Part shown: positions 1 through 64,000 of the stretch, piece after piece | How positions within the stretch are numbered: position 1 is the stretch's first letter | How the letters are laid out: each line of letters starts with the position of its first letter | Assembly (NCBI RefSeq): GCF_001423845.1 | Contig: NZ_LMPM01000003.1 | Coordinates: 186,001-250,000 of the forward strand | Direction: 5' to 3' | Source of the DNA: Sphingomonas sp. Leaf357 | GTDB lineage: Bacteria; Pseudomonadota; Alphaproteobacteria; Sphingomonadales; Sphingomonadaceae | Length of the DNA: 64,000 bases | Position numbers and translations under genes: made by a program | The notes under the pieces: generated by a model | The model's database searches: none | What the model was told of the DNA's origin: nothing | The model's input: only the letters and a program-made list of their open reading frames with translations

Positions 1-1511
1 ACTTCACCGCCAAGGCACCGCTCACGCGGCTGATCATCGATCTCGACCGCAACCTGCCCGCCACCGCGATCGCGATCGACGGAGTCGCCCTGCCGTTCAG
101 GGCGTGGAGCAATCCCGAAGGCGTGCTGACGATCACCCTCCCCCGGCGGATCGCCGCTGGCGAAAAGGTCAGTGCCCGGATCAGCTATGGCGGCCGACCG
201 CATGTCGCGATCCGCGCGCCCTGGGACGGCGGCTTCGTCTGGTCGAAGACGCCGTCCGGCGCGCCGTGGGTCGCCACCGCCGTGCAGGGCGAAGGCTGCG
301 ACCTGTTCTGGCCATGCATGGACACGCCGACCGCCGAGCCGAAATCGATGGATATCCACATCACCGTGCCGAAGGGCCTGAAGGCACCGTCCAACGGCGT
401 GCTGCAGGGCGTGACCACGCTGGCCGACGGCCGTACGACTTGGAACTGGCGGGTGAAGAACCCGACGGTCTACGGCATCGCGCTGAACGTCGCGCCGTAT
501 GAAGTGATCGAAGGCAGCTACAAGAGCCGCTTCGGCAACACGATCCCGATGTTCTATTGGTATCTGCCGGGCGAGAAGAAGCAGGCCGAGGGGCTGTTCG
601 CCGAATTCGCCCCTACGCTCGATTTCTTCGAAAGCATGATCGGCCCCTATCCCTGGGGCGACCAGAAGCTCGGCGTGGTCGAGACCCCGCACAAGGGCAT
701 GGAGCACCAGACGATCAATGGCTACGGTAACGATTACGCCAAGGCGCCGGAAGGGTTCGACTGGCTGTTCCAGCACGAATTCGCCCACGAATGGTTCGCC
801 AACCAGCTGACCGCCGCCGATTGGGATGATATGTGGCTGCACGAGGGCTATGGCTCGTACATGCAGCCGCTCTACGGCCAGTGGCGCGAAGGCGATGCGC
901 GCTACATCGCGATGCTGTCCAAATCGCGCGAAACGATCCTGAACAAGGCACCGATCATCTCCGGCAAGCCGCGCAGCGAGGAAGACGTCTACAAGACCGA
1001 GAATGGCGGCCCCGGCGGCGACATCTACGTCAAGGGATCGTGGATGCTGCACACCCTGCGCGGTCTGATCGGCGACAAGGACTTTTTCGACGTCACCCGC
1101 CTCGCCGTCTATGGCCGCACCGATCCCAGACCGGGCAATTTCGCGCCGCGTTTCGCCAGTTCGACCGAATATCAGGGCTTCGTCAAGCAGGTGACGGGCA
1201 AGGATTACGGCTGGTTCTTCGACGTGTATCTGCGTCAGGCGGCGCTGCCCGATCTGGTCGAGACCCGCAGCGGGGGCACGCTGTCGCTCGGCTGGAAGAC
1301 GCCGAAGGATTTGCCCTTCCCGATGCCGATCGAGGTCGAGGTGAACGGCAAGCTGACCCGCTTGGCGATGACCGGCGGCAAGGACACGCTGTCGGTCGCG
1401 CCGCAGGCCCATGTCGTGATCGATCCTATGGCCCGTGTGCTGCGCCGCTCGGTCGCGATCGAGGAAGCGCAGGCCTGGCGCGCGGCGCAGGCCGCGAAGG
1501 GTGCCAAGTGA
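1..1511 (+). CDS. M1 family metallopeptidase (aminopeptidase N-like), 5' end cut by window
   Basis: The reading frame is open from base 3, so the gene starts left of the window; about 502 residues are visible. It carries the zinc signature HEFAHEW near bases 775-795, followed about 18 residues later by the third zinc ligand Glu in WLHEGYGSY. This HExxH-18-E arrangement is diagnostic of gluzincin M1 peptidases. The upstream beta-rich part, with a substrate-binding stretch around HKGMEHQTI (the M1 GxMEN-like region), fits the same family. M1 enzymes remove N-terminal amino acids from peptides; sphingomonad members are usually exported, but the signal peptide would lie outside the window. Its stop overlaps the next start (TGATG), so the two genes are probably co-transcribed. 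The family is certain; substrate preference is not. Confidence 0.93.
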   Translation, partial: FTAKAPLTRLIIDLDRNLPATAIAIDGVALPFRAWSNPEGVLTITLPRRIAAGEKVSARISYGGRPHVAIRAPWDGGFVWSKTPSGAPWVATAVQGEGCDLFWPCMDTPTAEPKSMDIHITVPKGLKAPSNGVLQGVTTLADGRTTWNWRVKNPTVYGIALNVAPYEVIEGSYKSRFGNTIPMFYWYLPGEKKQAEGLFAEFAPTLDFFESMIGPYPWGDQKLGVVETPHKGMEHQTINGYGNDYAKAPEGFDWLFQHEFAHEWFANQLTAADWDDMWLHEGYGSYMQPLYGQWREGDARYIAMLSKSRETILNKAPIISGKPRSEEDVYKTENGGPGGDIYVKGSWMLHTLRGLIGDKDFFDVTRLAVYGRTDPRPGNFAPRFASSTEYQGFVKQVTGKDYGWFFDVYLRQAALPDLVETRSGGTLSLGWKTPKDLPFPMPIEVEVNGKLTRLAMTGGKDTLSVAPQAHVVIDPMARVLRRSVAIEEAQAWRAAQAAKGAK

Positions 1512-2107
1512 TGCGGCCCGGCGATCCGGTCGGCTGGCCCGGGCTGATCGCTTTGGGCCTCGGCTTCGTCCTGTTCCTTGCCGCGCTATACGCCGCCCGG
1601 CTGCGCGGCGTGCCCAAGCCCGAGGGCGGCGGCGGCAAACGCGCGAACCGGTCCTGGATCGGCATCGTCGTGCAAGGCCTCGGCATCGGATTGTGCTGCT
1701 TCGGCCCGCAGAACATCGCGCTGGATCCTGCGTCCCCGCTCGCGCTGGGCGAGGCGGCGATCGTCGCCTTGCTGATGGCCGCGACGGTCGGGCTGTTCTT
1801 CGCCGCGTCGCGCACGATGGGCAGGAATTGGAGCCTGGTCGCCCGCACCCGGTCCGATCACAGCCTCGTCACCGACGGGCCGTTCGCTTTCGTGCGCCAC
1901 CCGATCTACGTCGCCCTGTTCCTGCTCATGCTCGCGCTCGCGATCGCCTTCGGCCATACGCATCGACTGCTGTACGGCGTGCCGATCTTCGCGCTCGGCA
2001 CCTGGCTGCGCATCGGGCATGAGGAACGCCTGCTGCGCGACATGTTCGGCACGGACTATGACGCCTATGCCGCGCGCGTGAAGCGCTTCGTTCCGGGGAT
2101 CTTCTGA
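1511..2107 (+). CDS. Isoprenylcysteine carboxyl methyltransferase family membrane protein
   Basis: This 198-residue protein has about five hydrophobic segments. Its C-terminal half carries the ICMT/PEMT-type signature: GPFAFVRHPIYVALFLL, then a helix, then HEERLLRDMFGTDYDAYAARVKRFVP. In this family the RHPxY segment and the E-E(R)xL...F.G..Y..Y stretch form the S-adenosylmethionine pocket at the membrane surface. Bacterial homologues methylate unknown lipids or small molecules, so the substrate cannot be named. The start is set by the TGATG overlap with the M1 peptidase stop, and the next gene begins one base after its stop, so all three probably form one operon. Confidence 0.85.
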   Translation: MRPGDPVGWPGLIALGLGFVLFLAALYAARLRGVPKPEGGGGKRANRSWIGIVVQGLGIGLCCFGPQNIALDPASPLALGEAAIVALLMAATVGLFFAASRTMGRNWSLVARTRSDHSLVTDGPFAFVRHPIYVALFLLMLALAIAFGHTHRLLYGVPIFALGTWLRIGHEERLLRDMFGTDYDAYAARVKRFVPGIF

Positions 2108-2455
2108 ATGGCCAAGGCCGATCGACTCCAGCAACTCGACCTGCGCCGCGTGGAAAACGAACAGGACTATCGCACGACGCTGATCGCCGCGCTGGAGGAT
2201 TGCGCGCGTGGCCGCTGGGGGCTGTTCGGCCATACCAAGGATCGCCAGATGGCGGCTAGGGTGGCGCCGGTGCTGCAGGAACTGGACGATCTGGCGATCG
2301 GGATCGACCGCATGCGCGATCAGCTCGGCATCGAACCCTTCGCGCTGCATCCCGAATTCCTGGCGGCACGCGGCCCGGCCATCGCCAGCGCGGTCGGCGA
2401 ACCGAAACAGGCCAAGGCGTGGCTGGAGCGGCTGGCACGCGACGCCGCCGATTAA
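2108..2455 (+). CDS. Conserved hypothetical protein, 115 aa
   Basis: A soluble, mostly helical 115-residue protein with no signal peptide or membrane segment. I do not recognise the family. It contains a charged N-terminal helix (KADRLQQLDLRRVENEQDYR), a central GLFGHTKDR segment, and an acidic helix (VLQELDDLAIGIDRMRDQLG). The start codon follows directly on the stop of the methyltransferase-family gene (no gap), implying translational coupling. Codon use is typical of the surrounding high-GC genome, which supports it being a real gene. No function is assigned. Confidence 0.75.
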   Translation: MAKADRLQQLDLRRVENEQDYRTTLIAALEDCARGRWGLFGHTKDRQMAARVAPVLQELDDLAIGIDRMRDQLGIEPFALHPEFLAARGPAIASAVGEPKQAKAWLERLARDAAD

Positions 2456-2460
2456 TCCCT

Positions 2461-2552
2461 CGTCTTCCCGGACTTGATCCGGGATCCCGCTTCTTCTTTT
2501 CTTCCTAGTGCGGGGCAAGGCTGCGGGATCCCGGATCAAGTCCGGGATGACG
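2461..2552. repeat. Intergenic inverted repeat, CCCGGACTTGATCCGGG family
   Basis: Two arms, each about 22 bases and containing CCCGGACTTGATCCGGGA, face each other around a roughly 40-base spacer and would fold into a long hairpin. A diverged copy lies at 4247-4353. Such elements are common between genes in sphingomonads and related alphaproteobacteria. Here it follows the stop of the three-gene operon and may also act as a 3' mRNA-stabilising or terminating structure (inference). Confidence 0.8.
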
Positions 2553-2616
2553 GCGGGTGTTGGTCGACGCAATCGCGACCACCAATCCTTAACCCCTCCC
2601 GGAGCACGCTCCGCTC

Positions 2617-2826
2617 ATGCCATACGCCAAGCTTTTCCGCAGCCGCTGGGCCGCCATGATCTGGGCGGCCGGTATCCTGTGGACTGCGGTGGACGTCGCC
2701 GGCTTCTCTTCGCCGGATGCACCTGCGACGAACAACGGCACCGCCGCGCCCGATCGGGATGCCACCGGGATAGCCGTCGCCAACAGCGACCTCGCGATCC
2801 TCGCCGGGGTGATGAACGGCAACTAG
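2617..2826 (+). CDS. Small single-pass membrane protein, hypothetical
   Basis: A 69-residue protein with a hydrophobic segment near residues 10-30 (WAAMIWAAGILWTAVDVAGF) followed by a polar Asp/Asn/Ala-rich tail. A GGAG motif lies about 13 bases before the ATG, somewhat far for an ideal ribosome binding site. I do not recognise it. It sits alone between two inverted repeats. Codon use matches the genome, but the short length leaves moderate doubt. Confidence 0.5.
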   Translation: MPYAKLFRSRWAAMIWAAGILWTAVDVAGFSSPDAPATNNGTAAPDRDATGIAVANSDLAILAGVMNGN

Positions 2827-2854
2827 CGCACCGCTACAGCGGCTATCCCGCTTT

Positions 2855-2921
2855 CCGTTCGTGCTGAGCTTGTCGAAGCACATGCCCCGAACACGCCCTT
2901 CGACCGGCTCGGGACGAACGG
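2855..2921. repeat. Intergenic inverted repeat, GAGCTTGTCGAAG family (short copy)
   Basis: Contains CCGTTCGTGCTGAGCTTGTCGAAG at the left and a reverse-complementary arm ending in GACGAACGG at the right. It belongs to the same family as the longer copies at 22634-22719 and 26671-26757. It sits between convergently oriented genes. Confidence 0.75.
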
Positions 2922-2943
2922 AGATGGGCCAATCGCTCGATGC

Positions 2944-4086
2944 CTACGGCACCACCGTCGTGAACAGATATGCGGCGAAGATCACCAGATGCACCGCGCC
3001 CTGCAGCACAGTCGTCCGCCCCGTGCCGAGCGACAAGGTGGCGACGAACAGCGACAATGCCAGCAACGTGATGCTCTTCAGGTCGATGCCGAGCGACAGC
3101 GGCAGCCCGAGCACCAGACTGACGATCGCCACCGCCGGGATGGTCAGCCCGATCGTCGCCAGCGCCGACCCCAGAGCGAGGTTGAGGCTGGTCTGCAGTC
3201 GATCCCGCCGCGCGGCGCGATACGCGGCGAGGCTTTCCGGCGCCAGCACGAGACCGGCGATGACGATACCGACCACCGTGAGCGGCAATCCCGCGTCGAG
3301 CACCGCCTTCTCCACCGTCGGCGACAGCCCCTTGGCGAGCAGGACGACGCCGATCAGCGCGATCAGCAACAGGCCGAACGCGGACCAGGCGGCCGGGTCG
3401 GTTGGCGGAGGCGCATGCCCGTCCTTCTCCTCGACATCCCCCGAGGGCAGGAAGTAATCGCGATGGCTCACCGTCTGCACCAGCACGAAGGTGACGTAGA
3501 GGATCAGCGACACGATCGCGGTGAAGATCAGCTGCGACGAGGAATAGACCGGCCCGGCCACGCTCGACGTATAGTTCGGCAGCACCAGCGACAGGACGGC
3601 CATCGCCGCCAGCACGCACAGCGCCGCGCTCATTCCGCGCAGCGTGAACCTCTGTTCGTGATGGCGCAGCCCACCCACCAGCAGGCACAGGCCGATGATC
3701 CCGTTGAGGATGATCATGATCGCCGCGAACACCGTATCGCGCGCCAGGCTGGAGGCCGCGCCCGGCGTGCCGGCCGGGCCAGCGCTCGGTTCCGCGAGCA
3801 TCAACGAGACGATCAGCGACACCTCGATCACCGTCACCGCGACCGCCAGCACCAGCGTGCCGAACGGCTCGCCCACCCGGTGCGCCACGACCTCGGCATG
3901 ATGCACGGCGGCGATCACCGCGCCGATCAGGATTACCGCCGCGGCGATCGTCCCCAGCGCGCCCAGCTTGGCAAGCCCCGCGAGAACCGCGATCACGCTC
4001 AGCACCGGGAACAGCATCGTCCAGATCGGCAGCGCCTGCCGTGTCGTCAGCCCCGGTGCTGATGCTGGATTGGCGATGTCGGTCAT
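2944..4086 (-). CDS. chaA: ChaA-type calcium/sodium:proton antiporter
   Basis: A 380-residue integral membrane protein with about eleven hydrophobic segments, the usual length for ChaA. The first half has the CaCA alpha-repeat stretch HHAEVVAHRVGEPFGTLVLAVAVTVIEVSL and the second half the matching repeat around LNLALGSALATIGLTIPAV, with a cytoplasmic acidic loop between them (about residues 220-240). ChaA exports Ca2+, Na+ or K+ in exchange for protons at the inner membrane. The chosen ATG at 4086 has GGGGA seven bases upstream; an upstream in-frame ATG at 4164 would add a 26-residue polar extension without such a site. Monocistronic as far as can be seen. Confidence 0.9.
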   Translation of the reverse strand: MTDIANPASAPGLTTRQALPIWTMLFPVLSVIAVLAGLAKLGALGTIAAAVILIGAVIAAVHHAEVVAHRVGEPFGTLVLAVAVTVIEVSLIVSLMLAEPSAGPAGTPGAASSLARDTVFAAIMIILNGIIGLCLLVGGLRHHEQRFTLRGMSAALCVLAAMAVLSLVLPNYTSSVAGPVYSSSQLIFTAIVSLILYVTFVLVQTVSHRDYFLPSGDVEEKDGHAPPPTDPAAWSAFGLLLIALIGVVLLAKGLSPTVEKAVLDAGLPLTVVGIVIAGLVLAPESLAAYRAARRDRLQTSLNLALGSALATIGLTIPAVAIVSLVLGLPLSLGIDLKSITLLALSLFVATLSLGTGRTTVLQGAVHLVIFAAYLFTTVVP

Positions 4087-4246
4087 GCGTCGGTCCCCGG
4101 ATCGTTCTGCATACGGAATGTTCGAGCCGGGAAAAAGCTCCCGTTCGCGAAGATTTCGCGTCATCTTGCCGGCCGGGTGGAGGTTGGGATAGCAGGGTGA
4201 TCAGGCGCTCTTAAATATGTGAGCGCACCCAATGCCAAAAAAGCAC

Positions 4247-4353
4247 CGTCATCCCGGACCTGATCCGGGATCCGACGTGCCGCGAGCGCCCGCACTGCCT
4301 TTCACACTCATCGAAAGCCGCTTGTTGGACCCTGGATCAAATCCGGGGTGACG
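4247..4353. repeat. Intergenic inverted repeat, CCCGGACCTGATCCGGG family
   Basis: Left arm begins CGTCATCCCGGACCTGATCC and the right arm ends GGATCAAATCCGGGGTGACG; they are near reverse complements around a spacer of about 60 bases. Related to the element at 2461-2552. It sits in the 400-base gap between chaA (divergent) and the end of clpX; apart from the clpX terminator I see nothing else in that gap. Confidence 0.8.
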
Positions 4354-4427
4354 ACCCCACTGGTGTGAGCGCATTCTAACTGGGCGCGAGAGGCTGCAAA
4401 ACAAACCAGCCGACGCCTCGCCACCTC

Positions 4428-4460
4428 AAAACAAAACGGGCGCCGATCGCTCGACGCCCG
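4428..4460 (-). terminator. Intrinsic terminator downstream of clpX
   Basis: On the minus strand a hairpin with outer stem CGGGCG/CGCCCG and inner CGA/TCG is followed by TTTTGTTTT. It lies about 30 bases after the clpX stop codon. Confidence 0.75.
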
Positions 4461-4486
4461 CCTCTAACTTCCCGGAAACCAGCCCC

Positions 4487-5749
<1,263 letters not shown>

Positions 5750-5838
5750 TCAATCCATCCTTCGCGCTTGGGGGCGCGCTAGCGCGGGCAGCCATCTTAG
5801 GCTGCCCGCCTTCGATCGTACAAGTAGCAATAAACGCC

Positions 5839-6531
5839 TTAAGAAGCCGGCAACACCGGCGTCGAACCGCTGTCGTCGGTCACGGCGGGGCGCTTGTCGA
5901 ACACCTCGTCGATCAGGCCGAACGCCTTCGCCTCGTTGGCTTCCAGGAACGTGTCGCGATCCATCGCCTTCTCGATCTCTTCCAGCGGCCGGCCGGTATA
6001 TTGCGCGTAGAGCGAGTTCATCCGGTTCTTGATGCGCTGGATTTCCTGCGCCTGGATCTGGATGTCGCTCGCCATGCCCTGCGCCCCGCCCGACGGCTGG
6101 TGGATCATGATGCGCGCGTTGGTCAGCGCGACGCGCATGCCCGGTTCGCCCGCGGCCAGCAGGAAGCTGCCCATCGACGCCGCCTGCCCGATGCACACCG
6201 TGCCGACGCGCGGACGGATATACTGCATCGTGTCGTGGATCGCCATGCCGGCGGTCACCACGCCACCCGGCGAGTTGATGTACATGAAGATGTCCTTCTT
6301 GGGGTTCTCGGACTCCAGGAAGAGCAGCTGGGCGGTGATCACCGAGGCCATATGGTCCTCGACGCCGCCGGTGATGAAGATGATACGCTCACGCAGCAGG
6401 CGCGAATAGATGTCGAAGCTGCGCTCGCCGCGGTTCGACTGTTCGATCACGATCGGCACGAGGCCGCCGGTGATCGGATCGGCGCGGAACCCCGGAGGAG
6501 CGAAATTGCCGGTTTCGAACGGATTATGCAT
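5839..6531 (-). CDS. clpP: ATP-dependent Clp protease proteolytic subunit ClpP
   Basis: A 230-residue ClpP. The catalytic Ser119 lies in [11 protein letters not shown] and His144 in MIHQPSGG, both canonical; the catalytic Asp lies in the DRDTF region. The protein carries a roughly 30-residue N-terminal stretch before the conserved [15 protein letters not shown] block, slightly longer than in E. coli. ClpP forms the barrel-shaped serine peptidase that degrades substrates unfolded by ClpX. It is the first gene of the clpP-clpX pair. Confidence 0.98.
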
Positions 6532-6631
6532 GGAAGAGTTCAGTCCTTATGCCCCAAAGGTGCCAGTGTGGCGAAGGCTATACATCGTCGCTGGCGGAAA
6601 CGAGTTCAAGCCCTTCGCGCCCGCCCGCCGG

Positions 6632-7582
6632 TCAGGATCGGCGATCCGGCCCGCCCGGCGCGCGGTGCGACAGATAGGCCAGCCGCCGCATTTCCCGCCG
6701 TCCGCGCACCACCGTATCCAGGATCAGTCCGCAGAAGACGTTCAGCGCCGCCATGATGCCCAGGCCCGTGATCAGGATCGCGGTCGGGAAACGTGGCACC
6801 TGCCGTATCTCAATATAGGTCAGGATCAGCGGGATCGACAGGATCACCGCCAGCCCGGCGAAAAATGCCGCGATCACGCCGAAGAACAGCACCGGCCGTT
6901 CGATCCGGTAGAGCGTGGCGATCGTGCGCAGGATGCGGAAGCCGTCCGAATAGGTGCTGAGCTTCGACACCGATCCTTCGGGCCGCGCGAAATACGGCGT
7001 CTCGATCTCGCCGGTCGGCATCTTGAGTTCCAGCGCGTGGACGCTGATCTCGGTCTCGATCTCGAACCCCGCCGACAGCACCGGGAAGCTCTTCACGAAG
7101 CGGCGCGAGAATACGCGGTAGCCGGAGAAGATGTCGGTGAAGCTGCGTCCGAACAGCTGCGCCAGCAGGCCGGTCATCGCGCGGTTGCCGAGCTGATGCC
7201 CGCGGCGATACGCCGCCGTCTCTTGCGTCACACGCGATCCGACGACCATGTCGAGCTGTTCGTCCAGCATGCGCGCGATCAGCGCCGGCGCGGCGGTCGC
7301 GTCGTAGGTCGCGTCGCCATCGGCCATCACATAGATGTCGGCATCGACATCGGCGAACATCCGCCGGACGACCGCACCCTTGCCCTGGATGCGCTCGATC
7401 CGCACGATCGCCCCCGCCGCCCGAGCGACCTCGATCGTGCGATCGCGGCTGTTGTTGTCGTAGACGTAGATCGTCGCGTCGGGCAGCGCGGCGCGGAACG
7501 CCGCCACCGTCTGCGCGATCGCGGCTTCCTCGTTGTAACAGGGCAGCAGGACGGCGATGGTTGGAGCGGTTTCGGTTGTCAT
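6632..7582 (-). CDS. Glycosyltransferase family 2, polyprenyl-phosphate sugar transferase-like, membrane-anchored
   Basis: A 316-residue GT-A glycosyltransferase. The N-terminal half begins with IAVLLPCYNEEAAIAQTV and has the metal-binding DxD motif in VMADGDATYD. The C-terminal part has two hydrophobic segments (about residues 225-255 and 265-295). This architecture fits the dolichol-phosphate mannosyltransferase/GtrB group, which loads a sugar from a nucleotide donor onto a polyprenyl phosphate for cell-envelope glycan synthesis. The ATG at 7582 has AGGGGC a few bases upstream; an earlier in-frame start would add 16 polar residues. It is separated from tig by an intergenic repeat. The sugar and acceptor cannot be read from the sequence. 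Confidence 0.88.
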   Translation of the reverse strand: MTTETAPTIAVLLPCYNEEAAIAQTVAAFRAALPDATIYVYDNNSRDRTIEVARAAGAIVRIERIQGKGAVVRRMFADVDADIYVMADGDATYDATAAPALIARMLDEQLDMVVGSRVTQETAAYRRGHQLGNRAMTGLLAQLFGRSFTDIFSGYRVFSRRFVKSFPVLSAGFEIETEISVHALELKMPTGEIETPYFARPEGSVSKLSTYSDGFRILRTIATLYRIERPVLFFGVIAAFFAGLAVILSIPLILTYIEIRQVPRFPTAILITGLGIMAALNVFCGLILDTVVRGRREMRRLAYLSHRAPGGPDRRS

Positions 7583-7624
7583 CGCCTGCCCCTGCCTGTT
7601 CATCCGCTGCCGACCTATCCAACT

Positions 7625-7707
7625 CGTCACCCCAGCATAGGCTGGGGTCTCGTGCGGCTCCTGTCCCGCAAGAGCCGCTTGAGATCCCAGCCTGCACTGG
7701 GATGACG
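7625..7707. repeat. Intergenic inverted repeat, CGTCACCCCAGC...GCTGGGG family
   Basis: Left arm CGTCACCCCAGCATAGGCTGG and right arm CCAGCCTGCACTGGGATGACG are imperfect inverted copies; each arm is itself a small hairpin. Related copies lie at 16408-16495, 26795-26875 and 31062-31143. It sits between tig and the glycosyltransferase. Confidence 0.8.
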
Positions 7708-7726
7708 ACGTGTCAGAGGACGTGCG

Positions 7727-9400
7727 TTACGCCTTCTTCGCCGCCGGTTTCTTCGCCGCAGCCTTCTTGGCCGGTGCCGCCTCGTCCGCCGGAGCAGCAT
7801 CGGCCGCTTCCGCCTTCGCCGCCGGAGCCTTCTTCGTTGCCGCCTTCTTCACCGGCTCGGCCTCGACCAACGCATCGCCCGGGGCTGCCGGCTCGATATC
7901 GGCCGCTTTGACCTTCTTGGCCGCGGCCTTCTTTGCGGGCTTTGCCTCGACCGGAGCTTCGGCCGCAGCCTCGCCCTCGGCCGGCTCGGCCTTCGCAGCG
8001 GCCTTCTTGCCCTTGCCCTTGGGCTTATGATTGTCGTGATCGTGCGTGTGCGTGCCGGACGAGAAGCCCTCTTCCGATTCGATCGCCGCTTCCAGCTCTT
8101 CGCGGGTCACGTCGCGATCGCTGATCTCGGCCTTCTCGAACAGGAAATCGACCACCTTGTCCTCATACAGAGGCGCGCGCAGCTGGGCGGCCGCCATCGG
8201 CTCCTGCTGGACGTAATCGATGAAGCGCTTGCGATCTTCCGGGCCGTATTGCTGCGCGGCCTGCGCGATCAGGCGGTTCATCTCTTGGCTGGAAACCTCG
8301 ATGCCGTTGGCCTGGCCGATCTCGGACAGCAGCAGGCCGAGGCGCACGCGGCGCTCGGCGATGTTGCGATAATCGTCGCGCTCGGACTCCATCTCGGCGA
8401 TCGCCGCCGCCGGATCTTCCTCATGCGTCGCTTCATGCTCGAGCTGCGACCAGATCTGGCCGAATTCGGCCTCGACCATCGACGGCGGCACCGGAAAATC
8501 ATGCCCCTCGGCCAGCTGGTCGAGCAGCTTGCGCTTCATGTAGGTGCGCGTCAGGCCGTTCAGCTCCTGCTCGATCTGCCCCTTGAGCAGGCCCGAAAGC
8601 TGCTCGAGGCTCTCGAGGCCGAGATTCTTGGCCAGATCCTCGTCGATCTTGCTCTCGCCGGCGGTCTTCACCGACTTCACGACGAGATCGAACGTGGCGG
8701 GCTTACCGGCCAGATCCTTGGCCTGGTAATCCTCCGGGAAGGTGACGTTGATCTGCTTCTCGTCGCCGGCCTTCACGCCGATCACCTGATCCTCGAACCC
8801 GGGGATCAGGCGGCCCGCGCCGATCTCGACCGCCATGTCGGACCCAGTGCCGCCCTCGAACGCGACACCGTCGGCGGTCTTGCCGACGAAATCGACGGTC
8901 ACGAGATCGCCGGCCTTCGCCGCATAGGCGGGCTCGGCATCGTCCCACGACTTCTGCTGGTCGGCGAACTTCTGCAGCTGTGCCTGCACCGCGGCTTCGT
9001 CCGCCGGCACCGTCAGGCGCTCCAGCTTCAGGCCATCGATCGACGGCGTCGGCACGTCCGGCAGGACTTCCAGCTCGACCTTGATCTCGGCATCCTTGCC
9101 GGCTTCGTAGTCGCCCTCGAGGCTGACCGAAGGCTGCATCGCCGGGCGGATGCGCTGTTCGGCGATCAGCGTCTGGATGCCTTCCTGGATCGAGCTGTTG
9201 AGCGCATCCTGGATCAGCGACGGACCGTGCATCTTGCGCACCAGGTTCGCCGGCACCTTGCCGGGCCGGAAGCCGGGCATGCGCACCTGCGGTGCAACGC
9301 GCTTCAGCTCGGCATCGACCTTGGAATCGATGTCCTTGGCGGTGATCTTCAGGGTGTAGGCGCGCTTCAGGCCTTCGTTCAACGTCTCGACAGTCTGCAT
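7727..9400 (-). CDS. tig: Trigger factor with long Lys/Ala-rich C-terminal tail
   Basis: Trigger factor is a ribosome-bound chaperone and peptidyl-prolyl isomerase for nascent chains. The N-terminal ribosome-binding signature is present (MPGFRPGKVPANLVRKMHG, about residues 40-60), then the FKBP-type isomerase domain (GDLVTVDFVGKTADGVAFEGG), then the helical chaperone domain. The family is usually about 430-450 residues, but this protein has 557. The extra C-terminal part is a low-complexity run of His/Asp, then Lys/Ala/Glu/Pro repeats such as KKAAAKK. The ATG at 9400 is chosen; a GTG four codons earlier is possible. tRNA-Leu lies 62 bases upstream on the same strand. Confidence 0.97.
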   Translation of the reverse strand: MQTVETLNEGLKRAYTLKITAKDIDSKVDAELKRVAPQVRMPGFRPGKVPANLVRKMHGPSLIQDALNSSIQEGIQTLIAEQRIRPAMQPSVSLEGDYEAGKDAEIKVELEVLPDVPTPSIDGLKLERLTVPADEAAVQAQLQKFADQQKSWDDAEPAYAAKAGDLVTVDFVGKTADGVAFEGGTGSDMAVEIGAGRLIPGFEDQVIGVKAGDEKQINVTFPEDYQAKDLAGKPATFDLVVKSVKTAGESKIDEDLAKNLGLESLEQLSGLLKGQIEQELNGLTRTYMKRKLLDQLAEGHDFPVPPSMVEAEFGQIWSQLEHEATHEEDPAAAIAEMESERDDYRNIAERRVRLGLLLSEIGQANGIEVSSQEMNRLIAQAAQQYGPEDRKRFIDYVQQEPMAAAQLRAPLYEDKVVDFLFEKAEISDRDVTREELEAAIESEEGFSSGTHTHDHDNHKPKGKGKKAAAKAEPAEGEAAAEAPVEAKPAKKAAAKKVKAADIEPAAPGDALVEAEPVKKAATKKAPAAKAEAADAAPADEAAPAKKAAAKKPAAKKA

Positions 9401-9462
9401 TTCAACTCTCACGCCTTTTCAGGAATATTTTTTGCTCAGCCCCTCGCACTTACGCGAAGGAC

Positions 9463-9547
9463 TGGTGCGGGCGAAGGGACTCGAACCCCCACATCTTGCG
9501 ATACTTGGACCTAAACCAAGCGCGTCTACCAGTTCCGCCACGCCCGC
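9463..9547 (-). tRNA. tRNA-Leu, anticodon UAG
   Basis: An 85-base class II tRNA. The acceptor arm pairs GCGGGCG with CGCCCGC, the discriminator is A and the CCA end is encoded. The anticodon stem CTTGG/CCAAG encloses loop TTTAGGT, giving anticodon TAG (UAG), which reads CUN leucine codons. A long variable arm follows (around TATCGCAAGAT), as expected for tRNA-Leu, and the T arm GGGGGTTCGAGTCCC is normal. Confidence 0.96.
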
Positions 9548-9690
9548 ACTCGGACACCGCAGGTCGGCGGCGTCTATAGCAACAGGTGGGCCGGGGGCAA
9601 GTCGCATCGCGCACGAGGCGCGACAGTGGCTTTATTGGCCCGTCCGGCAACCCTCCCGACCCCGGCGCGTTCAAGATGCCGAGGAGACTG

Positions 9691-9903
9691 ATGATGGCGA
9701 GCAAGCCCCCCACCGAACTGCCCCCCTTCCCCAGCCAGCCGGCGCAGCCGGACACTAACACCCCGGCCCAGCCCGATCCCGCCCCGACCGAGCTTCCGAC
9801 TCCGCAGCCGGACGTGGACGTGCCCGATCAGACGCCCGGCACCAGCCCCGACATCGCGCCGGGCCAGCCTTATGACGAAACCCCCGTCTCCCCCATTGCC
9901 TGA
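9691..9903 (+). CDS. Small proline-rich hypothetical protein
   Basis: A 70-residue polypeptide that is very rich in Pro, Thr and Asp (runs such as PQPDVDVPDQTPG) and likely disordered. The double ATG at 9691/9694 follows GAGGAGACTG, a good ribosome binding site. The next small gene starts 11 bases after its stop, so they are likely co-transcribed. No recognised domain and no signal peptide; function unknown. Confidence 0.6.
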   Translation: MMASKPPTELPPFPSQPAQPDTNTPAQPDPAPTELPTPQPDVDVPDQTPGTSPDIAPGQPYDETPVSPIA

Positions 9904-9913
9904 GGAACCGATC

Positions 9914-10096
9914 ATGCCCGACGACAGCAAGCAAGATGATCGCAGCGACCTCCAGCAGGAGGTCGAAGCGCGCAAGGATGCGGTGGAGCGCGGCGAAGGC
10001 GGACGCGAGCCGGATGCCTTAACCTCGCCCGGGCTGCCCGACGGCGTCGGCGGCACCGGCGGAGAGACGAAGAATCAAGGGGACGACGCCCAGTAA
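9914..10096 (+). CDS. Small acidic hypothetical protein
   Basis: A 60-residue, highly charged protein: an Asp/Glu/Lys-rich helix (QQEVEARKDAVERGEGG) followed by a Gly/Pro-rich tail. GAGGAA lies eight bases before the ATG and overlaps the stop of the preceding proline-rich gene, indicating coupled translation. Not recognised; probably disordered or a small stress-related protein (guess only). Confidence 0.6.
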   Translation: MPDDSKQDDRSDLQQEVEARKDAVERGEGGREPDALTSPGLPDGVGGTGGETKNQGDDAQ

Positions 10097-10142
10097 CGGC
10101 GCAGATCGGCTTGAAGCTTAAGCCCCTTAAAGATCCATGCTT

Positions 10143-10240
10143 CCCCGGCGGAGGCCAGGGCCCAGTTGCAAAGCAGGAGTGATCGAGCGCTGCGCGGAGT
10201 AACTTCGACTTCCGCGACTGAGCCCCGGCCTCCGCCGGAA
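10143..10240. repeat. Intergenic inverted repeat, CCGGCGGAGGCC family
   Basis: A left arm containing CCCCGGCGGAGGCCAGGGCC and a right arm containing GGCCTCCGCCGG are inverted copies separated by about 45 bases. It fills most of the gap between the small acidic gene and the convergent exported-protein gene, where it may also work as a bidirectional terminator. Confidence 0.75.
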
Positions 10241-10280
10241 AAGTACCGAATACACTTGTGGGGAAAGCAAAACTCATCGA

Positions 10281-10901
10281 TTACTTCCGGGCCGCCCCAG
10301 CCTCGATCGCCGCACTCGCAACGACGGCCCGGTAGGCGGGAACGTCCCGTTCGAAATAATAGACGTCCGGCGCCTCGAACGTGATCATGTACAGCCGACC
10401 GTCGATGATCGCCGCCGACGCTTCGCCCTTGCGCCGCACCTCCTCGTTCAGCCGCGAAAACGTGAACGAGAATTTGATTCCCTTTGCCCCCAGAAACGTC
10501 GTCGACTGGACCGAATCGATCTTCATCACCTGGGTGTCGAGCGCGATGCTGTAGCTGTTCTCGAACAGCGCCGGGATATCGGTGAGCAGCATGTTCGACG
10601 CGAACCTCGGCAAGGGCTTGGCCCGCTTGTTCACTTCGCGAAACAGCGTCTTGTCGTTCTCGATCCCGCTATAGAAGGTCACGTCGTTCAGGCCGTCGCC
10701 ATCGATCGTCCAGGTCTCCGAATTACGCCCCGGCCGGGCACCCATCCTGTTCCATTCGCGATCCGGGTTAACCGTCAGCCCGGATTTCGCGACCGCGACC
10801 TTTGTGCCTTGCGGGATCAGCTTGTTGCCCGCCCAGACCGGCACCGCGATCATCATCGCGAAACCCGCCAGAGCCGGGCCGAACGCCTTCACCACAGTCA
10901 T
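10281..10901 (-). CDS. Exported hypothetical protein, last gene of a three-gene operon
   Basis: A 206-residue protein with an N-terminal signal peptide (hydrophobic core about residues 7-22, cleavage likely after VWA). The mature part is a mixed alpha/beta polar domain with no motif I recognise. It follows the M48 protease gene by only eight bases, and that gene directly abuts the next upstream gene, so the three are probably one operon (12877 down to 10281) coding for exported proteins acting together in the periplasm or at the outer membrane. Confidence 0.8.
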   Translation of the reverse strand: MTVVKAFGPALAGFAMMIAVPVWAGNKLIPQGTKVAVAKSGLTVNPDREWNRMGARPGRNSETWTIDGDGLNDVTFYSGIENDKTLFREVNKRAKPLPRFASNMLLTDIPALFENSYSIALDTQVMKIDSVQSTTFLGAKGIKFSFTFSRLNEEVRRKGEASAAIIDGRLYMITFEAPDVYYFERDVPAYRAVVASAAIEAGAARK

Positions 10902-10909
10902 CGTTCAAC

Positions 10910-12112
10910 TCACTGCAAAAGAGTGGAAATCATCGCATTGTCCGAAGCATCCGGCTTCATCGCGAGATACTTTTTCAGCGTCTCCGCCGCTTGCGGATCC
11001 CGACTGCGCAACTGCGCCAGGCCCATACCGCGATACGCCTCGGCGTTGGTCGCATCCTGCGCGATGGCATCGCGGTAGAACGAGACCGCCGACACCAGAT
11101 CGCGCGGATGGCCGCGCGTGCGGTACAATTCGCCGCGGGCGAACAACAGCGACGCGGTCCAGCGATCCCGGGCCAACCCGGTCAGCAGATAATCCGTGCC
11201 CTCGAAGTCGTTGAGCCTGATCTGGTCGGCCAGCAATTGCGGATGCCACGCGGTCAGCGCCGTGCGATAGCGCTCGGCCGCGTCCGCGCCGGACTTGTTC
11301 ATCCCATCGGCGATCTCGCGCAGATACGTCGCGCGTTCGAGGTCGGTCGGGTGCGTGGCGAAGAACGACACCTTGTCATACCGCCTGCTGCGCTGTCTGC
11401 GGCCGTGCGCCGTGGCATCGGCCTCGTCCATCAGGCGGCTCCAGATCTGCGAGAAGCATTGCGGATCGTACGGCGAGGTCCTGAGATAGGCCATCGACAG
11501 GCGATCGGCCTGCCGCTCCTGCTCGCGCGAATTGGAAAAGATCGAACGAACGGCACTCATCTGCACCGACCGCGCGGCCCGCGCCACTTGGTACGCCCCG
11601 CGCCCACCGACGGCGACCGCCCCCGACACCACGACACCGGCCCATTCGAAGATATCGGTCGCGGTGCGGCGCTGCTTGAAACCGTTCAGGGAGTGACGCA
11701 GTTCGAAATGCGCGAATTCGTGCCCCAGGATCGCCGCCAGCTCGGCTTCGCTACGCGCCCGCAGCAACAGGCCGGTATGCACCAGCATCATGCCGTTCGG
11801 CGCCATCGATGCGTTGAAGCTGGCATCGCGCAGGATGTAGACCCGTACCGTCCGGCATCGGTCCTCGCCCACCGTCCGGCACACGACATCGCGGACATAT
11901 TGGACCAGTCCGGGGTCGTTGATGACGGCCTTGGAATCGCGCAGCGCGCGCTCGGCTTCGTCCATCTGCATCCACAGCCCGCGCTCGTCCACCCCCTGCG
12001 GCTCGTACGCCGCGGTATAGGTTGGCAGCGCCGGGATCGCGTCGCCCTTGGCGAACGCCGGTGGCGTCGCGGCTAGGCACGCCGCCATGCACCAACCGCC
12101 CAAGCGGCGCAC
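10910..12112 (-). CDS. M48 family metalloprotease, exported, with TPR-like C-terminus
   Basis: A 400-residue protein with a signal peptide (about residues 1-21). The zinc motif HEFAH is at 131-135 within LAAILGHEFAHFELRH, and a downstream Glu lies in the SREQERQADRLSMAYL segment, as in BepA/LoiP-type M48 peptidases. After about residue 250 the protein becomes helical with repeat-like stretches (LLFARGELYRTRGHPRD, AEAYRGMGLAQLRSRDPQAA), a TPR-type region. Such proteins act in outer-membrane protein quality control in Gram-negative bacteria. It sits in the middle of a tight three-gene operon with two unknown exported proteins. Confidence 0.88.
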   Translation of the reverse strand: MRRLGGWCMAACLAATPPAFAKGDAIPALPTYTAAYEPQGVDERGLWMQMDEAERALRDSKAVINDPGLVQYVRDVVCRTVGEDRCRTVRVYILRDASFNASMAPNGMMLVHTGLLLRARSEAELAAILGHEFAHFELRHSLNGFKQRRTATDIFEWAGVVVSGAVAVGGRGAYQVARAARSVQMSAVRSIFSNSREQERQADRLSMAYLRTSPYDPQCFSQIWSRLMDEADATAHGRRQRSRRYDKVSFFATHPTDLERATYLREIADGMNKSGADAAERYRTALTAWHPQLLADQIRLNDFEGTDYLLTGLARDRWTASLLFARGELYRTRGHPRDLVSAVSFYRDAIAQDATNAEAYRGMGLAQLRSRDPQAAETLKKYLAMKPDASDNAMISTLLQ

Positions 12113-12877
12113 CTACTTGGCCGCCGCGATGGCCGGTGCCGGCTTCGACGTACTGCCCGGAAAATCCTCCAGCAATTGCGCGATGCGCTTCTGCGCCCCT
12201 TCGGGCGTGCGCACGTCACCGCCCATCGCCCGGTCGGCGTTGAGCCAGACAAGATCGCCCGTGCGCAGATCGACCAGACCCGCATAGCCGGCATGTTCGC
12301 CGGATTTCACCGAAACATACGCCATCGCCGCGACGATCTGCAGGATCTTGCGCCCGGTCGATCCGTATTGATCTTCGTTGTGGATGAACAAGGCATAGTC
12401 CGCGCCCGTCCCCTTGCCGATCTCGGCCACCCCCGGCCCCATCGTCCAATCGAACACGCCCTTGCGCTTCTTGGTCGGCAGACGATTGCCGGGAAAGAAT
12501 TGATAGCGGATCACCGAGTCCGCGAGGACGGAAAACAACGCGCGATAATCCGCCATCTTCTCCGCCGCCGCGCCGATCGGCTCTTCGGCAACGATCACTT
12601 CGTTACCCAGTCTGCCTTGAGCAACGGCCAGCGCCGCGCCGAGATTTTCCTTGGCCTGCGCGGTCCAATCGGCGTTTGGTTCGAACATCCGCCCGGTCGA
12701 TTGCGCACCGACCTTGATCGTCGGGCGGATCAACAAGATCTTAGCGGACTGCTCCTTGAGGACGAAGCCTTCCTTGATGCCGGACTTTTCTTGGGCATGG
12801 GCAGTATGTGTGCTCGAAACAAGCATCACCACCGCCAGAATAGGCGCCAGCAGACCGCGAAACATCGAAACCCCCAT
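12113..12877 (-). CDS. Exported hypothetical protein, first gene of the M48 operon
   Basis: About 254 residues with a clear signal peptide (hydrophobic stretch ending in THTAHA). The mature protein contains a region (IRPTIKVGAQSTGRMFEPNADWT) and later GLVDLRTGDLVWLNAD, which resembles outer-membrane-associated lipoproteins that build surface assemblies, but I cannot assign a family. Three starts are possible: GTG at 12889, ATG at 12877 and ATG at 12865. GGGGGTGA lies about nine bases before 12877 and another GGGGG before 12865, so the start is uncertain by a few codons. It abuts the M48 gene with no gap. Confidence 0.78.
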   Translation of the reverse strand: MGVSMFRGLLAPILAVVMLVSSTHTAHAQEKSGIKEGFVLKEQSAKILLIRPTIKVGAQSTGRMFEPNADWTAQAKENLGAALAVAQGRLGNEVIVAEEPIGAAAEKMADYRALFSVLADSVIRYQFFPGNRLPTKKRKGVFDWTMGPGVAEIGKGTGADYALFIHNEDQYGSTGRKILQIVAAMAYVSVKSGEHAGYAGLVDLRTGDLVWLNADRAMGGDVRTPEGAQKRIAQLLEDFPGSTSKPAPAIAAAK

Positions 12878-13027
12878 TGCTGCTTTCACCCCCGAACCGC
12901 AGCCACGGTGATATTAATCCACACCCTTCTGGACGATGCAAGCCATAGTTCAGTGCGGCCAGCGCGGAACCATGATAACCTTTCCCGTCCGCGCTAAACT
13001 TGATGACGTGTGGTTGAACAAGATCTT

Positions 13028-13122
13028 CGTCATTCCCGCGACGGCGGAAATCCATACTGGCTGGTCCAAGTAATTCTCACAAGGTGCAGCGACCATGGAT
13101 TTCCGCCTTCGCGGGATTGACG
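13028..13122. repeat. Intergenic inverted repeat, CATTCCCGCGA...GGCGGAAATCC family
   Basis: Left arm CGTCATTCCCGCGACGGCGG and a right arm ending CGCCTTCGCGGGATTGACG are imperfect inverted copies, both including the GGCGGAAATCCAT/ATGGATTTCCGCC core. It occupies the first half of the 570-base gap between the exported-protein operon and gatB. Confidence 0.75.
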
Positions 13123-13318
13123 ATGTAGCAATCCCCGATTTCAAACAAAATCGCCAGGCGCTCACCTTCGGCAGGCAAGCAGAAGAGCTTTCTCATCGAT
13201 TGGGGACGTCACGCTGTCCTACATGCCGCCGATCCACTATGCTCGAAGTCGCTCTTTGACATCGCCGAGAAATCTGACCGCACGCCCCGCCCGGCCCGAC
13301 ACGATCAGGCCGCGTACC

Positions 13319-13395
13319 GTGTGAACTTGTGTGAACTTCGGCGGCCGACACCGTCGTCCGCGCCGATACCGCGTGAACTTGCGTGAACTTCGCCG
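13319..13395. repeat. Four copies of GTGAACTT in two tandem pairs
   Basis: GTGAACTT occurs at 13321, 13331, 13373 and 13383. Within each pair the copies are ten bases apart, and each pair is followed by CGGCG or CGCCG; the pairs are 52 bases apart. It lies just beyond the end of gatB. Apart from this array and the inverted repeat at 13028-13122 I see no gene between 12890 and 13445. Confidence 0.7.
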
Positions 13396-13445
13396 ATTCG
13401 CGAATCGACGACGTCGTTACCGAATTTAGAGCGGCTGCCGGGCGT

Positions 13446-14915
13446 TCACCCCAGCGCCGTCTTCAGCAGGTCGTTCACCACGCCCGGATTGGCCTTGCCG
13501 CCCATCGCCTTCATCGTCTGGCCGACGAAGAAGCCGAACAGCTTGTCCTTGCCGCCGCGATAGTCGGCGACCTTGTCGGCATTGGCCGCCATCACCTCGG
13601 CGATCACCTTCTCGATCTCGCCCGTGTCGCTGGTCTGCTTCAGGCCGCGTTCCTCGACCACGGTGCCCGCGCCCTGCCCGGTTTCGAGCATGATCTCGAA
13701 CACCTGCTTGGCGAGACTGCCCGAAAGCGTGCCGTCCGCGACGAGGCCGAGCAGTTCGGCCGCGCCGTCGGGCGTGATCGGCGAACTGCCGATATCCTTG
13801 CCCAGCCGGTTGAGCGCACCGAACAGTTCCGACGTCACCCAGTTCGCCGCCGCGACCGGCTTGGTACCCGTATCCAGCAGCGCATCGAACCAGCGCGCAT
13901 TCTCCACCTCGGCCGTCAGCACCGCCGCATGATACGGCGTGACGCCCAGCGCCTCGTACCGCGCCCGCTTGGCGTCGGGCAGTTCGGGCAGACTTGCGCG
14001 GCATTCGTCGAGAAATGCCTGATCGAGTTCCAGCGGCAACAGATCGGGGTCGGGGAAGTAGCGGTAATCGTGCGCATCTTCCTTCGAGCGCATCGACCGC
14101 GTCTCGTTCCGGTCGGGATCGTACAGGCGCGTTTCCTGCACGATCTTGCCGCCGTCCTCGATCACCTCGATCTGGCGCTTGGCCTCCTGCTCGACCACCG
14201 CCATCACGAAGCGCACCGAATTGACGTTCTTCGTCTCGGTCCGCGTGCCGAGTTCCGGATCGCCGACCTTGCGCACGCTGACATTGACGTCGGCGCGCAT
14301 CGAACCCTCTTCCATATTTCCGTCGCACGACCCGACATAGCGCAGGATCGACCTCAGCTTGCGCAGATACGCCCCCGCTTCGGCGGGAGACGCGAGGTCC
14401 GGCTTCGACACGATCTCCATCAGCGCCACGCCCGACCGGTTGAGATCGACATAGGATCGCGTCGGATGCTGATCGTGCATCAGCTTGCCGGCATCCTGCT
14501 CGACATGGATGCGCTCGACGCCGATCCGCTTGCCGCTCGCGTCCGGATTCTTGTCGTCCAGGCTGATGTCGATCGCGCCCTCGCCGACCAGCGGATGGTA
14601 CAGCTGGCTGATCTGATAGCCCTGCGGCAGATCGGCATAGAAGTAGTTCTTGCGGTCGAAACGCGACCACGGATTGATCACGGCGTCGATCGCCATGCCG
14701 GTGCGCACCGCCTGGCGGATGCACTCGCGGTTCGGCACCGGCAACATCCCCGGCATCGCCGCATCGACCAGCGACACCTGCGTGTTCGGCTCCGCCCCGA
14801 AGGCGGTCGCCGCGCCCGAGAACAATTTGGCGTTCGACGTCACCTGCGCGTGCACTTCGAGGCCGACCACGACCTCCCAATCGCCGGTGTTGCCGCGAAG
14901 AGTATATGCGCTCAC
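13446..14915 (-). CDS. gatB: Asp-tRNA(Asn)/Glu-tRNA(Gln) amidotransferase subunit B
   Basis: A 489-residue GatB, the expected length. It contains the conserved N-terminal block [13 protein letters not shown], the catalytic-domain stretches [19 protein letters not shown] and [21 protein letters not shown], the kinase-like ATP site region [11 protein letters not shown], and the C-terminal YqeY/tail domain ending in [15 protein letters not shown]. GatB binds tRNA and activates the misacylated Glu or Asp by phosphorylation. The start is a GTG overlapping the gatA stop (GTGA), which fixes the reading and indicates translational coupling. Last gene of gatCAB. Confidence 0.97.
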
Positions 14916-16396
14916 CACCAAGCCTCCGCCCGCGCGGTAAATCCAGCGCGTTCCTCCAATGCCAGACCCGCGTTCAGCACGCCCTGCTCGTCCAGCGCCT
15001 TGCCGATGATCTGCAGCCCCAGCGGCAGGTCGTTGGCATCCAGCCCGCCCGGCACGCTCATCGCCGGCAGGCCGGCCAGCGAGGACGGCACGGTGAACAC
15101 GTCGTTCAGATACATCGCGATCGGATCGGCGCTCTTCTCGCCCAGCGCGAACGCGGCGCTGGGCGCGGTCGGGGTGAGCAGCAGGTCGCAATGCTCCCAA
15201 GCCCGGTCGAAATCGCGAGCGATGAGCGCGCGGACCTTCGAGGCCTGCGTGAAATACGCATCGTAGAAACCGGCCGACAAAACGTATGTGCCGATCATGA
15301 TGCGGCGCTTCACCTCCGGCCCGAAGCCGGCGGCGCGGGTTGCGGCATACATGTCCTGAAGTCCTGCCCCCTCGGGCAGATCGCGCAGGCCGTACCGCAC
15401 GCCGTCATAGCGGGCGAGGTTCGAGGACGCCTCGGCCGGCGCGATGATGTAATAGGCCGGCAGCGCATATTTGGTGTGCGGCAGCGAAACCTCGACGATC
15501 TCCGCGCCGGCATCCTTCGCCCAGGCGATGCCCTGCTGCCACAAGGCGTCGATCTCGGCCGGCATGTTGTCGACGCGATATTCCTTCGGAATCCCGATCC
15601 GCTTGCCCTTGAGATCGCCGGACAAACCCGCTTCCCACTTCGGCACGGGCAGGTCGAGCGAGGTCGCGTCCTTGGGATCGAACCCGGCCATCGCCTCCAG
15701 CATGATCGCGCAATCCCGCACGTCCCGCGCCATCGGCCCCGCCTGGTCGAGCGACGAGGCGAACGCCACCACGCCCCAGCGCGAGCAGCGGCCATAGGTC
15801 GGCTTGATGCCGGAAATACCGACGAACGCGGCCGGCTGGCGGATCGAACCGCCGGTGTCGGTGCCGGTCGCCGCCGGGCACAACCGCGCCGCGATCGCCG
15901 CCGAAGACCCACCCGAAGATCCGCCCGGTGCGAGCGCGGCATTGCCGCCGTCGCTCCGCCGCCACGGCGAGATCACGTTGCCGAACGCGCTGGTCTCGTT
16001 GGACGATCCCATCGCGAACTGGTCCATGTTCAGCTTGCCGAGCATCCCAGCGCCGGCATCCCACAATTTGCCCGACACGGTGGATTCGTACGGCGGCGTG
16101 AAGCCTTCGAGGATCAGGCTGGCGGCGGTCGAGGCCACGCCCTTGGTGCAGAACAGGTCCTTCATGCCGATCGGCACGCCGGCCAATGGCTTTAGCGTCT
16201 CGCCGGCGGCACGCGCCGCATCGGCGACCTCGGCGGCGGCCAGCGCATGGTCCGGGGTTTCGACGAGGAAGGCGTTCAACACCTTCGCCTTGGCGACATT
16301 GGCGTTGAATGCCTCGGCCACTTCGCGCGCCGAAAACGTGCCATCACGCACGCCGTCCCGAATGGCGGCCACGCCGAGATCGGTCAATTCACTCAC
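14912..16396 (-). CDS. gatA: Asp-tRNA(Asn)/Glu-tRNA(Gln) amidotransferase subunit A
   Basis: A 494-residue amidase-signature enzyme that hydrolyses glutamine to supply ammonia to GatB. The core Ser-Ser-Lys region is present: [12 protein letters not shown] carries the Lys, and [34 protein letters not shown] carries the serines. The GTG at 16396, preceded by GGGAG eight bases upstream, is the likely start and gives the normal family length. It is separated from gatC by an inverted repeat and overlaps gatB by four bases. Confidence 0.97.
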
Positions 16397-16407
16397 AACG
16401 ACACTCC

Positions 16408-16495
16408 CGTCACCCCGGCGAAGGCCGGGGCCGCTGCATTCTGGGCACCCGCTGTGCACACCAACGCGGCGATCCCGGCCTGCGCCGGGATGACG
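16408..16495. repeat. Intergenic inverted repeat between gatC and gatA
   Basis: Left arm CGTCACCCCGGCGAAGGCCG and right arm CCCGGCCTGCGCCGGGATGACG are inverted copies, the same organisation as at 7625-7707. Its position inside the gatCAB operon means it is probably transcribed and may tune the relative amount of the downstream genes (inference). Confidence 0.8.
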
Positions 16496-16517
16496 ATTGG
16501 GCGGCTGGCGATGATCA

Positions 16518-16805
16518 TCATTCGATCACCTTCGGCACGGTGAAGAAGCCATGCTCGGCCTGTGGCGCATTCGACAGCACCGCATCGCGCACGCCGCCAT
16601 CCGTCACGACATCGTCGCGCAGGCGCAGATGGTTGGGGATCACCGCGGTCATCGGCGCAACGTCGCTCGTGTCGACCTCGCCCAACTGCTCGATCCAGCC
16701 CATGATGTTGTCGAGTTCCGGCGCGATGCGCGCCGCCTCGTCATCGGTGATCGCGATGCGGGCGAGGCTCGCGATCTTCTTCACGGTTGCGATATCAACT
16801 GACAT
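16518..16805 (-). CDS. gatC: Asp-tRNA(Asn)/Glu-tRNA(Gln) amidotransferase subunit C
   Basis: A 95-residue GatC, the small belt subunit that wraps around GatA and GatB. Typical features are the N-terminal helix [21 protein letters not shown] and the central [22 protein letters not shown] segment, followed by LRDDVVTDG. It is the first gene of gatC-gatA-gatB on the minus strand, about 120 bases before gatA because a repeat intervenes. Confidence 0.96.
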
Positions 16806-16843
16806 GCAGGCGCGGCTAGCAGAGGGCGCGTTGCCCGCGCAAC

Positions 16844-18634
16844 CTATTCGAACGGTTCGCCCACCGGAACGCCGCCGACGAACACCTGACGCACCGTCAC
16901 CGGACGCACATCCACCCTGCCCGCCGCCAGCGCCGCCTTGAGGGCCTCGATCTGGGCCTCGTCGATCGGAGCCTTTTCGTTATCGCGCAATTCGCGCCAT
17001 TTGCCGTCGCGCAGGATGAAGTGCGCCGGACCACAGCGATCGATCCTGATGACCGGAGCCTTGGCCTTGCCGTCCTGCGACCGCAATTCGTCGATGCAGG
17101 TGTCGCGCAATGCGATCGCTTCCGCACTGCCGGATGCATACAGCAGAGTGCACCGGTTCTTGTCGTTGGCCGTGCAGGCAGTCCAGTCGGTCAGCAGTTT
17201 GCGCAGGTCCTCCGGAACCGGCACCGCGCGTGGCAAGACGCGGAGCCGTTTCGTGAGTTGGTCCGCACTTCTGATCTGCGCGCCGACGTCGAAGAGTTCG
17301 TAGCGATTGGTCTTGGTCGAGGCCGCCACCGCCCGCGCCTTGATCGCCGCGTTGCTCGATGCCGTCAGCCGCTTGAGCGCGAGCTTGCCGGCATCGCCGA
17401 AATCGAACGCCAGTGCCGCCCAGTCGAACTTGTCCGGCGCGATCCGCCCGCTCTCCAGTCGCGCGACCTGATCGCGGGTCGATAGCGCGTTGAAGCTCAG
17501 CAGCGGCGTCGCGAGGAACAAGGCCAGCCCCGCCACGACGAAGGCCAGACGCAAATTGGCCGGGCGTGCACGGTCCGCCCAACGCGCTCGCCCGAGCAGG
17601 AGCGACACGAAATAGGCCAGTCCGTAAGCGCAGGCCAAAATCACGAAGGTCAGCGCCCAAAGCCGATCGGGCGTCAGGCCATATTGTCCGATGCGCAACC
17701 CGGTCGCGATCGCGGCGATTGTCGCCAAGGGCAGAATCGCCAGCGCCAGCGTCATCGCACCCCAGCGCAACACCGGGTTGTGCAATTCCTCGTCCGCGCC
17801 GTTGCCGATCACGGCATTGGCGAGGATCAGCGCGCCGATCACGCACCCCAGCAGGATCGGCGTCGTCGCCCGCGTCGCTTCCCACAGCGTGCCGAGCCCG
17901 GTGAACGGAAGCGAGACCAGGAACACCAGCAGCCCCACCCCCAGCACCGGCGCCAGCACGCCCAGCACCGCCGTCACCACCCGCTGCAACAGCCGCACCA
18001 CCCGGTCGCGCTCGCGGAACAGGCCCAGCGCCCCGCCGAACGCCGCGCCGAACAAGGCGGCATCGAACCAATAGTGCCGCAGCAGGTCGCGCAGGAAATG
18101 CAGTCCGATCAGATCGAACAAGGCGGCCAGCAACAGCGTCAGCGCGAAGACGACGCCCGTGAAGGCCCAGCACGCGCACCACAAGACGACGTTCGTCCAG
18201 GCGTGGCCGTGAACCTCGACATAGGGAAATCGCGCCGCACCCTCGTCCCGCGCAGTCTGGAACAGCGGCACGAGGATCGCCAGCGCCAACACCAGGCTGG
18301 CGCTGCGCCAGTCGGAGAAGAACCCCCAGCCCGGCTCGCCATTCCAGTAGAACACCAGTCCGGCGACCAGCCCGATCGCGGCGGCGAAGCCGATCGCCCA
18401 GCTGATCCGCACCCGTTCGAGCGAGAAGCCGATCGCGGCCGCCGACCCCGCAATGCCGATCGCCAGCGCGACGCGCCACGCCGGCAGGGTCACCGGCGAC
18501 CAGAAATATCCGTCGGCCCGGTGGATCAATTGCTGGACCAGTACCGCCGCCACGATCCCGATCCCCGCCAGGATGAACGGCCGCGCGCGCCAGCTCTCCG
18601 CGGCCTCCGCGTCTCGCGTGTCGAAATCGCCCAT
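16844..18634 (-). CDS. DUF4153 family polytopic membrane protein
   Basis: A 596-residue protein. The first 400 residues form about eleven to twelve transmembrane helices, including the conserved [12 protein letters not shown] and [28 protein letters not shown] stretches typical of DUF4153; the last 190 residues are a soluble, probably periplasmic, alpha/beta domain ending in [16 protein letters not shown]. The biochemical role is unknown. The ATG at 18634 follows GGGGAGAGCG; a longer start at 18697 would add a polar tail lacking a ribosome site. Divergent from the DUF3089 gene. Confidence 0.82.
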
Positions 18635-18765
18635 CGCATCGCTCTCCCCGTCCACGCCAAGACAACCCCCGTCCGATCGCGATTGCAAGCGCTGCATCGA
18701 TGCTGCACGGAATCAACATTTGCCGCTCGGAGCGCTATGTTGCAGCGCACAACGGAGTTCGACGC

Positions 18766-19872
18766 TTGGCCCGGAAGTTCCTCTATGCCTTTGCCTGTCT
18801 CATCGTGCTGACGGTCGGCGCCGCCTTCGCCTATCGGCTGTGGGGGGTGGAGATCATCCGCTGGTGGGCGGTGCCCTCGGCTCGATTCGAGGCGCAGGAC
18901 CCGGTTGCGGCCAATGCCTATGCCGACGCCAAGATGTGGCTGGCCCATCCCGGCCGGCGCGACGATGCCGCGCGCTGGACGCCACCGGGCTATAAGCCGG
19001 TCGCGAATGCGCCGGCGGCGGTATTCTACGTCCACCCCACCTCGTTCCTCGGCACCGCGCACTGGAATGCGAAGCTCGACGATGCCGAAAGCAATGCCCG
19101 CGCCGAACTGTTCCTGCGGGGCCAGGCGACGGCCTTCAACGCCAGCGGCGCGATCTGGGCACCGCGCTACCGTCAGGCGACGTTCGGCGCGTTCCTGACC
19201 GACGCCAATGCCGCGAAACAGGCGCTGGACCTCGCATACGGAGACATTTCGGCGGCGTTCGACCAGTTCGTGAAGGAGGCCGGCGACCGCCCGATCGTCC
19301 TCGCGGGACATAGCCAGGGGGCGTTGCACCTCACCCGGCTGCTGCGCGAGAAGATCGCCGGCACGCCGTTGGCCAAGCGGATCGTCGCGGCGTATGTCGT
19401 CGGCTGGCCGATCTCGCGCACCACCGATCTGGCGGCGCTCGGCCTGCCGGAATGCATGAGCGCCGATCAGGCCGGCTGCATCCTGTCGTGGCAGAGCTTC
19501 GCCGAACCGGCCGACCCGACGATGATCCTCGAGCAATACGACAAGACGGCCGGTTTCGACGGAAAGCCGCGCAACGGCACGCCGATGGTCTGCACCAACC
19601 CGCTCACCGGCACCGCGAATGCCACCGCGCCGGCCCAGGCCAATCTCGGCACGCTGATCCCGTCGGCCGCGCTCGATACGGCCCAGGTTCAGCCTGGCGC
19701 CGTCCCGGCCCGTTGCGATCCGCGCGGCTTCCTGCTGATCGGCGAGCCGCCCGCAATGGGCAATTACGTGCTGCCGGGCAACAACTACCACGTCTACGAC
19801 TACAGCCTGTTCTGGACGAACGTCCGCGCCGATGTCGCGCGGCGACTGGCGGCATTTGGGAAGCGCGGATGA
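18766..19872 (+). CDS. DUF3089 family alpha/beta-hydrolase
   Basis: About 368 residues. An N-terminal membrane anchor or signal segment ([23 protein letters not shown]) is followed by an alpha/beta-hydrolase fold with nucleophile elbow GHSQG in [14 protein letters not shown], and conserved DUF3089 features VFYVHPTSF and [12 protein letters not shown], the His near the end probably completing the triad. Substrate unknown; likely an exported or membrane-tethered esterase. I chose the TTG at 18766 because CGGAG lies eight bases before it and the hydrophobic segment follows at once; an ATG at 18700 is possible. ruvX overlaps its end by four bases. Confidence 0.8.
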
Positions 19873-20333
19873 TCACCACCGACCGTCTGCCCTTCCACGC
19901 CGCCCTGCCCGGCGCCGGCCGCCTGATCGGCCTCGACGTCGGTACCAAGACGATCGGCACCGCGCTGTGCGACGCCGGCTGGAGCTTCGCCTCGCCCGCC
20001 GTCCTGATCCGCCGCACCAAATTCCAGAAGGACAAGACCGCCCTCGCCCAGCTGATCGCCGAACAGCGCGTGGTCGGCATCGTCGTCGGCCTTCCCCTCC
20101 ACCTCGACGGCAGCGAAAGCCCGCGCAGCCAGTCGACCCGCGCCTTCGCCCGCAATCTGGAGGACATGGCGCTGCCGATCCTGCTGTGGGACGAACGCTG
20201 GTCGACCCAGGCCGTCACCCGCACGCTGATCGAACAGGATGCCAGCCGCGCCAAACGCGCCGAACTGGTCGACAAGATGGCCGCCGCCTACATCCTGCAG
20301 GGCGCGATCGACGCGCTGGTGGCGATCGCCTGA
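19869..20333 (+). CDS. ruvX: Putative pre-16S rRNA nuclease / Holliday-junction resolvase-like YqgF
   Basis: A 154-residue YqgF/RuvX protein of the RNase H-like fold. The first catalytic Asp is in [13 protein letters not shown]; the middle motif [19 protein letters not shown] and the late motif [16 protein letters not shown] supply further acidic residues, and the last Asp lies in [16 protein letters not shown]. The family matures the 5' end of 16S rRNA in E. coli. Start ATG overlaps the stop of the DUF3089 gene (ATGA), so they are coupled; pyrB follows after 46 bases. Confidence 0.93.
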
Positions 20334-20379
20334 CGCAGGCCTTGCGCGCGCCGCCACGCGCCGTTACCGCACCCCTTTA

Positions 20380-21366
20380 ATGCCAGCATCGGATCACAGC
20401 CCCGCGACGCTCCTGCCCGGCAGCGCCGTCTTCCCGCACCGGCATCTGACCGGCATCGCGGGATTGATGCCGCACGAGATCACCTTCCTGCTCGACGAGG
20501 CCGAGCAATGGGTCGAGGCCAACCGCGCCAAGAAGCGCGACAAGCGCCTGCGTGGCCTCACGCAGATCAACGCCTTCTTCGAGAATTCCACCCGCACGCT
20601 GCTGTCGTTCGAGATCGCCGGCAAGCGGCTGCGCGCCGACGTCGTCAACATGCACGCCGCCCAGTCGAGCGTGAAGAAGGGCGAGACGCTGATCGATACG
20701 GCGATGACGTTGAACGCGATGCGCGCCGACGTGATCGTCATCCGGCACGGATCGTCGGGCGCGGTGCGGCTGATCGCCGACAAGGTCGATTGCCCGGTGT
20801 TGAACGCTGGCGACGGCGCGCACGAACACCCCACGCAGGCCTTGCTCGACGCGCTGACGATCCGCCGCCGTCGCGGCAGCATCCACAATCAGCGCGTGGT
20901 GATCTGCGGCGATCTGCTGCACAGCCGCGTCGCGCGGTCGAACATTCTCGCGCTCACCGCGCTTGCCGCCGAGGTGCGGGTGTGCGCGCCCTCCACGCTG
21001 ATGCCGGCCGGGATCGAGCGGATGGGCGTCACCCCATTCACCGATTTCGACGCCGCGCTGGAGGGTGCCGACGTGGTGATGATGCTGCGCCTGCAGAACG
21101 AGCGCATGGCCGGCGGCTTCGTCCCCTCCAACCGCGAATTCCACCTCCGCTACGGCCTGACCCTGAAGCGCCTCGCCAAGGCCCGGCCCGGCGCGCTGGT
21201 GATGCATCCCGGCCCGATGAACCGCGGCGTCGAGATCGACAGCGCCGTCGCCGATCATGTCGATCAATCCGCGATCACCGAACAGGTCGAAATGGGCGTC
21301 GCGGTGCGCATGGCTTGCCTCGACGTGCTGACCCGCCGCGCGCGTGGCGTGAAGGGCTGGGCATGA
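20380..21366 (+). CDS. pyrB: Aspartate carbamoyltransferase catalytic subunit
   Basis: A 328-residue ATCase. The carbamoyl-phosphate site is in [13 protein letters not shown], and [14 protein letters not shown] and [12 protein letters not shown] are the other family signatures. It catalyses the committed step of pyrimidine synthesis. Its stop overlaps the start of the dihydroorotase-like gene by four bases (ATGA). That is the arrangement seen in bacteria whose ATCase forms a complex with an inactive dihydroorotase homologue. The first ATG that gives normal length is at 20380; no strong Shine-Dalgarno is visible. Confidence 0.96.
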
Positions 21367-22589
21367 TCCGCGACGTCGCCCTGCTCAACGCCGATCTCGT
21401 ATGCCCCACCGGCGGGAGCAGCACGGGCGGCGTGCTCGTGCTCGACGGAGTCATCGCCGCGACCGGCGTGTTCGAACTGCCCGACGGCGTCGCGACGATC
21501 GACTGCAAGGGCAAGACGCTCGCCCCCGCGATCGTCGATCTCGGCGTATTCACGATCGACATTCCCGCCTTCCACGCCGGCGGCGTCGTCCGCGTCGGGC
21601 TGATGCCGGATCAGACGCCGGTGCTCGACGAACCGGGCGTGGTGCAGCGCGCGGCGCTGATCGGCCGGCCGGGCCTGTGGATCCACCCGATCGCGGCGGC
21701 GACCCGTGCGCTGGCCGGCAAGGATCTGGCCGAAATGGCGATGAACGCGGCGGCGGGCGCGAAGGCGGTCGGCACTGGCGAACGCTGGATCGCGGACTCG
21801 GGCGTGATGCGCAAGGTGCTGGCCTATGCCGGCGATCTCGGGCTCACCGTGATCGCGCAGGCCGAAGATGCCGGCATCCTGGGCAATGCCGTCGCGACGG
21901 CGGGCGAGACGGCGACCCGGATGGGCCTGCCCTCCGCCCCCGCCCTCGCCGAGCCGCTGGCCATCGCGCGCGACCTGATGCTGGCCGAGGAGACGGGCGC
22001 GAAGCTGCATTTCCGCCAGGTGACCACGGCCGCCGGTTTCGACCTGATCCGCGCGGCCAAAAGGCGTGGCGTCCACGTCACCTGCGGCATCACGCCGGCG
22101 CATCTGTTGCTGTCGGACATCGCGATGACCGACTTCCGCACCTTCTCGCATGTGTCGCCGCCGCTGCGCGACGAAAGCGATCGTCAGGCGTGCCTCGCCG
22201 CCCTGGCCGACGGAACGATCGATGTGCTGTGTTCGGGCCACGACCCGCGCGGGCCGGAGGAGAAGCGCCTGCCGTTCGCGGATTCGGCCAATGGCATGGC
22301 CGGCGCGGGGACTCTGCTCGCGCTTTCGCTGGGTATGGTCCGCGATGGCCTGATCACCGTGGAACGGCTGGTGACGATGCTGTCGGCCACGCCGGCGCGC
22401 ATCATGGGTCTCGAAACCGGCACGCTGGCAGTGGGCATGCCCGCCGATCTGATGCTGTTCGATGCCGGTGCGCCGTGGCTGATCGACGGCGACAAGATGG
22501 TCGCGTTGGCCGGCAACACGCCGTTCGACGGACTGCCGGTGCAGGGCAAGGTGCTGCGCCTGTGGAAGGGCGGAACGGCGCTGATTTAG
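21363..22589 (+). CDS. pyrC: Dihydroorotase homologue lacking the metal-binding HxH (likely structural partner of PyrB)
   Basis: A 408-residue amidohydrolase-fold protein of the dihydroorotase family. Active enzymes have a VDLHVHLR-type motif just after the first beta barrel; here the aligned stretch is [10 protein letters not shown], with Gly61 and Phe63 in place of the two histidines. The late TDHAPH-type motif is also altered ([15 protein letters not shown]). It is therefore probably not catalytic. In Pseudomonas-type pyrimidine operons an inactive homologue (pyrC', PyrX) is needed for assembly of ATCase. The overlap with pyrB supports that role. A functional pyrC would then lie elsewhere in the genome. 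Confidence 0.85.
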
Positions 22590-22633
22590 CCCGCGCGCTT
22601 GTCAAAGATTTACACCGCCCGCATCACGAAACA

Positions 22634-22719
22634 CCGTCCGTCCTGAGCCTGTCGAAGGACTGCCTTTCTTCTCGACGGTCGAAAGAAGGACAGTGCTTCG
22701 ACAAGCTCAGCACGGACGG
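22634..22719. repeat. Intergenic inverted repeat, CTGAGCCTGTCGAAGGAC family
   Basis: Left arm CCGTCCGTCCTGAGCCTGTC and right arm GACAAGCTCAGCACGGACGG are near-perfect inverted copies about 45 bases apart. The same element recurs at 26671-26757 and a shorter one at 2855-2921. It lies between convergent genes. Confidence 0.85.
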
Positions 22720-22729
22720 TTGAATTTGC

Positions 22730-24196
22730 TTATTTCTTAACGGGCTTGGCCGCGACCTTCGCCGGAGCAGCGGCCTTGACCGCAACCGGAGCCTTGGCCG
22801 CCGTCGGGGCCTTGACCACCGCAACCGTCTTCACCGCCGCCGGAGCCTTGATCCACGCCGGAGTGCTGTCCCCGGCGCCGGTGCGCACGAAGCAATGGCC
22901 GCCCTTGGCGCGATAGCTGCGGCAGGTCTTGTCCGCGTCTTCGCGGGTGAACCCGCCGACCGACAGGCGATAGAAATTCCCGCTCTTGCCCGCGAACTGC
23001 GCACCCGACGGCGCACGGCCACCGAAGTGCGAGACGCGGCTGGCGCGGCCCCAGGCGTCCTTCGCGACGGCGGCGTTCTCGAACGCGCCGAGCTGGACGA
23101 AATAACCGCCCTTGGCCGAGCCCACGGCCGCGCCGACCGGAGCCGCCTTGGCCTTGGGTACCACGAAGGCGCTGGTCGCCGTCCTGGATTTGGCGACGAA
23201 GACATTGGCGATGGCCGCACCCGGCGCGCTCTCGCGCTTGGCGGGCACGGTGTTCACCGCGCGGGCCGGCAGAAGCTGGACGATCTCGCGACGCGGCGCG
23301 AAGCTGACGCTCGACACCGAAGCCATCACCGGCACCGGCTCGGCGGCTGGCGCAACGACCGGCGTGCCCATCGCGGCGGCGACCGCCGTCGCTTCGGGCT
23401 GCGCCTTGGGCATGAAGGTATCGACCGGCACGGCCGCGGCGACCGCGACGGTCTTGTTGCTGTTCAGCGCCAGCGCGACCGGCTGGCCGGGATCGACCAC
23501 CGGCGTCACGCCAAGCAGCGAGGCGACCTGATCGGACGCCGATTTCGGATTGGCGAAGGCGGCCCATTGCAGGATGCGCGCGTCGAGATCGCCCGGCGCG
23601 ACGTCCATCGCCGCGACGGTCTTGGCGTCCTGCCAGCGACCGGCAAGCGCGAGCGACAGCGCGAAATTCTGCCGCGTCTTGGCGTCGGCGTCGGGTGCGC
23701 GCACCGCCGGGCCGAGCAACTCGACCGCACCGCCCGGATCGCCGGCCAGCGCCATCGCCAGCCCGCGATCGCTTACCGGGATCGTCGCTGCATTGGCGTC
23801 GAGCGTGTGACGAGCGCCGTCCCAATTGCCCTCGGCGATTTCCGCCAGCGCAAGGTTCAGCGCAGCCTTGCCGTTGGTCGGATCCAGCACCAGCGCATCG
23901 CTGAATGCCGCGTGTGCCGAGGTGAAGCGACCCGCCTTGAGATAGGCCTGGCCCAGGATCAGGCGATAGGCGACGACGGCGGGATCGTAGCTGACCGCCG
24001 CTTCGCCGAACTTCACCGCCGCCAGCGCATCGTCACCGGCCAGCGCCTTGCGGGCGGAATCGAATTGCTTGCGCGCCATCTTGGTCGGATCGGACGCACC
24101 GGCATAGGCGCTGCCGCCCGCACCGACGATCGCGGTCATCGTGCCGGCAAAGGCGAGAGAGGACAGTCCCAAGGCGAGGAGTGCGCGGGTCTTCAT
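22730..24196 (-). CDS. Exported tetratricopeptide and SPOR-domain protein
   Basis: A 488-residue protein with a signal peptide (about residues 1-32, ending GGSAYAG). Residues about 40-230 are TPR-like helical repeats (for example LGQAYLKAGRFTSAHAAFSDALVLDP). A long Ala/Pro/Val-rich linker follows. The SPOR domain spans about residues 365-440 (GGYFVQLGAFENAAVAKDAW ... FYRLSVGGFTREDADKTC). SPOR domains bind denuded peptidoglycan at division septa. The end is another low-complexity Ala/Lys/Val tail. It lies immediately downstream of the ParA-partner gene, and a second SPOR protein flanks the cluster on the other side, so a role in envelope or division organisation is likely (inference). Confidence 0.87.
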   Translation of the reverse strand: MKTRALLALGLSSLAFAGTMTAIVGAGGSAYAGASDPTKMARKQFDSARKALAGDDALAAVKFGEAAVSYDPAVVAYRLILGQAYLKAGRFTSAHAAFSDALVLDPTNGKAALNLALAEIAEGNWDGARHTLDANAATIPVSDRGLAMALAGDPGGAVELLGPAVRAPDADAKTRQNFALSLALAGRWQDAKTVAAMDVAPGDLDARILQWAAFANPKSASDQVASLLGVTPVVDPGQPVALALNSNKTVAVAAAVPVDTFMPKAQPEATAVAAAMGTPVVAPAAEPVPVMASVSSVSFAPRREIVQLLPARAVNTVPAKRESAPGAAIANVFVAKSRTATSAFVVPKAKAAPVGAAVGSAKGGYFVQLGAFENAAVAKDAWGRASRVSHFGGRAPSGAQFAGKSGNFYRLSVGGFTREDADKTCRSYRAKGGHCFVRTGAGDSTPAWIKAPAAVKTVAVVKAPTAAKAPVAVKAAAPAKVAAKPVKK

Positions 24197-24215
24197 CGGA
24201 AAAATCCCTATTCGA

Positions 24216-24797
24216 TCACTTGCCAGCCCGGTTCGGAACCTGGCTCGCTAGCTCGGCAACATCGGGTAAAGTGGTTAAGAAAGCGTCTAACGCCTCGGTG
24301 ACGAGCATCTGCGCCGAGCGCTTCTCGAGCGCACTGGCCAGCCGCAGCAGCAGGTGGCGCTCCGCATCCAGACGCAGCGTGAAGGCAGATTTCGCCGCGC
24401 CCTTGTGATGCGCGCGCGTCTCGCGCCCGATCCGCGTCGCGGTGGCGACGGATACCGATTTCCGCACCGGCTGTTCTTCGACCGGCGCGGGCGGCTCGAT
24501 GGCGATCTGAGCCTTCGCAACCACCGGAGCCTTGGCGGCGACCGGTTTCTCCACGGCCGGAGCGGCCAATTCTTCCTGCAACGCTTCGCGCTGCAGCAGC
24601 ACCGGCGGCACGGCGGCAACGACCGGCTCGGGTGCCGGCTCGGCTTCGCCCATGTCGTTCCAGCCGAGATCGTCATGCACGCTCTGCGGCGCACCGAAGC
24701 CGCCGAAACCTTGCGGGCGCATCGCCGGACGGGCGGTGCCCTTGCGCGCAAGCAGGGTGGAGGACAGCGAAGCGAGCGGTTTCTGGGTTCTCATCAT
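24216..24797 (-). CDS. ParA-associated small protein, proline-rich with C-terminal helical domain
   Basis: About 193 residues. The N-terminal two thirds are low complexity (Ala/Pro/Val/Glu). The C-terminal part, about residues 135-185, contains AFTLRLDAERHLLLRLASALEKRSAQMLVTEALDAFL, which looks like a ribbon-helix-helix or similar short DNA-binding/dimerisation fold. It lies 13 bases after the ParA-like gene on the same strand; such small partners commonly recruit or regulate ParA ATPases. I cannot name the family. Double ATG at 24797/24794 with GGAG upstream. Confidence 0.75.
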   Translation of the reverse strand: MMRTQKPLASLSSTLLARKGTARPAMRPQGFGGFGAPQSVHDDLGWNDMGEAEPAPEPVVAAVPPVLLQREALQEELAAPAVEKPVAAKAPVVAKAQIAIEPPAPVEEQPVRKSVSVATATRIGRETRAHHKGAAKSAFTLRLDAERHLLLRLASALEKRSAQMLVTEALDAFLTTLPDVAELASQVPNRAGK

Positions 24798-24810
24798 GTG
24801 CCCGCGCTCC

Positions 24811-25524
24811 TCAGCTGACGACCCGGCGACCGAAGCCACCTGCGGCGGTGCGCTGCGGCACATAAGTGTTGGCGCCCGGCGCCGAGAACACGGTGCGGCG
24901 GAAATTCTTCTCCAGGCGATCGGAGATGTACGACCACAGCGCCTGCACCTCCTGCGCCGATCGGCTCTTAGGGTCGCATTCCATCACGGTGCGCCCATCG
25001 ATCATCGAGGCGGCGAAATCGGTGCGGTGGTGGATCGTCACCGGCGCGACCGTGCCGTGCTGCGACAGCGCGACGGCGGCTTCGGACGTGATCTTGGCCT
25101 TCGGCGTGGCGCCGTTGACGACGAACAGCAACGGCTTGCCGGCGCGCTCGCACAGGTCGACCGTGGCGCCCACGGCGCGCAGATCGTGCGGCGACGGGCG
25201 CGTCGGGATCACGATCAGCTCGGCCACCGCGATCACGCTCTGGATCGCCATCGTGATCGCCGGGGGCGTATCGATCATGGCGAGCTTGAATCCCTGCTGG
25301 CGCAGCACCTCAAGATCGGCGGCAAGCCGCGCGACGGTGGTCTGGGCGAAGGCGGGATATTCCGCGCCGCGCTCGTTCCACCAATCGGACAGCGACCCCT
25401 GCGGATCGATGTCGATCAGCACGACCGGGCCGGCCCCGGCCAGCTGTGCCTGGACGGCCAGGTGTCCGGATAGCGTGGTCTTTCCGGACCCGCCTTTTTG
25501 TGATGCCATCGCGAGAACGCGCAT
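24811..25524 (-). CDS. ParA/MinD-superfamily ATPase
   Basis: A 237-residue ATPase with the deviant Walker A KGGSGKTT at residues 10-17, Walker A' region VVLIDIDPQGSLSDWW and a switch region MIDTPPAIT. It is the standard length for chromosomal or orphan ParA proteins. Because parB and gid genes are absent nearby, it is probably not the chromosome-segregation ParA but an orphan that positions another cargo such as a protein cluster or septal factor. The chosen ATG at 25524 has GGGA just upstream. It heads a two-gene operon with its small partner. Confidence 0.88.
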   Translation of the reverse strand: MRVLAMASQKGGSGKTTLSGHLAVQAQLAGAGPVVLIDIDPQGSLSDWWNERGAEYPAFAQTTVARLAADLEVLRQQGFKLAMIDTPPAITMAIQSVIAVAELIVIPTRPSPHDLRAVGATVDLCERAGKPLLFVVNGATPKAKITSEAAVALSQHGTVAPVTIHHRTDFAASMIDGRTVMECDPKSRSAQEVQALWSYISDRLEKNFRRTVFSAPGANTYVPQRTAAGGFGRRVVS

Positions 25525-25690
25525 GTGTCCCAAGAACTCCCCAATTCGAGCCTGGGAGATCGCACGGCACCTCTCAAGAAGACGTTAACGCCGTAACGGA
25601 AGGCGGCGCGGGCGGGTTGCGCTAACGATCCGTTTACCATCCTCCCGATAGGGAAGCGCCATGACGGAATTTTCGGATGCGGGAACATTC

Positions 25691-26650
25691 ATGCCCAAGC
25701 GCGTATCTCTGCTGGCTCTCGGTCTCGCCGCCCTGATCACGACGACGTCCGGCACGGCGCTGGCCGACGTCAAACATGGCATCGACCTGTGGAATCAGGG
25801 CGATTATCGCAAGGCGGCGGAGGAATGGCGCACCGCCGCGATCGCCGGCGATGCGCAGGCACAGTTCAACCTGGGTCAGGCCTACAAGCTCGGCCGTGGC
25901 GTGCCGACCGACATGCCGATGGCCGAAAGCTGGTATCGCAAGGCCGCGTTGCAAGGCCTGCCGCAGGCCGAGGTGAATTACGGTCTGGCGCTGTTCGATC
26001 GCGGCGACCGCGCCGGTGCGCTGCCCTGGCTGGAAAAGGCGGTGGCGCGCGGCGAACCGCGCGCGCAACTCGTGCTCGGCACGATGCTCTTCAACGGCGA
26101 CGGCGTGTCGCGCGACTATCCCCGCGCTTACGCGCTGATGGTCCGCTCGTCCGCCGCGAACGTCCCCTCCGCCTCGAAAGTGCTCGCGCAGATGGACCAA
26201 TACGTCCCACTCGCCGACCGACAGCAAGGCATGATCCTCGCCCGCCAATACGAAGCGAACGCGCAACGCACCGATCTGCCGGCGCCGGAAATCGCCGGTC
26301 AGGGCAATGACAATGCAATGCGTGCGACCGAACTTCCGGCATCCAGTTACGAGGTGAGCAATCGCCAACCCGCCCCGCGCGCCGCGCCGCCACGCCCGGT
26401 CGCGACGGCTCGCGTCGCTTCCGCACCTCCCGCGCCAAGCGGCAACTGGCGCGTCCAGCTGGGCGCTTTCGGCGACCCCGCGAACGCGCGCAAATTGTGG
26501 ACGCAGGTCGACGGCAAGTTTGCCGGTCGCACACCTTATTACGTCAAATCGGGTGCCCTCACCCGTTTGCTCGTCGGCCCCTATGCGACGAATGCCGAAG
26601 CAGCGCGCGCCTGCGCCGCGATCAAACCCTGCGTACCGACCGGAGGCTGA
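25691..26650 (+). CDS. Exported Sel1/TPR-repeat protein with C-terminal SPOR domain
   Basis: A 319-residue protein with a signal peptide (about residues 1-26). Residues 30-170 contain Sel1-like repeats (AQAQFNLGQAYKLGRGVPTD, RAQLVLGTMLFNGDGVSRD). A Pro/Ala linker leads to a SPOR domain at the end (NWRVQLGAFGDPANARKLW ... TRLLVGPYATNAEAARAC). It should bind septal peptidoglycan in the periplasm. The ATG at 25691 follows GGGAACATTC. It is divergent from the ParA gene, and with the other SPOR protein it brackets that locus. Confidence 0.87.
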   Translation: MPKRVSLLALGLAALITTTSGTALADVKHGIDLWNQGDYRKAAEEWRTAAIAGDAQAQFNLGQAYKLGRGVPTDMPMAESWYRKAALQGLPQAEVNYGLALFDRGDRAGALPWLEKAVARGEPRAQLVLGTMLFNGDGVSRDYPRAYALMVRSSAANVPSASKVLAQMDQYVPLADRQQGMILARQYEANAQRTDLPAPEIAGQGNDNAMRATELPASSYEVSNRQPAPRAAPPRPVATARVASAPPAPSGNWRVQLGAFGDPANARKLWTQVDGKFAGRTPYYVKSGALTRLLVGPYATNAEAARACAAIKPCVPTGG

Positions 26651-26670
26651 GCCCAGCCCAGCCCATCACA

Positions 26671-26757
26671 CCGTCTGTCCTGAGCTTGTCGAAGGACTGT
26701 CTTTCTTGTCAACCGTCGAGAAGCAGGAGAGTGCTTCGACAAGCTCAGCACGGACGG
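26671..26757. repeat. Intergenic inverted repeat, CTGAGCTTGTCGAAGGAC family
   Basis: Left arm CCGTCTGTCCTGAGCTTGTC and right arm GACAAGCTCAGCACGGACGG. It is about 80% identical by eye to the copy at 22634-22719, including the central TTTCTTCTCGAC-like part. Confidence 0.85.
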
Positions 26758-26794
26758 GAAGTGTGGATGTGGCTTTCCAGATAGCTGCCTTCCT

Positions 26795-26875
26795 CGTCAC
26801 CCCAGCGACGGCTGGGGCCTCAAGCGGCAAACACGCGCCGATTGCCACGAGATCCCACCCTTCGCTGGGACGACG
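26795..26875. repeat. Intergenic inverted repeat, CGTCACCCCAGCGACGGCTGGGG family
   Basis: Arms CGTCACCCCAGCGACGGCTG and CCCTTCGCTGGGACGACG. It stands next to a member of a different repeat family (26671-26757), and the pair fills the gap between two convergent genes. Confidence 0.8.
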
Positions 26876-26889
26876 AATGGGTGGTCGGT

Positions 26890-27768
26890 TCACCCCAAAA
26901 CCCAATCCGCCCGCTTGATCCCCTGCGCATACAGCAACGCCGTCAGATCGTTGTGATCCACCCGCGCCGCCGCCGCCTGCGCCACGATCGGCTTGGCCCG
27001 GTACGCCACCCCAAGCCCGGCGCGCTCGATCATCGCCAGATCGTTCGCCCCGTCGCCCACCGCCAGCGTCGCCATGGCCGACAGCCCGCGCTCGGCGGTC
27101 GCGGCCAGCAGCGTTTCCAACTTGGTGTGCGATCCGACGATCGGCTTGGCGACCTTGCCCGTCAGCACGCCGCCCTCGATTAGCAGCCGGTTGGCGATCG
27201 CCCGATCGAACCCGATCGTTGCCGCCACCGGCTCGGCGAAGCGGGTGAAGCCGCCCGATACCAGCACGGTCAACGCGCCCCGCGCCTGCATCGTCCGCAC
27301 CAGAGCGGCGGCACCGGGCATGATCACCACGCGCTCCTTCAAACACGCCTCGATCGCCGCCTCGTCGAGATTCTCCAGCAGCGCCACGCGCGCATCCAGC
27401 GCCGCCTCGAAATCCAGTTCGCCGCGCATCGCGCGTTCGGTGATCTCGGCGATTTGCGGCTTGATGCCGGCATAATCTGCCAGTTCATCGATGCATTCGA
27501 CCGTGATCATCGTCGAATCCATGTCCGCGACGAGCAGCTTCTTCTCGCGGCCCGCCGCCTGCACCACCACGTCGCCCCCGGGGACCGCGCCTTCCAGCGC
27601 GGTGCGCGCAGCTTCGGGAAGTTCGGCGAAACTCAGGTCCGCCGCGAAGCCGTCGTCGATCCACGCCACCTCGCCCGGCGCGCAGCCGGCTTCGGCCAGC
27701 CGGTCGCGACACGAGGAAATATCGCCCCCGGAAAGCGTCCCCGGTGCTATCAACGTGGCAATGAACAT
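26890..27768 (-). CDS. serB: Phosphoserine phosphatase
   Basis: A 292-residue HAD-superfamily phosphatase catalysing the last step of serine synthesis. The nucleophile motif is DMDST at residues 82-86, motif II is [10 protein letters not shown], and motif III/IV is [10 protein letters not shown]. An N-terminal domain of about 75 residues precedes it, as in other proteobacterial SerB proteins. The ATG at 27768 has GGGAGGG five bases upstream. This start lies inside the first codons of the divergent miaA, so the two genes overlap head to head by eight bases. Confidence 0.95.
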
Positions 27769-28687
27769 CGCAACCCTCCCGAAGCTGGCGCTCATCGCAG
27801 GGCCGACCGCCAGCGGCAAGTCCGCGCTGGCGATGGAATTGGCGGAAAGGCACGATGGCGTCGTCATCAATGCCGACAGCGCGCAGGTCTACGCCAACCT
27901 GCGCATCCTCTCCGCCCGCCCGAGCATCGCGGACGAGGCCCGCGTCCCGCACCGGTTGTTCGGCTATATCGACGGCGCGGAAAGCTGCTCCGCCGCGCGC
28001 TGGGCCGACGATGCCCGCGCCGCCATCACGGAGACGCACGGGCTGGGCAAACTGCCGATCCTCGTCGGCGGCACCGGGCTCTACATCCGCACCCTGCTCG
28101 ACGGCATCGCGCCGGTGCCGGAGATCGATCCGGCGATCCGCGAGCAGGTCCGTGCCCTGCCCGTCGCCGAGGCGCACGCGCAACTCCGGCATGCCGACGC
28201 GCAGGCCGCCGCCCGCCTGGCCCCCGCCGACACCACCCGCGTCGCCCGCGCCCTGGAGGTCGCCCGCTCCACCGGCCGCACGCTCGCCGAGTGGCAGGCG
28301 CACCGCGCGGGCGGCATCGCCGGGCAGGTTCACCTAATCCCCACCATCCTTTTGCCCGATCGGGACTGGCTGCTCACCCGTTGCGACATCCGCGCCGAAG
28401 CGATGCTGGAGGACGGCGCGGTCGCCGAAGTCGCGGCCTTGCTCGCACGCGACGATATCGCACCCAACCTCTCCGTACGTCGCGCGATCGGCGTGGCCGA
28501 GATTGCCGACTGGCTGACGGGTAAAACAACACGCGAACAAGCACTTGAGGCACTTCGCCTGGCCACACGCCAATACGCCAAGCGGCAGTTCACCTGGTTC
28601 CGCAATCAGCCGCCAGCCGATTGGCCCCGAATATTAGCGTCAGAAATTTCCAATTATATTGCTCAATACGATAGATTATTACAATAA
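27761..28687 (+). CDS. miaA: tRNA dimethylallyltransferase
   Basis: A 308-residue MiaA, which adds an isopentenyl group to A37 of tRNAs reading UNN codons. The P-loop is GPTASGKSA, followed by [20 protein letters not shown] (substrate tRNA contact) and [18 protein letters not shown]. The C-terminal helix has [14 protein letters not shown]. The start ATG overlaps that of serB on the other strand; no strong Shine-Dalgarno is visible. A GTG two codons earlier is an alternative. The final 25 codons are AT-rich compared with the rest. Confidence 0.95.
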
Positions 28688-28770
28688 TAACGCTTGACGC
28701 GTACGAATCATACGGGTAGCCGCACCCCCGCCAAGCCGCTATTGCAGCGCGGCATAGAAGGATTGTGACG

Positions 28771-30519
28771 ATGAACGCGGAAAAGAATGGAGCCGATATC
28801 CTGGTCGAGGCGCTGTGCGATCTCGGCGTGGACGTCGTGTTCGGCTATCCCGGCGGTGCCGTGCTGCCGATCTACGACGCGATGTTCCGCTCGGGCCGCA
28901 TCAAGCACATCCTCGTCCGTCACGAACAGGCGGCCACGCATGCGGCGGAGGGCTACGCCCGCTCGACCGGCAAGCCCGGCGTGGTGCTCGTCACATCCGG
29001 TCCGGGCGCGACCAACGCGGTCACGGGCATCACCGACGCGTTGATGGATTCGATTCCGATGGTGGTGATCACCGGTCAGGTGCCTACCGCCCTGATCGGC
29101 ACCGACGCTTTTCAGGAGGCGGACACGGTCGGCATCACGCGGCATTGTTCGAAGCACAATTATCTCGTCAAGGATCCCGCCACGCTCGGCGGCATCATCC
29201 ATGAAGCATTTCACATCGCCACCTCCGGCCGCCCCGGCCCGGTCGTCGTGGACGTGCCCAAGGACGTGCAGGTCGCGACCGCGCGCTACACCAAGCCCGG
29301 CCCGATCAAGCACAAGACCTATCGTCCGCAGATCAGGGCCGATCCGACGTTGATCGAACAGGCCGTGGACATGCTCGCCGCCGCCGAACGCCCGATCTTC
29401 TATACCGGCGGCGGGATCATCAATTCCGGGCCGGCCGCATCGCAATTGCTGCGCGAACTCGCCCGCATCACTGGCGCGCCCGTCACCTCGACGCTGATGG
29501 GCCTCGGTGCCTATCCGGCGAGTGGCGAGGCGTGGCTCGGCATGCTCGGCATGCACGGCACCTACGAAGCCAATATGGCGATGAACAAGGCCGATTTGAT
29601 CGTCTGCCTCGGCGCGCGCTTCGACGATCGCGTCACCGGGAGGCTGGACGCGTTCAGCCCGCATTCCGCCAAGATCCACATCGATATCGACCGTTCCAGC
29701 GTGAACAAGAACGTGCGCGTGGACCTGCCCATCATCGCGGATGTCGGCCACGCGCTCGAAGACATGGTCCGCGTCTACAAGTCGCGCCGCCATCCCAAGC
29801 CCGATCTGTCGGAATGGTGGACTCGCATCGACGGCTGGCGCGCGCGCGGCAGCCTGGATTTCGCCGATCATCCGACCGAGATCATGCCACAGCGCGCGAT
29901 CCGGGCCTTGTGGGAGGCAACGCACAAACGCGCACCGATCGTCAGCACCGAAGTCGGCCAGCACCAGATGTGGGCCGCGCAGCATTTCGGCTTCGAAGGC
30001 CCGAACAAGTGGCTGACCAGCGGTGGCCTCGGCACCATGGGCTACGGCCTTCCCGCCGCGATCGGCGCGCAGCTCGGCAACCCCAACGCCTTGTGCATCG
30101 ATATCGCCGGCGAAGCCTCGATCCAGATGAACATTCAGGAACTCGGCACCGCGACGCAATATCGCCTGCCGGTGAAGGTCTTCATCCTCAACAACCAATA
30201 TATGGGCATGGTCCGCCAGTGGCAGGAACTGACCTATTCGAGCCGCTATTCGGAAAGCTATTCGGATGCCCTGCCCGATTTCGTGAAGCTCGCCGAGGCT
30301 TACGGCTGGAAAGGCATCCGCATCGAGAGTCCGGACGATCTCGACGCCGGCATCGCCGCGATGCTCGCGCATGACGGCCCGGTGATGGTCGACTGCATGG
30401 TCTCGCAACTGACCAACTGCTTCCCGATGATCCCCAGCGGCGCGGCGCATACCGACATGCTCCTGCAGGCGGAGGAAGTTTCCGGCGAGATGGACGACGA
30501 AGCGAAGGCGCTGGTCTGA
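28771..30519 (+). CDS. ilvB: Acetolactate synthase, large (catalytic) subunit
   Basis: A 582-residue thiamine-diphosphate enzyme making acetolactate or acetohydroxybutyrate for valine, isoleucine and leucine. Evidence: YPGGAVLPIYDAMF, the activating Glu in VRHEQAATHAAEGYAR, the FAD-domain stretch and the ThDP motif starting GDA-like IDIAGEASIQMNIQELGTA. The usual GDG at the ThDP site reads AGE here, which is common in alphaproteobacterial enzymes annotated the same way but is worth noting. ATG at 28771 with AAGGA nine bases upstream. ilvN follows with a TGATG overlap. The 80-base leader shows no obvious leader peptide. Confidence 0.94.
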   Translation: MNAEKNGADILVEALCDLGVDVVFGYPGGAVLPIYDAMFRSGRIKHILVRHEQAATHAAEGYARSTGKPGVVLVTSGPGATNAVTGITDALMDSIPMVVITGQVPTALIGTDAFQEADTVGITRHCSKHNYLVKDPATLGGIIHEAFHIATSGRPGPVVVDVPKDVQVATARYTKPGPIKHKTYRPQIRADPTLIEQAVDMLAAAERPIFYTGGGIINSGPAASQLLRELARITGAPVTSTLMGLGAYPASGEAWLGMLGMHGTYEANMAMNKADLIVCLGARFDDRVTGRLDAFSPHSAKIHIDIDRSSVNKNVRVDLPIIADVGHALEDMVRVYKSRRHPKPDLSEWWTRIDGWRARGSLDFADHPTEIMPQRAIRALWEATHKRAPIVSTEVGQHQMWAAQHFGFEGPNKWLTSGGLGTMGYGLPAAIGAQLGNPNALCIDIAGEASIQMNIQELGTATQYRLPVKVFILNNQYMGMVRQWQELTYSSRYSESYSDALPDFVKLAEAYGWKGIRIESPDDLDAGIAAMLAHDGPVMVDCMVSQLTNCFPMIPSGAAHTDMLLQAEEVSGEMDDEAKALV

Positions 30520-31034
30520 TGCACATCAAAACCGAAACCTCGTCCCGCCATACCCTGGCGGTGATGGTCGACAACGAACCGGGCATCCTCGCCCGGATCG
30601 CCGGTCTGTTCACCGCGCGCGGCTACAATATCGAGAGCCTGACCGTGTCGGACGTCACCGCCGACCATGCCGTCAGCCGCCTCACCATCGTCACCACGGC
30701 CTCCGACCAGACGATGGAACAGATCCTCGCCCAGCTTGACCGGCTGATCCCGGTGCATTCGGTGACGGACCTCACGGCGCTCGGCCCGCACGTCGAACGC
30801 GAACTGGCGTTGGTGAAGGTCGCCGGGACCGGCGATCACCGGATCGAGGCGCTCCGCCTCGCCGACGTCTACCGCGCCCGCGTGGTCGATGCGACGACGA
30901 CCAGCTTCGTGTTCGAGGTGACCGGCGGGCGCGAGAAGATCGACACGTTCATCACATTGATGCGCGAGGTTGGCCTGATCGAGGTTGCCCGCACCGGCAT
31001 CGTCGCCATCGCCCGGGGAAAGAACGCGGCCTGA
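30519..31034 (+). CDS. ilvN: Acetolactate synthase, small (regulatory) subunit
   Basis: A 171-residue regulatory subunit, the standard length for the IlvH/IlvN type. The N-terminal ACT domain begins HTLAVMVDNEPGILARIAGLFTARGYNIESLTV, the region that binds valine for feedback inhibition; the C-terminal domain includes ELALVKV and VFEVTGGREKIDTFI. Its start overlaps the ilvB stop (TGATG), indicating coupled translation so that the subunits are made together. ilvC follows after an intergenic repeat. Confidence 0.96.
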   Translation: MHIKTETSSRHTLAVMVDNEPGILARIAGLFTARGYNIESLTVSDVTADHAVSRLTIVTTASDQTMEQILAQLDRLIPVHSVTDLTALGPHVERELALVKVAGTGDHRIEALRLADVYRARVVDATTTSFVFEVTGGREKIDTFITLMREVGLIEVARTGIVAIARGKNAA

Positions 31035-31061
31035 ATTTACTGTTCACACCCACCCACCCAC

Positions 31062-32186
<1,125 letters not shown>

Positions 32187-32359
32187 TCGGTCCGCCCCGC
32201 ATATCTCGCAACGCAGGCTGGTGTCTTCCCGAGGCGCGCAAAATGCGGGCCATTGGGAAGGCACCAGCCTACGTTTGACGACGGCATGAAGCGACTGTCC
32301 AAAACTTTCGATAGGATATATAGGATATATCTTGTTAGCGGTTTTGGGGAGGTCGTCGC

Positions 32360-33208
32360 GTGCGCACCGGGGGCTGCAATCCGATCTGGTCGATCGTGCT
32401 GCCCTATTTCAACGAAACCGCGTTCATCGGCCCGACGATAGCGGCCGCCGTCGCGCAACGTGACGCGTCGTTCCGTCTCATCCTGGTGGATAATGGTTCG
32501 ACCGACGGTTCGGAGGCGTTGTGCCGATCGCTTCTATCGACGGCACCGCATATCGATGTGCTCTTCGTGCACGAGGCCTGCCCCGGCCCCAGCCACGCGC
32601 TGAAGACCGGATTCGAATATGTCGAAACGCCCCTCGTCGCGCTGTGGAATGCCGACACCTGGTACCCCGACGACTATCTCGCACGCGCCGAGCAGATGTT
32701 GTGCCGACCGGGCGTCGTCGCGGCGATGGCGATCGATCTGCCCGCCCCTCCCGCCAGCCTGTCCGCGCGGTTGAGGTGCCACCACAAACGGCTGGCCAGC
32801 ATGTTGATGCCGCGTCAGGCGCATACCGGCACGTTCGGTCAGTGTTTCCGCACCGATGCGCTGCGCAGAGTGGGCGGGCCACGATCGGAAGCGTGGCCGT
32901 GGGTGCTCGACGACCATGAATTGATGCAGCGTATCCACAAGGTCGGGCGATCGCGGTATCGGATCGATCATGTCTGCATGCCATCGGCGCGGCGCGGCCG
33001 GACTGCGCATGTCCGCTGGACGCTGTTCGAACGGCTGCTGTACCACATCACTCCGTTCGCGTTGAAGGACTGGTTCTTCTACGATTTTCTGGCCGGTCGC
33101 TTTCGCGCACGCGGCTTGGCGAATGCCAACCTGCGCGACCGCGACTGGATCGACGCGCCGGATACCAACCGGTCGCAACCGTCCCTTCTCCCGCCAACCT
33201 TTGATTGA
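32360..33208 (+). CDS. Glycosyltransferase family 2 protein
   Basis: A 282-residue GT-A glycosyltransferase starting WSIVLPYFNETAFIGPTIAAA, with nucleotide-binding LVDNGSTDGSEAL and the metal motif region WNADTWYPDDY. A later LDDHELMQR segment carries the catalytic-base type acidic cluster. There is a GTG start at 32360 with a strong GGGGAGG seven bases upstream. The upstream region holds two tandem AGGATATAT units (32312-32331) in an AT-rich patch that may be its promoter. The final 70 residues include an aromatic stretch (LKDWFFYDFLAGRF). Acceptor unknown; no neighbouring polysaccharide genes. Confidence 0.85.
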   Translation: MRTGGCNPIWSIVLPYFNETAFIGPTIAAAVAQRDASFRLILVDNGSTDGSEALCRSLLSTAPHIDVLFVHEACPGPSHALKTGFEYVETPLVALWNADTWYPDDYLARAEQMLCRPGVVAAMAIDLPAPPASLSARLRCHHKRLASMLMPRQAHTGTFGQCFRTDALRRVGGPRSEAWPWVLDDHELMQRIHKVGRSRYRIDHVCMPSARRGRTAHVRWTLFERLLYHITPFALKDWFFYDFLAGRFRARGLANANLRDRDWIDAPDTNRSQPSLLPPTFD

Positions 33209-33300
33209 CAGTATCGCCCACGAAACGATGCGTTGCCCTGCAAAGGTTTGACCCTCTCCCGGTCCTGGGCCAGCATGTACCCAACAACAGGAGACATTTC

Positions 33301-33939
33301 ATGCGCATCCCCCTCATCCTGCTCGCGGCCACCGCAGCGATCGCTACCCCGCTGATCGCCCAGCAGGCCATGCAGGCCCCCGGCACCAAGAGCACCGCCG
33401 CCATCACCGGCGGCACCTACTCGGCCGACCCCAACCACACCTTGGTCAGTTGGGAAGTGAACCATCTCGGCTTCACGCCCTATTTCGGCCTGTTCGGCGA
33501 CATCAGCGGCACCCTGACCCTCGATCCCAAGAATCCCGCCGCGTCCAAGGTCGATATCACGATCCCGGTGTCCAAGGTGACGACCGCCAGCGCCGGTCTG
33601 ACCGCGCATATGCTCCGCGCCGGCAAGGACGGCGGCAAGCCCGACTTCTTCGGCCCCGCCCCCGCCGACGCCAAGTTCGTCTCCACCTCGGTCAAGCCGC
33701 TGGGCAGGGACAAGGCGACCGTCGTCGGCAATCTCACGCTCAACGGCATCACCAAGCCGGTGACGTTGGCCGTCACCTTCTACGGCGCGGGCAAGATGCC
33801 GGCACAGATGGGCGGCAAGGAGAATGTCGGCTTCGAAGCGACCACCACGCTGATGCGTAGCGACTTCGGCGTCGACATGGGCATCCCGATGGTGTCCGAC
33901 GCGGTAAAGCTGAAGATCGCCGCGGCGTTCCAGAAATAA
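33301..33939 (+). CDS. YceI family periplasmic lipid-binding-type protein
   Basis: A 212-residue protein with a signal peptide (residues 1-20, IPLILLAATAAIATPLIA). The mature part is a YceI-type lipocalin-like barrel: GTYSADPNHTLVSWEVNHLGFTPYFG at its start, then a middle KPLGRDKATVVGNLTLNGITKPVTL segment typical of the family. YceI proteins bind isoprenoid lipids such as ubiquinone precursors in the periplasm. A strong AGGAGA site precedes the ATG. A strong inverted repeat follows the stop. Confidence 0.9.
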   Translation: MRIPLILLAATAAIATPLIAQQAMQAPGTKSTAAITGGTYSADPNHTLVSWEVNHLGFTPYFGLFGDISGTLTLDPKNPAASKVDITIPVSKVTTASAGLTAHMLRAGKDGGKPDFFGPAPADAKFVSTSVKPLGRDKATVVGNLTLNGITKPVTLAVTFYGAGKMPAQMGGKENVGFEATTTLMRSDFGVDMGIPMVSDAVKLKIAAAFQK

Positions 33940-33949
33940 GCGCATGGCT

Positions 33950-33980
33950 CCAGCCCCTCCCTCCAAAAGGGAGGGGCTGG
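33950..33980. terminator. Bidirectional terminator-like hairpin between yceI-type and BLUF genes
   Basis: CCAGCCCCTCCCT and AGGGAGGGGCTGG form a perfect 13-base-pair stem with a short loop. It lies between convergent stops. There is no long U-tract on either strand, so it may act with Rho or only as an mRNA 3' end protector. Confidence 0.6.
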
Positions 33981-33994
33981 ACAACACGCCGTCC

Positions 33995-34405
33995 TCAGGC
34001 CCGCGCCGCGATCAGGCCGAGAAAACTGCCGCGCACGCTGTCCGATGCGTTGTCGAGCAGGCGTCGCATCTGCGCATCGAACGCATCGCCGCTGTCCCCT
34101 GCCCCACGTTGCGCCATCGTCCAGCTTCCGAACTGCCTGGTCTCGATCTCGCGATCGTGCAGGATCACGATCGCGCGGTGGCGCGGATCGCGCCGGATCC
34201 GCGCGAACGTCGCCGAGACGCTGTCGGCCGGCCCTTCCAGCACTTGCAGAAAGCGCTTACCGTCGCTCCACAGCAGGCCGGTCACGCCGTCCAAAGCATT
34301 GTTCTGTCGCGATTGCGCGACGATCCGTGGCACGTCGATCACGACGGACGGAGTGCTTGAACTCACATAAAGAAGCTGGCGCAGCGGCGTGTGATCGGTA
34401 TCCAT
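33995..34405 (-). CDS. Stand-alone BLUF-domain blue-light receptor
   Basis: A 136-residue protein consisting of a BLUF domain and a short helical tail. Key flavin-site residues are visible: Tyr13 in LRQLLYVSSS, Asn36 in SRQNNALDGVTGLL, Gln54 in RFLQVLEG, and Trp95/Met97 in FGSWTMA. BLUF domains bind FAD and rearrange hydrogen bonds on blue light. With no output domain, this short type signals by protein-protein contact. It is transcribed away from leuA. No partner regulator gene lies next to it. Confidence 0.92.
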   Translation of the reverse strand: MDTDHTPLRQLLYVSSSTPSVVIDVPRIVAQSRQNNALDGVTGLLWSDGKRFLQVLEGPADSVSATFARIRRDPRHRAIVILHDREIETRQFGSWTMAQRGAGDSGDAFDAQMRRLLDNASDSVRGSFLGLIAARA

Positions 34406-34504
34406 CGCGCCCTCCTAATATCGATCGCCATCGCGGGCATTGAGATCGATCAAGCCGCAATCCACGCTGGACAGCACGCACCTCGCCGAGCTAGGCACGC
34501 GGCA

Positions 34505-34552
34505 ATGACGCAAGGCCTGCTCCTTTCGCTGCTTCGACTTACGCGCCCTTAG
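34505..34552 (+). CDS. leuL: Leucine-rich leader peptide of leuA (attenuator)
   Basis: A 15-codon reading frame reads MTQGLLLSLLRLTRP, with six leucine codons (CTG CTC CTT, CTG CTT, CTT) in 15. The stop TAG lies inside a hairpin of the leader. It ends exactly 100 bases before the leuA start. Leucine codons clustered in a short reading frame, followed by alternative stem-loops, are the hallmark of transcription attenuation of a leucine biosynthetic gene. The ribosome site upstream (CTAGG) is weak. Confidence 0.75.
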   Translation: MTQGLLLSLLRLTRP

Positions 34553-34607
34553 GCGCGATACCTCGCCGTGCGCGCCCTGAGGCGCGGCGCAGCGACCCGC
34601 CTAAGGG
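34542..34607 (+). promoter_or_regulatory. Competing hairpins of the leuA attenuator
   Basis: Two nearly identical stem-loops, CGCGCC-CTTA-GGCGCG (34542-34557) and CGCGCC-CTGA-GGCGCG (34571-34586), can cross-pair. In addition CCCTTAGGCG (34546-34555) is perfectly complementary to CGCCTAAGGG (34598-34607). The first hairpin overlaps the end of the leader peptide, so a ribosome stalled at the leucine codons would change which stem forms. No clear U-tract follows, so the exact terminator stem is not obvious. Confidence 0.65.
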
Positions 34608-34652
34608 ACCGACCCGCCCCGAACGACGACCCGAAGTTCTGCGAGACACCCG

Positions 34653-36311
34653 ATGCTGCGTGATCCTTCCGTAAAATACCGCCCCTTCCCCCAGATCGAT
34701 CTGCCCGACCGGCAATGGCCGTCCCGGACGATCGTCCAGCCTCCGCGCTGGCTCTCGACCGACCTGCGCGACGGCAACCAGGCGTTGATCGACCCGATGG
34801 ACGCCGAAAAGAAGACGCGGATGTTCGATCTGCTGTGCAAGGTCGGATTGAAGGAGATCGAGGTCGGCTTCCCGAGCGCCGGCGCGACCGAATTCGATTT
34901 CATCTCCGGCCTCGTCCAGCACGGCCGCATCCCCGACGACGTGACGATCCAAGTGCTGACCCAATCGCGCCGCGACCTGATCGAGAAAAGCTTCGAGAGC
35001 CTGAAGGGCGCGCCGCGCGCGATCGTCCATCTCTACAATGCGGTCAGCCCGGCGTGGCGCAAGATCGTCTTCGGCATGACCCGTGACGAGGTTCGCGCGA
35101 TCGCGATCGAGGGCGCGAAGATCCTGCGCGATTGCGCCGCCGACCAGCCCGAGACCGACTGGACGTTCGAATATTCGCCGGAAACCTTCTCCACCGCCGA
35201 ACTCGATTTCTCGGTCGAGGTGTGCGCGAGCGTCATGGAGGTGCTGGCCCCCACGCCGGACAGGCCGATCATCTTCAACCTGCCCGCCACGGTCGAATGC
35301 GCCACGCCCAACATCTATGCCGACCAGATCGAATGGTTCGGGCGCAACATTCCCAACCGCGACAGCGTGGTGATCTCGCTGCACACCCATAACGATCGCG
35401 GCACCGGCGTCGCGGCGGCGGAACTCGGCATGATGGCCGGCGCCGACCGCGTGGAGGGCTGCCTGCTCGGCAACGGCGAGCGCACCGGAAATTGCGACCT
35501 CGTCACGGTCGCGCTCAACATGTACACGCAAGGTGTTGATCCAAAGCTCGATTTCTCCGACATCGACGAGATCGTCAACACCGTGAACTATTGCACGAAC
35601 ATCCCCGTCCATCCACGGACGCCCTATGCCGGCGATCTGGTCTTCACCGCGTTTTCGGGCAGCCATCAGGACGCCATCAAGAAAGGCTTCGCCGCGCAGG
35701 CGGAGCGCAACGACGAAGTGTGGGAAGTGCCCTATCTGCCGATCGACCCGGCCGATCTCGGCCGCAGCTACGAGGCGGTGATCCGGGTCAATTCGCAGTC
35801 CGGCAAGGGCGGCGTCGCCTGGGTGCTGGAACAGGACAAGGGCCTTAAGCTGCCCAAGCGCCTGCAGGCCGATTTCAGCCGCTACGTGCAGGCCTATGCC
35901 GATGAAACGAGCCGCGAACTGAACGCCGCCGATATCTGGCAGGTATTCGAACGTACTTATCTGGCGCGCGACGCCGACCGGTTTGCGCTACGCGACTATG
36001 AGGAAAGCGGTGCCAGCGGTCAGCGGCTGTTCGTCGGCCGCGTCGCGGTCGATGGCGAGGAACGCTCGATCTCCGGGCGCGGCAACGGCCTGATCTCCGG
36101 CGTCATCGCCGCGTTGGGCGACAGTACGGGGCCGGCGCTCGACGTGGTCGATTACAGCGAACACGCCATCGGCCACGGCGCGGATGCGCAGGCCGCGGCC
36201 TATGTCGAATGCCGCACGGCAGAGGGACGTATCGTATTCGGCGTGGGGCTCGATACCGACATCGCAACCGCGAGCGTGCGCGCGGTGCTGAGCGCAGCGA
36301 ACAGGGCCTGA
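34653..36311 (+). CDS. leuA: 2-isopropylmalate synthase
   Basis: A 552-residue LeuA of the long type, catalysing the first committed step of leucine synthesis from 2-ketoisovalerate and acetyl-CoA. The N-terminal TIM barrel has [16 protein letters not shown] (metal and substrate site) and the metal ligands in SLHTHNDRG. The C-terminal LeuA allosteric domain (about residues 440-545) binds leucine. The start at 34653 lies 100 bases downstream of the leader peptide. The enzyme is thus probably controlled both by leucine feedback and by attenuation. Confidence 0.95.
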
Positions 36312-36325
36312 CCGGGTTTCTCGAT

Positions 36326-36347
36326 CCCTCTCCTGCATCGGAGAGGG
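36326..36347. terminator. Hairpin between convergent leuA and folB
   Basis: CCCTCTCC and GGAGAGGG form an eight-base-pair stem around TGCATC. It lies between the leuA stop and the folB stop and could serve both directions; there is no clear U-tract. Confidence 0.5.
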
Positions 36348-36348
36348 G

Positions 36349-36702
36349 TCAGGAACGCTTCCGCGAGATCTCGCACCCGATCCGCGCATCCGGATACACA
36401 TCGGCCTTCATCGTCCGCACCCGCACCTGACGAACGCGCGTATCGGCGAGGCACAAAGCCGCGATCGTCTCGCATAACGTCTCCTGCAGTGCGAAGCGGC
36501 GTTCCGCCGCCAATCCCAGGATGCCCTCGCGAACGAAATCGTAATCCAGCACCTGTTCGATTGCATCCTGGCCCAGCGGCTCCGGATAATCGACCGTCAT
36601 CTCGACCCAGATGATCACCCGCTGCGGCTCGACCTCATAGGGGTGGATGCCAAGCCGGATCATGACCGCCAAGCTATCCAGGATCGTGGTGAACTCAGCC
36701 AT
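36349..36702 (-). CDS. folB: Dihydroneopterin aldolase family protein
   Basis: A 117-residue FolB-type protein of the tunnelling fold, the usual length. It begins TILDSLAVMIRLGIHPYEVEPQRVIIWVEMTVDYP; the Tyr and the later Lys of the active site would lie in the IHPYE and RTMKADVYPDA regions. In other bacteria FolB splits dihydroneopterin or epimerises it in folate synthesis. The start overlaps the end of the SDR gene by eight bases. It is the last gene of the folE-SDR-folB operon. The C-terminus includes CEISRKR, as in true FolB proteins. Confidence 0.85.
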   Translation of the reverse strand: MAEFTTILDSLAVMIRLGIHPYEVEPQRVIIWVEMTVDYPEPLGQDAIEQVLDYDFVREGILGLAAERRFALQETLCETIAALCLADTRVRQVRVRTMKADVYPDARIGCEISRKRS

Positions 36703-37450
36703 GGTCACGGTCGAACATCACATCGCGGTCGCGCTTCAGGAAGCGTTGCCCGCAATCCACGAACAGCGTCTGCCCGTTCAACCCCGCCGCGCCCAACAGG
36801 AACGACACCGCGCGCGCCACGTCCGCCGGATCGACCGGTCGGCGCAACACATTCTCGCTCGCGACCGCGCGAAACTCGTCCTCGCTCTGGTCGCCGCTCG
36901 GCAGCGTGATCCCCGGCGCCACCGCATTCACGCGGATGCGCGGTCCCAAAGCCTGGGCCAGCATCGCCGTCGCACCGGCCAGGGCCGTCTTGCCGCCGGT
37001 GTAAGAGAAGAAATCGGAGTTCAGATTCGCCACCTTCTGATCGAGCAGATTGACCACCGCGCCCTCCACCAGATCGTCCTGCCGCGCCAATGCCGACGCC
37101 AGCAACACCGGTGCCGAATGCCCGATCGCGTAGAGCCGCGCCAGCAGCGCCGCATCGAGCGCGGGCGGCGTATCGTACGCGAATGCGGAAGCGCTGTTGA
37201 CCAGCCCCTGAACCGGCCCACCGGCCACGACCCGCGCCTGGGCGAACAGATCGTCGATCGCTGCGCTGTCGGCCAGATCGCCCTGCACCACGCCCGCCGC
37301 GCCGATCTCCCCGGCCAGCGCCTCGGCCAGCTCGCGCGACGACCCGTAATGCAGCACGACGCGCGCGCCGTCGGCAGCCAGCGCCCGCGCGATCACCGCG
37401 CCCAGCCGCTTCGCGCCGCCCGTCACAAGGATCGTCCGCCCGTCGATCAT
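36695..37450 (-). CDS. Short-chain dehydrogenase/reductase, pteridine reductase-like (FolM-type)
   Basis: A 251-residue SDR. The cofactor motif is VTGGAKRLGAVIARAL, typical of pteridine reductases, the middle motif is LVNSASAFAYD, and the catalytic YxxxK is in FFSYTGGKTAL. Its place between folE and folB (overlapping each by a few bases) points to a reductase acting on pterins, such as dihydromonapterin or dihydrofolate (FolM-like). This is an inference from context plus motif. The start ATG overlaps the folE stop (ATGA). Confidence 0.85.
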   Translation of the reverse strand: MIDGRTILVTGGAKRLGAVIARALAADGARVVLHYGSSRELAEALAGEIGAAGVVQGDLADSAAIDDLFAQARVVAGGPVQGLVNSASAFAYDTPPALDAALLARLYAIGHSAPVLLASALARQDDLVEGAVVNLLDQKVANLNSDFFSYTGGKTALAGATAMLAQALGPRIRVNAVAPGITLPSGDQSEDEFRAVASENVLRRPVDPADVARAVSFLLGAAGLNGQTLFVDCGQRFLKRDRDVMFDRDHG

Positions 37451-38067
37451 CCGTGCATCAGCGCAAGCACTTCCTTGCGGCTGCGTTCGTCCTCGCGAAA
37501 CACCCCCATCATACGGCTCGTGACCATCTTGACGCCCGGAGTGCGCACGCCCCGCGCCGTCATGCAGGCATGACTCGCCTCGATCACCACCGCCACGCCA
37601 TGCGGCTTCAACCCATCCCAGATGCAGTCCGCTACCTCGGCGGTCAGCCGCTCCTGCACCTGTAGCCGCCGGGCGAAGGCGTTCAGCACCCGCGCGAGTT
37701 TGGAGATCCCGACGACATGGTCGCGCGGCAGATAGGCGATGTGCGCCTTGCCGATGATCGGCGCCATGTGGTGCTCGCAATGCGACTGGAACGGGATGTC
37801 CTTCAGCAGGACGAGTTCGTCGTAACCGCCGACCTCGTCGAACACACGCGACAGGTGCTGCCGGGGATCGTCGTCGTATCCGCTGCAATATTCCTTCCAG
37901 GCGCGCGCCACGCGGACCGGCGTATCGACGAGTCCCTCGCGCGTCGGATCGTCGCCCGACCAGCGGATCAGCGTGCGGATCGCCTCCTGAACCTCTTCCG
38001 GCACGGCAATCTTCGCCGGTATGGCGGCAATTTTTTCAGGCTCCGGATCCGATCCGAGGTCGGTCAT
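37447..38067 (-). CDS. folE: GTP cyclohydrolase I
   Basis: A 206-residue FolE, which converts GTP to dihydroneopterin triphosphate, the first step of folate and pterin synthesis. The zinc and substrate site are in IPFQSHCEHHMAPIIGKAHIAYLP, followed by VVGISKLARVLNAFARRLQVQERLT and the late HACMTARGVR motif. It is the first gene of folE-SDR-folB. An Ile/Ala-rich N-terminal extension of about 25 residues precedes the core. The promoter should lie in the 230-base divergent gap with the TonB-dependent receptor gene. Confidence 0.97.
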   Translation of the reverse strand: MTDLGSDPEPEKIAAIPAKIAVPEEVQEAIRTLIRWSGDDPTREGLVDTPVRVARAWKEYCSGYDDDPRQHLSRVFDEVGGYDELVLLKDIPFQSHCEHHMAPIIGKAHIAYLPRDHVVGISKLARVLNAFARRLQVQERLTAEVADCIWDGLKPHGVAVVIEASHACMTARGVRTPGVKMVTSRMMGVFREDERSRKEVLALMHG

Positions 38068-38299
38068 CTATAATTCCTAGAACAAACAAGCACAGGGTGA
38101 CGCTACGGCAAGCGCGCTCTGTGTGAATTGGGCTGTCATGCCACCTGTCTCATTTGGGCAACGGCGGCGCAAGCCCGCAGTTTTGCGTGGGATTAGGCCA
38201 TTGACGGCGCTTTCCGGCGGGGTCTACGTCTGTGGGGTCGAGAGACAGATTTCGCAAGACGACCCCGAAGATCGCCAGCGAAGACAGGAGAGGGAAATC

Positions 38300-40918
38300 A
38301 TGAAGAAATTCGAATTGTTCGCCGCATCCGCGCTCGCCCTGGTCATCTCGATGCCGGCGGTCGGGCAGACCAACACGCCGTCGCTGCCCTCCGATCCACC
38401 CCGTACCAGCGCATCAAGCGCGCCGGACAATGGCAAGGACGAAGAGATCATCGTCACTGCCACCAAACGCGAACAGACGCTGCAGGACGTGCCGATCTCC
38501 GTTTCCGTCACGTCGCAGGCGACGATCGAACGCGCGCAGATCCGCGATCTGATCGATCTCCAGTCGGTCGTTCCCTCGCTCAAGGTCGCGCAGCTCAACG
38601 CGGTCGGCCAGACCAACTTCATCATCCGTGGCTTCGGCAACGGCAACGGAAACGACGGCATCGAAAGTTCGGTCGGCGTCTTCATCGACGGCGTGTATCG
38701 CTCACGCTCCGCCGCTGGCCTGGACGATCTGCCCGAGATCGAGCGCGTCGAAGTGCTGCGCGGGCCGCAATCCACCTTGTTCGGCAAGAACGTGTCGGCC
38801 GGCGCGATCAGTATTGTCACCAAGAAGCCGTCGTTCGAAGGGGGTGGCAAGGCCGAAATCACCTATGGCAATTTCAACCAGATGCAGGCGCGCGCCACCG
38901 TTACCGGGCCGATCAGCGAAACCATCGCCGTGCGCTTGTCTGGCAGCGTCAATCAGCGCGACGGCTATTTCAGGAATGTTACTACCGGATCCGATGTCAA
39001 CGATCGGAACCGGCACTCGATTCGCGGCGACATATTGTGGCAGCCATCGTCCGATTTCTCACTGCGCGTGATCGCCGACTATAATCTGATCAAGGAACGC
39101 TGCTGCGGCGTGTTGACGATTCTGAACGGGCCGGCAACGCAATTGATCGGCGCGCCGGTTTCGGCCGGTGGCGTAGGCAAGAATATCGGCAATCCGGCGG
39201 CGGTGTTCGACCGCAACGTCATCTTCAACACCAACCCCACCAACCGCGTGCGCGGCGAGGGTATTTCGGCCCAGGCAGACTGGGATGTAGGCTTCGCCAA
39301 GCTGACTTCGATCACCGCGTATCGCAATCAGGTAAATCAGTCGCAACAGGACATCGATTTCACGGCAGCCGATATTTCGAACAATACCACTGCCAATGAA
39401 ATCAAGACCTTCACGCAGGAAATTCGTCTCGCATCGGATGGCAACGGTCCGTTCTCCTGGCTGCTTGGAGGCTTTTATCAGGATGAGAAGCTCGACACCG
39501 GTCGCCGGGTAGCCTTCGGTACAGACGCCCGGACATATCTGAACGCCTTGACCGGTGGCCTGTTGCCGCTGCTGGAGGGCCTGCAAGGCCTGCCGACCGG
39601 CACGTATTTCGCACCAGGCCAAGGCATCACGGACAATTACAAACTCAAGCAGCGCTCGTTCTCGATCTTCGGCCAGGCCGATTACAAGGTTACCGATCGC
39701 CTGACGCTGACCGGCGGCCTGTCGTATCTCAACGACCGCAAGGCGGCGCAATCGGATGTGGTGGTGACCGATCAGTTCTCGCTGCTCAACCTCGAGAATA
39801 TTCCTCGCTTCGGCTTCGTCCCGTTCGCTGCGTTGCCCGCAAGCGTGGCGGGTTGCCTGTTGCAAAAGGGCTATGTGCCGGGCGGCACGGTTCCGGTGAA
39901 CCTGTTCGGATCGTCGCTCGGCTCTCGCCTGCCCGGCCCCGGCTCGGCCCCATGCCCAGCCTCGCGCGCCGGGGTTAACCCGTTCGCTCTGAACGGCGCG
40001 CAATTCTTCTACGCCAACACCGCCAATCATGCGCCGGTCAACTTTCCGAACGCCAACGAATCCGGCATCCTTAAAGGCGACAAGGTCACGTATGCGGCCC
40101 GTGCCGCTTACGATTTCGGCTTCGTCAACGCCTATGCCAGCTATTCGACTGGCTGGAAGGCCGGCGCATACAATCTGTCCTCGGACAGTCGTCCGCCAGA
40201 CGCGAACGGCGTCGGTCGTTCGGCAGCCCCAGAAAACGTCACCGTCTACGAAGCTGGCCTGAAGGCCAAGTTCACCGGCGGCTATTTCAACCTCGCGGTG
40301 TTCAAACAGACGATCAAGGGATTCCAGTCCAACGCCTTCACCGGTCTCGGCTACAGTCTGGTCAATGCCGGCAAGGAGTCGGTCAAGGGCTTCGAGATCG
40401 ATGCCGCGTACCGTCCGATCTCGTTCCTATCCTTCACTGCGGCGGCAACATACCTGGATCCGAAGTTCGACTCCTTCACCGGCGCGGCCTGCGTGAATTA
40501 TGATACGGTCCGCTGCCCGATCAATCCGCTGACCGGGCTGCGCCCCAACTTTCGCGATCTCACCGGTACGGTTCCGGCCGGCATCCCGAAGTGGAGCGTC
40601 TCCACCTCCGCCACGCTCAGCCACGATCTGTCAGACGGCATCAACGCCTACTTGCGGGGCGAATATGACTACACCAGCAAGTTCCAGCTTACCGACACGA
40701 CTCCGCCGGAATTGTCGACTTATGGCCAGAACATCGTCAACGCCAGCATCGGCGTCACTTTCGTGAAGGCCCAGCTTGAGGTGATGGGCTTCGTCCGCAA
40801 CCTGACGCAGGATAATTTCCTGATCTCGACCTTCCCGACCGTGGCGCAGGACGGGAGCTATAGCGGCTATCCCAATCAGCCGCGCACATACGGCATCACG
40901 GTGCGCAAGTCGTTCTGA
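38300..40918 (+). CDS. TonB-dependent outer-membrane receptor
   Basis: An 872-residue protein with a signal peptide (ends AVG, about residue 22) and a TonB-box region DEEIIVTATKREQTLQDVPISVSV. The plug domain follows with GPQSTLFGKNVSAGAISIVTKKP. About 22 beta-strands make the barrel, ending with a C-terminal Phe (YGITVRKSF), the signal for outer-membrane insertion. Sphingomonads have many such receptors for siderophores, vitamins or plant and lignin-derived compounds; the ligand is not evident and no transport genes adjoin. AGGAGAGGGA precedes the ATG at 38300. A strong terminator follows. Confidence 0.92.
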   Translation: MKKFELFAASALALVISMPAVGQTNTPSLPSDPPRTSASSAPDNGKDEEIIVTATKREQTLQDVPISVSVTSQATIERAQIRDLIDLQSVVPSLKVAQLNAVGQTNFIIRGFGNGNGNDGIESSVGVFIDGVYRSRSAAGLDDLPEIERVEVLRGPQSTLFGKNVSAGAISIVTKKPSFEGGGKAEITYGNFNQMQARATVTGPISETIAVRLSGSVNQRDGYFRNVTTGSDVNDRNRHSIRGDILWQPSSDFSLRVIADYNLIKERCCGVLTILNGPATQLIGAPVSAGGVGKNIGNPAAVFDRNVIFNTNPTNRVRGEGISAQADWDVGFAKLTSITAYRNQVNQSQQDIDFTAADISNNTTANEIKTFTQEIRLASDGNGPFSWLLGGFYQDEKLDTGRRVAFGTDARTYLNALTGGLLPLLEGLQGLPTGTYFAPGQGITDNYKLKQRSFSIFGQADYKVTDRLTLTGGLSYLNDRKAAQSDVVVTDQFSLLNLENIPRFGFVPFAALPASVAGCLLQKGYVPGGTVPVNLFGSSLGSRLPGPGSAPCPASRAGVNPFALNGAQFFYANTANHAPVNFPNANESGILKGDKVTYAARAAYDFGFVNAYASYSTGWKAGAYNLSSDSRPPDANGVGRSAAPENVTVYEAGLKAKFTGGYFNLAVFKQTIKGFQSNAFTGLGYSLVNAGKESVKGFEIDAAYRPISFLSFTAAATYLDPKFDSFTGAACVNYDTVRCPINPLTGLRPNFRDLTGTVPAGIPKWSVSTSATLSHDLSDGINAYLRGEYDYTSKFQLTDTTPPELSTYGQNIVNASIGVTFVKAQLEVMGFVRNLTQDNFLISTFPTVAQDGSYSGYPNQPRTYGITVRKSF

Positions 40919-40945
40919 TCCAAGGCTCCAATACTTGAACCTTCT

Positions 40946-40975
40946 GGCCTCCGGCGACAAGCCGGGGGCCTTTTT
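40946..40975 (+). terminator. Intrinsic terminator of the TonB-dependent receptor gene
   Basis: GGCCTCCGGC and GCCGGGGGCC form a ten-base-pair stem (one wobble) with loop GACAA, followed by TTTTT. Confidence 0.9.
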
Positions 40976-41029
40976 CTTGCAACCAACCGACCGCTCCCGC
41001 GCTGTTACTTCGCACAGAGGAGAGCGAGC

Positions 41030-41233
41030 ATGAGCGACCTGAAGAAAGGCGACGAAGTCACTTGGAAATCGCACGGCGGCACCGCGCATGGCCATGTCGA
41101 GAAGAAACAGACCAGCCCCACCACCATCAAGGGTCACAAGGTCGCCGCCACCAAGGATGATCCGCAGTTTATTGTAAGGAGTGACAACGGCGGAAAGGCG
41201 GCGCACAAGGAGGGCGCGCTGAAGAAGGCGTGA
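41030..41233 (+). CDS. DUF2945 (HVA1) small protein
   Basis: A 67-residue basic protein with the DUF2945 pattern: KKGDEVTWKSHGGTAHGHVEKK, then TTIKGHKVAATKDDPQFIVRSDNGGKAAHKEGALKK. The fold is a small tudor/SH3-like barrel. The family is widespread in bacteria and fungi (hypervirulence-associated in name only) with no fixed biochemical role. AGGAGAG lies eight bases before the ATG. It is followed closely by the SWIB protein gene; both are small, positively charged and possibly nucleic-acid associated. Confidence 0.9.
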   Translation: MSDLKKGDEVTWKSHGGTAHGHVEKKQTSPTTIKGHKVAATKDDPQFIVRSDNGGKAAHKEGALKKA

Positions 41234-41273
41234 ATCGATGTCGGCTTGAACGGCACATCAGGAAGGACAATTT

Positions 41274-41552
41274 ATGGCGAAGACCCCAACTGCGGCCGCG
41301 GCCCCCAAGACCGGCGGCATCCATGCCCCCGTCCAGCCGTCGCCCGAGCTCGGTGCGATCGTCGGCAACGACAAGCTGCCGCGCAGCGAAGTGATCTCAA
41401 AGGTCTGGGAGTACATCAAGAAGCACAACCTTCAGAACCCGGAAAACAAGCGTGAAATTCTCGCAGACGAGAAGCTGAAGAAGGTATTCGGTCGCGACAA
41501 GTGCACGATGTTCGAGATGAACAAGTACATCGCGGCGCACCTCAAGGCCTAA
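41274..41552 (+). CDS. SWIB/MDM2-domain small protein
   Basis: A 92-residue protein. An Ala/Pro-rich N-terminus of about 20 residues is followed by a SWIB domain (LGAIVGNDKLPRSEVISKVWEYIKKHNLQ through MFEMNKYIAAHLK). Bacterial stand-alone SWIB proteins resemble those of chlamydiae, where the domain binds DNA-associated proteins; here the role is unknown. AGGAAGGACAATTT precedes the ATG. A good terminator follows. Unlike its neighbours to the right it has typical chromosomal codon use. Confidence 0.92.
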   Translation: MAKTPTAAAAPKTGGIHAPVQPSPELGAIVGNDKLPRSEVISKVWEYIKKHNLQNPENKREILADEKLKKVFGRDKCTMFEMNKYIAAHLKA

Positions 41553-41596
41553 CCGCCGGCGCGGCTCCGCCCGCGTCCGCCAACAGGCACGGAACA

Positions 41597-41627
41597 GGCC
41601 CGGCAGCATCGCTGTCCGGGCCTTTTT
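41597..41627 (+). terminator. Intrinsic terminator of the SWIB gene
   Basis: GGCCCGGCAGC and GCTGTCCGGGCC pair around ATC (one bulge) and are followed by TTTTT. This marks the end of the chromosomal + strand cluster. Confidence 0.9.
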
Positions 41628-41698
41628 CGTTTGGGGAATCGGAAGCAAGCGACGACAGCAGGCGCTCAGTCGGAGGATCGATCGCTCGTGTTTCTCCT

Positions 41699-42100
41699 TT
41701 AATCGCCGCTGATCTCGCCATCGTCATCCGGCAATTTTTCCTTCACACGACGAGAACGGACCTCGCTCAGAACATCTTCCATGTCATAAAGCAGCTGGCG
41801 CCCGACGTCGGTTTTGCCATTGCTGTCGGTAGGATCGTCGGCGAACAACGCCTTGGCCCGCGCGGCCATGTCGATCAGCCGTGCATAGCGATCTTCTCCC
41901 AATTTCTTGCGCACGAGGCCGAACCCCTCCACCAACTGATGGAACCGGCTGTCGATGTTACGGTTCGGGAAAACCCCGGTATCGTCGATGAACGTGGGCG
42001 CCCCCAACACCATCGATCCTATCAGGTCGTTCACCTCGCTGAGCGACGCCGGAATATAGGGATTGGGATTGTGATAAGGATTGGGCCAGGGAATAGTCAT
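41699..42100 (-). CDS. Putative immunity protein partner of the adjacent toxin-like gene
   Basis: A 133-residue, mostly acidic and helical protein (ends EKLPDDDGEISGD), without signal peptide or membrane segment. It starts inside the stop of the upstream gene (ATGA overlap), so the two are translated together. An acidic small protein directly following a large toxin-like gene with a basic C-terminal domain is the usual toxin-immunity layout. I do not recognise the family; the immunity role is inferred from context only. Confidence 0.6.
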   Translation of the reverse strand: MTIPWPNPYHNPNPYIPASLSEVNDLIGSMVLGAPTFIDDTGVFPNRNIDSRFHQLVEGFGLVRKKLGEDRYARLIDMAARAKALFADDPTDSNGKTDVGRQLLYDMEDVLSEVRSRRVKEKLPDDDGEISGD

Positions 42101-43161
42101 CGCTTGGTCTCCGGACGTGAAATAACATAGCTCGATTCCGCCCCCAACTGACGTGGGCGAATAATGACGACGCTACTAGGTCGGAAGTCGGCGTTGAAGA
42201 AACCACGGACTTGCGGCGTCTGCAACGTCTTGCGAGTAAGCGTTACATCATATGCGATATTACCCGCGCGGGCATCGGGTCGCCGATAGGTCAAATCGGT
42301 GCCGGAACTGTCGTCTTCCCTGCGGTTTACACGCACCGGCCCCTTTGCAGCGGAGTCGATCCCCGCCTGATTATAGCGTTCGCGAAGTTCGCCACGCACT
42401 TCGCGATCGATGTAGTTGCCCAACGCTTCCTGCTCAGAAAGGCGAATTTTCAGCTTTCCCGTTCGCAATAACTCTACACCGCGATCGTACGCCTTGTCCG
42501 TCCGCTCTTGGATAAATCGCAATGTCTCGACTTGCAGAGGCCCTATGTCCTGACGGACGCGCAGCAGTACGGCTGCTCGAGTAAACCGAAGTTCGTTCAG
42601 CTTGTTGATATTGCCTTCCACGGTTTCCACCGGGCCAAGGCCCTCATAGTGCCATGTCGGGTCGATCGCCTTGATCTCCCTGATAACCTGTTGTGACTGG
42701 TCATTCAGGATTTCGACCGCCGCGCCATTACCCGGCCCGGTTAGGTCGAAAATATTATCGGCGATCGCGAAAATTGGGCCGGCCGGCGAATTACGCAGGC
42801 CCGGCACCGCCTGTTCCAACGTCATCGGGTCTTCGAATGCCCGGCTATTACTACCGCGACCCGCGGATCCTAGACGTGCAGGAGGCCGGACATTGTTCGC
42901 CTCCGACGATGTAGCTGAGCCTGCTCTGCGGTCGGTTGCCCCAACGCCGCGACCCGGTGTGCTAGAACCCGCCGGCCGAGCATATCTGCTTACCCGCCCG
43001 CGCGGGCCGCCCGGGGCAAACGTGAAACGACCGTTTTCCGGGTCATGCCAGGAATTGAACTTGAGTTCGATGCCGTCGACCTTGCGAACCGAGGGCAGAT
43101 TCCCCGTCCGCAGCCAGGTCGTAAACGCGCGTCGCCGTAGGTCTTCCGATATGTGAACCAT
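42097..43161 (-). CDS. Putative polymorphic toxin with C-terminal nuclease-like domain
   Basis: A 354-residue protein. The N-terminus holds a sphingomonad-type module (FNSWHDPENGRFTFAPGGP, residues 35-53). A Ser/Gly/Arg-rich linker (60-110) follows, then a helical middle. The C-terminal 75 residues are basic, with RRPD (293-296), YDVTLTRKT (304-312) and VRGFFNADFRPSSVVIIRP, reminiscent of restriction-endonuclease-like cores (Asp...Asp-x-Thr-Leu-x-x-Lys). This is an inference, not a firm domain call. ATG at 43161 follows GGCGGGGGCAAC. Its AT content is higher than that of core genes. It is coupled to a small acidic partner gene. Confidence 0.6.
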   Translation of the reverse strand: MVHISEDLRRRAFTTWLRTGNLPSVRKVDGIELKFNSWHDPENGRFTFAPGGPRGRVSRYARPAGSSTPGRGVGATDRRAGSATSSEANNVRPPARLGSAGRGSNSRAFEDPMTLEQAVPGLRNSPAGPIFAIADNIFDLTGPGNGAAVEILNDQSQQVIREIKAIDPTWHYEGLGPVETVEGNINKLNELRFTRAAVLLRVRQDIGPLQVETLRFIQERTDKAYDRGVELLRTGKLKIRLSEQEALGNYIDREVRGELRERYNQAGIDSAAKGPVRVNRREDDSSGTDLTYRRPDARAGNIAYDVTLTRKTLQTPQVRGFFNADFRPSSVVIIRPRQLGAESSYVISRPETKR

Positions 43162-43238
43162 GTTGCCCCCGCCAATCGTCAGGCGAGAACATTTGTGGAA
43201 CGATTTCCAACTTCTCAATCATGCAGAGGTATAATGTT

Positions 43239-43256
43239 CATGCACCAAGGTGCATG
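43239..43256. promoter_or_regulatory. Perfect inverted repeat upstream of the toxin-like gene
   Basis: CATGCACC-AA-GGTGCATG is a perfect 8+2+8 palindrome about 80 bases upstream of the toxin-like gene start and 25 bases from the tRNA-Arg fragment. It could be an operator for control of that pair, or a small hairpin; the sequence alone does not decide. Confidence 0.45.
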
Positions 43257-43279
43257 TGACTCGAGCCGCTTTGCAGGAT

Positions 43280-43326
43280 TGGTGTCCCCGGCGAGATTCG
43301 AACACGCGGCCTACGGTTTAGGAAAC
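43280..43326 (-). repeat. 3' fragment of tRNA-Arg(CCU), probable phage attachment-site scar
   Basis: Read on the minus strand, the sequence from TTTCCTAAACCGT through TTCGAATCTCGCCGGGG to the CCA end matches the anticodon loop (CCT), T loop and 3' acceptor of a tRNA-Arg(CCU). The 5' side of the anticodon stem no longer pairs (bases 43325-43329), and no 5' half exists. The T stem has one mismatch. This is what remains at one end after an integrase inserts DNA into the 3' part of a tRNA gene. Confidence 0.7.
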
Positions 43327-43847
43327 ATCCGTTTACCCACGCAGAACTGCCGTTTTTTGGGCCATTGCCCCGAATCGGTAATCAGGTCGGGAATCACGGG
43401 TTGATCGGGAGGCTTCGCGCCAGCCTCGAAGGCGCGACAATAACCACGAGCTAAGATGCTTTGGGCATGACCGGCGCTACTAAATGAAATGTCCGAAGCG
43501 GCCGAAAAATAAATATTGGAATCGCCGCTCAGCCCTTGCGTTTTTCGGAGGCCAGCTTTGAGCGGCATCACATCTTGAACCGATTGAATCTTTGCCATGA
43601 AATGACTCGTGCGAGCGACGAACCGAGTCCCTAATCTGCCATTTACCGGGTTGCGCCTTTGGGCGAATCGCCACACAGTCCGGGTGTGGGTTCCCATCTC
43701 GAACCCATGGGAATAGTAGGAAGGGTCTCGCAAGAGGCTCAGCGGTTGCGTGTTTAGCAGCGCATCGCGCAAGTCTTGGGTGCCAGCCCTGTCCCTTCCT
43801 ACTGTTCCAATTGATACGCGTAAGCGGTTGTTTACAGCAAGCGGCAT
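43311..43847 (-). CDS. Doubtful phage reading frame running into the tRNA fragment
   Basis: A 178-codon frame with no recognised motif. Its last codons overlap the tRNA-Arg fragment, so if it is a phage gene its C-terminus was created or changed by integration. There is no good ribosome binding site before the ATG at 43847, and the next phage gene ends 57 bases upstream. The composition is not strongly coding. I keep it as a low-confidence hypothetical because otherwise about 580 bases here would be empty. Confidence 0.25.
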   Translation of the reverse strand: MPLAVNNRLRVSIGTVGRDRAGTQDLRDALLNTQPLSLLRDPSYYSHGFEMGTHTRTVWRFAQRRNPVNGRLGTRFVARTSHFMAKIQSVQDVMPLKAGLRKTQGLSGDSNIYFSAASDISFSSAGHAQSILARGYCRAFEAGAKPPDQPVIPDLITDSGQWPKKRQFCVGKRMFPKP

Positions 43848-43866
43848 TTTGACGGGACGGTCAAAA

Positions 43867-43898
43867 AGCCAGATTAAAAGCCAAATTAAAAGTCAGCG
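43867..43898. repeat. Short tandem repeat AGCCA(G/A)ATTAAA
   Basis: AGCCAGATTAAA and AGCCAAATTAAA stand side by side, followed by a partial third unit AGTCAGCG. It lies just after the last membrane-protein gene of the phage late module. Confidence 0.6.
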
Positions 43899-43903
43899 AC
43901 TTA

Positions 43904-44305
43904 TCAGCCCTTCGGATCATCGTCCGGAGGCGTGGTGCTCAGGATCGAGCGCGCCAGATTCTTGATCATCGTCACCCCGGCTGATTTGGCGATGCTGATG
44001 ACGCCCACGCCAAGCGATCCGATCCCGATCCCGGACAGCGTGGCGTTCATAATCCCCAGCCCTCGGTCGGCGACAATCACGCCGGTCAACAGCACGGACA
44101 ACGCCGTCACGAGTAGCTCGAACACCCACACTTTCTTGCGCTTCGATGGCGTCGAGATCGTGATGCCCCGGACGATCAAAGCGGCGAAGCAGGCGCAAAA
44201 GATGGGCATCACCCAACCGATGGGGGAATGGGGAACGGCTGTCATCGTGGCCCCGGATGCAGCGGCGCTTACAACGAGGCCGACGCTGGCAGGGTAGTTG
44301 ATCAC
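43904..44305 (-). CDS. Small phage membrane protein, candidate holin
   Basis: A 133-residue protein with three to four hydrophobic segments (about residues 6-22, 28-45, 64-82, 88-110) and a charged C-terminus ending in TTPPDDDPKG. Size, topology and position at the end of the late operon suit a holin, the membrane pore that times lysis, but no endolysin gene adjoins, so this stays an inference. The start is a GTG at 44305, preceded exactly four bases earlier by TAAATA, which overlaps the stop codon of the previous gene. Confidence 0.6.
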   Translation of the reverse strand: MINYPASVGLVVSAAASGATMTAVPHSPIGWVMPIFCACFAALIVRGITISTPSKRKKVWVFELLVTALSVLLTGVIVADRGLGIMNATLSGIGIGSLGVGVISIAKSAGVTMIKNLARSILSTTPPDDDPKG

Positions 44306-44309
44306 AGAC

Positions 44310-44316
44310 TATTTAT
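44310..44316 (-). promoter_or_regulatory. TAAATA box four bases before a GTG start
   Basis: Reads ATAAATA-GTCT-GTG on the minus strand. The TAA of the box is also the stop of the preceding membrane-protein gene. Same spacing as the boxes before portal, small terminase, gp4-like and tail-fibre genes. Confidence 0.55.
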
Positions 44317-44846
44317 CGGAATGCCATCCCGAGGGTGACGCTACCGGCCAGAGCCGCAGCCAAAATAACCACTGAAATGAACCGTTTAAGGCTGGCCAAT
44401 TTGTGGTCCTGCCAGACGACCGAGGACGGCGAACGGAGGCGCAAGAGGATTTCAGGATAATAGACCCAAAAGGTGGCCATCCAGAACAACACCGGCACCA
44501 AAGACACGGAGTCGAAGACCCGCTTAACCGATAGGATCGTCTGCAAAGTCGCCGGGGCGGCTTCGCCGTATGAGATCATAGAGGCCACCTCTGGCACGCA
44601 TCGCATCGTGGCGGTCACACAGACGGCCAGAACCAACGCTCGCAACGCGGCTGCGGCATCAATGCCAAGCTCGCGATCCTCATAAAGATGAGTGGCCAGC
44701 ATGCCGCCAAGCATAATCGCCAATGACGGAATGACCGTGAGGGAGAATAGGGCAAACCAGAACAGCGTTCCGCTACCGTCGAAGCTCTGCGGGAATGGCG
44801 ATGTGGTGGCGATGTGGAGCGCCTTCTGTGCAATTTGCGTGTGCAT
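44313..44846 (-). CDS. Phage membrane protein with several transmembrane segments
   Basis: A 177-residue protein with about four hydrophobic stretches (residues 28-52, 68-88, 110-130, 150-172). No recognised domain. Its ATG overlaps the stop of the large ejection-protein gene (TGATG), and the candidate holin follows. In P22-like phages small membrane proteins at this place serve lysis or superinfection exclusion; either is possible here. Confidence 0.6.
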   Translation of the reverse strand: MHTQIAQKALHIATTSPFPQSFDGSGTLFWFALFSLTVIPSLAIMLGGMLATHLYEDRELGIDAAAALRALVLAVCVTATMRCVPEVASMISYGEAAPATLQTILSVKRVFDSVSLVPVLFWMATFWVYYPEILLRLRSPSSVVWQDHKLASLKRFISVVILAAALAGSVTLGMAFR

Positions 44847-47377
44847 CACTTCACCTCATCGAACTCATCGAAGGGGTTGGGTTCTGCCGCAGGTTGAACC
44901 GGGGCTTGGGTCTCGACGGGATCGACTTTGGGCTGGCCGTCAATCGTGATGGCGTGGTCGGGCACCTTACCGGAGACCAGCGCGTCTTTGAGACCGAGGA
45001 TGTTCTGAGCCATGGCCGGATTGCGACGGGCTGCTTCTGACAACCGCTTCGCCACTACCTCAATCCCACGGTTCTCCGATGCCGCTACAAGAGCGCGGGC
45101 AACGCCGGGAGACGCCAGAAGCCTACCACCACCGAGGGCTGCGAGGACGGCTGGATTGAGCAAGCCACCCATCCCGACCGCGCCCAACTCCGCGATGTTG
45201 CCGACCGTGTAGCCGGAACGGCTGGCGTTGCCCTTAGCGCGGAGTGCCCGGTTCGATGATGCCACACGCGCGAGATTATCCAGATCGCGCACGGTCCGAG
45301 CCGGGAGGATCGCCGCCTTGGCTTCGTTGCTGAACTTGTCCCGTCCCCAACTGGTGAGGAAGGTTTCCAAAGAGAATGCCTCCCCGGTCAAATCCTGCTT
45401 GCCGGGATTCGCGCGGCCAAGACTGTTGATGATCGCTCCGCGAACACTGGCCTGTTGATCAGCCGGGAGGACGGCCAGAGACCGTGCAAGCTGGCCGTAG
45501 TCGGTTCTCGACATGCGGGCGATATTGTCCGCCACGGTGTCCGCGCTGTGCTGTCCATCGCCCAAGATCGTCCGAATCGCTTCGAGATTTTGGCCACGAG
45601 CCGCATAATTTTGATCGGCTTGGCGATAGAGGCGAGCCGCGTCCCCAAGACCGTTGCGAGACAATCCGCCGCTGATGTCTTCGCTGAGCCGTGGCCAAAG
45701 CGAGTTCGCGGCTTCACGGACGGTGCGGTTGCCGCTGTCGATGCTGTCGCCGAACGATGTCCGAAGGCGGCGAAGGCCATCCACGGAGAAAGTGCCCGCC
45801 GCCAGATTATCGCGGAGATCGCGAAGAGACTGAGACCCGGCGACACCGCCCGGAACGGCATCCCATTGCGCCAGCTTGCGGTCGATTGCCGCGATGGTGC
45901 GTGGAGTAGGTAGCTGAACATTGCCAGCCGCGTCCGCCGCTTGCTGATAAAGATGGTCGCTGGCGAGCTTCGATTCAGCCTCATAGGCTGCAAGCGATCC
46001 CGGCGAATGCGGGTTGGCCTGTCTTGCGGCCACGGCGTTGAGGTCTTCCGCAATGCCGCCAGCCGCATCGTTGGCGATACGGTCGCGGGCGAGGCCGGAG
46101 TTCTCTTCAACGGCACGGGTAGCGCGCTGGATGCCGCCAAGGTAGCCGGGGATCAACAGCCCTTCACCCGTCGCGGTTAGCGTCGATGCGAGACCGCCGC
46201 CGCTGGTGTGCCCGACTATCGGGCGGATTTGTTCGGCGCGGGGGACGCCAGCGTTGAGGGCATCCGTGGCGTTAAGGAGTTGGCGCGCTTCGCTTGGGGT
46301 AGCGCGGTTGGCTGCGATCCGTTCGCCGATCCGGCCAGTCACGCCACCGACAACGCCTCCGAGACCGGCACCAAGTGCGGCACCTTTGGCACCGCTTTCG
46401 AGACGGTCCACGATACCACCGTCATTGGAATTGAATCCGTAGACGCCACCGTAAGCGGCACCTTCGGCACCGGCACGAGCAGCCGTTTGCAGAGCGGTGC
46501 GACCAACGGCGGCTTCGCCGCCGAACGGTAGCGTGGCGAGTGAACCCGCGATCTGCCCGGTCAGATAGGAGCCGGGATTATAATGTTGCGCGTCGGTAAG
46601 CTGCTGGCGGTTAGCATCGCGGCTCTGCGCGTATCGGTCTCCGAATGACTGGCCATCACCAAGACCGACGATGTTGCCAATGCTGTTGCCAGCCGCATCG
46701 ACGGCACCCGCGATTTCGTCGCCAGCGCCAAGCGAGACGGCATCGAGCGCGCCCGTTACCGCAGCGTCAAATTTGCCCTTGTCGGGTCCGTGATATTCGG
46801 TTTGCGCCCGATCTGGCGTGGTCTGGATGCCGACCTGAATCGTGCCCCGGTTGTTTTTCCGCCATGCCAAAGCTTCATCGAGACCAGACAGCGTGTCCAA
46901 TCCCTTCCCGTCTTTCGCCAGACGAGCCGCGATCTGTTCTTTGGTCGCACCACTGTTGATCAGCATGGCGACATCCGCGTTTAGCTGCTGATCGGCTTCC
47001 GAGACGGTCGCCTTCTGGTCGCCATGGACCTGCATGTTGCCTTGCCATTCTGGTGCGGCTTCGGGTGCCGGGACGGGGTCGGGTTGAGCCATTGGCTGTG
47101 GGGCGGCTTGCTGGTGCGTCTGGTGCGCGGCTTCGGGCGCATCGAACTCATCGAAGGGATTAGGTTCGGCCTGCTGAACCGGCGCCGGTGCCGGTGCCTG
47201 CTGCTGTTGCTGAGCCATAGGTTGCGCATCCGCCGCAGCGTCCGCCATCTGATCAGCGGCGACATTCGCCGGAGCGTTGCCGAAGCGGCCAGCATCCGCC
47301 GCCTCAATCGGTGCCACGAGTGGCGCGAGCAAGGTGCGATTACGCTTGGCGATGATGGAGTCGAAAAAATTGGCCAT
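44846..47377 (-). CDS. Large internal virion / DNA-ejection protein (gp16-like position)
   Basis: An 843-residue protein. The first 130 residues are low complexity (Gln/Ala/Pro). Residues about 190-350 hold glycine/alanine-rich amphipathic stretches (GAALGAGLGGVVGGVTGRIG) that could enter membranes, and the rest is helical. Position after two other ejection proteins matches gp16 of P22, which enters the host with the DNA. The motif PNPFDEFD occurs near the N-terminus and again at the very C-terminus (PNPFDEFDEVK). ATG at 47377 is one base after the preceding stop. Confidence 0.75.
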   Translation of the reverse strand: MANFFDSIIAKRNRTLLAPLVAPIEAADAGRFGNAPANVAADQMADAAADAQPMAQQQQQAPAPAPVQQAEPNPFDEFDAPEAAHQTHQQAAPQPMAQPDPVPAPEAAPEWQGNMQVHGDQKATVSEADQQLNADVAMLINSGATKEQIAARLAKDGKGLDTLSGLDEALAWRKNNRGTIQVGIQTTPDRAQTEYHGPDKGKFDAAVTGALDAVSLGAGDEIAGAVDAAGNSIGNIVGLGDGQSFGDRYAQSRDANRQQLTDAQHYNPGSYLTGQIAGSLATLPFGGEAAVGRTALQTAARAGAEGAAYGGVYGFNSNDGGIVDRLESGAKGAALGAGLGGVVGGVTGRIGERIAANRATPSEARQLLNATDALNAGVPRAEQIRPIVGHTSGGGLASTLTATGEGLLIPGYLGGIQRATRAVEENSGLARDRIANDAAGGIAEDLNAVAARQANPHSPGSLAAYEAESKLASDHLYQQAADAAGNVQLPTPRTIAAIDRKLAQWDAVPGGVAGSQSLRDLRDNLAAGTFSVDGLRRLRTSFGDSIDSGNRTVREAANSLWPRLSEDISGGLSRNGLGDAARLYRQADQNYAARGQNLEAIRTILGDGQHSADTVADNIARMSRTDYGQLARSLAVLPADQQASVRGAIINSLGRANPGKQDLTGEAFSLETFLTSWGRDKFSNEAKAAILPARTVRDLDNLARVASSNRALRAKGNASRSGYTVGNIAELGAVGMGGLLNPAVLAALGGGRLLASPGVARALVAASENRGIEVVAKRLSEAARRNPAMAQNILGLKDALVSGKVPDHAITIDGQPKVDPVETQAPVQPAAEPNPFDEFDEVK

Positions 47378-47378
47378 C

Positions 47379-49097
47379 TTATCGACCCAAGACCTGTGCA
47401 GCCGAGCCGGGACCATATTTCGCTTCGAAAGCGTCTTTTAATGCCGGGTTCGCCCGAAGCTTGGCCGCAGCGCCAGCCGGGAACGAAGGCGTTGCACCAG
47501 CGGGAGCCGCAGCGGTTGGAGCGGCACGAAGCAGCCCGGAGGCTCGCTTACGAGCGGCTTGGAGATCGCCAATGATGACGCGGAGCGATGCCTTGAACTC
47601 ATCCTCCGACATGTTCGGATTGAGCGCGCCAACGGCGTCCGTGAGCTTCTTACCTTCGGCATCGGACAACGCGCCCATGCCTTTAAGAGCCTGAACCTGC
47701 GGCAAAAAGGTCTGCGCTTTGAAAGTGTCGAGGCGCGCGCGGAAGTTTGCCGCATTCGTGCCAGCGAAAGGGAGGCCGGTGACGGGATTTATCTTGCCGT
47801 AGCTGGCTGGATCGAACCCACTGCCCACCGCCGCACTAAGGCCGGGGTGAGTGAGCAAATCGTTTGCCGAACGGATGGCGATGTCCGTGGTGGCAAGACC
47901 GCTTATAACGGCCTGACGATCCTTCGCGGCATCCTTCGTCTTCCCGGCACCGGTTGTAGGAACGCCCTGCTGAATCACACGCGTTGAACGCGTGGTATCT
48001 TGCGGATTCACGACCGCCCCGAGACGGCTCATGACCTGATTTACATAGGCCTGCGTCTTCGGGCCGTGGATCGATTGATCTGGTCCACCATGGTAAAATG
48101 CAGCCGCTTTCGCTGGATCGCCACCGGTCGAATCGAGCGCCGTCTGTGTATAGGCAATGCCAAGCTTGCGCTGATATTCGAGACCTTCCGGCGACTTGGC
48201 CGTCATGAGATCGGGACGCCATGGAATATTGAGTTTCTGAGCCATGCTCTGAGCCGTAGCCGGGAGCATTTGGCTGGCACCTTGGGCACGGCCATACTTC
48301 GTCGCGGGACCAATAGCCCCTGCCCGTCCGCCAGATTCTTGGGGTTCGATGGCGTTGCGGTAAAGCTGTTCCGCCGTCACGCTACCGGGAGCGAGATTGG
48401 TCCCGGAGGTGTAGCCATCAGCGGTCTTGCCGCCGACTTCGATAACCGAATTGCCGACCGGGCTATTGATATACTGCGGTGCACGGAACACCTCTTGGCC
48501 ACTCCGCGTGACCAGCGAGCCGCCCACCACAACCGGCTGTTCAGCCGCGATACGGCCAGTCTGTGCGCTGAACTCCGCCGTGTTCGCGCCCTGCTGTTTG
48601 ATCGAGTCATCGACGCCCGCGCCATAGCTGTAATCGACACGGCTAAGCGCGCGGATGTTGTCATCCGTGGGATCGAAATTGTCGATGCTGGCGGCATCCA
48701 AGCCCTGATTCATCAACAGCGGCTTCGCGCTGGCAATCGCCGCACGGCGCTGTTCGTAAGGGAGCGCGCCGACCGCGTTGGTAATGTTGGCCAGCGCCGT
48801 GGTGTTCTTCGCGCCACGGTCGAAACGATCTTTGCCCAATCCGGCCAGAACGGTTGCCGATTTGTCGTCGCCGTATAGCGCCGCCTGCGCTGCGGCCTTG
48901 CTGTAATCGCCAGTGGAGAGGGCGGCTGCGATGCCGGTGCGTGCTGCCTGCTGATCGCGTTGAGCCTGCGCCTGCAATCCAATCTTACGCTGCGCATCGG
49001 CATCCGCGCGCGCGATTTCCTGCCCTTCGCGGAAGCTATCGCCAAGGTTATTAGAGGCTGCGCCGTTGCGGAGATAAGATGAGAAATCAAAAGCCAT
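47379..49097 (-). CDS. Ejection protein with lytic transglycosylase domain (gp20-like position)
   Basis: A 572-residue structural protein. Residues about 245-365 form an SLT-type lytic transglycosylase domain: catalytic Glu254 in AIEPQESGGRAGA, then AQGASQMLPATAQSMAQ and AKAAAFYHGGPDQ. Such domains locally open peptidoglycan so the ejected DNA and proteins can cross the periplasm. The flanking regions are helical. The gene follows the 234-residue ejection protein by two bases and precedes the gp16-like gene by one. A GGAAAGGAAATGG stretch upstream supplies a ribosome site. Confidence 0.82.
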   Translation of the reverse strand: MAFDFSSYLRNGAASNNLGDSFREGQEIARADADAQRKIGLQAQAQRDQQAARTGIAAALSTGDYSKAAAQAALYGDDKSATVLAGLGKDRFDRGAKNTTALANITNAVGALPYEQRRAAIASAKPLLMNQGLDAASIDNFDPTDDNIRALSRVDYSYGAGVDDSIKQQGANTAEFSAQTGRIAAEQPVVVGGSLVTRSGQEVFRAPQYINSPVGNSVIEVGGKTADGYTSGTNLAPGSVTAEQLYRNAIEPQESGGRAGAIGPATKYGRAQGASQMLPATAQSMAQKLNIPWRPDLMTAKSPEGLEYQRKLGIAYTQTALDSTGGDPAKAAAFYHGGPDQSIHGPKTQAYVNQVMSRLGAVVNPQDTTRSTRVIQQGVPTTGAGKTKDAAKDRQAVISGLATTDIAIRSANDLLTHPGLSAAVGSGFDPASYGKINPVTGLPFAGTNAANFRARLDTFKAQTFLPQVQALKGMGALSDAEGKKLTDAVGALNPNMSEDEFKASLRVIIGDLQAARKRASGLLRAAPTAAAPAGATPSFPAGAAAKLRANPALKDAFEAKYGPGSAAQVLGR

Positions 49098-49099
49098 TC

Positions 49100-49804
49100 T
49101 TAGATACCATTTCCTTTCCGCAAGTTATTCCAAAGACTCTGATCGATTGGGGAACCGCCAAGCGTGTGTTGTGTGGGGGTGCCATACGAAGAGCCGAACA
49201 CCTGTCCGCCAGCCTTCAATAGACCGCTGACGGTATTATTGATGTTCTGGCCTTGGAACATCGCGGCACCGGAAGCCGCGTCCGCTGCATTCTGCGAGAT
49301 CGCATTAGAGGCATTGGCATAATTGGTGGAGACACCGGCAAGAGCGCCCTTCGCGGCGCTACCACGATTAGCCACGCTGCCAACTTGATCGACATAAGTG
49401 TTGAAAGTCGAATCAGCGACATTCATGGCCTGCTTTTGGAGCGCCTTTAAGGTCGCACCGCTGTTGCCCTGTCCGCTGGCGTAAGCGTTTGAATTGACGC
49501 CTTTAAGCGCCTCATCGACCCTGAATTGGTAGCCGGGGGTGCTGTGGAGAAGCGCGCTCGCATCCACTTTGTTGCCCGACAATCCGAACAAATCATTTAT
49601 GCGGCCAGACGCGGCATCGCCAGACCCGATATCGGTCCCGAAGCGATTGGCGTTCTGGTCGTAAATGCTTTTTTGAAGTGCAAGCTGCTGAGCTTGCGAA
49701 TTGGCTTGGATTTGTGCTGCGCTTTTCGCGCCCTTGCCACTGGCGACACCACCAGCGACTGAGCCAACCGCGCCAATTCCTGCGGCTACTACTGCTGCGG
49801 GCAT
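49100..49804 (-). CDS. DNA-ejection protein (gp14/gp7-like)
   Basis: A 234-residue protein with an Ala/Gly-rich N-terminus (VVAAGIGAVGSVAGGVASGKGAKSAAQ) and a conserved-looking middle TPGYQFRVDEALKGVN...ASGQGNSGATLKALQKQAM, the pattern seen in phage ejection proteins of the gp14/p32 group. It is the first of three in a row, as in P22. Its ATG lies two bases after the stop of a six-codon mini-ORF, which itself follows a TAAATA box, so translation may depend on re-initiation. Confidence 0.75.
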   Translation of the reverse strand: MPAAVVAAGIGAVGSVAGGVASGKGAKSAAQIQANSQAQQLALQKSIYDQNANRFGTDIGSGDAASGRINDLFGLSGNKVDASALLHSTPGYQFRVDEALKGVNSNAYASGQGNSGATLKALQKQAMNVADSTFNTYVDQVGSVANRGSAAKGALAGVSTNYANASNAISQNAADAASGAAMFQGQNINNTVSGLLKAGGQVFGSSYGTPTQHTLGGSPIDQSLWNNLRKGNGI

Positions 49805-49805
49805 A

Positions 49806-49826
49806 TTAATAGAACCTCATGATCAT
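49806..49826 (-). CDS. Six-codon mini-ORF before the ejection-protein operon
   Basis: Reads MIMRFY-stop. It starts exactly four bases after CATAAATA and ends two bases before the ATG of the 234-residue ejection protein. It overlaps the perfect 16-base palindrome CCTCATGATCATGAGG (49815-49830). It may be a leader peptide, or chance; only the box spacing and tight coupling support it. Confidence 0.35.
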   Translation of the reverse strand: MIMRFY

Positions 49827-50057
49827 GAGGTATTTATGCTGGCGCGTCTATACTTTGGCGGAGGTGTCCCGGCACCGCGTCGCGGGTCTGAGAGGTGGCA
49901 CCGGAACAGCTAACCAATGCCAACATATGTGAGAAGCGGCAACCTGATCTTTATCAGAACACGGTGTTGTCCCCGACATCTACCGAGGGCGAAGGGATAA
50001 ATGCCGGGAACGCCATGGTGTCGGCGATGAACAAAACATACGCCATAAAGGTCGTTA
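49827..50057. other. Non-coding leader region of the ejection-protein operon
   Basis: About 230 bases without a convincing gene. It holds the TAAATA element, two direct GAGGTG(N)GGCACC-like repeats (around 49862-49905) and otherwise nothing recognisable. It probably separates two transcription units within the late module. Confidence 0.5.
49831..49846 (-). promoter_or_regulatory. CGCGCCAGCATAAATA element upstream of the ejection genes
   Basis: The same 16 bases occur at 56164-56179 on the same strand, upstream of the scaffold gene. Both copies have GGGACACCT a short distance further upstream. The TAAATA part is four bases from an ATG here. A phage promoter is the simplest reading. Confidence 0.6.
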
Positions 50058-50579
50058 TTAACATTTGTTATGTTCGTTCCAATGATCCGCTAACCATCTT
50101 TCGCGCGAGTTTCGAAAATATTCGACATCGCCAGCTACATGATGGTGGCCAGTGCCAGCGGAGACGCCTCCGATCTTCGGGAAGAACTTCAAGGCACGAG
50201 GGTTATCCACCGCGACTTGGCCCCAGATCATATCCGCTCCCCATTCCGTGAACATCTCATGCAGGAGACCTTTCATTTCCTCCACGAGATTGCCGCCGCG
50301 TGCGTTGGGATGGCTGATCGTGTGAACCTCATAGACACCGGGGGCGGACCATTCGAAAATCAGCGCGAGCGAAGGAAGCGGAGCGCCAGCCATCACATCG
50401 TCCATCGTCAATTCGCGGTCACCGTTATGCAGGACGATGAAGCGCCAGTCTTCGAACAAGTTGTCCAACAGAAGAAATCCATCGGTCTCAGGATGATCCT
50501 CCGGGTTCCATAGTAGCCATCTTACGGTTTCGGGGTGATTAGCCAGCGTGTTCAAGGCCGATGGGTCATAGGTTCTCAT
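50058..50579 (-). CDS. Phage GNAT-like virion-associated protein
   Basis: A 173-residue protein resembling N-acetyltransferase-fold phage proteins: a middle beta region (APLPSLALIFEWSAPGVYEVHTISHPNARGGN) and a later VAVDNPRALKFFPKIGG, like the acetyl-CoA-binding and C-terminal part of GNAT proteins. In T7-like and P22-like phages similar proteins lie beside ejection genes and are virion-associated. No proof of enzymatic activity. Its ATG overlaps the stop of the Hint-domain gene (ATGA). Confidence 0.6.
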   Translation of the reverse strand: MRTYDPSALNTLANHPETVRWLLWNPEDHPETDGFLLLDNLFEDWRFIVLHNGDRELTMDDVMAGAPLPSLALIFEWSAPGVYEVHTISHPNARGGNLVEEMKGLLHEMFTEWGADMIWGQVAVDNPRALKFFPKIGGVSAGTGHHHVAGDVEYFRNSRERWLADHWNEHNKC

Positions 50580-51568
50580 GGGGTGTCGGTCGGATATTCT
50601 TGCTGGCGCTTGTTGTGTGAAAGCTTGCCAGACTCATGGCCGGGATGGCGTGCAACGAAGGTGTGAGCGTCCGTGATAGTCATATGGGCGATGGTCGCGC
50701 GGCCAGCCGGTTGGCCAAGCTCGCGCATTAGAACCCATTCGCCGTTGATCCAGAACGGATGCTCTGCGGTAGCGTCCGGATAACCGTCCGCCTGCATGAT
50801 CGGGCGTTCGAGCAAGCGAATGGCCTCCACGGGATAAGCGCCCCATTCCATGGTCGTTTCGTGTTGGGTCCAAACGAAGTCGCCAGCCCTGATCGATCCA
50901 GCCTCAACCTCAACGCCGGGACCAGAGCAGAACGCATCCGCCATCAAAATCATGGTCTCGACGGTCGGGCACTGAACGCCGGGTGGGAAGCTGCCGCCGC
51001 CTTCTGATGGAGGGCTAGTGCTGGTGCCGGGGGTCGGGACATCCCCTACCGCGTGTCTCCCCTGCCCGTTCCCCGCGTCGAGCGGATTATCCGTGGCGAA
51101 ATAGGTGACGGTGCCACCGGCCTGCTGCGGGTCATTGTAATAGACATAATAAATCGTCGCGAGATTCAGCCCGGAGACGGTGCCGCCCGCCACTGAAACC
51201 GACGATCCATCGCCATATTTGCGGGTGTGCGCCATGACCGTGATAATGGCTTTGGTCGTGTCTGCGCTATCGACCGCAGCGGAGAGGACGCCGTTCGGGT
51301 CCACATAGCTGGCCACGAGGCTCGCTTCCCTGCCCTGTTGCAGGGCAATTTCGCGAACTTCTTCCGCCGTCGTAATCGCGATCCCGGCTTGTCGGAGGCT
51401 TGTTTCGATATCGTCCGCTTGCTCTTTGATTGAGTTCACAGCGGATTGGATGTTCGTAAACTGGTCGTTTAGCTGGCGCATGAACTCGGTCGTGGGGTTG
51501 CCAGTCTCCGGATCCACGATCTTCCGGCCAGCGATGATCTTCGCGATATTGAGGAACTTCAATGCCAT
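50576..51568 (-). CDS. Phage tail protein with coiled-coil N-terminus and C-terminal Hint (intein-like) domain
   Basis: A 330-residue protein at the position of the P22 tail needle. Residues 20-85 are a probable coiled coil. A beta-rich segment (90-165) precedes a Pro/Ser/Gly linker (178-197). The last 120 residues look like a Hint domain: Cys200 right after the linker, TAEH at 267-270 (block B TxxH), a His at 302 in DAHTFVA, and HN at 318-319 in KLSHNK. The residue after HN is Lys, not Cys/Ser/Thr, so cleavage rather than splicing is expected. The ATG overlaps the gp10-like stop (TGATG). Confidence 0.75.
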   Translation of the reverse strand: MALKFLNIAKIIAGRKIVDPETGNPTTEFMRQLNDQFTNIQSAVNSIKEQADDIETSLRQAGIAITTAEEVREIALQQGREASLVASYVDPNGVLSAAVDSADTTKAIITVMAHTRKYGDGSSVSVAGGTVSGLNLATIYYVYYNDPQQAGGTVTYFATDNPLDAGNGQGRHAVGDVPTPGTSTSPPSEGGGSFPPGVQCPTVETMILMADAFCSGPGVEVEAGSIRAGDFVWTQHETTMEWGAYPVEAIRLLERPIMQADGYPDATAEHPFWINGEWVLMRELGQPAGRATIAHMTITDAHTFVARHPGHESGKLSHNKRQQEYPTDTP

Positions 51569-52914
51569 CAGACGCTCCAACTTTCGTTCGCGAGCGCGCC
51601 GCTGATGCGGATATTCGTCGGGCTGATCGTTGAGATTTCGAAGGTTCTGGACGGCCCTTTCGTGGCACCCAATCGATAGGCGTTCAGGATGTCGCTACCG
51701 GTGCGGGCATTGAGCATGATCGGCTGAGACCAATCGGCATCGCGGGCATCGCGGTAGCGCATTTTGAAGATCGCCGGAGCCTCGCAGCCAACGCCGATTG
51801 CCAAACTGGTGTTGCGGACGGGAATGGCGGGCAAGGCGATGGTGCCTGTGACCAGTCTCTGGATCGCGGTGCCGTCATCGGTCGTGGCGTCGGGATCGAG
51901 CCGGTAGAGCTTGCCATTGGAGGCGGCACAGAGCGGACCCGCGTTAGTGTCCATACCGACCACCGGGAGCCAAACCGTAGCGTTGAGGGTGGCGAACTCG
52001 GTCCACGCCTTGGTGGCCGCGTCGTAGGTGTAGGTGCCAACGCCGGGGATGCGGAGACAGTAGAACTTATGGCCTTCGCTGGTGAAGACGAACGCGGAAC
52101 AGAGATCGGTTCTGCGACGGATTTTTTCTTCTATGCCGAAGGATGAAATGCGCTGCGGAGTATCGGACAGGCGATAGACAATGGCGTCGTCGCCAACGAA
52201 CAAGACGCTGTTGTCGAATAAACAGACGCTATCGCGCGACATAACGCCACGATCCATTAAACGACCGGGCGCGCGCTGAAAGGTCGCGTCGGCGAGGCCG
52301 GTAGATTGCCAGACTTCGATGCTGCGACTTCCGAACAGAAATAAATCGTCTTTGAGGCGGCGAACACCGACGATGCCGTCCGGAAGACTTTCCGCCGTCG
52401 CGAAGTTCAACGCGTCGAAGCTATCGGCACCCGGCACCAGCCAGAAGAACCGGCCATCGCTGAGACCGACCAAGAAATAGGAGTTGAGGACATCCAAATC
52501 GATGATGTTCTGATTATCGGGGAGCGGGATTTGGACCAGCGTGTCCCCGTCGTAGCTCCAAAACTCGCCAGCCGAACAGATGCCAACCCGCTCGAAAGTA
52601 GAGGCAATCGTGACCAGATCGCCATCGTTGGTGATGGGTCCGATCAGCGTGATATTCGCGCCGTCCGTGGTGTAGACCTTGTCCCCGGCGACTACGACCG
52701 TGAGGCTGGATAGGACATTATCGCTCTGGTAAATCCCACGGATCGGAGCCGGGAAATCGGCCAGCGCCACGAGACCGGGCCGTTGAAGTCTGTAAGTTTC
52801 GTCTGGCGAAGCACCGCTTTCGTCCGTTTCGAGATATAGATTTACGAGGCGCGTTTCAGGCTGTTCGCCGCGCTTGCGATCATAGCTTTGCAGCCCGAGA
52901 GGAATCGCGGGCAT
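51568..52914 (-). CDS. P22 gp10-like packaged DNA stabilisation / tail factor
   Basis: A 448-residue beta-rich protein resembling P22 gp10 (phage stabilisation protein family). It begins IPLGLQSYDRKRGEQPETRLVNLYLE, followed by repeated blade-like stretches (VVVAGDKVYTTDGANI, LFGSRSIEVWQSTG, GLADATFQRAPGRLMDRG). gp10 plugs the portal with gp4 and gp26 after packaging. Its ATG overlaps the stop of the gp4-like gene (TGATG), and the next gene overlaps its own stop, so the three are tightly coupled. Confidence 0.82.
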   Translation of the reverse strand: MPAIPLGLQSYDRKRGEQPETRLVNLYLETDESGASPDETYRLQRPGLVALADFPAPIRGIYQSDNVLSSLTVVVAGDKVYTTDGANITLIGPITNDGDLVTIASTFERVGICSAGEFWSYDGDTLVQIPLPDNQNIIDLDVLNSYFLVGLSDGRFFWLVPGADSFDALNFATAESLPDGIVGVRRLKDDLFLFGSRSIEVWQSTGLADATFQRAPGRLMDRGVMSRDSVCLFDNSVLFVGDDAIVYRLSDTPQRISSFGIEEKIRRRTDLCSAFVFTSEGHKFYCLRIPGVGTYTYDAATKAWTEFATLNATVWLPVVGMDTNAGPLCAASNGKLYRLDPDATTDDGTAIQRLVTGTIALPAIPVRNTSLAIGVGCEAPAIFKMRYRDARDADWSQPIMLNARTGSDILNAYRLGATKGPSRTFEISTISPTNIRISGALANESWSV

Positions 52915-53486
52915 CAGAAATAATCACCGCGAACAACCGTGGACGGGTTGGACCAATTATGCGCGATGCCCATGTGGAACCGGGCGGCGTTCATGCGGAT
53001 AATATCTGAGGCTTGCTGGCCATACTCATCGGCCAACTCGGTTGCGAGGGTGCAGACGAGACCGAGAGGATCGCGGTTGCTCATCGGTGCGGTGTCGGTG
53101 AGGGTTAGCTCCGTAAGCAGCACCCACGATTTGACCGCGCCGTCGTAGAGCCAAGCTTCGGTTTCATCGGTGTAGCTGTCCGAGATAATGACCAAAGAGC
53201 CATCGAGCGGGGCACGATCCCGGCCACAATCGTTGATGGTGTCGGGAAGCGAGATGACTCCGACCATACCGTTGCTGCGGATGACGCGTTCGTTCTCGCC
53301 AGCGGTGTAATCGCCGGTCGGGACTACATCGCGGAGGGTGCCGAACACCCCTTCCGTAATGAGGCGGAGATAGATGGCGCTGAGGACATCGAGCGCGTCA
53401 TTGGCTTCGATATCGGATGGCGCGGTTCCTGCGGCCAGAACGCCAATCCGGCGAAGAGCGCGTGAAATTAGGTCTAAGCAATTCAT
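52914..53486 (-). CDS. P22 gp4-like tail accessory / head-tail connector
   Basis: A 190-residue protein starting MNCLDLISRALRRIGVLAAG, the pattern of gp4-type connector proteins (helical start, then EANDALDVLSAIYLRLITEG). The start ATG at 53486 is chosen because TAAATA lies exactly four bases upstream, with no Shine-Dalgarno; an in-frame start at 53564 would add 26 polar residues with no family resemblance. In P22 gp4 binds the portal ring and may also have muralytic activity; the latter cannot be judged here. Confidence 0.75.
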   Translation of the reverse strand: MNCLDLISRALRRIGVLAAGTAPSDIEANDALDVLSAIYLRLITEGVFGTLRDVVPTGDYTAGENERVIRSNGMVGVISLPDTINDCGRDRAPLDGSLVIISDSYTDETEAWLYDGAVKSWVLLTELTLTDTAPMSNRDPLGLVCTLATELADEYGQQASDIIRMNAARFHMGIAHNWSNPSTVVRGDYF

Positions 53487-53490
53487 CAGG

Positions 53491-53497
53491 TATTTAG
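53491..53497 (-). promoter_or_regulatory. TAAATA box before the gp4-like gene
   Basis: Reads CTAAATA-CCTG-ATG on the minus strand. The box is the loop of a five-base-pair hairpin (TCAGG/CCTGA, 53486-53502). It is more than 600 bases from the preceding gene, so this copy cannot be a by-product of an upstream stop codon. Confidence 0.6.
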
Positions 53498-54072
53498 CCT
53501 GAGGGTGGCTGTCGCTGCGGAGCGACCATCGCGGCTTTTGTTTGCAAACCGCTTTGCCAGCCATTGCGCCGGTTAATGGGTTTTATAGCCATTACCGTGG
53601 ATCAAAATGTGTGTGCAGTTTTACGCGCTTTAAAAAGCCAACATATATCTTATGTAATTTATGGCACATAAAACGGCTTATATCGCCGGATTAAAGGTAA
53701 AGGCATTAAACAACGGTAGTTCCAAACGCCCTTACTAATTGCCATTAAACTCAGCTACTAAAAGTTATTCACAATAGATGTGATATATTGCACAAAAAAA
53801 CAGCGATTTCATTCCGCGAAGCGCGATTTTACTTGCAGATTTTTTGATTTGGTCTCACGAGATGGACCGGAGGCCAGCACCGGCCAGCCTCCGATTCGAA
53901 ACCGGGTTACCGCCCGGTCCTATCACTCCAACGCCACCGGTCGGCAGAGAAAGAGAGAAACCCTATGTGGCAAGCCGCCATAATATAGCAGTGCCGGGAT
54001 AGGCACCGCTTAAGCCCGGACAGGGGGCGCGTCTACGATTTTCGTCGGCGCGCTCTTTGTGTGTCAGACGCT
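53498..54072. other. Long non-coding region between coat-gene terminator and gp4-like gene
   Basis: About 580 bases without a convincing gene on either strand. The left part (53570-53800) is AT-rich. The right part has two stable hairpins: CGGAGGC/GCCTCCG (about 53870-53896) and ACCGGG-TTACCG-CCCGGT (about 53901-53920). An apparent TTCGAAA loop there resembles a tRNA T arm but no tRNA can be folded. It may hold regulatory RNA or a promoter region for the downstream tail genes. Confidence 0.5.
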
Positions 54073-54103
54073 AAAAAGACGGCCTCCCGAAGGAAGCCGC
54101 CTT
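54073..54103 (-). terminator. Intrinsic terminator downstream of the coat gene
   Basis: On the minus strand a 12-base-pair stem AAGGCGGCTTCC/GGAGGCCGTCTT (two G-U pairs) with loop TTCG is followed by TTTTT. It lies right after the coat-protein stop. Confidence 0.9.
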
Positions 54104-54116
54104 CTTCGTTAGAGGA

Positions 54117-55226
54117 TTAGGCGAACGCGTTTGCGGCGTGGAAGATCGAAACCATCCCAGTCTGAACACCAGCGACCGAGAACTTGTTCTGGCCACGGAT
54201 TTCCATGATTGCGCAGTTGTTTTGGTGCCCGTAGTCGAAGGTCTGAACTCGCGGCTCAGGCTTCTTTGCCCACGAAAGCGCCATGGCGTTTGCGCCGCAC
54301 AACACCGCATGCCCGACGCGAGCCGAAGACGCGCCAACCGTGCCGACTACCGGCATTTCGACAACCTGACGGATGATGATGCCATTGTAGAGCAAATCTC
54401 CACCCAAGAAAATCGGGTTATCCCCAACACCACGCTCGCGCGCATCCTTGTTGGCTGCGAGGATTGTGGGATCACCCGCCAGATCGGCATAGCCTTCCGG
54501 ACCAACGAACAGGACGAACCATTCACGGCCAGCCGTCGAATCGACGCGGATCGGATTGATTTTCAGCGTAGTGGTAAGCTGCGCCTTCGTCTTCGCCAGA
54601 TTCAGAACACCAGCCGAGAGCTTCATGCCAGCCGTGACGGCAAGCAGGGAGTTGGCCATGTTGCCAGCAACGAGGTTGCCGTTGGCGTTGCCGAAGAGGA
54701 GGCGATCCGCGTTGTTCGTCACGAAGCTATTTGCGGCTGCACCAGAAGCGGCGAAGGGCAGATAGGTATCTTCGATGTAGGTGTTGTCAGCGTCCAACCC
54801 GCCCTTGACGACCAGCGACTGAGAAGCGGCGATGAGGTCGTCACGAAGACGCTCAGCGGACCAGTTTTTCAGCGTGTAGCGGGCCGCATCAGCGACATCG
54901 AGAACCGTGCGGAAAGTCTCGCTTTCCTGAATACCGACCGCATTACGGCGGAGGGTGGCACGGACAGCGCACGAGTAGTTCGGCATCTGCTCTTCGCTAT
55001 CGTAGAGCTTCGCGCCGCCAGTGACGCCAGCGCCGGTCAGACGACCGATGTAAGGAATATGGATGACCGCACCGGACTGGCCAGTCAGATCGTTTTTAAC
55101 ACGAATGACCGCATCATCGCGGGTGGACATATAAGGTGAAAACGGAGTGTCGCGCACATATTCCTTGGCGTAGTCATTGGACCACTGTGCGACTTCCGAT
55201 GCATTTGCGAGTTTAAAGTTAGCCAT
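54117..55226 (-). CDS. Major capsid protein, N4-gp56 family
   Basis: A 369-residue coat protein. It begins MANFKLANASEVAQWSND and has the family-like stretches DDAVIRVKNDLTGQSGAVIHIPYIGRLTG, EEQMPNYSCAVRATLRRNAVG and a C-terminal half with GADALSW-type residues (CGANAMALSWAKKPEPRV). The protein is expected to adopt the HK97-type fold. AAAGGAAATA before the ATG is a clear ribosome site, unlike the TAAATA-type starts. It lies between scaffold and a strong terminator, fitting a highly expressed transcript. Confidence 0.85.
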   Translation of the reverse strand: MANFKLANASEVAQWSNDYAKEYVRDTPFSPYMSTRDDAVIRVKNDLTGQSGAVIHIPYIGRLTGAGVTGGAKLYDSEEQMPNYSCAVRATLRRNAVGIQESETFRTVLDVADAARYTLKNWSAERLRDDLIAASQSLVVKGGLDADNTYIEDTYLPFAASGAAANSFVTNNADRLLFGNANGNLVAGNMANSLLAVTAGMKLSAGVLNLAKTKAQLTTTLKINPIRVDSTAGREWFVLFVGPEGYADLAGDPTILAANKDARERGVGDNPIFLGGDLLYNGIIIRQVVEMPVVGTVGASSARVGHAVLCGANAMALSWAKKPEPRVQTFDYGHQNNCAIMEIRGQNKFSVAGVQTGMVSIFHAANAFA

Positions 55227-55238
55227 TATTTCCTTTTG

Positions 55239-56003
55239 TTAATTTTTAAAAATTGCGTCGAAATCATCGTCTTTTCCAAATTTTTGAGTGGTTGCTTCGC
55301 GCGATTTCGCGCTAACTAAGCTCTTTGGTCCAAGGTCTTTCGAGGCCGTAGGTTGTATTGCAACCGGCAATGCTTCCAATGCTGAGGTTGCCAGCCCGAG
55401 TTCAGCGGCGCGTCTGCGGACGAAAGCGTCCGGATCGGTGTCGATTTCTTCGAGCATATCGGCGCGTTTCTTTTGCTCGATTACCCATTTGACCGGATCA
55501 GCCTGCTGCAACATGCGAACTCCAAAGGTCGGATCGGTCGCATCGACCTGTCCGCCCCAATCCGCCAATTCATCGATGAACTCTTGACCATATTCGGCCA
55601 AAGCTCGCTCGCGACTTTGGAGGAAATTCTGTTGTGCAATCTGTTCGGCGACTTGCTGTGATACAAACTTCTGTTGGTATTCGGCAAAGCCCGTGGGATC
55701 ATCGTAAGGATCAGGAATGGTCCGATTAGCCTGCTTCGCTTCATATTCGGCGATGCGTGCATTCGCTGTTGCAAGAGCATCTCTTGCCTCTCGTGCCCTA
55801 TCCCGTTCTGCGTGAACTGCTGAAAGTGGAACCATCTTGGGTTCCTCTACCTTGGGTTCTGCTTCCACTGCTGCTTCGACCGTCGCCGCTGCCTCTGTGG
55901 ATTCTGCCGGTTCAGTCGTCTCAACCTCACGGGTCTCGATTACTGCCTCGACTTCGGGATGTTGTTCACTTGAAGTGAAGAAATCTTCCAACTCTCTTTC
56001 CAT
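55239..56003 (-). CDS. Phage scaffolding protein
   Basis: A 254-residue, highly acidic protein rich in Glu, Ala and Val in its first 70 residues (VEAVIETREVETTEPAESTEAA), then a long charged helix (VHAERDRAREARDALATANARIAEYEAKQ), and a basic C-terminus (REATTQKFGKDDDFDAIF). This is the usual make-up of scaffolding proteins that guide procapsid assembly. It lies directly before the coat gene. ATG at 56003 follows GAGGTAGTT. Confidence 0.75.
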   Translation of the reverse strand: MERELEDFFTSSEQHPEVEAVIETREVETTEPAESTEAAATVEAAVEAEPKVEEPKMVPLSAVHAERDRAREARDALATANARIAEYEAKQANRTIPDPYDDPTGFAEYQQKFVSQQVAEQIAQQNFLQSRERALAEYGQEFIDELADWGGQVDATDPTFGVRMLQQADPVKWVIEQKKRADMLEEIDTDPDAFVRRRAAELGLATSALEALPVAIQPTASKDLGPKSLVSAKSREATTQKFGKDDDFDAIFKN

Positions 56004-56163
56004 AACTACCTCAACCAACTACGCGTGGCCTGCGAAACGCCCGATTAAATGACGGCGACTCATCTTCGATCACGGCTCGAAAGACCGGCTGCGCACACGG
56101 TATGCAGCGTCCGAAAGCGCCCTTGGGTTGGCGACACCGAAGACCGGTGAGGGTCTCTGTCTT

Positions 56164-56179
56164 TATTTATGCTGGCGCG
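56164..56179 (-). promoter_or_regulatory. CGCGCCAGCATAAATA element upstream of the scaffold gene
   Basis: Identical over 16 bases to the element at 49831-49846, same orientation. Here no start codon follows at four bases; the scaffold start is about 160 bases downstream and has its own Shine-Dalgarno. This copy argues that the box can act as a promoter rather than only as a translation signal. Confidence 0.6.
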
Positions 56180-56268
56180 CGAACAAGGTGTCCCAACCGT
56201 TAGTAAATTCGGCGTGACATTCGGATTAGTCCACGCAATATCCGACATTCGTCACATAGGGGTCTGAG

Positions 56269-56892
56269 ATGAAGTGGTTTTTAGCGTTTACACTGGCGGG
56301 CATGGCTACACCGACTTTTGCTGCGGTGCCGTTCAACGGCAACCAGACTTATAGCCTACCGGGGGCGACGGTCGCACCGGGTAATCAGCTATATCTCGGC
56401 GTGAACGCCAGTTTGAATTACACGCTGACGGGATCGTTCACGATCACATCCGGAAACGGCGATATCGGTATTCGTCCGCTGGTTACAACGACGCTGAACA
56501 GCCTTTATGCCGGGTCAATTAATAGCCTCACTTACTCGTCTTCTTATTCGTATTTCTCGGGTGGATCGGTAGGTGATACAGTCAATTTCTCACTGCAATA
56601 TAATTTTACGAACACGGGATTCATTCTTCCGACCGATGGCAGTGCCGGTTTAATCTATTTATCACAGAATGCATCCGTGTCGCCGATTGATCTTGGCGCG
56701 TTCGGCGTGACGGTAAACAATTACGCGCTGTCATTCACATCAGGCCAAGTGGACTTCACCTATATCCAGCGTCCCATTGCTGCCGCCGTGCCGGAAATCG
56801 GGACTTGGGGCATGATGATCGCAGGCTTCGGCATGATGGGTGGCGCGATGCGCTATCGTCGCCGGTCGGTACGGATCGCCTTCGCCCGATAG
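56269..56892 (+). CDS. Secreted PEP-CTERM protein inserted in the phage morphogenesis module
   Basis: A 207-residue protein with a signal peptide (residues 1-18, ends FAA). The mature part is rich in Ser, Thr, Tyr, Asn and Gly and predicted all beta. The C-terminus has the sorting signal of the PEPxxWA type: AVPEIGTWGMMIAGFGMMGG followed by RYRRR. Exosortase-like machinery recognises this tripartite signal (PEP motif, membrane helix, basic cluster). It lies on the strand opposite to all neighbouring phage genes and is closed by its own terminator, as expected for a phage-carried cargo gene (moron). AGGGGTCTGAG precedes the ATG. Confidence 0.87.
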   Translation: MKWFLAFTLAGMATPTFAAVPFNGNQTYSLPGATVAPGNQLYLGVNASLNYTLTGSFTITSGNGDIGIRPLVTTTLNSLYAGSINSLTYSSSYSYFSGGSVGDTVNFSLQYNFTNTGFILPTDGSAGLIYLSQNASVSPIDLGAFGVTVNNYALSFTSGQVDFTYIQRPIAAAVPEIGTWGMMIAGFGMMGGAMRYRRRSVRIAFAR

Positions 56893-56909
56893 TGCCAATA
56901 CAGTCAAGG

Positions 56910-56938
56910 AAGCCGCTGGCCGGAAGGCTGGCGGCTTT
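56910..56938. terminator. Terminator between the PEP-CTERM gene and the portal gene
   Basis: AGCCGCTGGCC and GGCTGGCGGCT form an 11-base-pair stem (two wobbles) around GGAA, followed by TTTC on the + strand. It lies between the convergent ends of the two genes. Confidence 0.75.
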
Positions 56939-56944
56939 CTCGTG

Positions 56945-58846
56945 TCAGTATCCGGGCTGCGGCTGCTGCGGCTGCGGCTGCGGCTGCGGCTGCGTGGCCA
57001 AATGCATTGCGACCAAGGCTTGGGTTTCAAGCTCCGTGCGCTGAGCTTCGGCAACGGCCTTGCTTGCGTGTGCGGCATCCTTGGCCGTCTTCGCCTGCTT
57101 TGCCTCGATGTCAGTTTTGGCGTTTTCCATTTGCATTTGTGCCGCTGCGGCCTGCTGTTCGCCGCCCTGCTGCTGCTGTTCCGCCGCCAGACGCTTGATC
57201 CGGTCGATGGTCTCGCGCTTGTTTGGAAGCTGGCTCATTTCCAAGATCAGCAAGAACTCCGGCGACGAGATCGGCGTCTTGGTCGCGCTGGCGTATTCGA
57301 GGATTTGGGTCGAGATTTCGTGTTGCAACGAGATCGTGTCTGGCGTGGTCGAGAGGATGATATCGAGGTCCAACTCGGCAAGACGGTTCTTCATGCCGAC
57401 AATGCCCATACCGGCGCGCATGATCGGCTGGCCGGTCATCGGATCGACGGCGGGTTGACCGGTCGCCGGGTCGATAACGGGCTGCTGCACCGGACCCATA
57501 ACCGGCTCATTGATCGTCAAAAACTCAACGGCGCGCGGATCGTCGGCAATGCGGATCGCGGTTGGCTGGTCCAAATGCTCCTTAGCGATCAACCACATCT
57601 TGCGGTAAATCGTGAGTTCGAAGTCTTCGAAACGGCTAAATCCACGGCTGATTTCCGTGTTTCCCGCCTGTTGAAGGATCTGGCGCGCGCGGCCAGATTC
57701 ACCGGCTCCGCCAGAGCGTCCGAGGACAGCCGGGGTTGGTGCCATACGGTCCAGATCGGCCATGGACTGTTGAAGAATGAGCATCTGGCCTTGCGCCAGA
57801 TCGGGTGCCTGAATTGGCGAATATCCGAACGGAATAACGCCATCGGCCTTGCCACCTTCGCGGCGTGCGATGTCTTTGTTCGCCGCTGGTGCATACAGAT
57901 CGGTCTGTTGCATCTGGCGATGATTCACGAGGTGCAAAAGGCGCGAAGAACGCGCGTTTACGCTGTCTTGGAGCGGCACCATGTTGCGGATCGGGCCGTA
58001 GCGGGTGCCGTCCGGACGCGTTTCGAAGCTTGCCGCAGTAATCGGGCAAATGGTCTGGCCGTAGTCGTCATGATAGACGGACTCGCCAGCCCAAAGCATA
58101 CCGGCATCACAGAAAATAGCGCGGTGCCAGTCGCCAGCAATTTCATAGTAGAGGTCTACAACACGAAGACGGTCTCGCTTCGGGCTGCACCACCACTTTT
58201 GCTTGTTATCTTCATCGAAGAACGCCGCGGCATCGCCATTTTTAGGGCTTCCAAGAGCCGCATAGGCCTCCGGGAACATGGCTTCGACATCCGTAGCTTC
58301 CACCATCTTACCCAAGCCCATGAACTTTGCATCTTCGAAGTCATGTTCACGCGACAACGGGTCATAAATGAGGTCTTCCCAGCGGATTCGGCTGGCGGTG
58401 ATATGATCCCCGGCAAACTCCAAGATTGCAGCGCAAGTGCCTTCAATCAGGAAGTTTTCCGAGGATTTACGGCGCGTCGTCTGCCAATTTGCCCGTTCGG
58501 CGAGGTAGCGAAGGGTCTTGGTCGCAACATCCGCCGCATCTTGGCTCTGCGGAGTGCGTGGAAAGGCTTCGGGATCGCTCGAAGCGGCATCAACAAGGCC
58601 AAAAAGGCCATTGATCGCAGGAGCAATTTTGTTGTTTGGGTGTGGCGGCTGGCCGCGTTTGGCCAGCGTTGCCTTCATTTCGGCGCTGATCTGGTCGCCG
58701 TCAAAATAGCGACGATCCCGCTTGCTCAGATTGGCGTTCGTGCGTCCGGAATCCAAAAATCCCTGCACGATCTGCTTTAAATGACCATGCGAATACGGTG
58801 CTTTGTAGGTATCTGCGATTACTTCGTTGAGAGGCTGTTCTTCCAT
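56945..58846 (-). CDS. P22-like portal protein
   Basis: A 633-residue portal. Family-like stretches include RYFDGDQISAEMKATLAKRG, NNKIAPAINGLFGLVDA, ICPITAASFETRPDGTRYGPIRNMVPLQDSVNARSSRLLHLVN (the region that forms the wing/crown) and VDLYYEIAGDWHRAIFCDAGML. Portals form the dodecameric ring through which DNA is packed. The C-terminus is a helical, Ala/Gln-rich stretch ending in a Pro-Gln repeat, coded by an array of CTG/CGG-type repeats at 56955-56995. Start ATG follows TAAATA at four bases. Terminase lies directly upstream. Confidence 0.88.
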   Translation of the reverse strand: MEEQPLNEVIADTYKAPYSHGHLKQIVQGFLDSGRTNANLSKRDRRYFDGDQISAEMKATLAKRGQPPHPNNKIAPAINGLFGLVDAASSDPEAFPRTPQSQDAADVATKTLRYLAERANWQTTRRKSSENFLIEGTCAAILEFAGDHITASRIRWEDLIYDPLSREHDFEDAKFMGLGKMVEATDVEAMFPEAYAALGSPKNGDAAAFFDEDNKQKWWCSPKRDRLRVVDLYYEIAGDWHRAIFCDAGMLWAGESVYHDDYGQTICPITAASFETRPDGTRYGPIRNMVPLQDSVNARSSRLLHLVNHRQMQQTDLYAPAANKDIARREGGKADGVIPFGYSPIQAPDLAQGQMLILQQSMADLDRMAPTPAVLGRSGGAGESGRARQILQQAGNTEISRGFSRFEDFELTIYRKMWLIAKEHLDQPTAIRIADDPRAVEFLTINEPVMGPVQQPVIDPATGQPAVDPMTGQPIMRAGMGIVGMKNRLAELDLDIILSTTPDTISLQHEISTQILEYASATKTPISSPEFLLILEMSQLPNKRETIDRIKRLAAEQQQQGGEQQAAAAQMQMENAKTDIEAKQAKTAKDAAHASKAVAEAQRTELETQALVAMHLATQPQPQPQPQQPQPGY

Positions 58847-58850
58847 CCAC

Positions 58851-58857
58851 TATTTAG
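58851..58857 (-). promoter_or_regulatory. TAAATA box before the portal gene
   Basis: Reads CTAAATA-GTGG-ATG on the minus strand. The TAA is the stop codon of the large-terminase gene, so the element bridges the two genes. Confidence 0.55.
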
Positions 58858-60401
58858 CCCCAACACGCATCGCTCGCGTCTGGTAGGGACGGGACATAGT
58901 ATTCGTCTTTTGCAGGCTTGTGTTTTACTACCGGAATGAACGCCGGAAGGGCTTCGGCGATAACCCTCGCCATCGCTGAATCCGCGTCCACCTGATCGTC
59001 ATGCTTGCCGTGAGGAAAGGTCAGATATTCCGTAAGCGCGCCGTCACCTACCGCCCCCACGGGTAGGTAAACGCGCCCCATTGAAGCCATGGCTTGGTAG
59101 CTGGTGGCCTTCGCAACCTTGTCCCCGGAGCCGCGTGTCGCGAGCGGGATAATCCGACAAAAGGTGTCGGTTTCGAGCATCGCCGCGTTGACCATGCTGC
59201 TGATCGCCGACCATGTATTATCGTTTTCGGGATACCATCCCATCGGGTTCCATTTTTTGATCATGGCCAGCGCCCCGGTCTCACCGATCATCGGCTTTCC
59301 AGTCTCTGGATCGCGGGTCATGCCGATGGCGACATCCATGGTGCAACGGTCGCGGAAGCTATCGACCATCCAGATATTCCGGCCCTCATCAACGCCCCAC
59401 ATCCGGAAGACATTGTAGTCGCCCCGGCCAGACGGCGCGTGGTCGCTTGTCATGTAATAATGGAGGTTTTTGGGAAGTTCGTGCGGCTCGAAGCGGTTGA
59501 ACCAAGACTCTACGAAGAACCCGTCATCCAGCGGAACCGGGCGCTGCTGATACTGGCCAGCAAAACCAAAGACGCCAAGCGCCTCTCGATAGATCGCAAT
59601 TTGCTCATCGGTGTAGCGTTCGGGGAACATGTTCTCCCCTTCCTCCCGATGATCGACCCAACCGATGCGGGTTGGCTTTCGGACTTCGCCGTCCGCAAAG
59701 AGCGGGATGCATAGATGATCGAACTTCAACGCTTTCTTGGATAAAATCTCGCCACTCAAATCCTCTTCATGAAGCCGCTGCATCACGACGATGATTGAGT
59801 CTTTCTTGGGATTGTTCAGACGGTTCATGACCGACCGGAAGAAGTTCTCGACGGTGCCTTTTCTGATGACTGTGGACTCGGAGGTTTTGACGCTGTGCGG
59901 ATCGTCCACGATGACGATATTGCCGCGCGAACCCGTCATGGCGCTGATCGGGTGCGCCTTGCGGAAGCCCTTGGCCATGTTGGAGAAATTGGACTTGCCG
60001 TCGCTGTCCTGAACGAACTCAATCGGCCAGTAGCGTTGATACCAACTGGTCTTCACAAGATTGCGATGTTCGCTCGCGTCTCTAATCGCGAGTTCTTCGT
60101 TGTGCGCGGCGCTGATAATGCGCTTGGACGGATCGCGTGCCCAAACCCAAGCCGGGAATAGCACATCCACGATCTTTGACTTACCGGAGCCGGGACAGAT
60201 ATTGATTAGGAGCCGCTGGCCACCAACTTCGTAGACATCTTGGAGGTGGTCCGCTAAGACCTTGATATGCCAGTTATTGACGAAGGGTTCGGGGTCGATT
60301 TCGCCCCAAGCTGCGGCAATGAAGGCTGCGAAAGAGCGTTCGTAATACTCCTTCGCAACCTTATCGATTTCGCGCTGATTGAGCAGCGCATTCTTGGTCA
60401 T
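58854..60401 (-). CDS. Terminase large subunit
   Basis: A 515-residue TerL. The ATPase domain has Walker A CPGSGKS (69-75) and Walker B VIVDD (163-167). The coupling stretch VVMQRLHEEDLSGEIL and GQYQQRP are typical of phage TerL, and the nuclease domain is seen in TSDHAPSGRGDYNVFRMW and the late HGKHDDQVDADSAMAR with its acidic residues. It drives and cuts DNA at the portal. The start overlaps the small-terminase stop (ATGA). Order small terminase, large terminase, portal is as in P22-like phages. Confidence 0.94.
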   Translation of the reverse strand: MTKNALLNQREIDKVAKEYYERSFAAFIAAAWGEIDPEPFVNNWHIKVLADHLQDVYEVGGQRLLINICPGSGKSKIVDVLFPAWVWARDPSKRIISAAHNEELAIRDASEHRNLVKTSWYQRYWPIEFVQDSDGKSNFSNMAKGFRKAHPISAMTGSRGNIVIVDDPHSVKTSESTVIRKGTVENFFRSVMNRLNNPKKDSIIVVMQRLHEEDLSGEILSKKALKFDHLCIPLFADGEVRKPTRIGWVDHREEGENMFPERYTDEQIAIYREALGVFGFAGQYQQRPVPLDDGFFVESWFNRFEPHELPKNLHYYMTSDHAPSGRGDYNVFRMWGVDEGRNIWMVDSFRDRCTMDVAIGMTRDPETGKPMIGETGALAMIKKWNPMGWYPENDNTWSAISSMVNAAMLETDTFCRIIPLATRGSGDKVAKATSYQAMASMGRVYLPVGAVGDGALTEYLTFPHGKHDDQVDADSAMARVIAEALPAFIPVVKHKPAKDEYYVPSLPDASDACWG

Positions 60402-60775
60402 TTGGTTTCGGCGGTCTTCTTCGCCGCCATGATCTGCGCGATGACTTCATCATTAAGCGATTTCACATCGATTGAATCAAAGGTATCGTTGCCGCCGGAA
60501 ACGCGAATGCTGGTCGCTGGCTTGCCAAAGGCGCGATCATTGAACTCTTTAATTGCGGAGATGCGCGCCGTCGCTGGCGTGTCTTTCGCCGCGATAACCT
60601 TCATGAGTTCGAAGAAAACATGAGCCGCGTTCTGGCGGTAGAGTTCGGCTATCTCGACTTTGTTGCCGACATAATCTTTGACATATTGCGGCTTATTGCC
60701 GCCCTTGGGGTTGCCGCTCTGGCCTTTCTGAAATCGGCCTTTGATGACTTTGGTATCGGGGGGAGTATCTTCCAT
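60398..60775 (-). CDS. Putative terminase small subunit (DUF5681-like)
   Basis: A 125-residue basic protein. The N-terminus has the pattern KGRFQKGQSGNPKGGNKP, typical of DUF5681 proteins found beside terminases, followed by a helical region and ITMAAKKTAE-like C-terminus (VIAQIMAAKKTAETK). The small subunit recognises the packaging site. Position directly upstream of TerL supports the call. Start ATG lies inside a hairpin and is four bases after TAAATA. Confidence 0.75.
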   Translation of the reverse strand: MEDTPPDTKVIKGRFQKGQSGNPKGGNKPQYVKDYVGNKVEIAELYRQNAAHVFFELMKVIAAKDTPATARISAIKEFNDRAFGKPATSIRVSGGNDTFDSIDVKSLNDEVIAQIMAAKKTAETK

Positions 60776-60794
60776 CGAGTATTTAGCTCGATGG
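60772..60794 (-). promoter_or_regulatory. TAAATA box as loop of a perfect hairpin before the small terminase
   Basis: CCATCGAG-CTAAATA-CTCGATGG on the minus strand is a perfect eight-base-pair stem with the seven-base box (60780-60786) as its loop. The start codon of the small terminase (60773-60775) is in the 3' arm of the stem, so if transcribed the hairpin would hide it. Confidence 0.65.
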
Positions 60795-60814
60795 AACGAA
60801 CGCCGTGCCCTCGG

Positions 60815-61516
60815 TTAGTTCACCGTGCAGCCACGGCTTTGCGCGAAGGCCTTGTAGAGCGGATAAACGGCTTCAAGATACGCCTGTCCTCTCGCATTCT
60901 CGACAATAGCGAGCGCAGCGATGTCCGCCGCTCCCTGATAGTTTGCGTTTAGACGACCCATGACCTGAATGGGGTTCGTGCTACGCGTGGTAGGGACGGT
61001 GTATCCGCCTAAGGTGGCGTCATCGAAGACCGTGCCGTTAGCGTCGATGCGGTAGATGCGGGCAAGCTGGCCAACCGTGAAATTGGCCATGAACAAGGTG
61101 AAATTGCCCGCGTTCGGCTGATCGAGGATCGCCTGATCTGTCGATCCGGACGCGCCGCCATGACCGGCGCTGATCTTTCCTTCAAGGGTCGCGATGACAT
61201 TGTATTCGAAAGACGATGGATTCAGGATAACGGGACCACCAGCCGAGCGCATTAGCATGAGGACCGACGCCGAAGCCGGGAGGGGGATATCGAGAAAAAA
61301 CCCGGTGTTGTCAGTATAGTTGAGCGCGGCGTAACCGGGCTGGATCGACGGTGAACCGATAACCCCCGCCATGTTGCCGGTGATGGCGTTGAGGCGTGAA
61401 TCCGCCAGAGTGCCGCCGAACCAGAACTCGCCACGGACCCCGTCGAAGTTCGGGAGGGTGTTCGAGCCAAGCGCATTTTGAATAGCGATAGCGCCGGTCG
61501 TAAAAATCTGTGTCAT
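60815..61516 (-). CDS. Phage tail-associated beta-rich protein
   Basis: A 233-residue beta-rich protein beginning TQIFTTGAIAIQNALGSNTLPNFDG, with regular short strands and a concanavalin/LamG-like feel (FTLFMANFTVGQLARIYRID). No catalytic motif. Such proteins in phage tail clusters often bind receptor glycans or decorate fibres. I chose the ATG at 61516, which overlaps the stop of the tail-fibre gene and has AGAGGAAC about nine bases upstream. Assignment is by context and fold impression only. Confidence 0.6.
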   Translation of the reverse strand: MTQIFTTGAIAIQNALGSNTLPNFDGVRGEFWFGGTLADSRLNAITGNMAGVIGSPSIQPGYAALNYTDNTGFFLDIPLPASASVLMLMRSAGGPVILNPSSFEYNVIATLEGKISAGHGGASGSTDQAILDQPNAGNFTLFMANFTVGQLARIYRIDANGTVFDDATLGGYTVPTTRSTNPIQVMGRLNANYQGAADIAALAIVENARGQAYLEAVYPLYKAFAQSRGCTVN

Positions 61517-63531
61517 AGTCCAAGTTCCTCTGATGTCATTGTCCACCCTTCGCCAATCGCGGGATTGTGGAGTGGCTCATTTTTAAAGTCGTCAATCGTG
61601 ATTATGTCGCCCATACGGTCCCGAAGCGCGCAGACCGCCTCCGAACTTCTATTTAGGAGCTTTGAGCCAACATTGAGCTTGTTTCCCGCTACGGCGATAT
61701 TAGGACCGATGATAAGAATTTCATTCCGCGATATGACGGAGACATCTCCAAGCGGAATATTCACATCGTTCGCATCGGTGACGAAAAAACCATTTTGCAA
61801 CATGCCAGCCGTCGCAATGCCCGTGCTGTTAAGCCGGATGTTCGATTGGTCCATGAAGAGTTCGCCATCGAAGGGAACATCATATTTGACGATTAGACGA
61901 TTGACCGATTCTCGACGGCAACGCACCCGCCCACGGGCGTCGCGAGAGATTTGCAGCGGACGCCACGGGCGCTTCAAATAGATCGTTGAGAAATCAGCTA
62001 CCGCGCATCGCGCACCATACATGAAATAGCCTTGGTTAGCGAGGTGAACCATATCGAACTGGCTTCCGGATTGGCCTGCGACTTTCAAATCCCAGATCGG
62101 ACCCGCAATTTGAACTAACGGGGACTGGCGCGCTGCGGTTGAGAACTTCAACGAAGAGTCGCCAAAGCGAGCCTGATAAGTGAGAAGGCCAACCGGTTCG
62201 GTCTGGCCGGTGATGGCGCGGACGCGGGTGTCGATGGAGTTTGCCAGTGCAATTAGCTTGGTGGCATACTGGTCATCGTTCGGACCTTGGCTTTCGACCT
62301 GCATCCACTTGACCGGTGCCACCACGACCTTGCGACCAGCGCGGAGATTGACCGCCGCTTGAACGCCGAGGATGAAGCGATCAAAGAGACCGGTGCCTTC
62401 GAGGAAGCCGTCAATTGCGGTTTCGCCCTGCCCCGGTGCCATGCTGATCGTGGACATGGGATTATCGAGGGGCGGTATACCGTAGGCGTTGAAAAGCTGA
62501 GCCATCATGGCGTTGTAGCCGCCGTGGATCGTCTCGCCTGCGCCGCCTGTCGGGCGTTGTGCGGCATAGGGGATCAGCGATGAGACATTGTTGCCATTGT
62601 CCTGATAGCGGACGCCGCCTGCGAACATGAGGTCATGGTAATAATCGGTCGGCGATAGAAGCTTGTAGTCTTCCGTATCGTTGCTCGAATTGGTGCCGAT
62701 AGACAGCGACTGTCCGAAGGTGGAATTGACCAGCAAGCCGATGTCGCTGCGCTGGACGCCGCCGTTGCCGAAGAACGCGACGATGGCGCTGGCGGGGCGT
62801 CCGCCAATCGTGCCAGCGGTGAGATCGCGGACATAGGCTTTGCCGATGCGTGCGCCGGTTGAGCGAACATCCATGATCGCGCGACGGTTTGGGCCGATGA
62901 CTTGGAGCGCGGAATCAGGGTCGGGATTATCGGAAATGCGCCGACCGCTCGAACCGACAAAGTAGCTTCCCACCGCTCTGATTGCCGCGCTGGTGAAAGT
63001 GCCAACCGTGTCGATGACGGCAACGCGACGGCGGAGACGGTCTGTGAACTCGAAAAGCGCGCCGGGTGTGGCGTTGGACGAGATGGTGCCGACGATGCTT
63101 GTGAGGTTCGTGGCCGCGTTCTGTGCCGCCGTCGCGGAGTCCGACGCATGAAGCTCGCTCGCGTGTGCATCGGTCGCTGATGCCACGGCCTCATTTCTGG
63201 CGGTCAAAAGAGCGGGCGAGATATCGCCGGTATCGCCTTTTTGGCCGGTGTCGCCCTTCTGGCCGGTGTCGCCCTTGATCGAGCGAACCGTCTTGGTCCA
63301 ACGGCCAGTCGTGAGGCCGTTGACCGCAACCGTGGTGACGCCGTCTTCGGTGGCGGTGCTGGTGCTGGACCAGATGAAGATGCCACCAAGACCGTCATCC
63401 GTGCCCGTCTGGCCGCGAACAAAGGCAATGAGGCCGTCTTTTAATTGAACTGCTTTGAAAGTGCGGAGATCGGCGACGACATCGAGCGTGACGGAGACGG
63501 TGCCGTAGCGAGGGAAGTTTACTGAGGTCAT
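61513..63531 (-). CDS. Tail fibre/spike with collagen-like linker and SGNH-hydrolase-like domain
   Basis: A 672-residue protein. An N-terminal head-binding-like part (residues 1-80) leads to collagen-like triplets GDTGQKGDTGQKGDTGD (about 88-104), then helices and a beta-rich middle. Residues about 380-545 resemble an SGNH/carbohydrate-esterase domain: APGQGETAIDGF early and DMVHLANQGYFMYG late, the latter holding the Asp-x-x-His pair. The classical serine is not obvious in the first motif (GQGE). It probably binds and may deacetylate host surface glycans. The ATG at 63531 is four bases after TAAATA; a start at 63654 would add an unrelated N-terminus. Confidence 0.72.
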   Translation of the reverse strand: MTSVNFPRYGTVSVTLDVVADLRTFKAVQLKDGLIAFVRGQTGTDDGLGGIFIWSSTSTATEDGVTTVAVNGLTTGRWTKTVRSIKGDTGQKGDTGQKGDTGDISPALLTARNEAVASATDAHASELHASDSATAAQNAATNLTSIVGTISSNATPGALFEFTDRLRRRVAVIDTVGTFTSAAIRAVGSYFVGSSGRRISDNPDPDSALQVIGPNRRAIMDVRSTGARIGKAYVRDLTAGTIGGRPASAIVAFFGNGGVQRSDIGLLVNSTFGQSLSIGTNSSNDTEDYKLLSPTDYYHDLMFAGGVRYQDNGNNVSSLIPYAAQRPTGGAGETIHGGYNAMMAQLFNAYGIPPLDNPMSTISMAPGQGETAIDGFLEGTGLFDRFILGVQAAVNLRAGRKVVVAPVKWMQVESQGPNDDQYATKLIALANSIDTRVRAITGQTEPVGLLTYQARFGDSSLKFSTAARQSPLVQIAGPIWDLKVAGQSGSQFDMVHLANQGYFMYGARCAVADFSTIYLKRPWRPLQISRDARGRVRCRRESVNRLIVKYDVPFDGELFMDQSNIRLNSTGIATAGMLQNGFFVTDANDVNIPLGDVSVISRNEILIIGPNIAVAGNKLNVGSKLLNRSSEAVCALRDRMGDIITIDDFKNEPLHNPAIGEGWTMTSEELGL

Positions 63532-63535
63532 CCCA

Positions 63536-63542
63536 TATTTAG
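63536..63542 (-). promoter_or_regulatory. TAAATA box before the tail-fibre gene
   Basis: Reads CTAAATA-TGGG-ATG on the minus strand. It is the first (most upstream) box of the visible late module; the next gene to the right runs the other way, so this copy marks the head of the leftward transcript. Confidence 0.6.
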
Positions 63543-63612
63543 CACGGGGGACGAGGGCGGTGGACGGGGCGGTCTGGCGACGGTAGCGTGTGGTCCAAGA
63601 GCTTTGGGGGTG

Positions 63613-64000
63613 ATGATGGCTGACGCAATAGTTACGGAGACTAAACAGCGCCAAAAGTTGAAGTTCGAAGATCGATTTCAGCCAGCGAAGCGAAATCTAA
63701 CTTGGGTCGCAATTTTGTCCGTTGCGCTCGCCTTTGCTGACACATCGACCCAAGAAAGTGCAAAGGGAACGGTTCCATCAGACTCAGTGAAAATCCCCGG
63801 CCTAGATGTTTCATTTCATATCGGGCTGGCCGGGACATTTTTACTGATCGCTATTATATACTGCTTTGTCGAATATCTTTTTGAATACCAAACGACTAAG
63901 ATCGAAAATTCCGAAGCTGCCGCAAAAACAAAAGATATTTCTTTGTCCGATTTGTTCGAAAAACAAAGTCATACGATCCAGAAAACCATCGCGCAGATGA
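63613..64000 (+). CDS. Membrane protein, 3' end beyond the window
   Basis: An open frame from the ATG at 63613 (second ATG at 63616, preceded by GGGGGTG) runs off the window; 129 residues are visible. It has two hydrophobic segments (about residues 30-45 and 72-94) and a charged, coiled-coil-like C-terminal stretch (KTKDISLSDLFEKQSHTIQK). It is divergent from the tail-fibre gene and AT-rich. Possibly another phage cargo gene, for example an exclusion protein; this is a guess from position and topology. Confidence 0.6.
   Translation, partial: MMADAIVTETKQRQKLKFEDRFQPAKRNLTWVAILSVALAFADTSTQESAKGTVPSDSVKIPGLDVSFHIGLAGTFLLIAIIYCFVEYLFEYQTTKIENSEAAAKTKDISLSDLFEKQSHTIQKTIAQM

Follow-up and report, generated by a model that had tools for sequence, protein, structure and literature searches.

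A TAAATA box ahead of start codons in a Sphingomonas prophage: a probable phage late promoter with hairpins predicted to silence read-through RNA

The [C/A]TAAATA box that stands just ahead of several genes in a prophage of Sphingomonas sp. Leaf357 is best explained as a phage late promoter giving leaderless mRNA, combined with hairpins that would silence read-through RNA; we put the probability of this reading at about 0.7. On this reading, the box would occupy positions -12 to -6 of a late promoter that resembles those of T4 and Aeh1 and lacks a -35 element, and transcription would begin 5-6 nt past it. In most assigned units, +1 would coincide with the start codon, so that the mRNA would be leaderless and need no Shine-Dalgarno sequence, and the RNA of the other units would include a Shine-Dalgarno-bearing leader. 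The ribosome entry site of many units is predicted to find its complement either ahead of the box (in the leaderless type) or between the box and +1 (in the leader type), such that RNA arriving from upstream would fold over the start codon or Shine-Dalgarno and stay silent, and RNA begun at the box, which would lack this 5' arm, would be open. From the sequence, spacing and exactness of the box, its presence in two unrelated types of phages, the absence of -35 and Shine-Dalgarno elements, and complementary arms beyond chance, we infer promoter activity at an exact +1, leaderless translation, silencing and a dedicated recognition factor.

The box in the Leaf357 prophage

The window analyzed here is a stretch of 64,000 nucleotides. 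It includes the left border (attL, 43279..43326) of a prophage of ~36 kb, an exact 48-bp repeat of the end of a tRNA-Arg, the second copy of which lies to the right of the window (C3:265597-265644); a tRNA-Arg(cct) is located at L002:18598-18674. In the 3.87-Mb genome, TAAATANNNNATG is confined to the prophage, where it occurs 8 times: five of the sites are within the window and the other three beyond its right end (C3:254477-, 255611-, 263133+). The GTG form of the pattern has two matches in the genome, namely the prophage site at window position 44315 and one on C1.

The original prediction placed six boxes before start codons on the minus strand, and a pattern count recovered all six at these places, with the same six four-base words between box and start. 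TAAATA-N4-RTG occurs six times in the window, throughout on the minus strand, compared with 0.07 expected (100 shuffles: mean 0.07, largest 1), and TAAATA alone is enriched as well (11 versus 3.1 expected). In a hexamer-by-offset ranking for the prophage, TAAATA-N4-ATG is third (p 1.3e-9, tied with a fourth), the neighbouring words coming mostly from a palindromic repeat array; the top word in 43 kb of host DNA reaches p 5e-5. Among 298 genomes of the family, counts are mostly 0-5 per strand, and in the few box-rich genomes reversed-pattern controls are equally numerous; the exception is G005, where 16 of the 18 patterns lie inside its two prophage regions. Shuffles, the prophage-only location, the spacing and the exact-word counts (see below) rule out a chance origin: the occurrence of TAAATA before start codons is real.

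On the minus strand, CTAAATA-N4-ATG precedes the tail-fibre gene (box 63536..63541, start 63531), the gene in the small-terminase position (box 60780..60785, gene 60398-60775), the portal gene (box 58851..58856, gene 56945-58846) and the adaptor (gp4-like) gene (box 53491..53496, start 53486), in whose family the conserved N-terminus begins at the box ATG. The TAA of the portal box doubles as the large-terminase stop codon; similarly, the TAA of the minus-strand ATAAATA-N4-GTG box at 44310..44315, ahead of a 133-aa gene (43904-44305), is also the stop codon of gene 44313-44849. The coat gene, as originally described, has an ordinary Shine-Dalgarno and no box. There are also boxes without an adjoining start codon, notably the minus-strand ATAAATA at 56164..56169, flanked by the scaffold gene and, on its other side, the divergent gene 56269-56892; it is followed by a 160-nt scaffold leader (56004..56163, minus strand) with a conserved RNA structure adjoining the Shine-Dalgarno, and then by the scaffold ATG (56003-56001). 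The ATAAATA at 49831..49836 (minus strand) had been assigned to a six-codon mini-ORF at 49836, which is better read as a stem-loop, CCTCATGATCATGAGG (49815..49830, minus strand), in the leader preceding the DNA-ejection-type gene 49100-49804, whose start at 49804 is served by a GAGG Shine-Dalgarno; at the same place, L177 keeps a stem, CTCCAAAG-atcaa-CTTTGGAG, with the ATG absent. TAAATA is also found at 61655, within the tail-fibre gene, and at 56661, with no role assigned. A terminator scan (27 versus 21.5 in shuffles) was left unused.

Recurrence and promoter features

The motif search of the complete prophage and its relatives, which had been proposed as a check, yielded the eight prophage sites and boxes heading genes in ten sets of related P22-like podophages and in eight sets of HK97-type siphophages, with many uncultured relatives among the carriers. 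Among 274 distinct boxes (sites from related phages, here as in the hairpin counts below, are not mutually independent), the distance to the ORF start is N4 in 87, N5 in 54, N3 in 1 and N6 in 5, and 110 have neither an adjoining start nor a recognized leader. The supposedly invariant spacing holds at 4 nt for the six window sites and widens to 4 or 5 nt in the relatives. The exact word occurs 136 times at N4/N5 and any one-mismatch word at most 4 times; one-mismatch versions of the box are not used. Position -12 holds C or A at 57 of the 59 podophage boxes and at 80 of the 85 from siphophages. In 11 of the 11 podophage sets, by a count read in part by eye, the scaffold leader is preceded by a box with no adjacent start. 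Box pairs no more than 70 bp apart include 7 divergent and 1 convergent, with only 6 bp between the boxes of one divergent pair.

A -35 element was found at 1 of 59 podophage boxes (8.8 in shuffled sequences) and at 14 of 85 siphophage boxes (12.7 shuffled), and sigma-70-like promoters in the module show no excess over shuffles, with one on the minus strand. The absence of Shine-Dalgarno sites claimed for the box starts is borne out: 5% of 123 box starts reach -5 kcal/mol, compared with 15% of random positions and 39% of other long ORFs. Some box-headed genes carry leaders with a Shine-Dalgarno. The four positions past the box favour C or T, then T, G and G, and are not AT-rich. The T4 late promoter is given in published descriptions as TATAAATA at -13 to -6, and that of the Aeromonas phage Aeh1 as CTAAATA from -12. 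If the box is taken as the Aeh1 form starting at -12, the N5 spacing sets +1 on the A of the ATG; with N4, this A falls one base before a T4-type +1.

Hairpins over start codons and Shine-Dalgarno sites

Folding predicts that, in about half of the sites, the arms cover the start codon, or the Shine-Dalgarno where a leader is present; hairpins are not universal (z below -1 at 23 of 49 sites), and about half of the ATG-type sites would, by folding, qualify as hairpin-gated late genes. At the small-terminase position, a 9-bp hairpin, TCCATCGAG-CTAAATA-CTCGATGGA (60771..60795, minus strand; -14.3 kcal/mol), includes the start codon within its 3' arm and is more stable than all 48 versions with swapped upstream arms. 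The tail-fibre site has a TCGTCCC...GGGATGA hairpin (63528..63554, minus strand) with the box in a large loop and the start codon in the 3' arm, and TCAGG-CTAAATA-CCTGA (53486..53502, minus strand), around the adaptor box, extends to the A of the ATG. The portal box has no stable hairpin in the Leaf357 prophage, and no start-codon hairpin is predicted for the box at 44310..44315. Compared with swapped upstream arms, ATG-type hairpins are more stable in podophages (z -8.3, 59 sites) and siphophages (z -9.5, 79 sites), and none of 300 swap trials was as stable as the observed arrangement. Mean start-codon accessibility is 0.31, as against 0.39 with swapped arms, a shift that is absent in the S. 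faeni siphophage, G364 and L218.

In leader-type units, the box lies outside the hairpin. Of 17 such sites, the predicted probability of an unpaired Shine-Dalgarno falls below 0.1 at 13 in read-through RNA, at 12 in RNA from +1, at 1 in RNA from +5 and at 2 when the first bases are random. Shuffling the first six bases among leaders had no effect (11 of 22 versus 9.9), a weak control because the arms resemble each other; the later pairing tests used random bases and RNA truncation. In the stem-loop at 49815..49830, the four bases immediately past the box, CCTC, form a stem with the GAGG Shine-Dalgarno that serves the start at 49804; this Shine-Dalgarno is predicted to be unpaired at 0.00 in read-through RNA and at 0.47 in RNA from +5; RNA begun at 49826 would be devoid of the CCTC. 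With the 5' arm upstream of the predicted +1, only read-through RNA would fold shut.

Search for a recognition factor

The search for a sigma-like gene, proposed earlier as a check, gave no match to sigma-70 region 2 or gp55 in the prophage: Sigma70_r2 had no match in the prophages or virus records, the gp55 profiles phrog_234 and phrog_12791 matched 0 of 14 genomes or records, several of them fragments, at E up to 10, and a phmmer search with T4 gp55 gave no match. A tblastn search with one Rhizobium-phage clamp as query came up empty in the loci searched from podophages and siphophages, and no protein common to all box-phage sets was found. The Rhizobium phages AP-16-3 and RHph_TM3_3_14B, which possess sigma and clamp genes, have no N4/N5 box in the 50 kb examined of each. 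A promoter for a T7-type single-subunit polymerase was rejected, there being no strongly conserved upstream region; a PF00940 profile search gave no match, though neither did its positive control.

The candidate factor is a 280-aa protein encoded to the right of the window (C3:256418-257260). It occurs in both podophage and siphophage box phages (the Leaf357 prophage, G005a, G567 and faeni2), and every one of its genes lies behind boxes. A search of a large database found only 2 such proteins, itself included; its structural model is poor (pLDDT 65), with no PDB match below E 0.001 and two viral matches below this threshold, neither with a named function.

Alternative explanations

Cleavage of long late transcripts by an endoribonuclease 4-6 nt past UAAAUA, which would remove the 5' arm and expose the start codon or Shine-Dalgarno, would account equally well for the exact word, its spacing and the arms, and a remark by T4 authors cautions that primer extension cannot separate initiation from processing (PMC2988020). 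However, little sense transcript that could be cut is to be expected upstream of the divergent pairs, including the one 6 bp apart, or of the scaffold box with its divergent position, and it would be by coincidence that sequence and distance agree with those of the Aeh1 promoter; we consider such processing unlikely. The fixed box-to-start distance and the many sites with the box in a loop and the start codon in a stem could also indicate an mRNA hairpin or box through which the ribosome, or an RNA-binding protein of the phage, controls all late starts, on the model of the MS2 coat operator. This possibility appears quite improbable given that the box is far from any start codon in all 11 scaffold leaders and outside the hairpin in leader-type units, that about half of the sites lack a strong stem, and that neighbour genes in the same unit, such as coat, have an ordinary Shine-Dalgarno and no box.

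The box also resembles the Caulobacter housekeeping -10 consensus, GCTANAWC, and a shared phage factor was not found, as would be the case if it were the -10 element of an ordinary host promoter and its absence from host genes only reflected base composition. We find this very hard to accept, considering that TAAATANNNNATG is missing from the 3.87 Mb outside the prophage, that the family genomes carry so few copies (those of G005 being mainly prophage), and that mismatches are not tolerated and a -35 is absent. Of the two interpretations in the original prediction, which missed the covarying hairpins, a phage promoter with leaderless mRNA is the best supported because of the Aeh1/T4 match at the right distance, the absence of a -35, the divergent pairs and the leaders with a Shine-Dalgarno; the other, in which a modified ribosome reads the element, sits badly with a box that is retained where no start codon is close by.

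Implications and comparison with known systems

We lean slightly towards the view that this is a late-expression system new to description, in which a factor other than a recognizable gp55 or sigma-70 would read an invariant [C/A]TAAATA and drive numerous promoters in each genome to produce leaderless mRNAs, a good many of them under a hairpin lock against lysogenic or early read-through, and which would be common to structurally unrelated podo- and siphophages, here mainly of sphingomonads; our literature search found no paper describing such a system. If so, T4-type late promoters and hairpin locks would not be peculiar to large lytic T4-like phages: small temperate phages would have evolved or acquired them too, and in these the lock would have an evident benefit, preventing the lysogen from expressing structural and lysis genes. 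Such phages would then be a source of naturally leaderless mRNA sets, could be recognized in metagenomes by a simple marker, and would give the search for a new promoter-recognition factor a defined target.

In MS2-type translational operators, the start codon lies in a hairpin with a conserved loop. The box sites share this arrangement, but the stem is dispensable here, and a box can stand with no start codon close by, as it does before all 11 scaffold leaders; nor does every regulated start have a hairpin, z being below -1 at 23 of the 49 sites. As far as its published description goes, the phiEco32 gp36 promoter (tAATGTAtA) similarly has one conserved element, no -35 and a start 6-8 bp downstream; however, the word differs, and phiEco32 encodes a recognizable sigma factor whereas the box phages have none.

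T4-type late promoters, described as being read by gp55 with gp33 and gp45, share with the box one TATA-like element about one turn before +1 (a distance inferred here from the start codon), no -35, the C of Aeh1 or the A of T4 at -12, late genes as targets and use of both strands, according to the accounts available. By contrast, the box phages are small temperate podo- and siphophages, the predicted +1 is the start codon in most assigned units, the segment past the box is not AT-rich, and a gp55 relative was not found. The T4 genes e, soc and I-TevI, as reported, have a ribosome site hidden by a hairpin in read-through RNA and a late promoter placed such that late RNA lacks the 5' arm. In the box phages, where silencing is predicted, many promoters per genome are involved and a leaderless start codon is often what is hidden. 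What appears to be new is the presence, in about half of the sites, of arms that would hide the start codon or Shine-Dalgarno, which suggests a genome-wide use of the gene e and I-TevI logic.

The TAAATA box in the prophage and its podophage relatives

A ~36-kb prophage, whose left part fills the last 20.7 kb of the window, is bordered by two copies of a 48-bp repeat (at 43279-43326 in the window and at positions 265597-265644 of contig NZ_LMPM01000003.1, hereinafter C3); the right copy lies inside a tRNA-Arg gene beside a tyrosine-type integrase gene. The prophage encompasses a podophage module encoding tail fibre, large terminase, P22-like portal, coat, adaptor, head-closure and DNA-ejection proteins; the small-terminase and scaffold genes were assigned by position and conserved neighbours. 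A cultured close relative did not turn up: in the phage collection, no match to the terminase or the portal reaches 60% identity. Two prophage proteins contain a PEPxxWA-CTERM surface-sorting domain (window 56269-56892, plus strand, and L002:12746-13474, minus strand, L002 being the stretch of C3 that includes the prophage part right of the window); one of these genes is inserted divergently beside the scaffold gene and is 81% identical in another locus, L175. Right of the window, between the lysozyme gene and the rightward genes, there are six 33-nt partly palindromic repeats of the GGTGCCATTCTCTTAGAGAATGGTCC type (64-100% identical; L002:8902-9189, C3:255902-256189).

All six TAAATA-N4-RTG sites of the original prediction (N4 and N5 denote four or five bases between TAAATA and the start codon) are present in the window, and a scan of the whole genome found TAAATANNNNATG confined to the prophage. 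The box also precedes orthologous genes in a Sphingomonas faeni prophage (L004; L084 is the same stretch) and in further relatives with 44-79% terminase identity, among them two prophages from a congeneric genome (G005) and one from another genome in the family (G364). The claimed invariance of the spacing holds in some phages but not in others, where N5 is used, e.g., in five of the six S. faeni sites. Among the 89 boxes of 11 podophage sets, 49 lie at N4/N5 (28 and 21, respectively), one at N3 and one at N6; MNC of the adaptor protein begins exactly at the box ATG in seven of the nine sets containing the adaptor. Three distant relatives with coat proteins 33-40% identical (G186, G277 and G254) contain one, two and four TAAATA in the 35, 20 and 20 kb scanned, none of these at N4/N5.

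A second phage type

A second S. faeni prophage (L190, L191) contains 11 TAAATA-N4-ATG sites, on one strand only. The Pfam and NCBIfam models that fit its terminase, portal and HK97-type capsid differ greatly from that of the P22-like portal in the window. The box is present in a second, unrelated phage type, and the structural genes split into two separate groups, with eight siphophage and six podophage sets. A pattern scan yielded 23 stretches, including seven more contigs of the L190/L191 kind, each with between 4 and 9 sites; most of the remainder have a single site; contigs found via the hairpin pattern contain at least one preselected site, and the siphophage folding test was run after removing the sites that match this pattern. 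The 19 sets comprise 274 distinct boxes, namely 87 at N4, 54 at N5, one at N3, five at N6, 17 with Shine-Dalgarno leaders and 110 without assignment, the last class including chance hexamers and leaders missed by the rules, such as scaffold leaders.

Hairpins around the box

The arms flanking the box covary (in the prophage of the window, CGAG-CTAAATA-CTCG, CAGG-CTAAATA-CCTG and CGGG-CTAAATA-CCCG) and reach 11 bp in the locus L179 (CGTCGTGCGAG-ATAAATA-CTCGCATGACG). When upstream arms were swapped among sites, the observed total stability was never reached in 300 trials. Three points count against reading these hairpins as a lock. Mean start-codon accessibility over 108 sites is 0.31, versus 0.39 with swapped arms; the S. 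faeni siphophage and G364 show no difference, and in L177 and L218 the effect is reversed. The hairpin is not universal, with z below -1 in 23 of 49 sites. Owing to kinship among the sequences, the z-scores overstate the independence of the tests. Leader units pair otherwise: the first four to six bases past the box (CTCC, CCTC, CTTCC) pair with the Shine-Dalgarno sequence, whose predicted mean unpaired probability in 17 leaders is 0.09 in RNA read through from upstream, 0.15 with the RNA starting right after the box, 0.47 with a start at +5, and 0.33 when random bases replace the first ones.

Directly ahead of the scaffold Shine-Dalgarno sequence, the 11 podophage sets share a conserved structured RNA (window 56163-56004, minus strand), with a conserved GGGCGUUUCGCGA segment, deviating in G364 and in the phage of the window, between two short hairpins; the arms covary as GNCA...UGNC around CGCG[CU]AG[AU]. 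An Rfam search gave no match, even at E 0.5. This leader might be an autogenous operator of the scaffold protein, and autoregulation is known for the P22 scaffold.

The box as a putative late promoter

As claimed, normal Shine-Dalgarno sites are missing before the starts at N4/N5. The original reading of the box as a phage-specific promoter is favoured by its T4/Aeh1-like sequence, the absence of a -35 element upstream and the retention of boxes where the start codon is distant but a leader follows, chiefly ahead of the scaffold gene (11 of 11 podophage sets); against it, neither gp55 nor a sigma factor was found. Sigma-70-like promoters show no excess in the module over shuffled sequences (8 vs 8.3); one of them is on the minus strand. 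The Caulobacter -10 consensus and the MS2 operator served as comparisons. Opposite-strand box pairs at most 70 bp apart are divergent in seven cases and convergent in one; in two of the divergent pairs both genes start at N4/N5, and in one of these two, in L229, only 6 bp separate the boxes.

The anticipated phage sigma-like gene did not emerge: gp55 profiles, Sigma70_r2 and all-against-all protein comparisons detected no factor common to all sets. The only candidate, a weak one, is a 280-aa protein. The leader of its gene (L002:9245-9366, C3:256246-256366; L182:12990-13121) has two boxes; in both prophages, a conserved hairpin behind the first box encloses a short ORF with its ATG at N3. In Rhizobium-type temperate phages of the 16-3 group, a DNA polymerase beta clamp is encoded together with one or two sigma-70-like proteins (clamp/sigma-70-like genes at 18434-19504 and 20758-21273 of L221, MN988496, and at 45106-46164 and 47709-48715 of L219, OP484857); the clamp and sigma form a T4-like pairing in siphophages that have no box at N4/N5 in the 50 kb read of each.

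In the literature searched, judged mostly by its listings, no published description of this putative late-promoter system was recognised. The published late promoter of T4 has TATAAATA at -13 to -6, its counterpart in Aeromonas phage Aeh1 has CTAAATA from -12 (PMC1524935), and 'a/gC' occupies -13/-12 (PMC2988020; further sources, PMC2988022, PMC3014915, PMC8948821, PMC5312081, PMC5648845). The boxes described here read [C/A]TAAATA, and a G stands ahead of this sequence in 39 of the 59 podophage sites. With the T4/Aeh1 geometry, +1 is predicted on the A of ATG at N5, and this A would be at -1 at N4. The box is predicted to work like a T4/Aeh1 late promoter; we do not classify it as one because both the factor and the AT-rich segment downstream of the box that T4-type late promoters possess were looked for and neither was found. 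What the hairpins of the ATG and leader types have in common is a 5' arm situated upstream of the predicted +1, the same arrangement as in T4 gene e and I-TevI.
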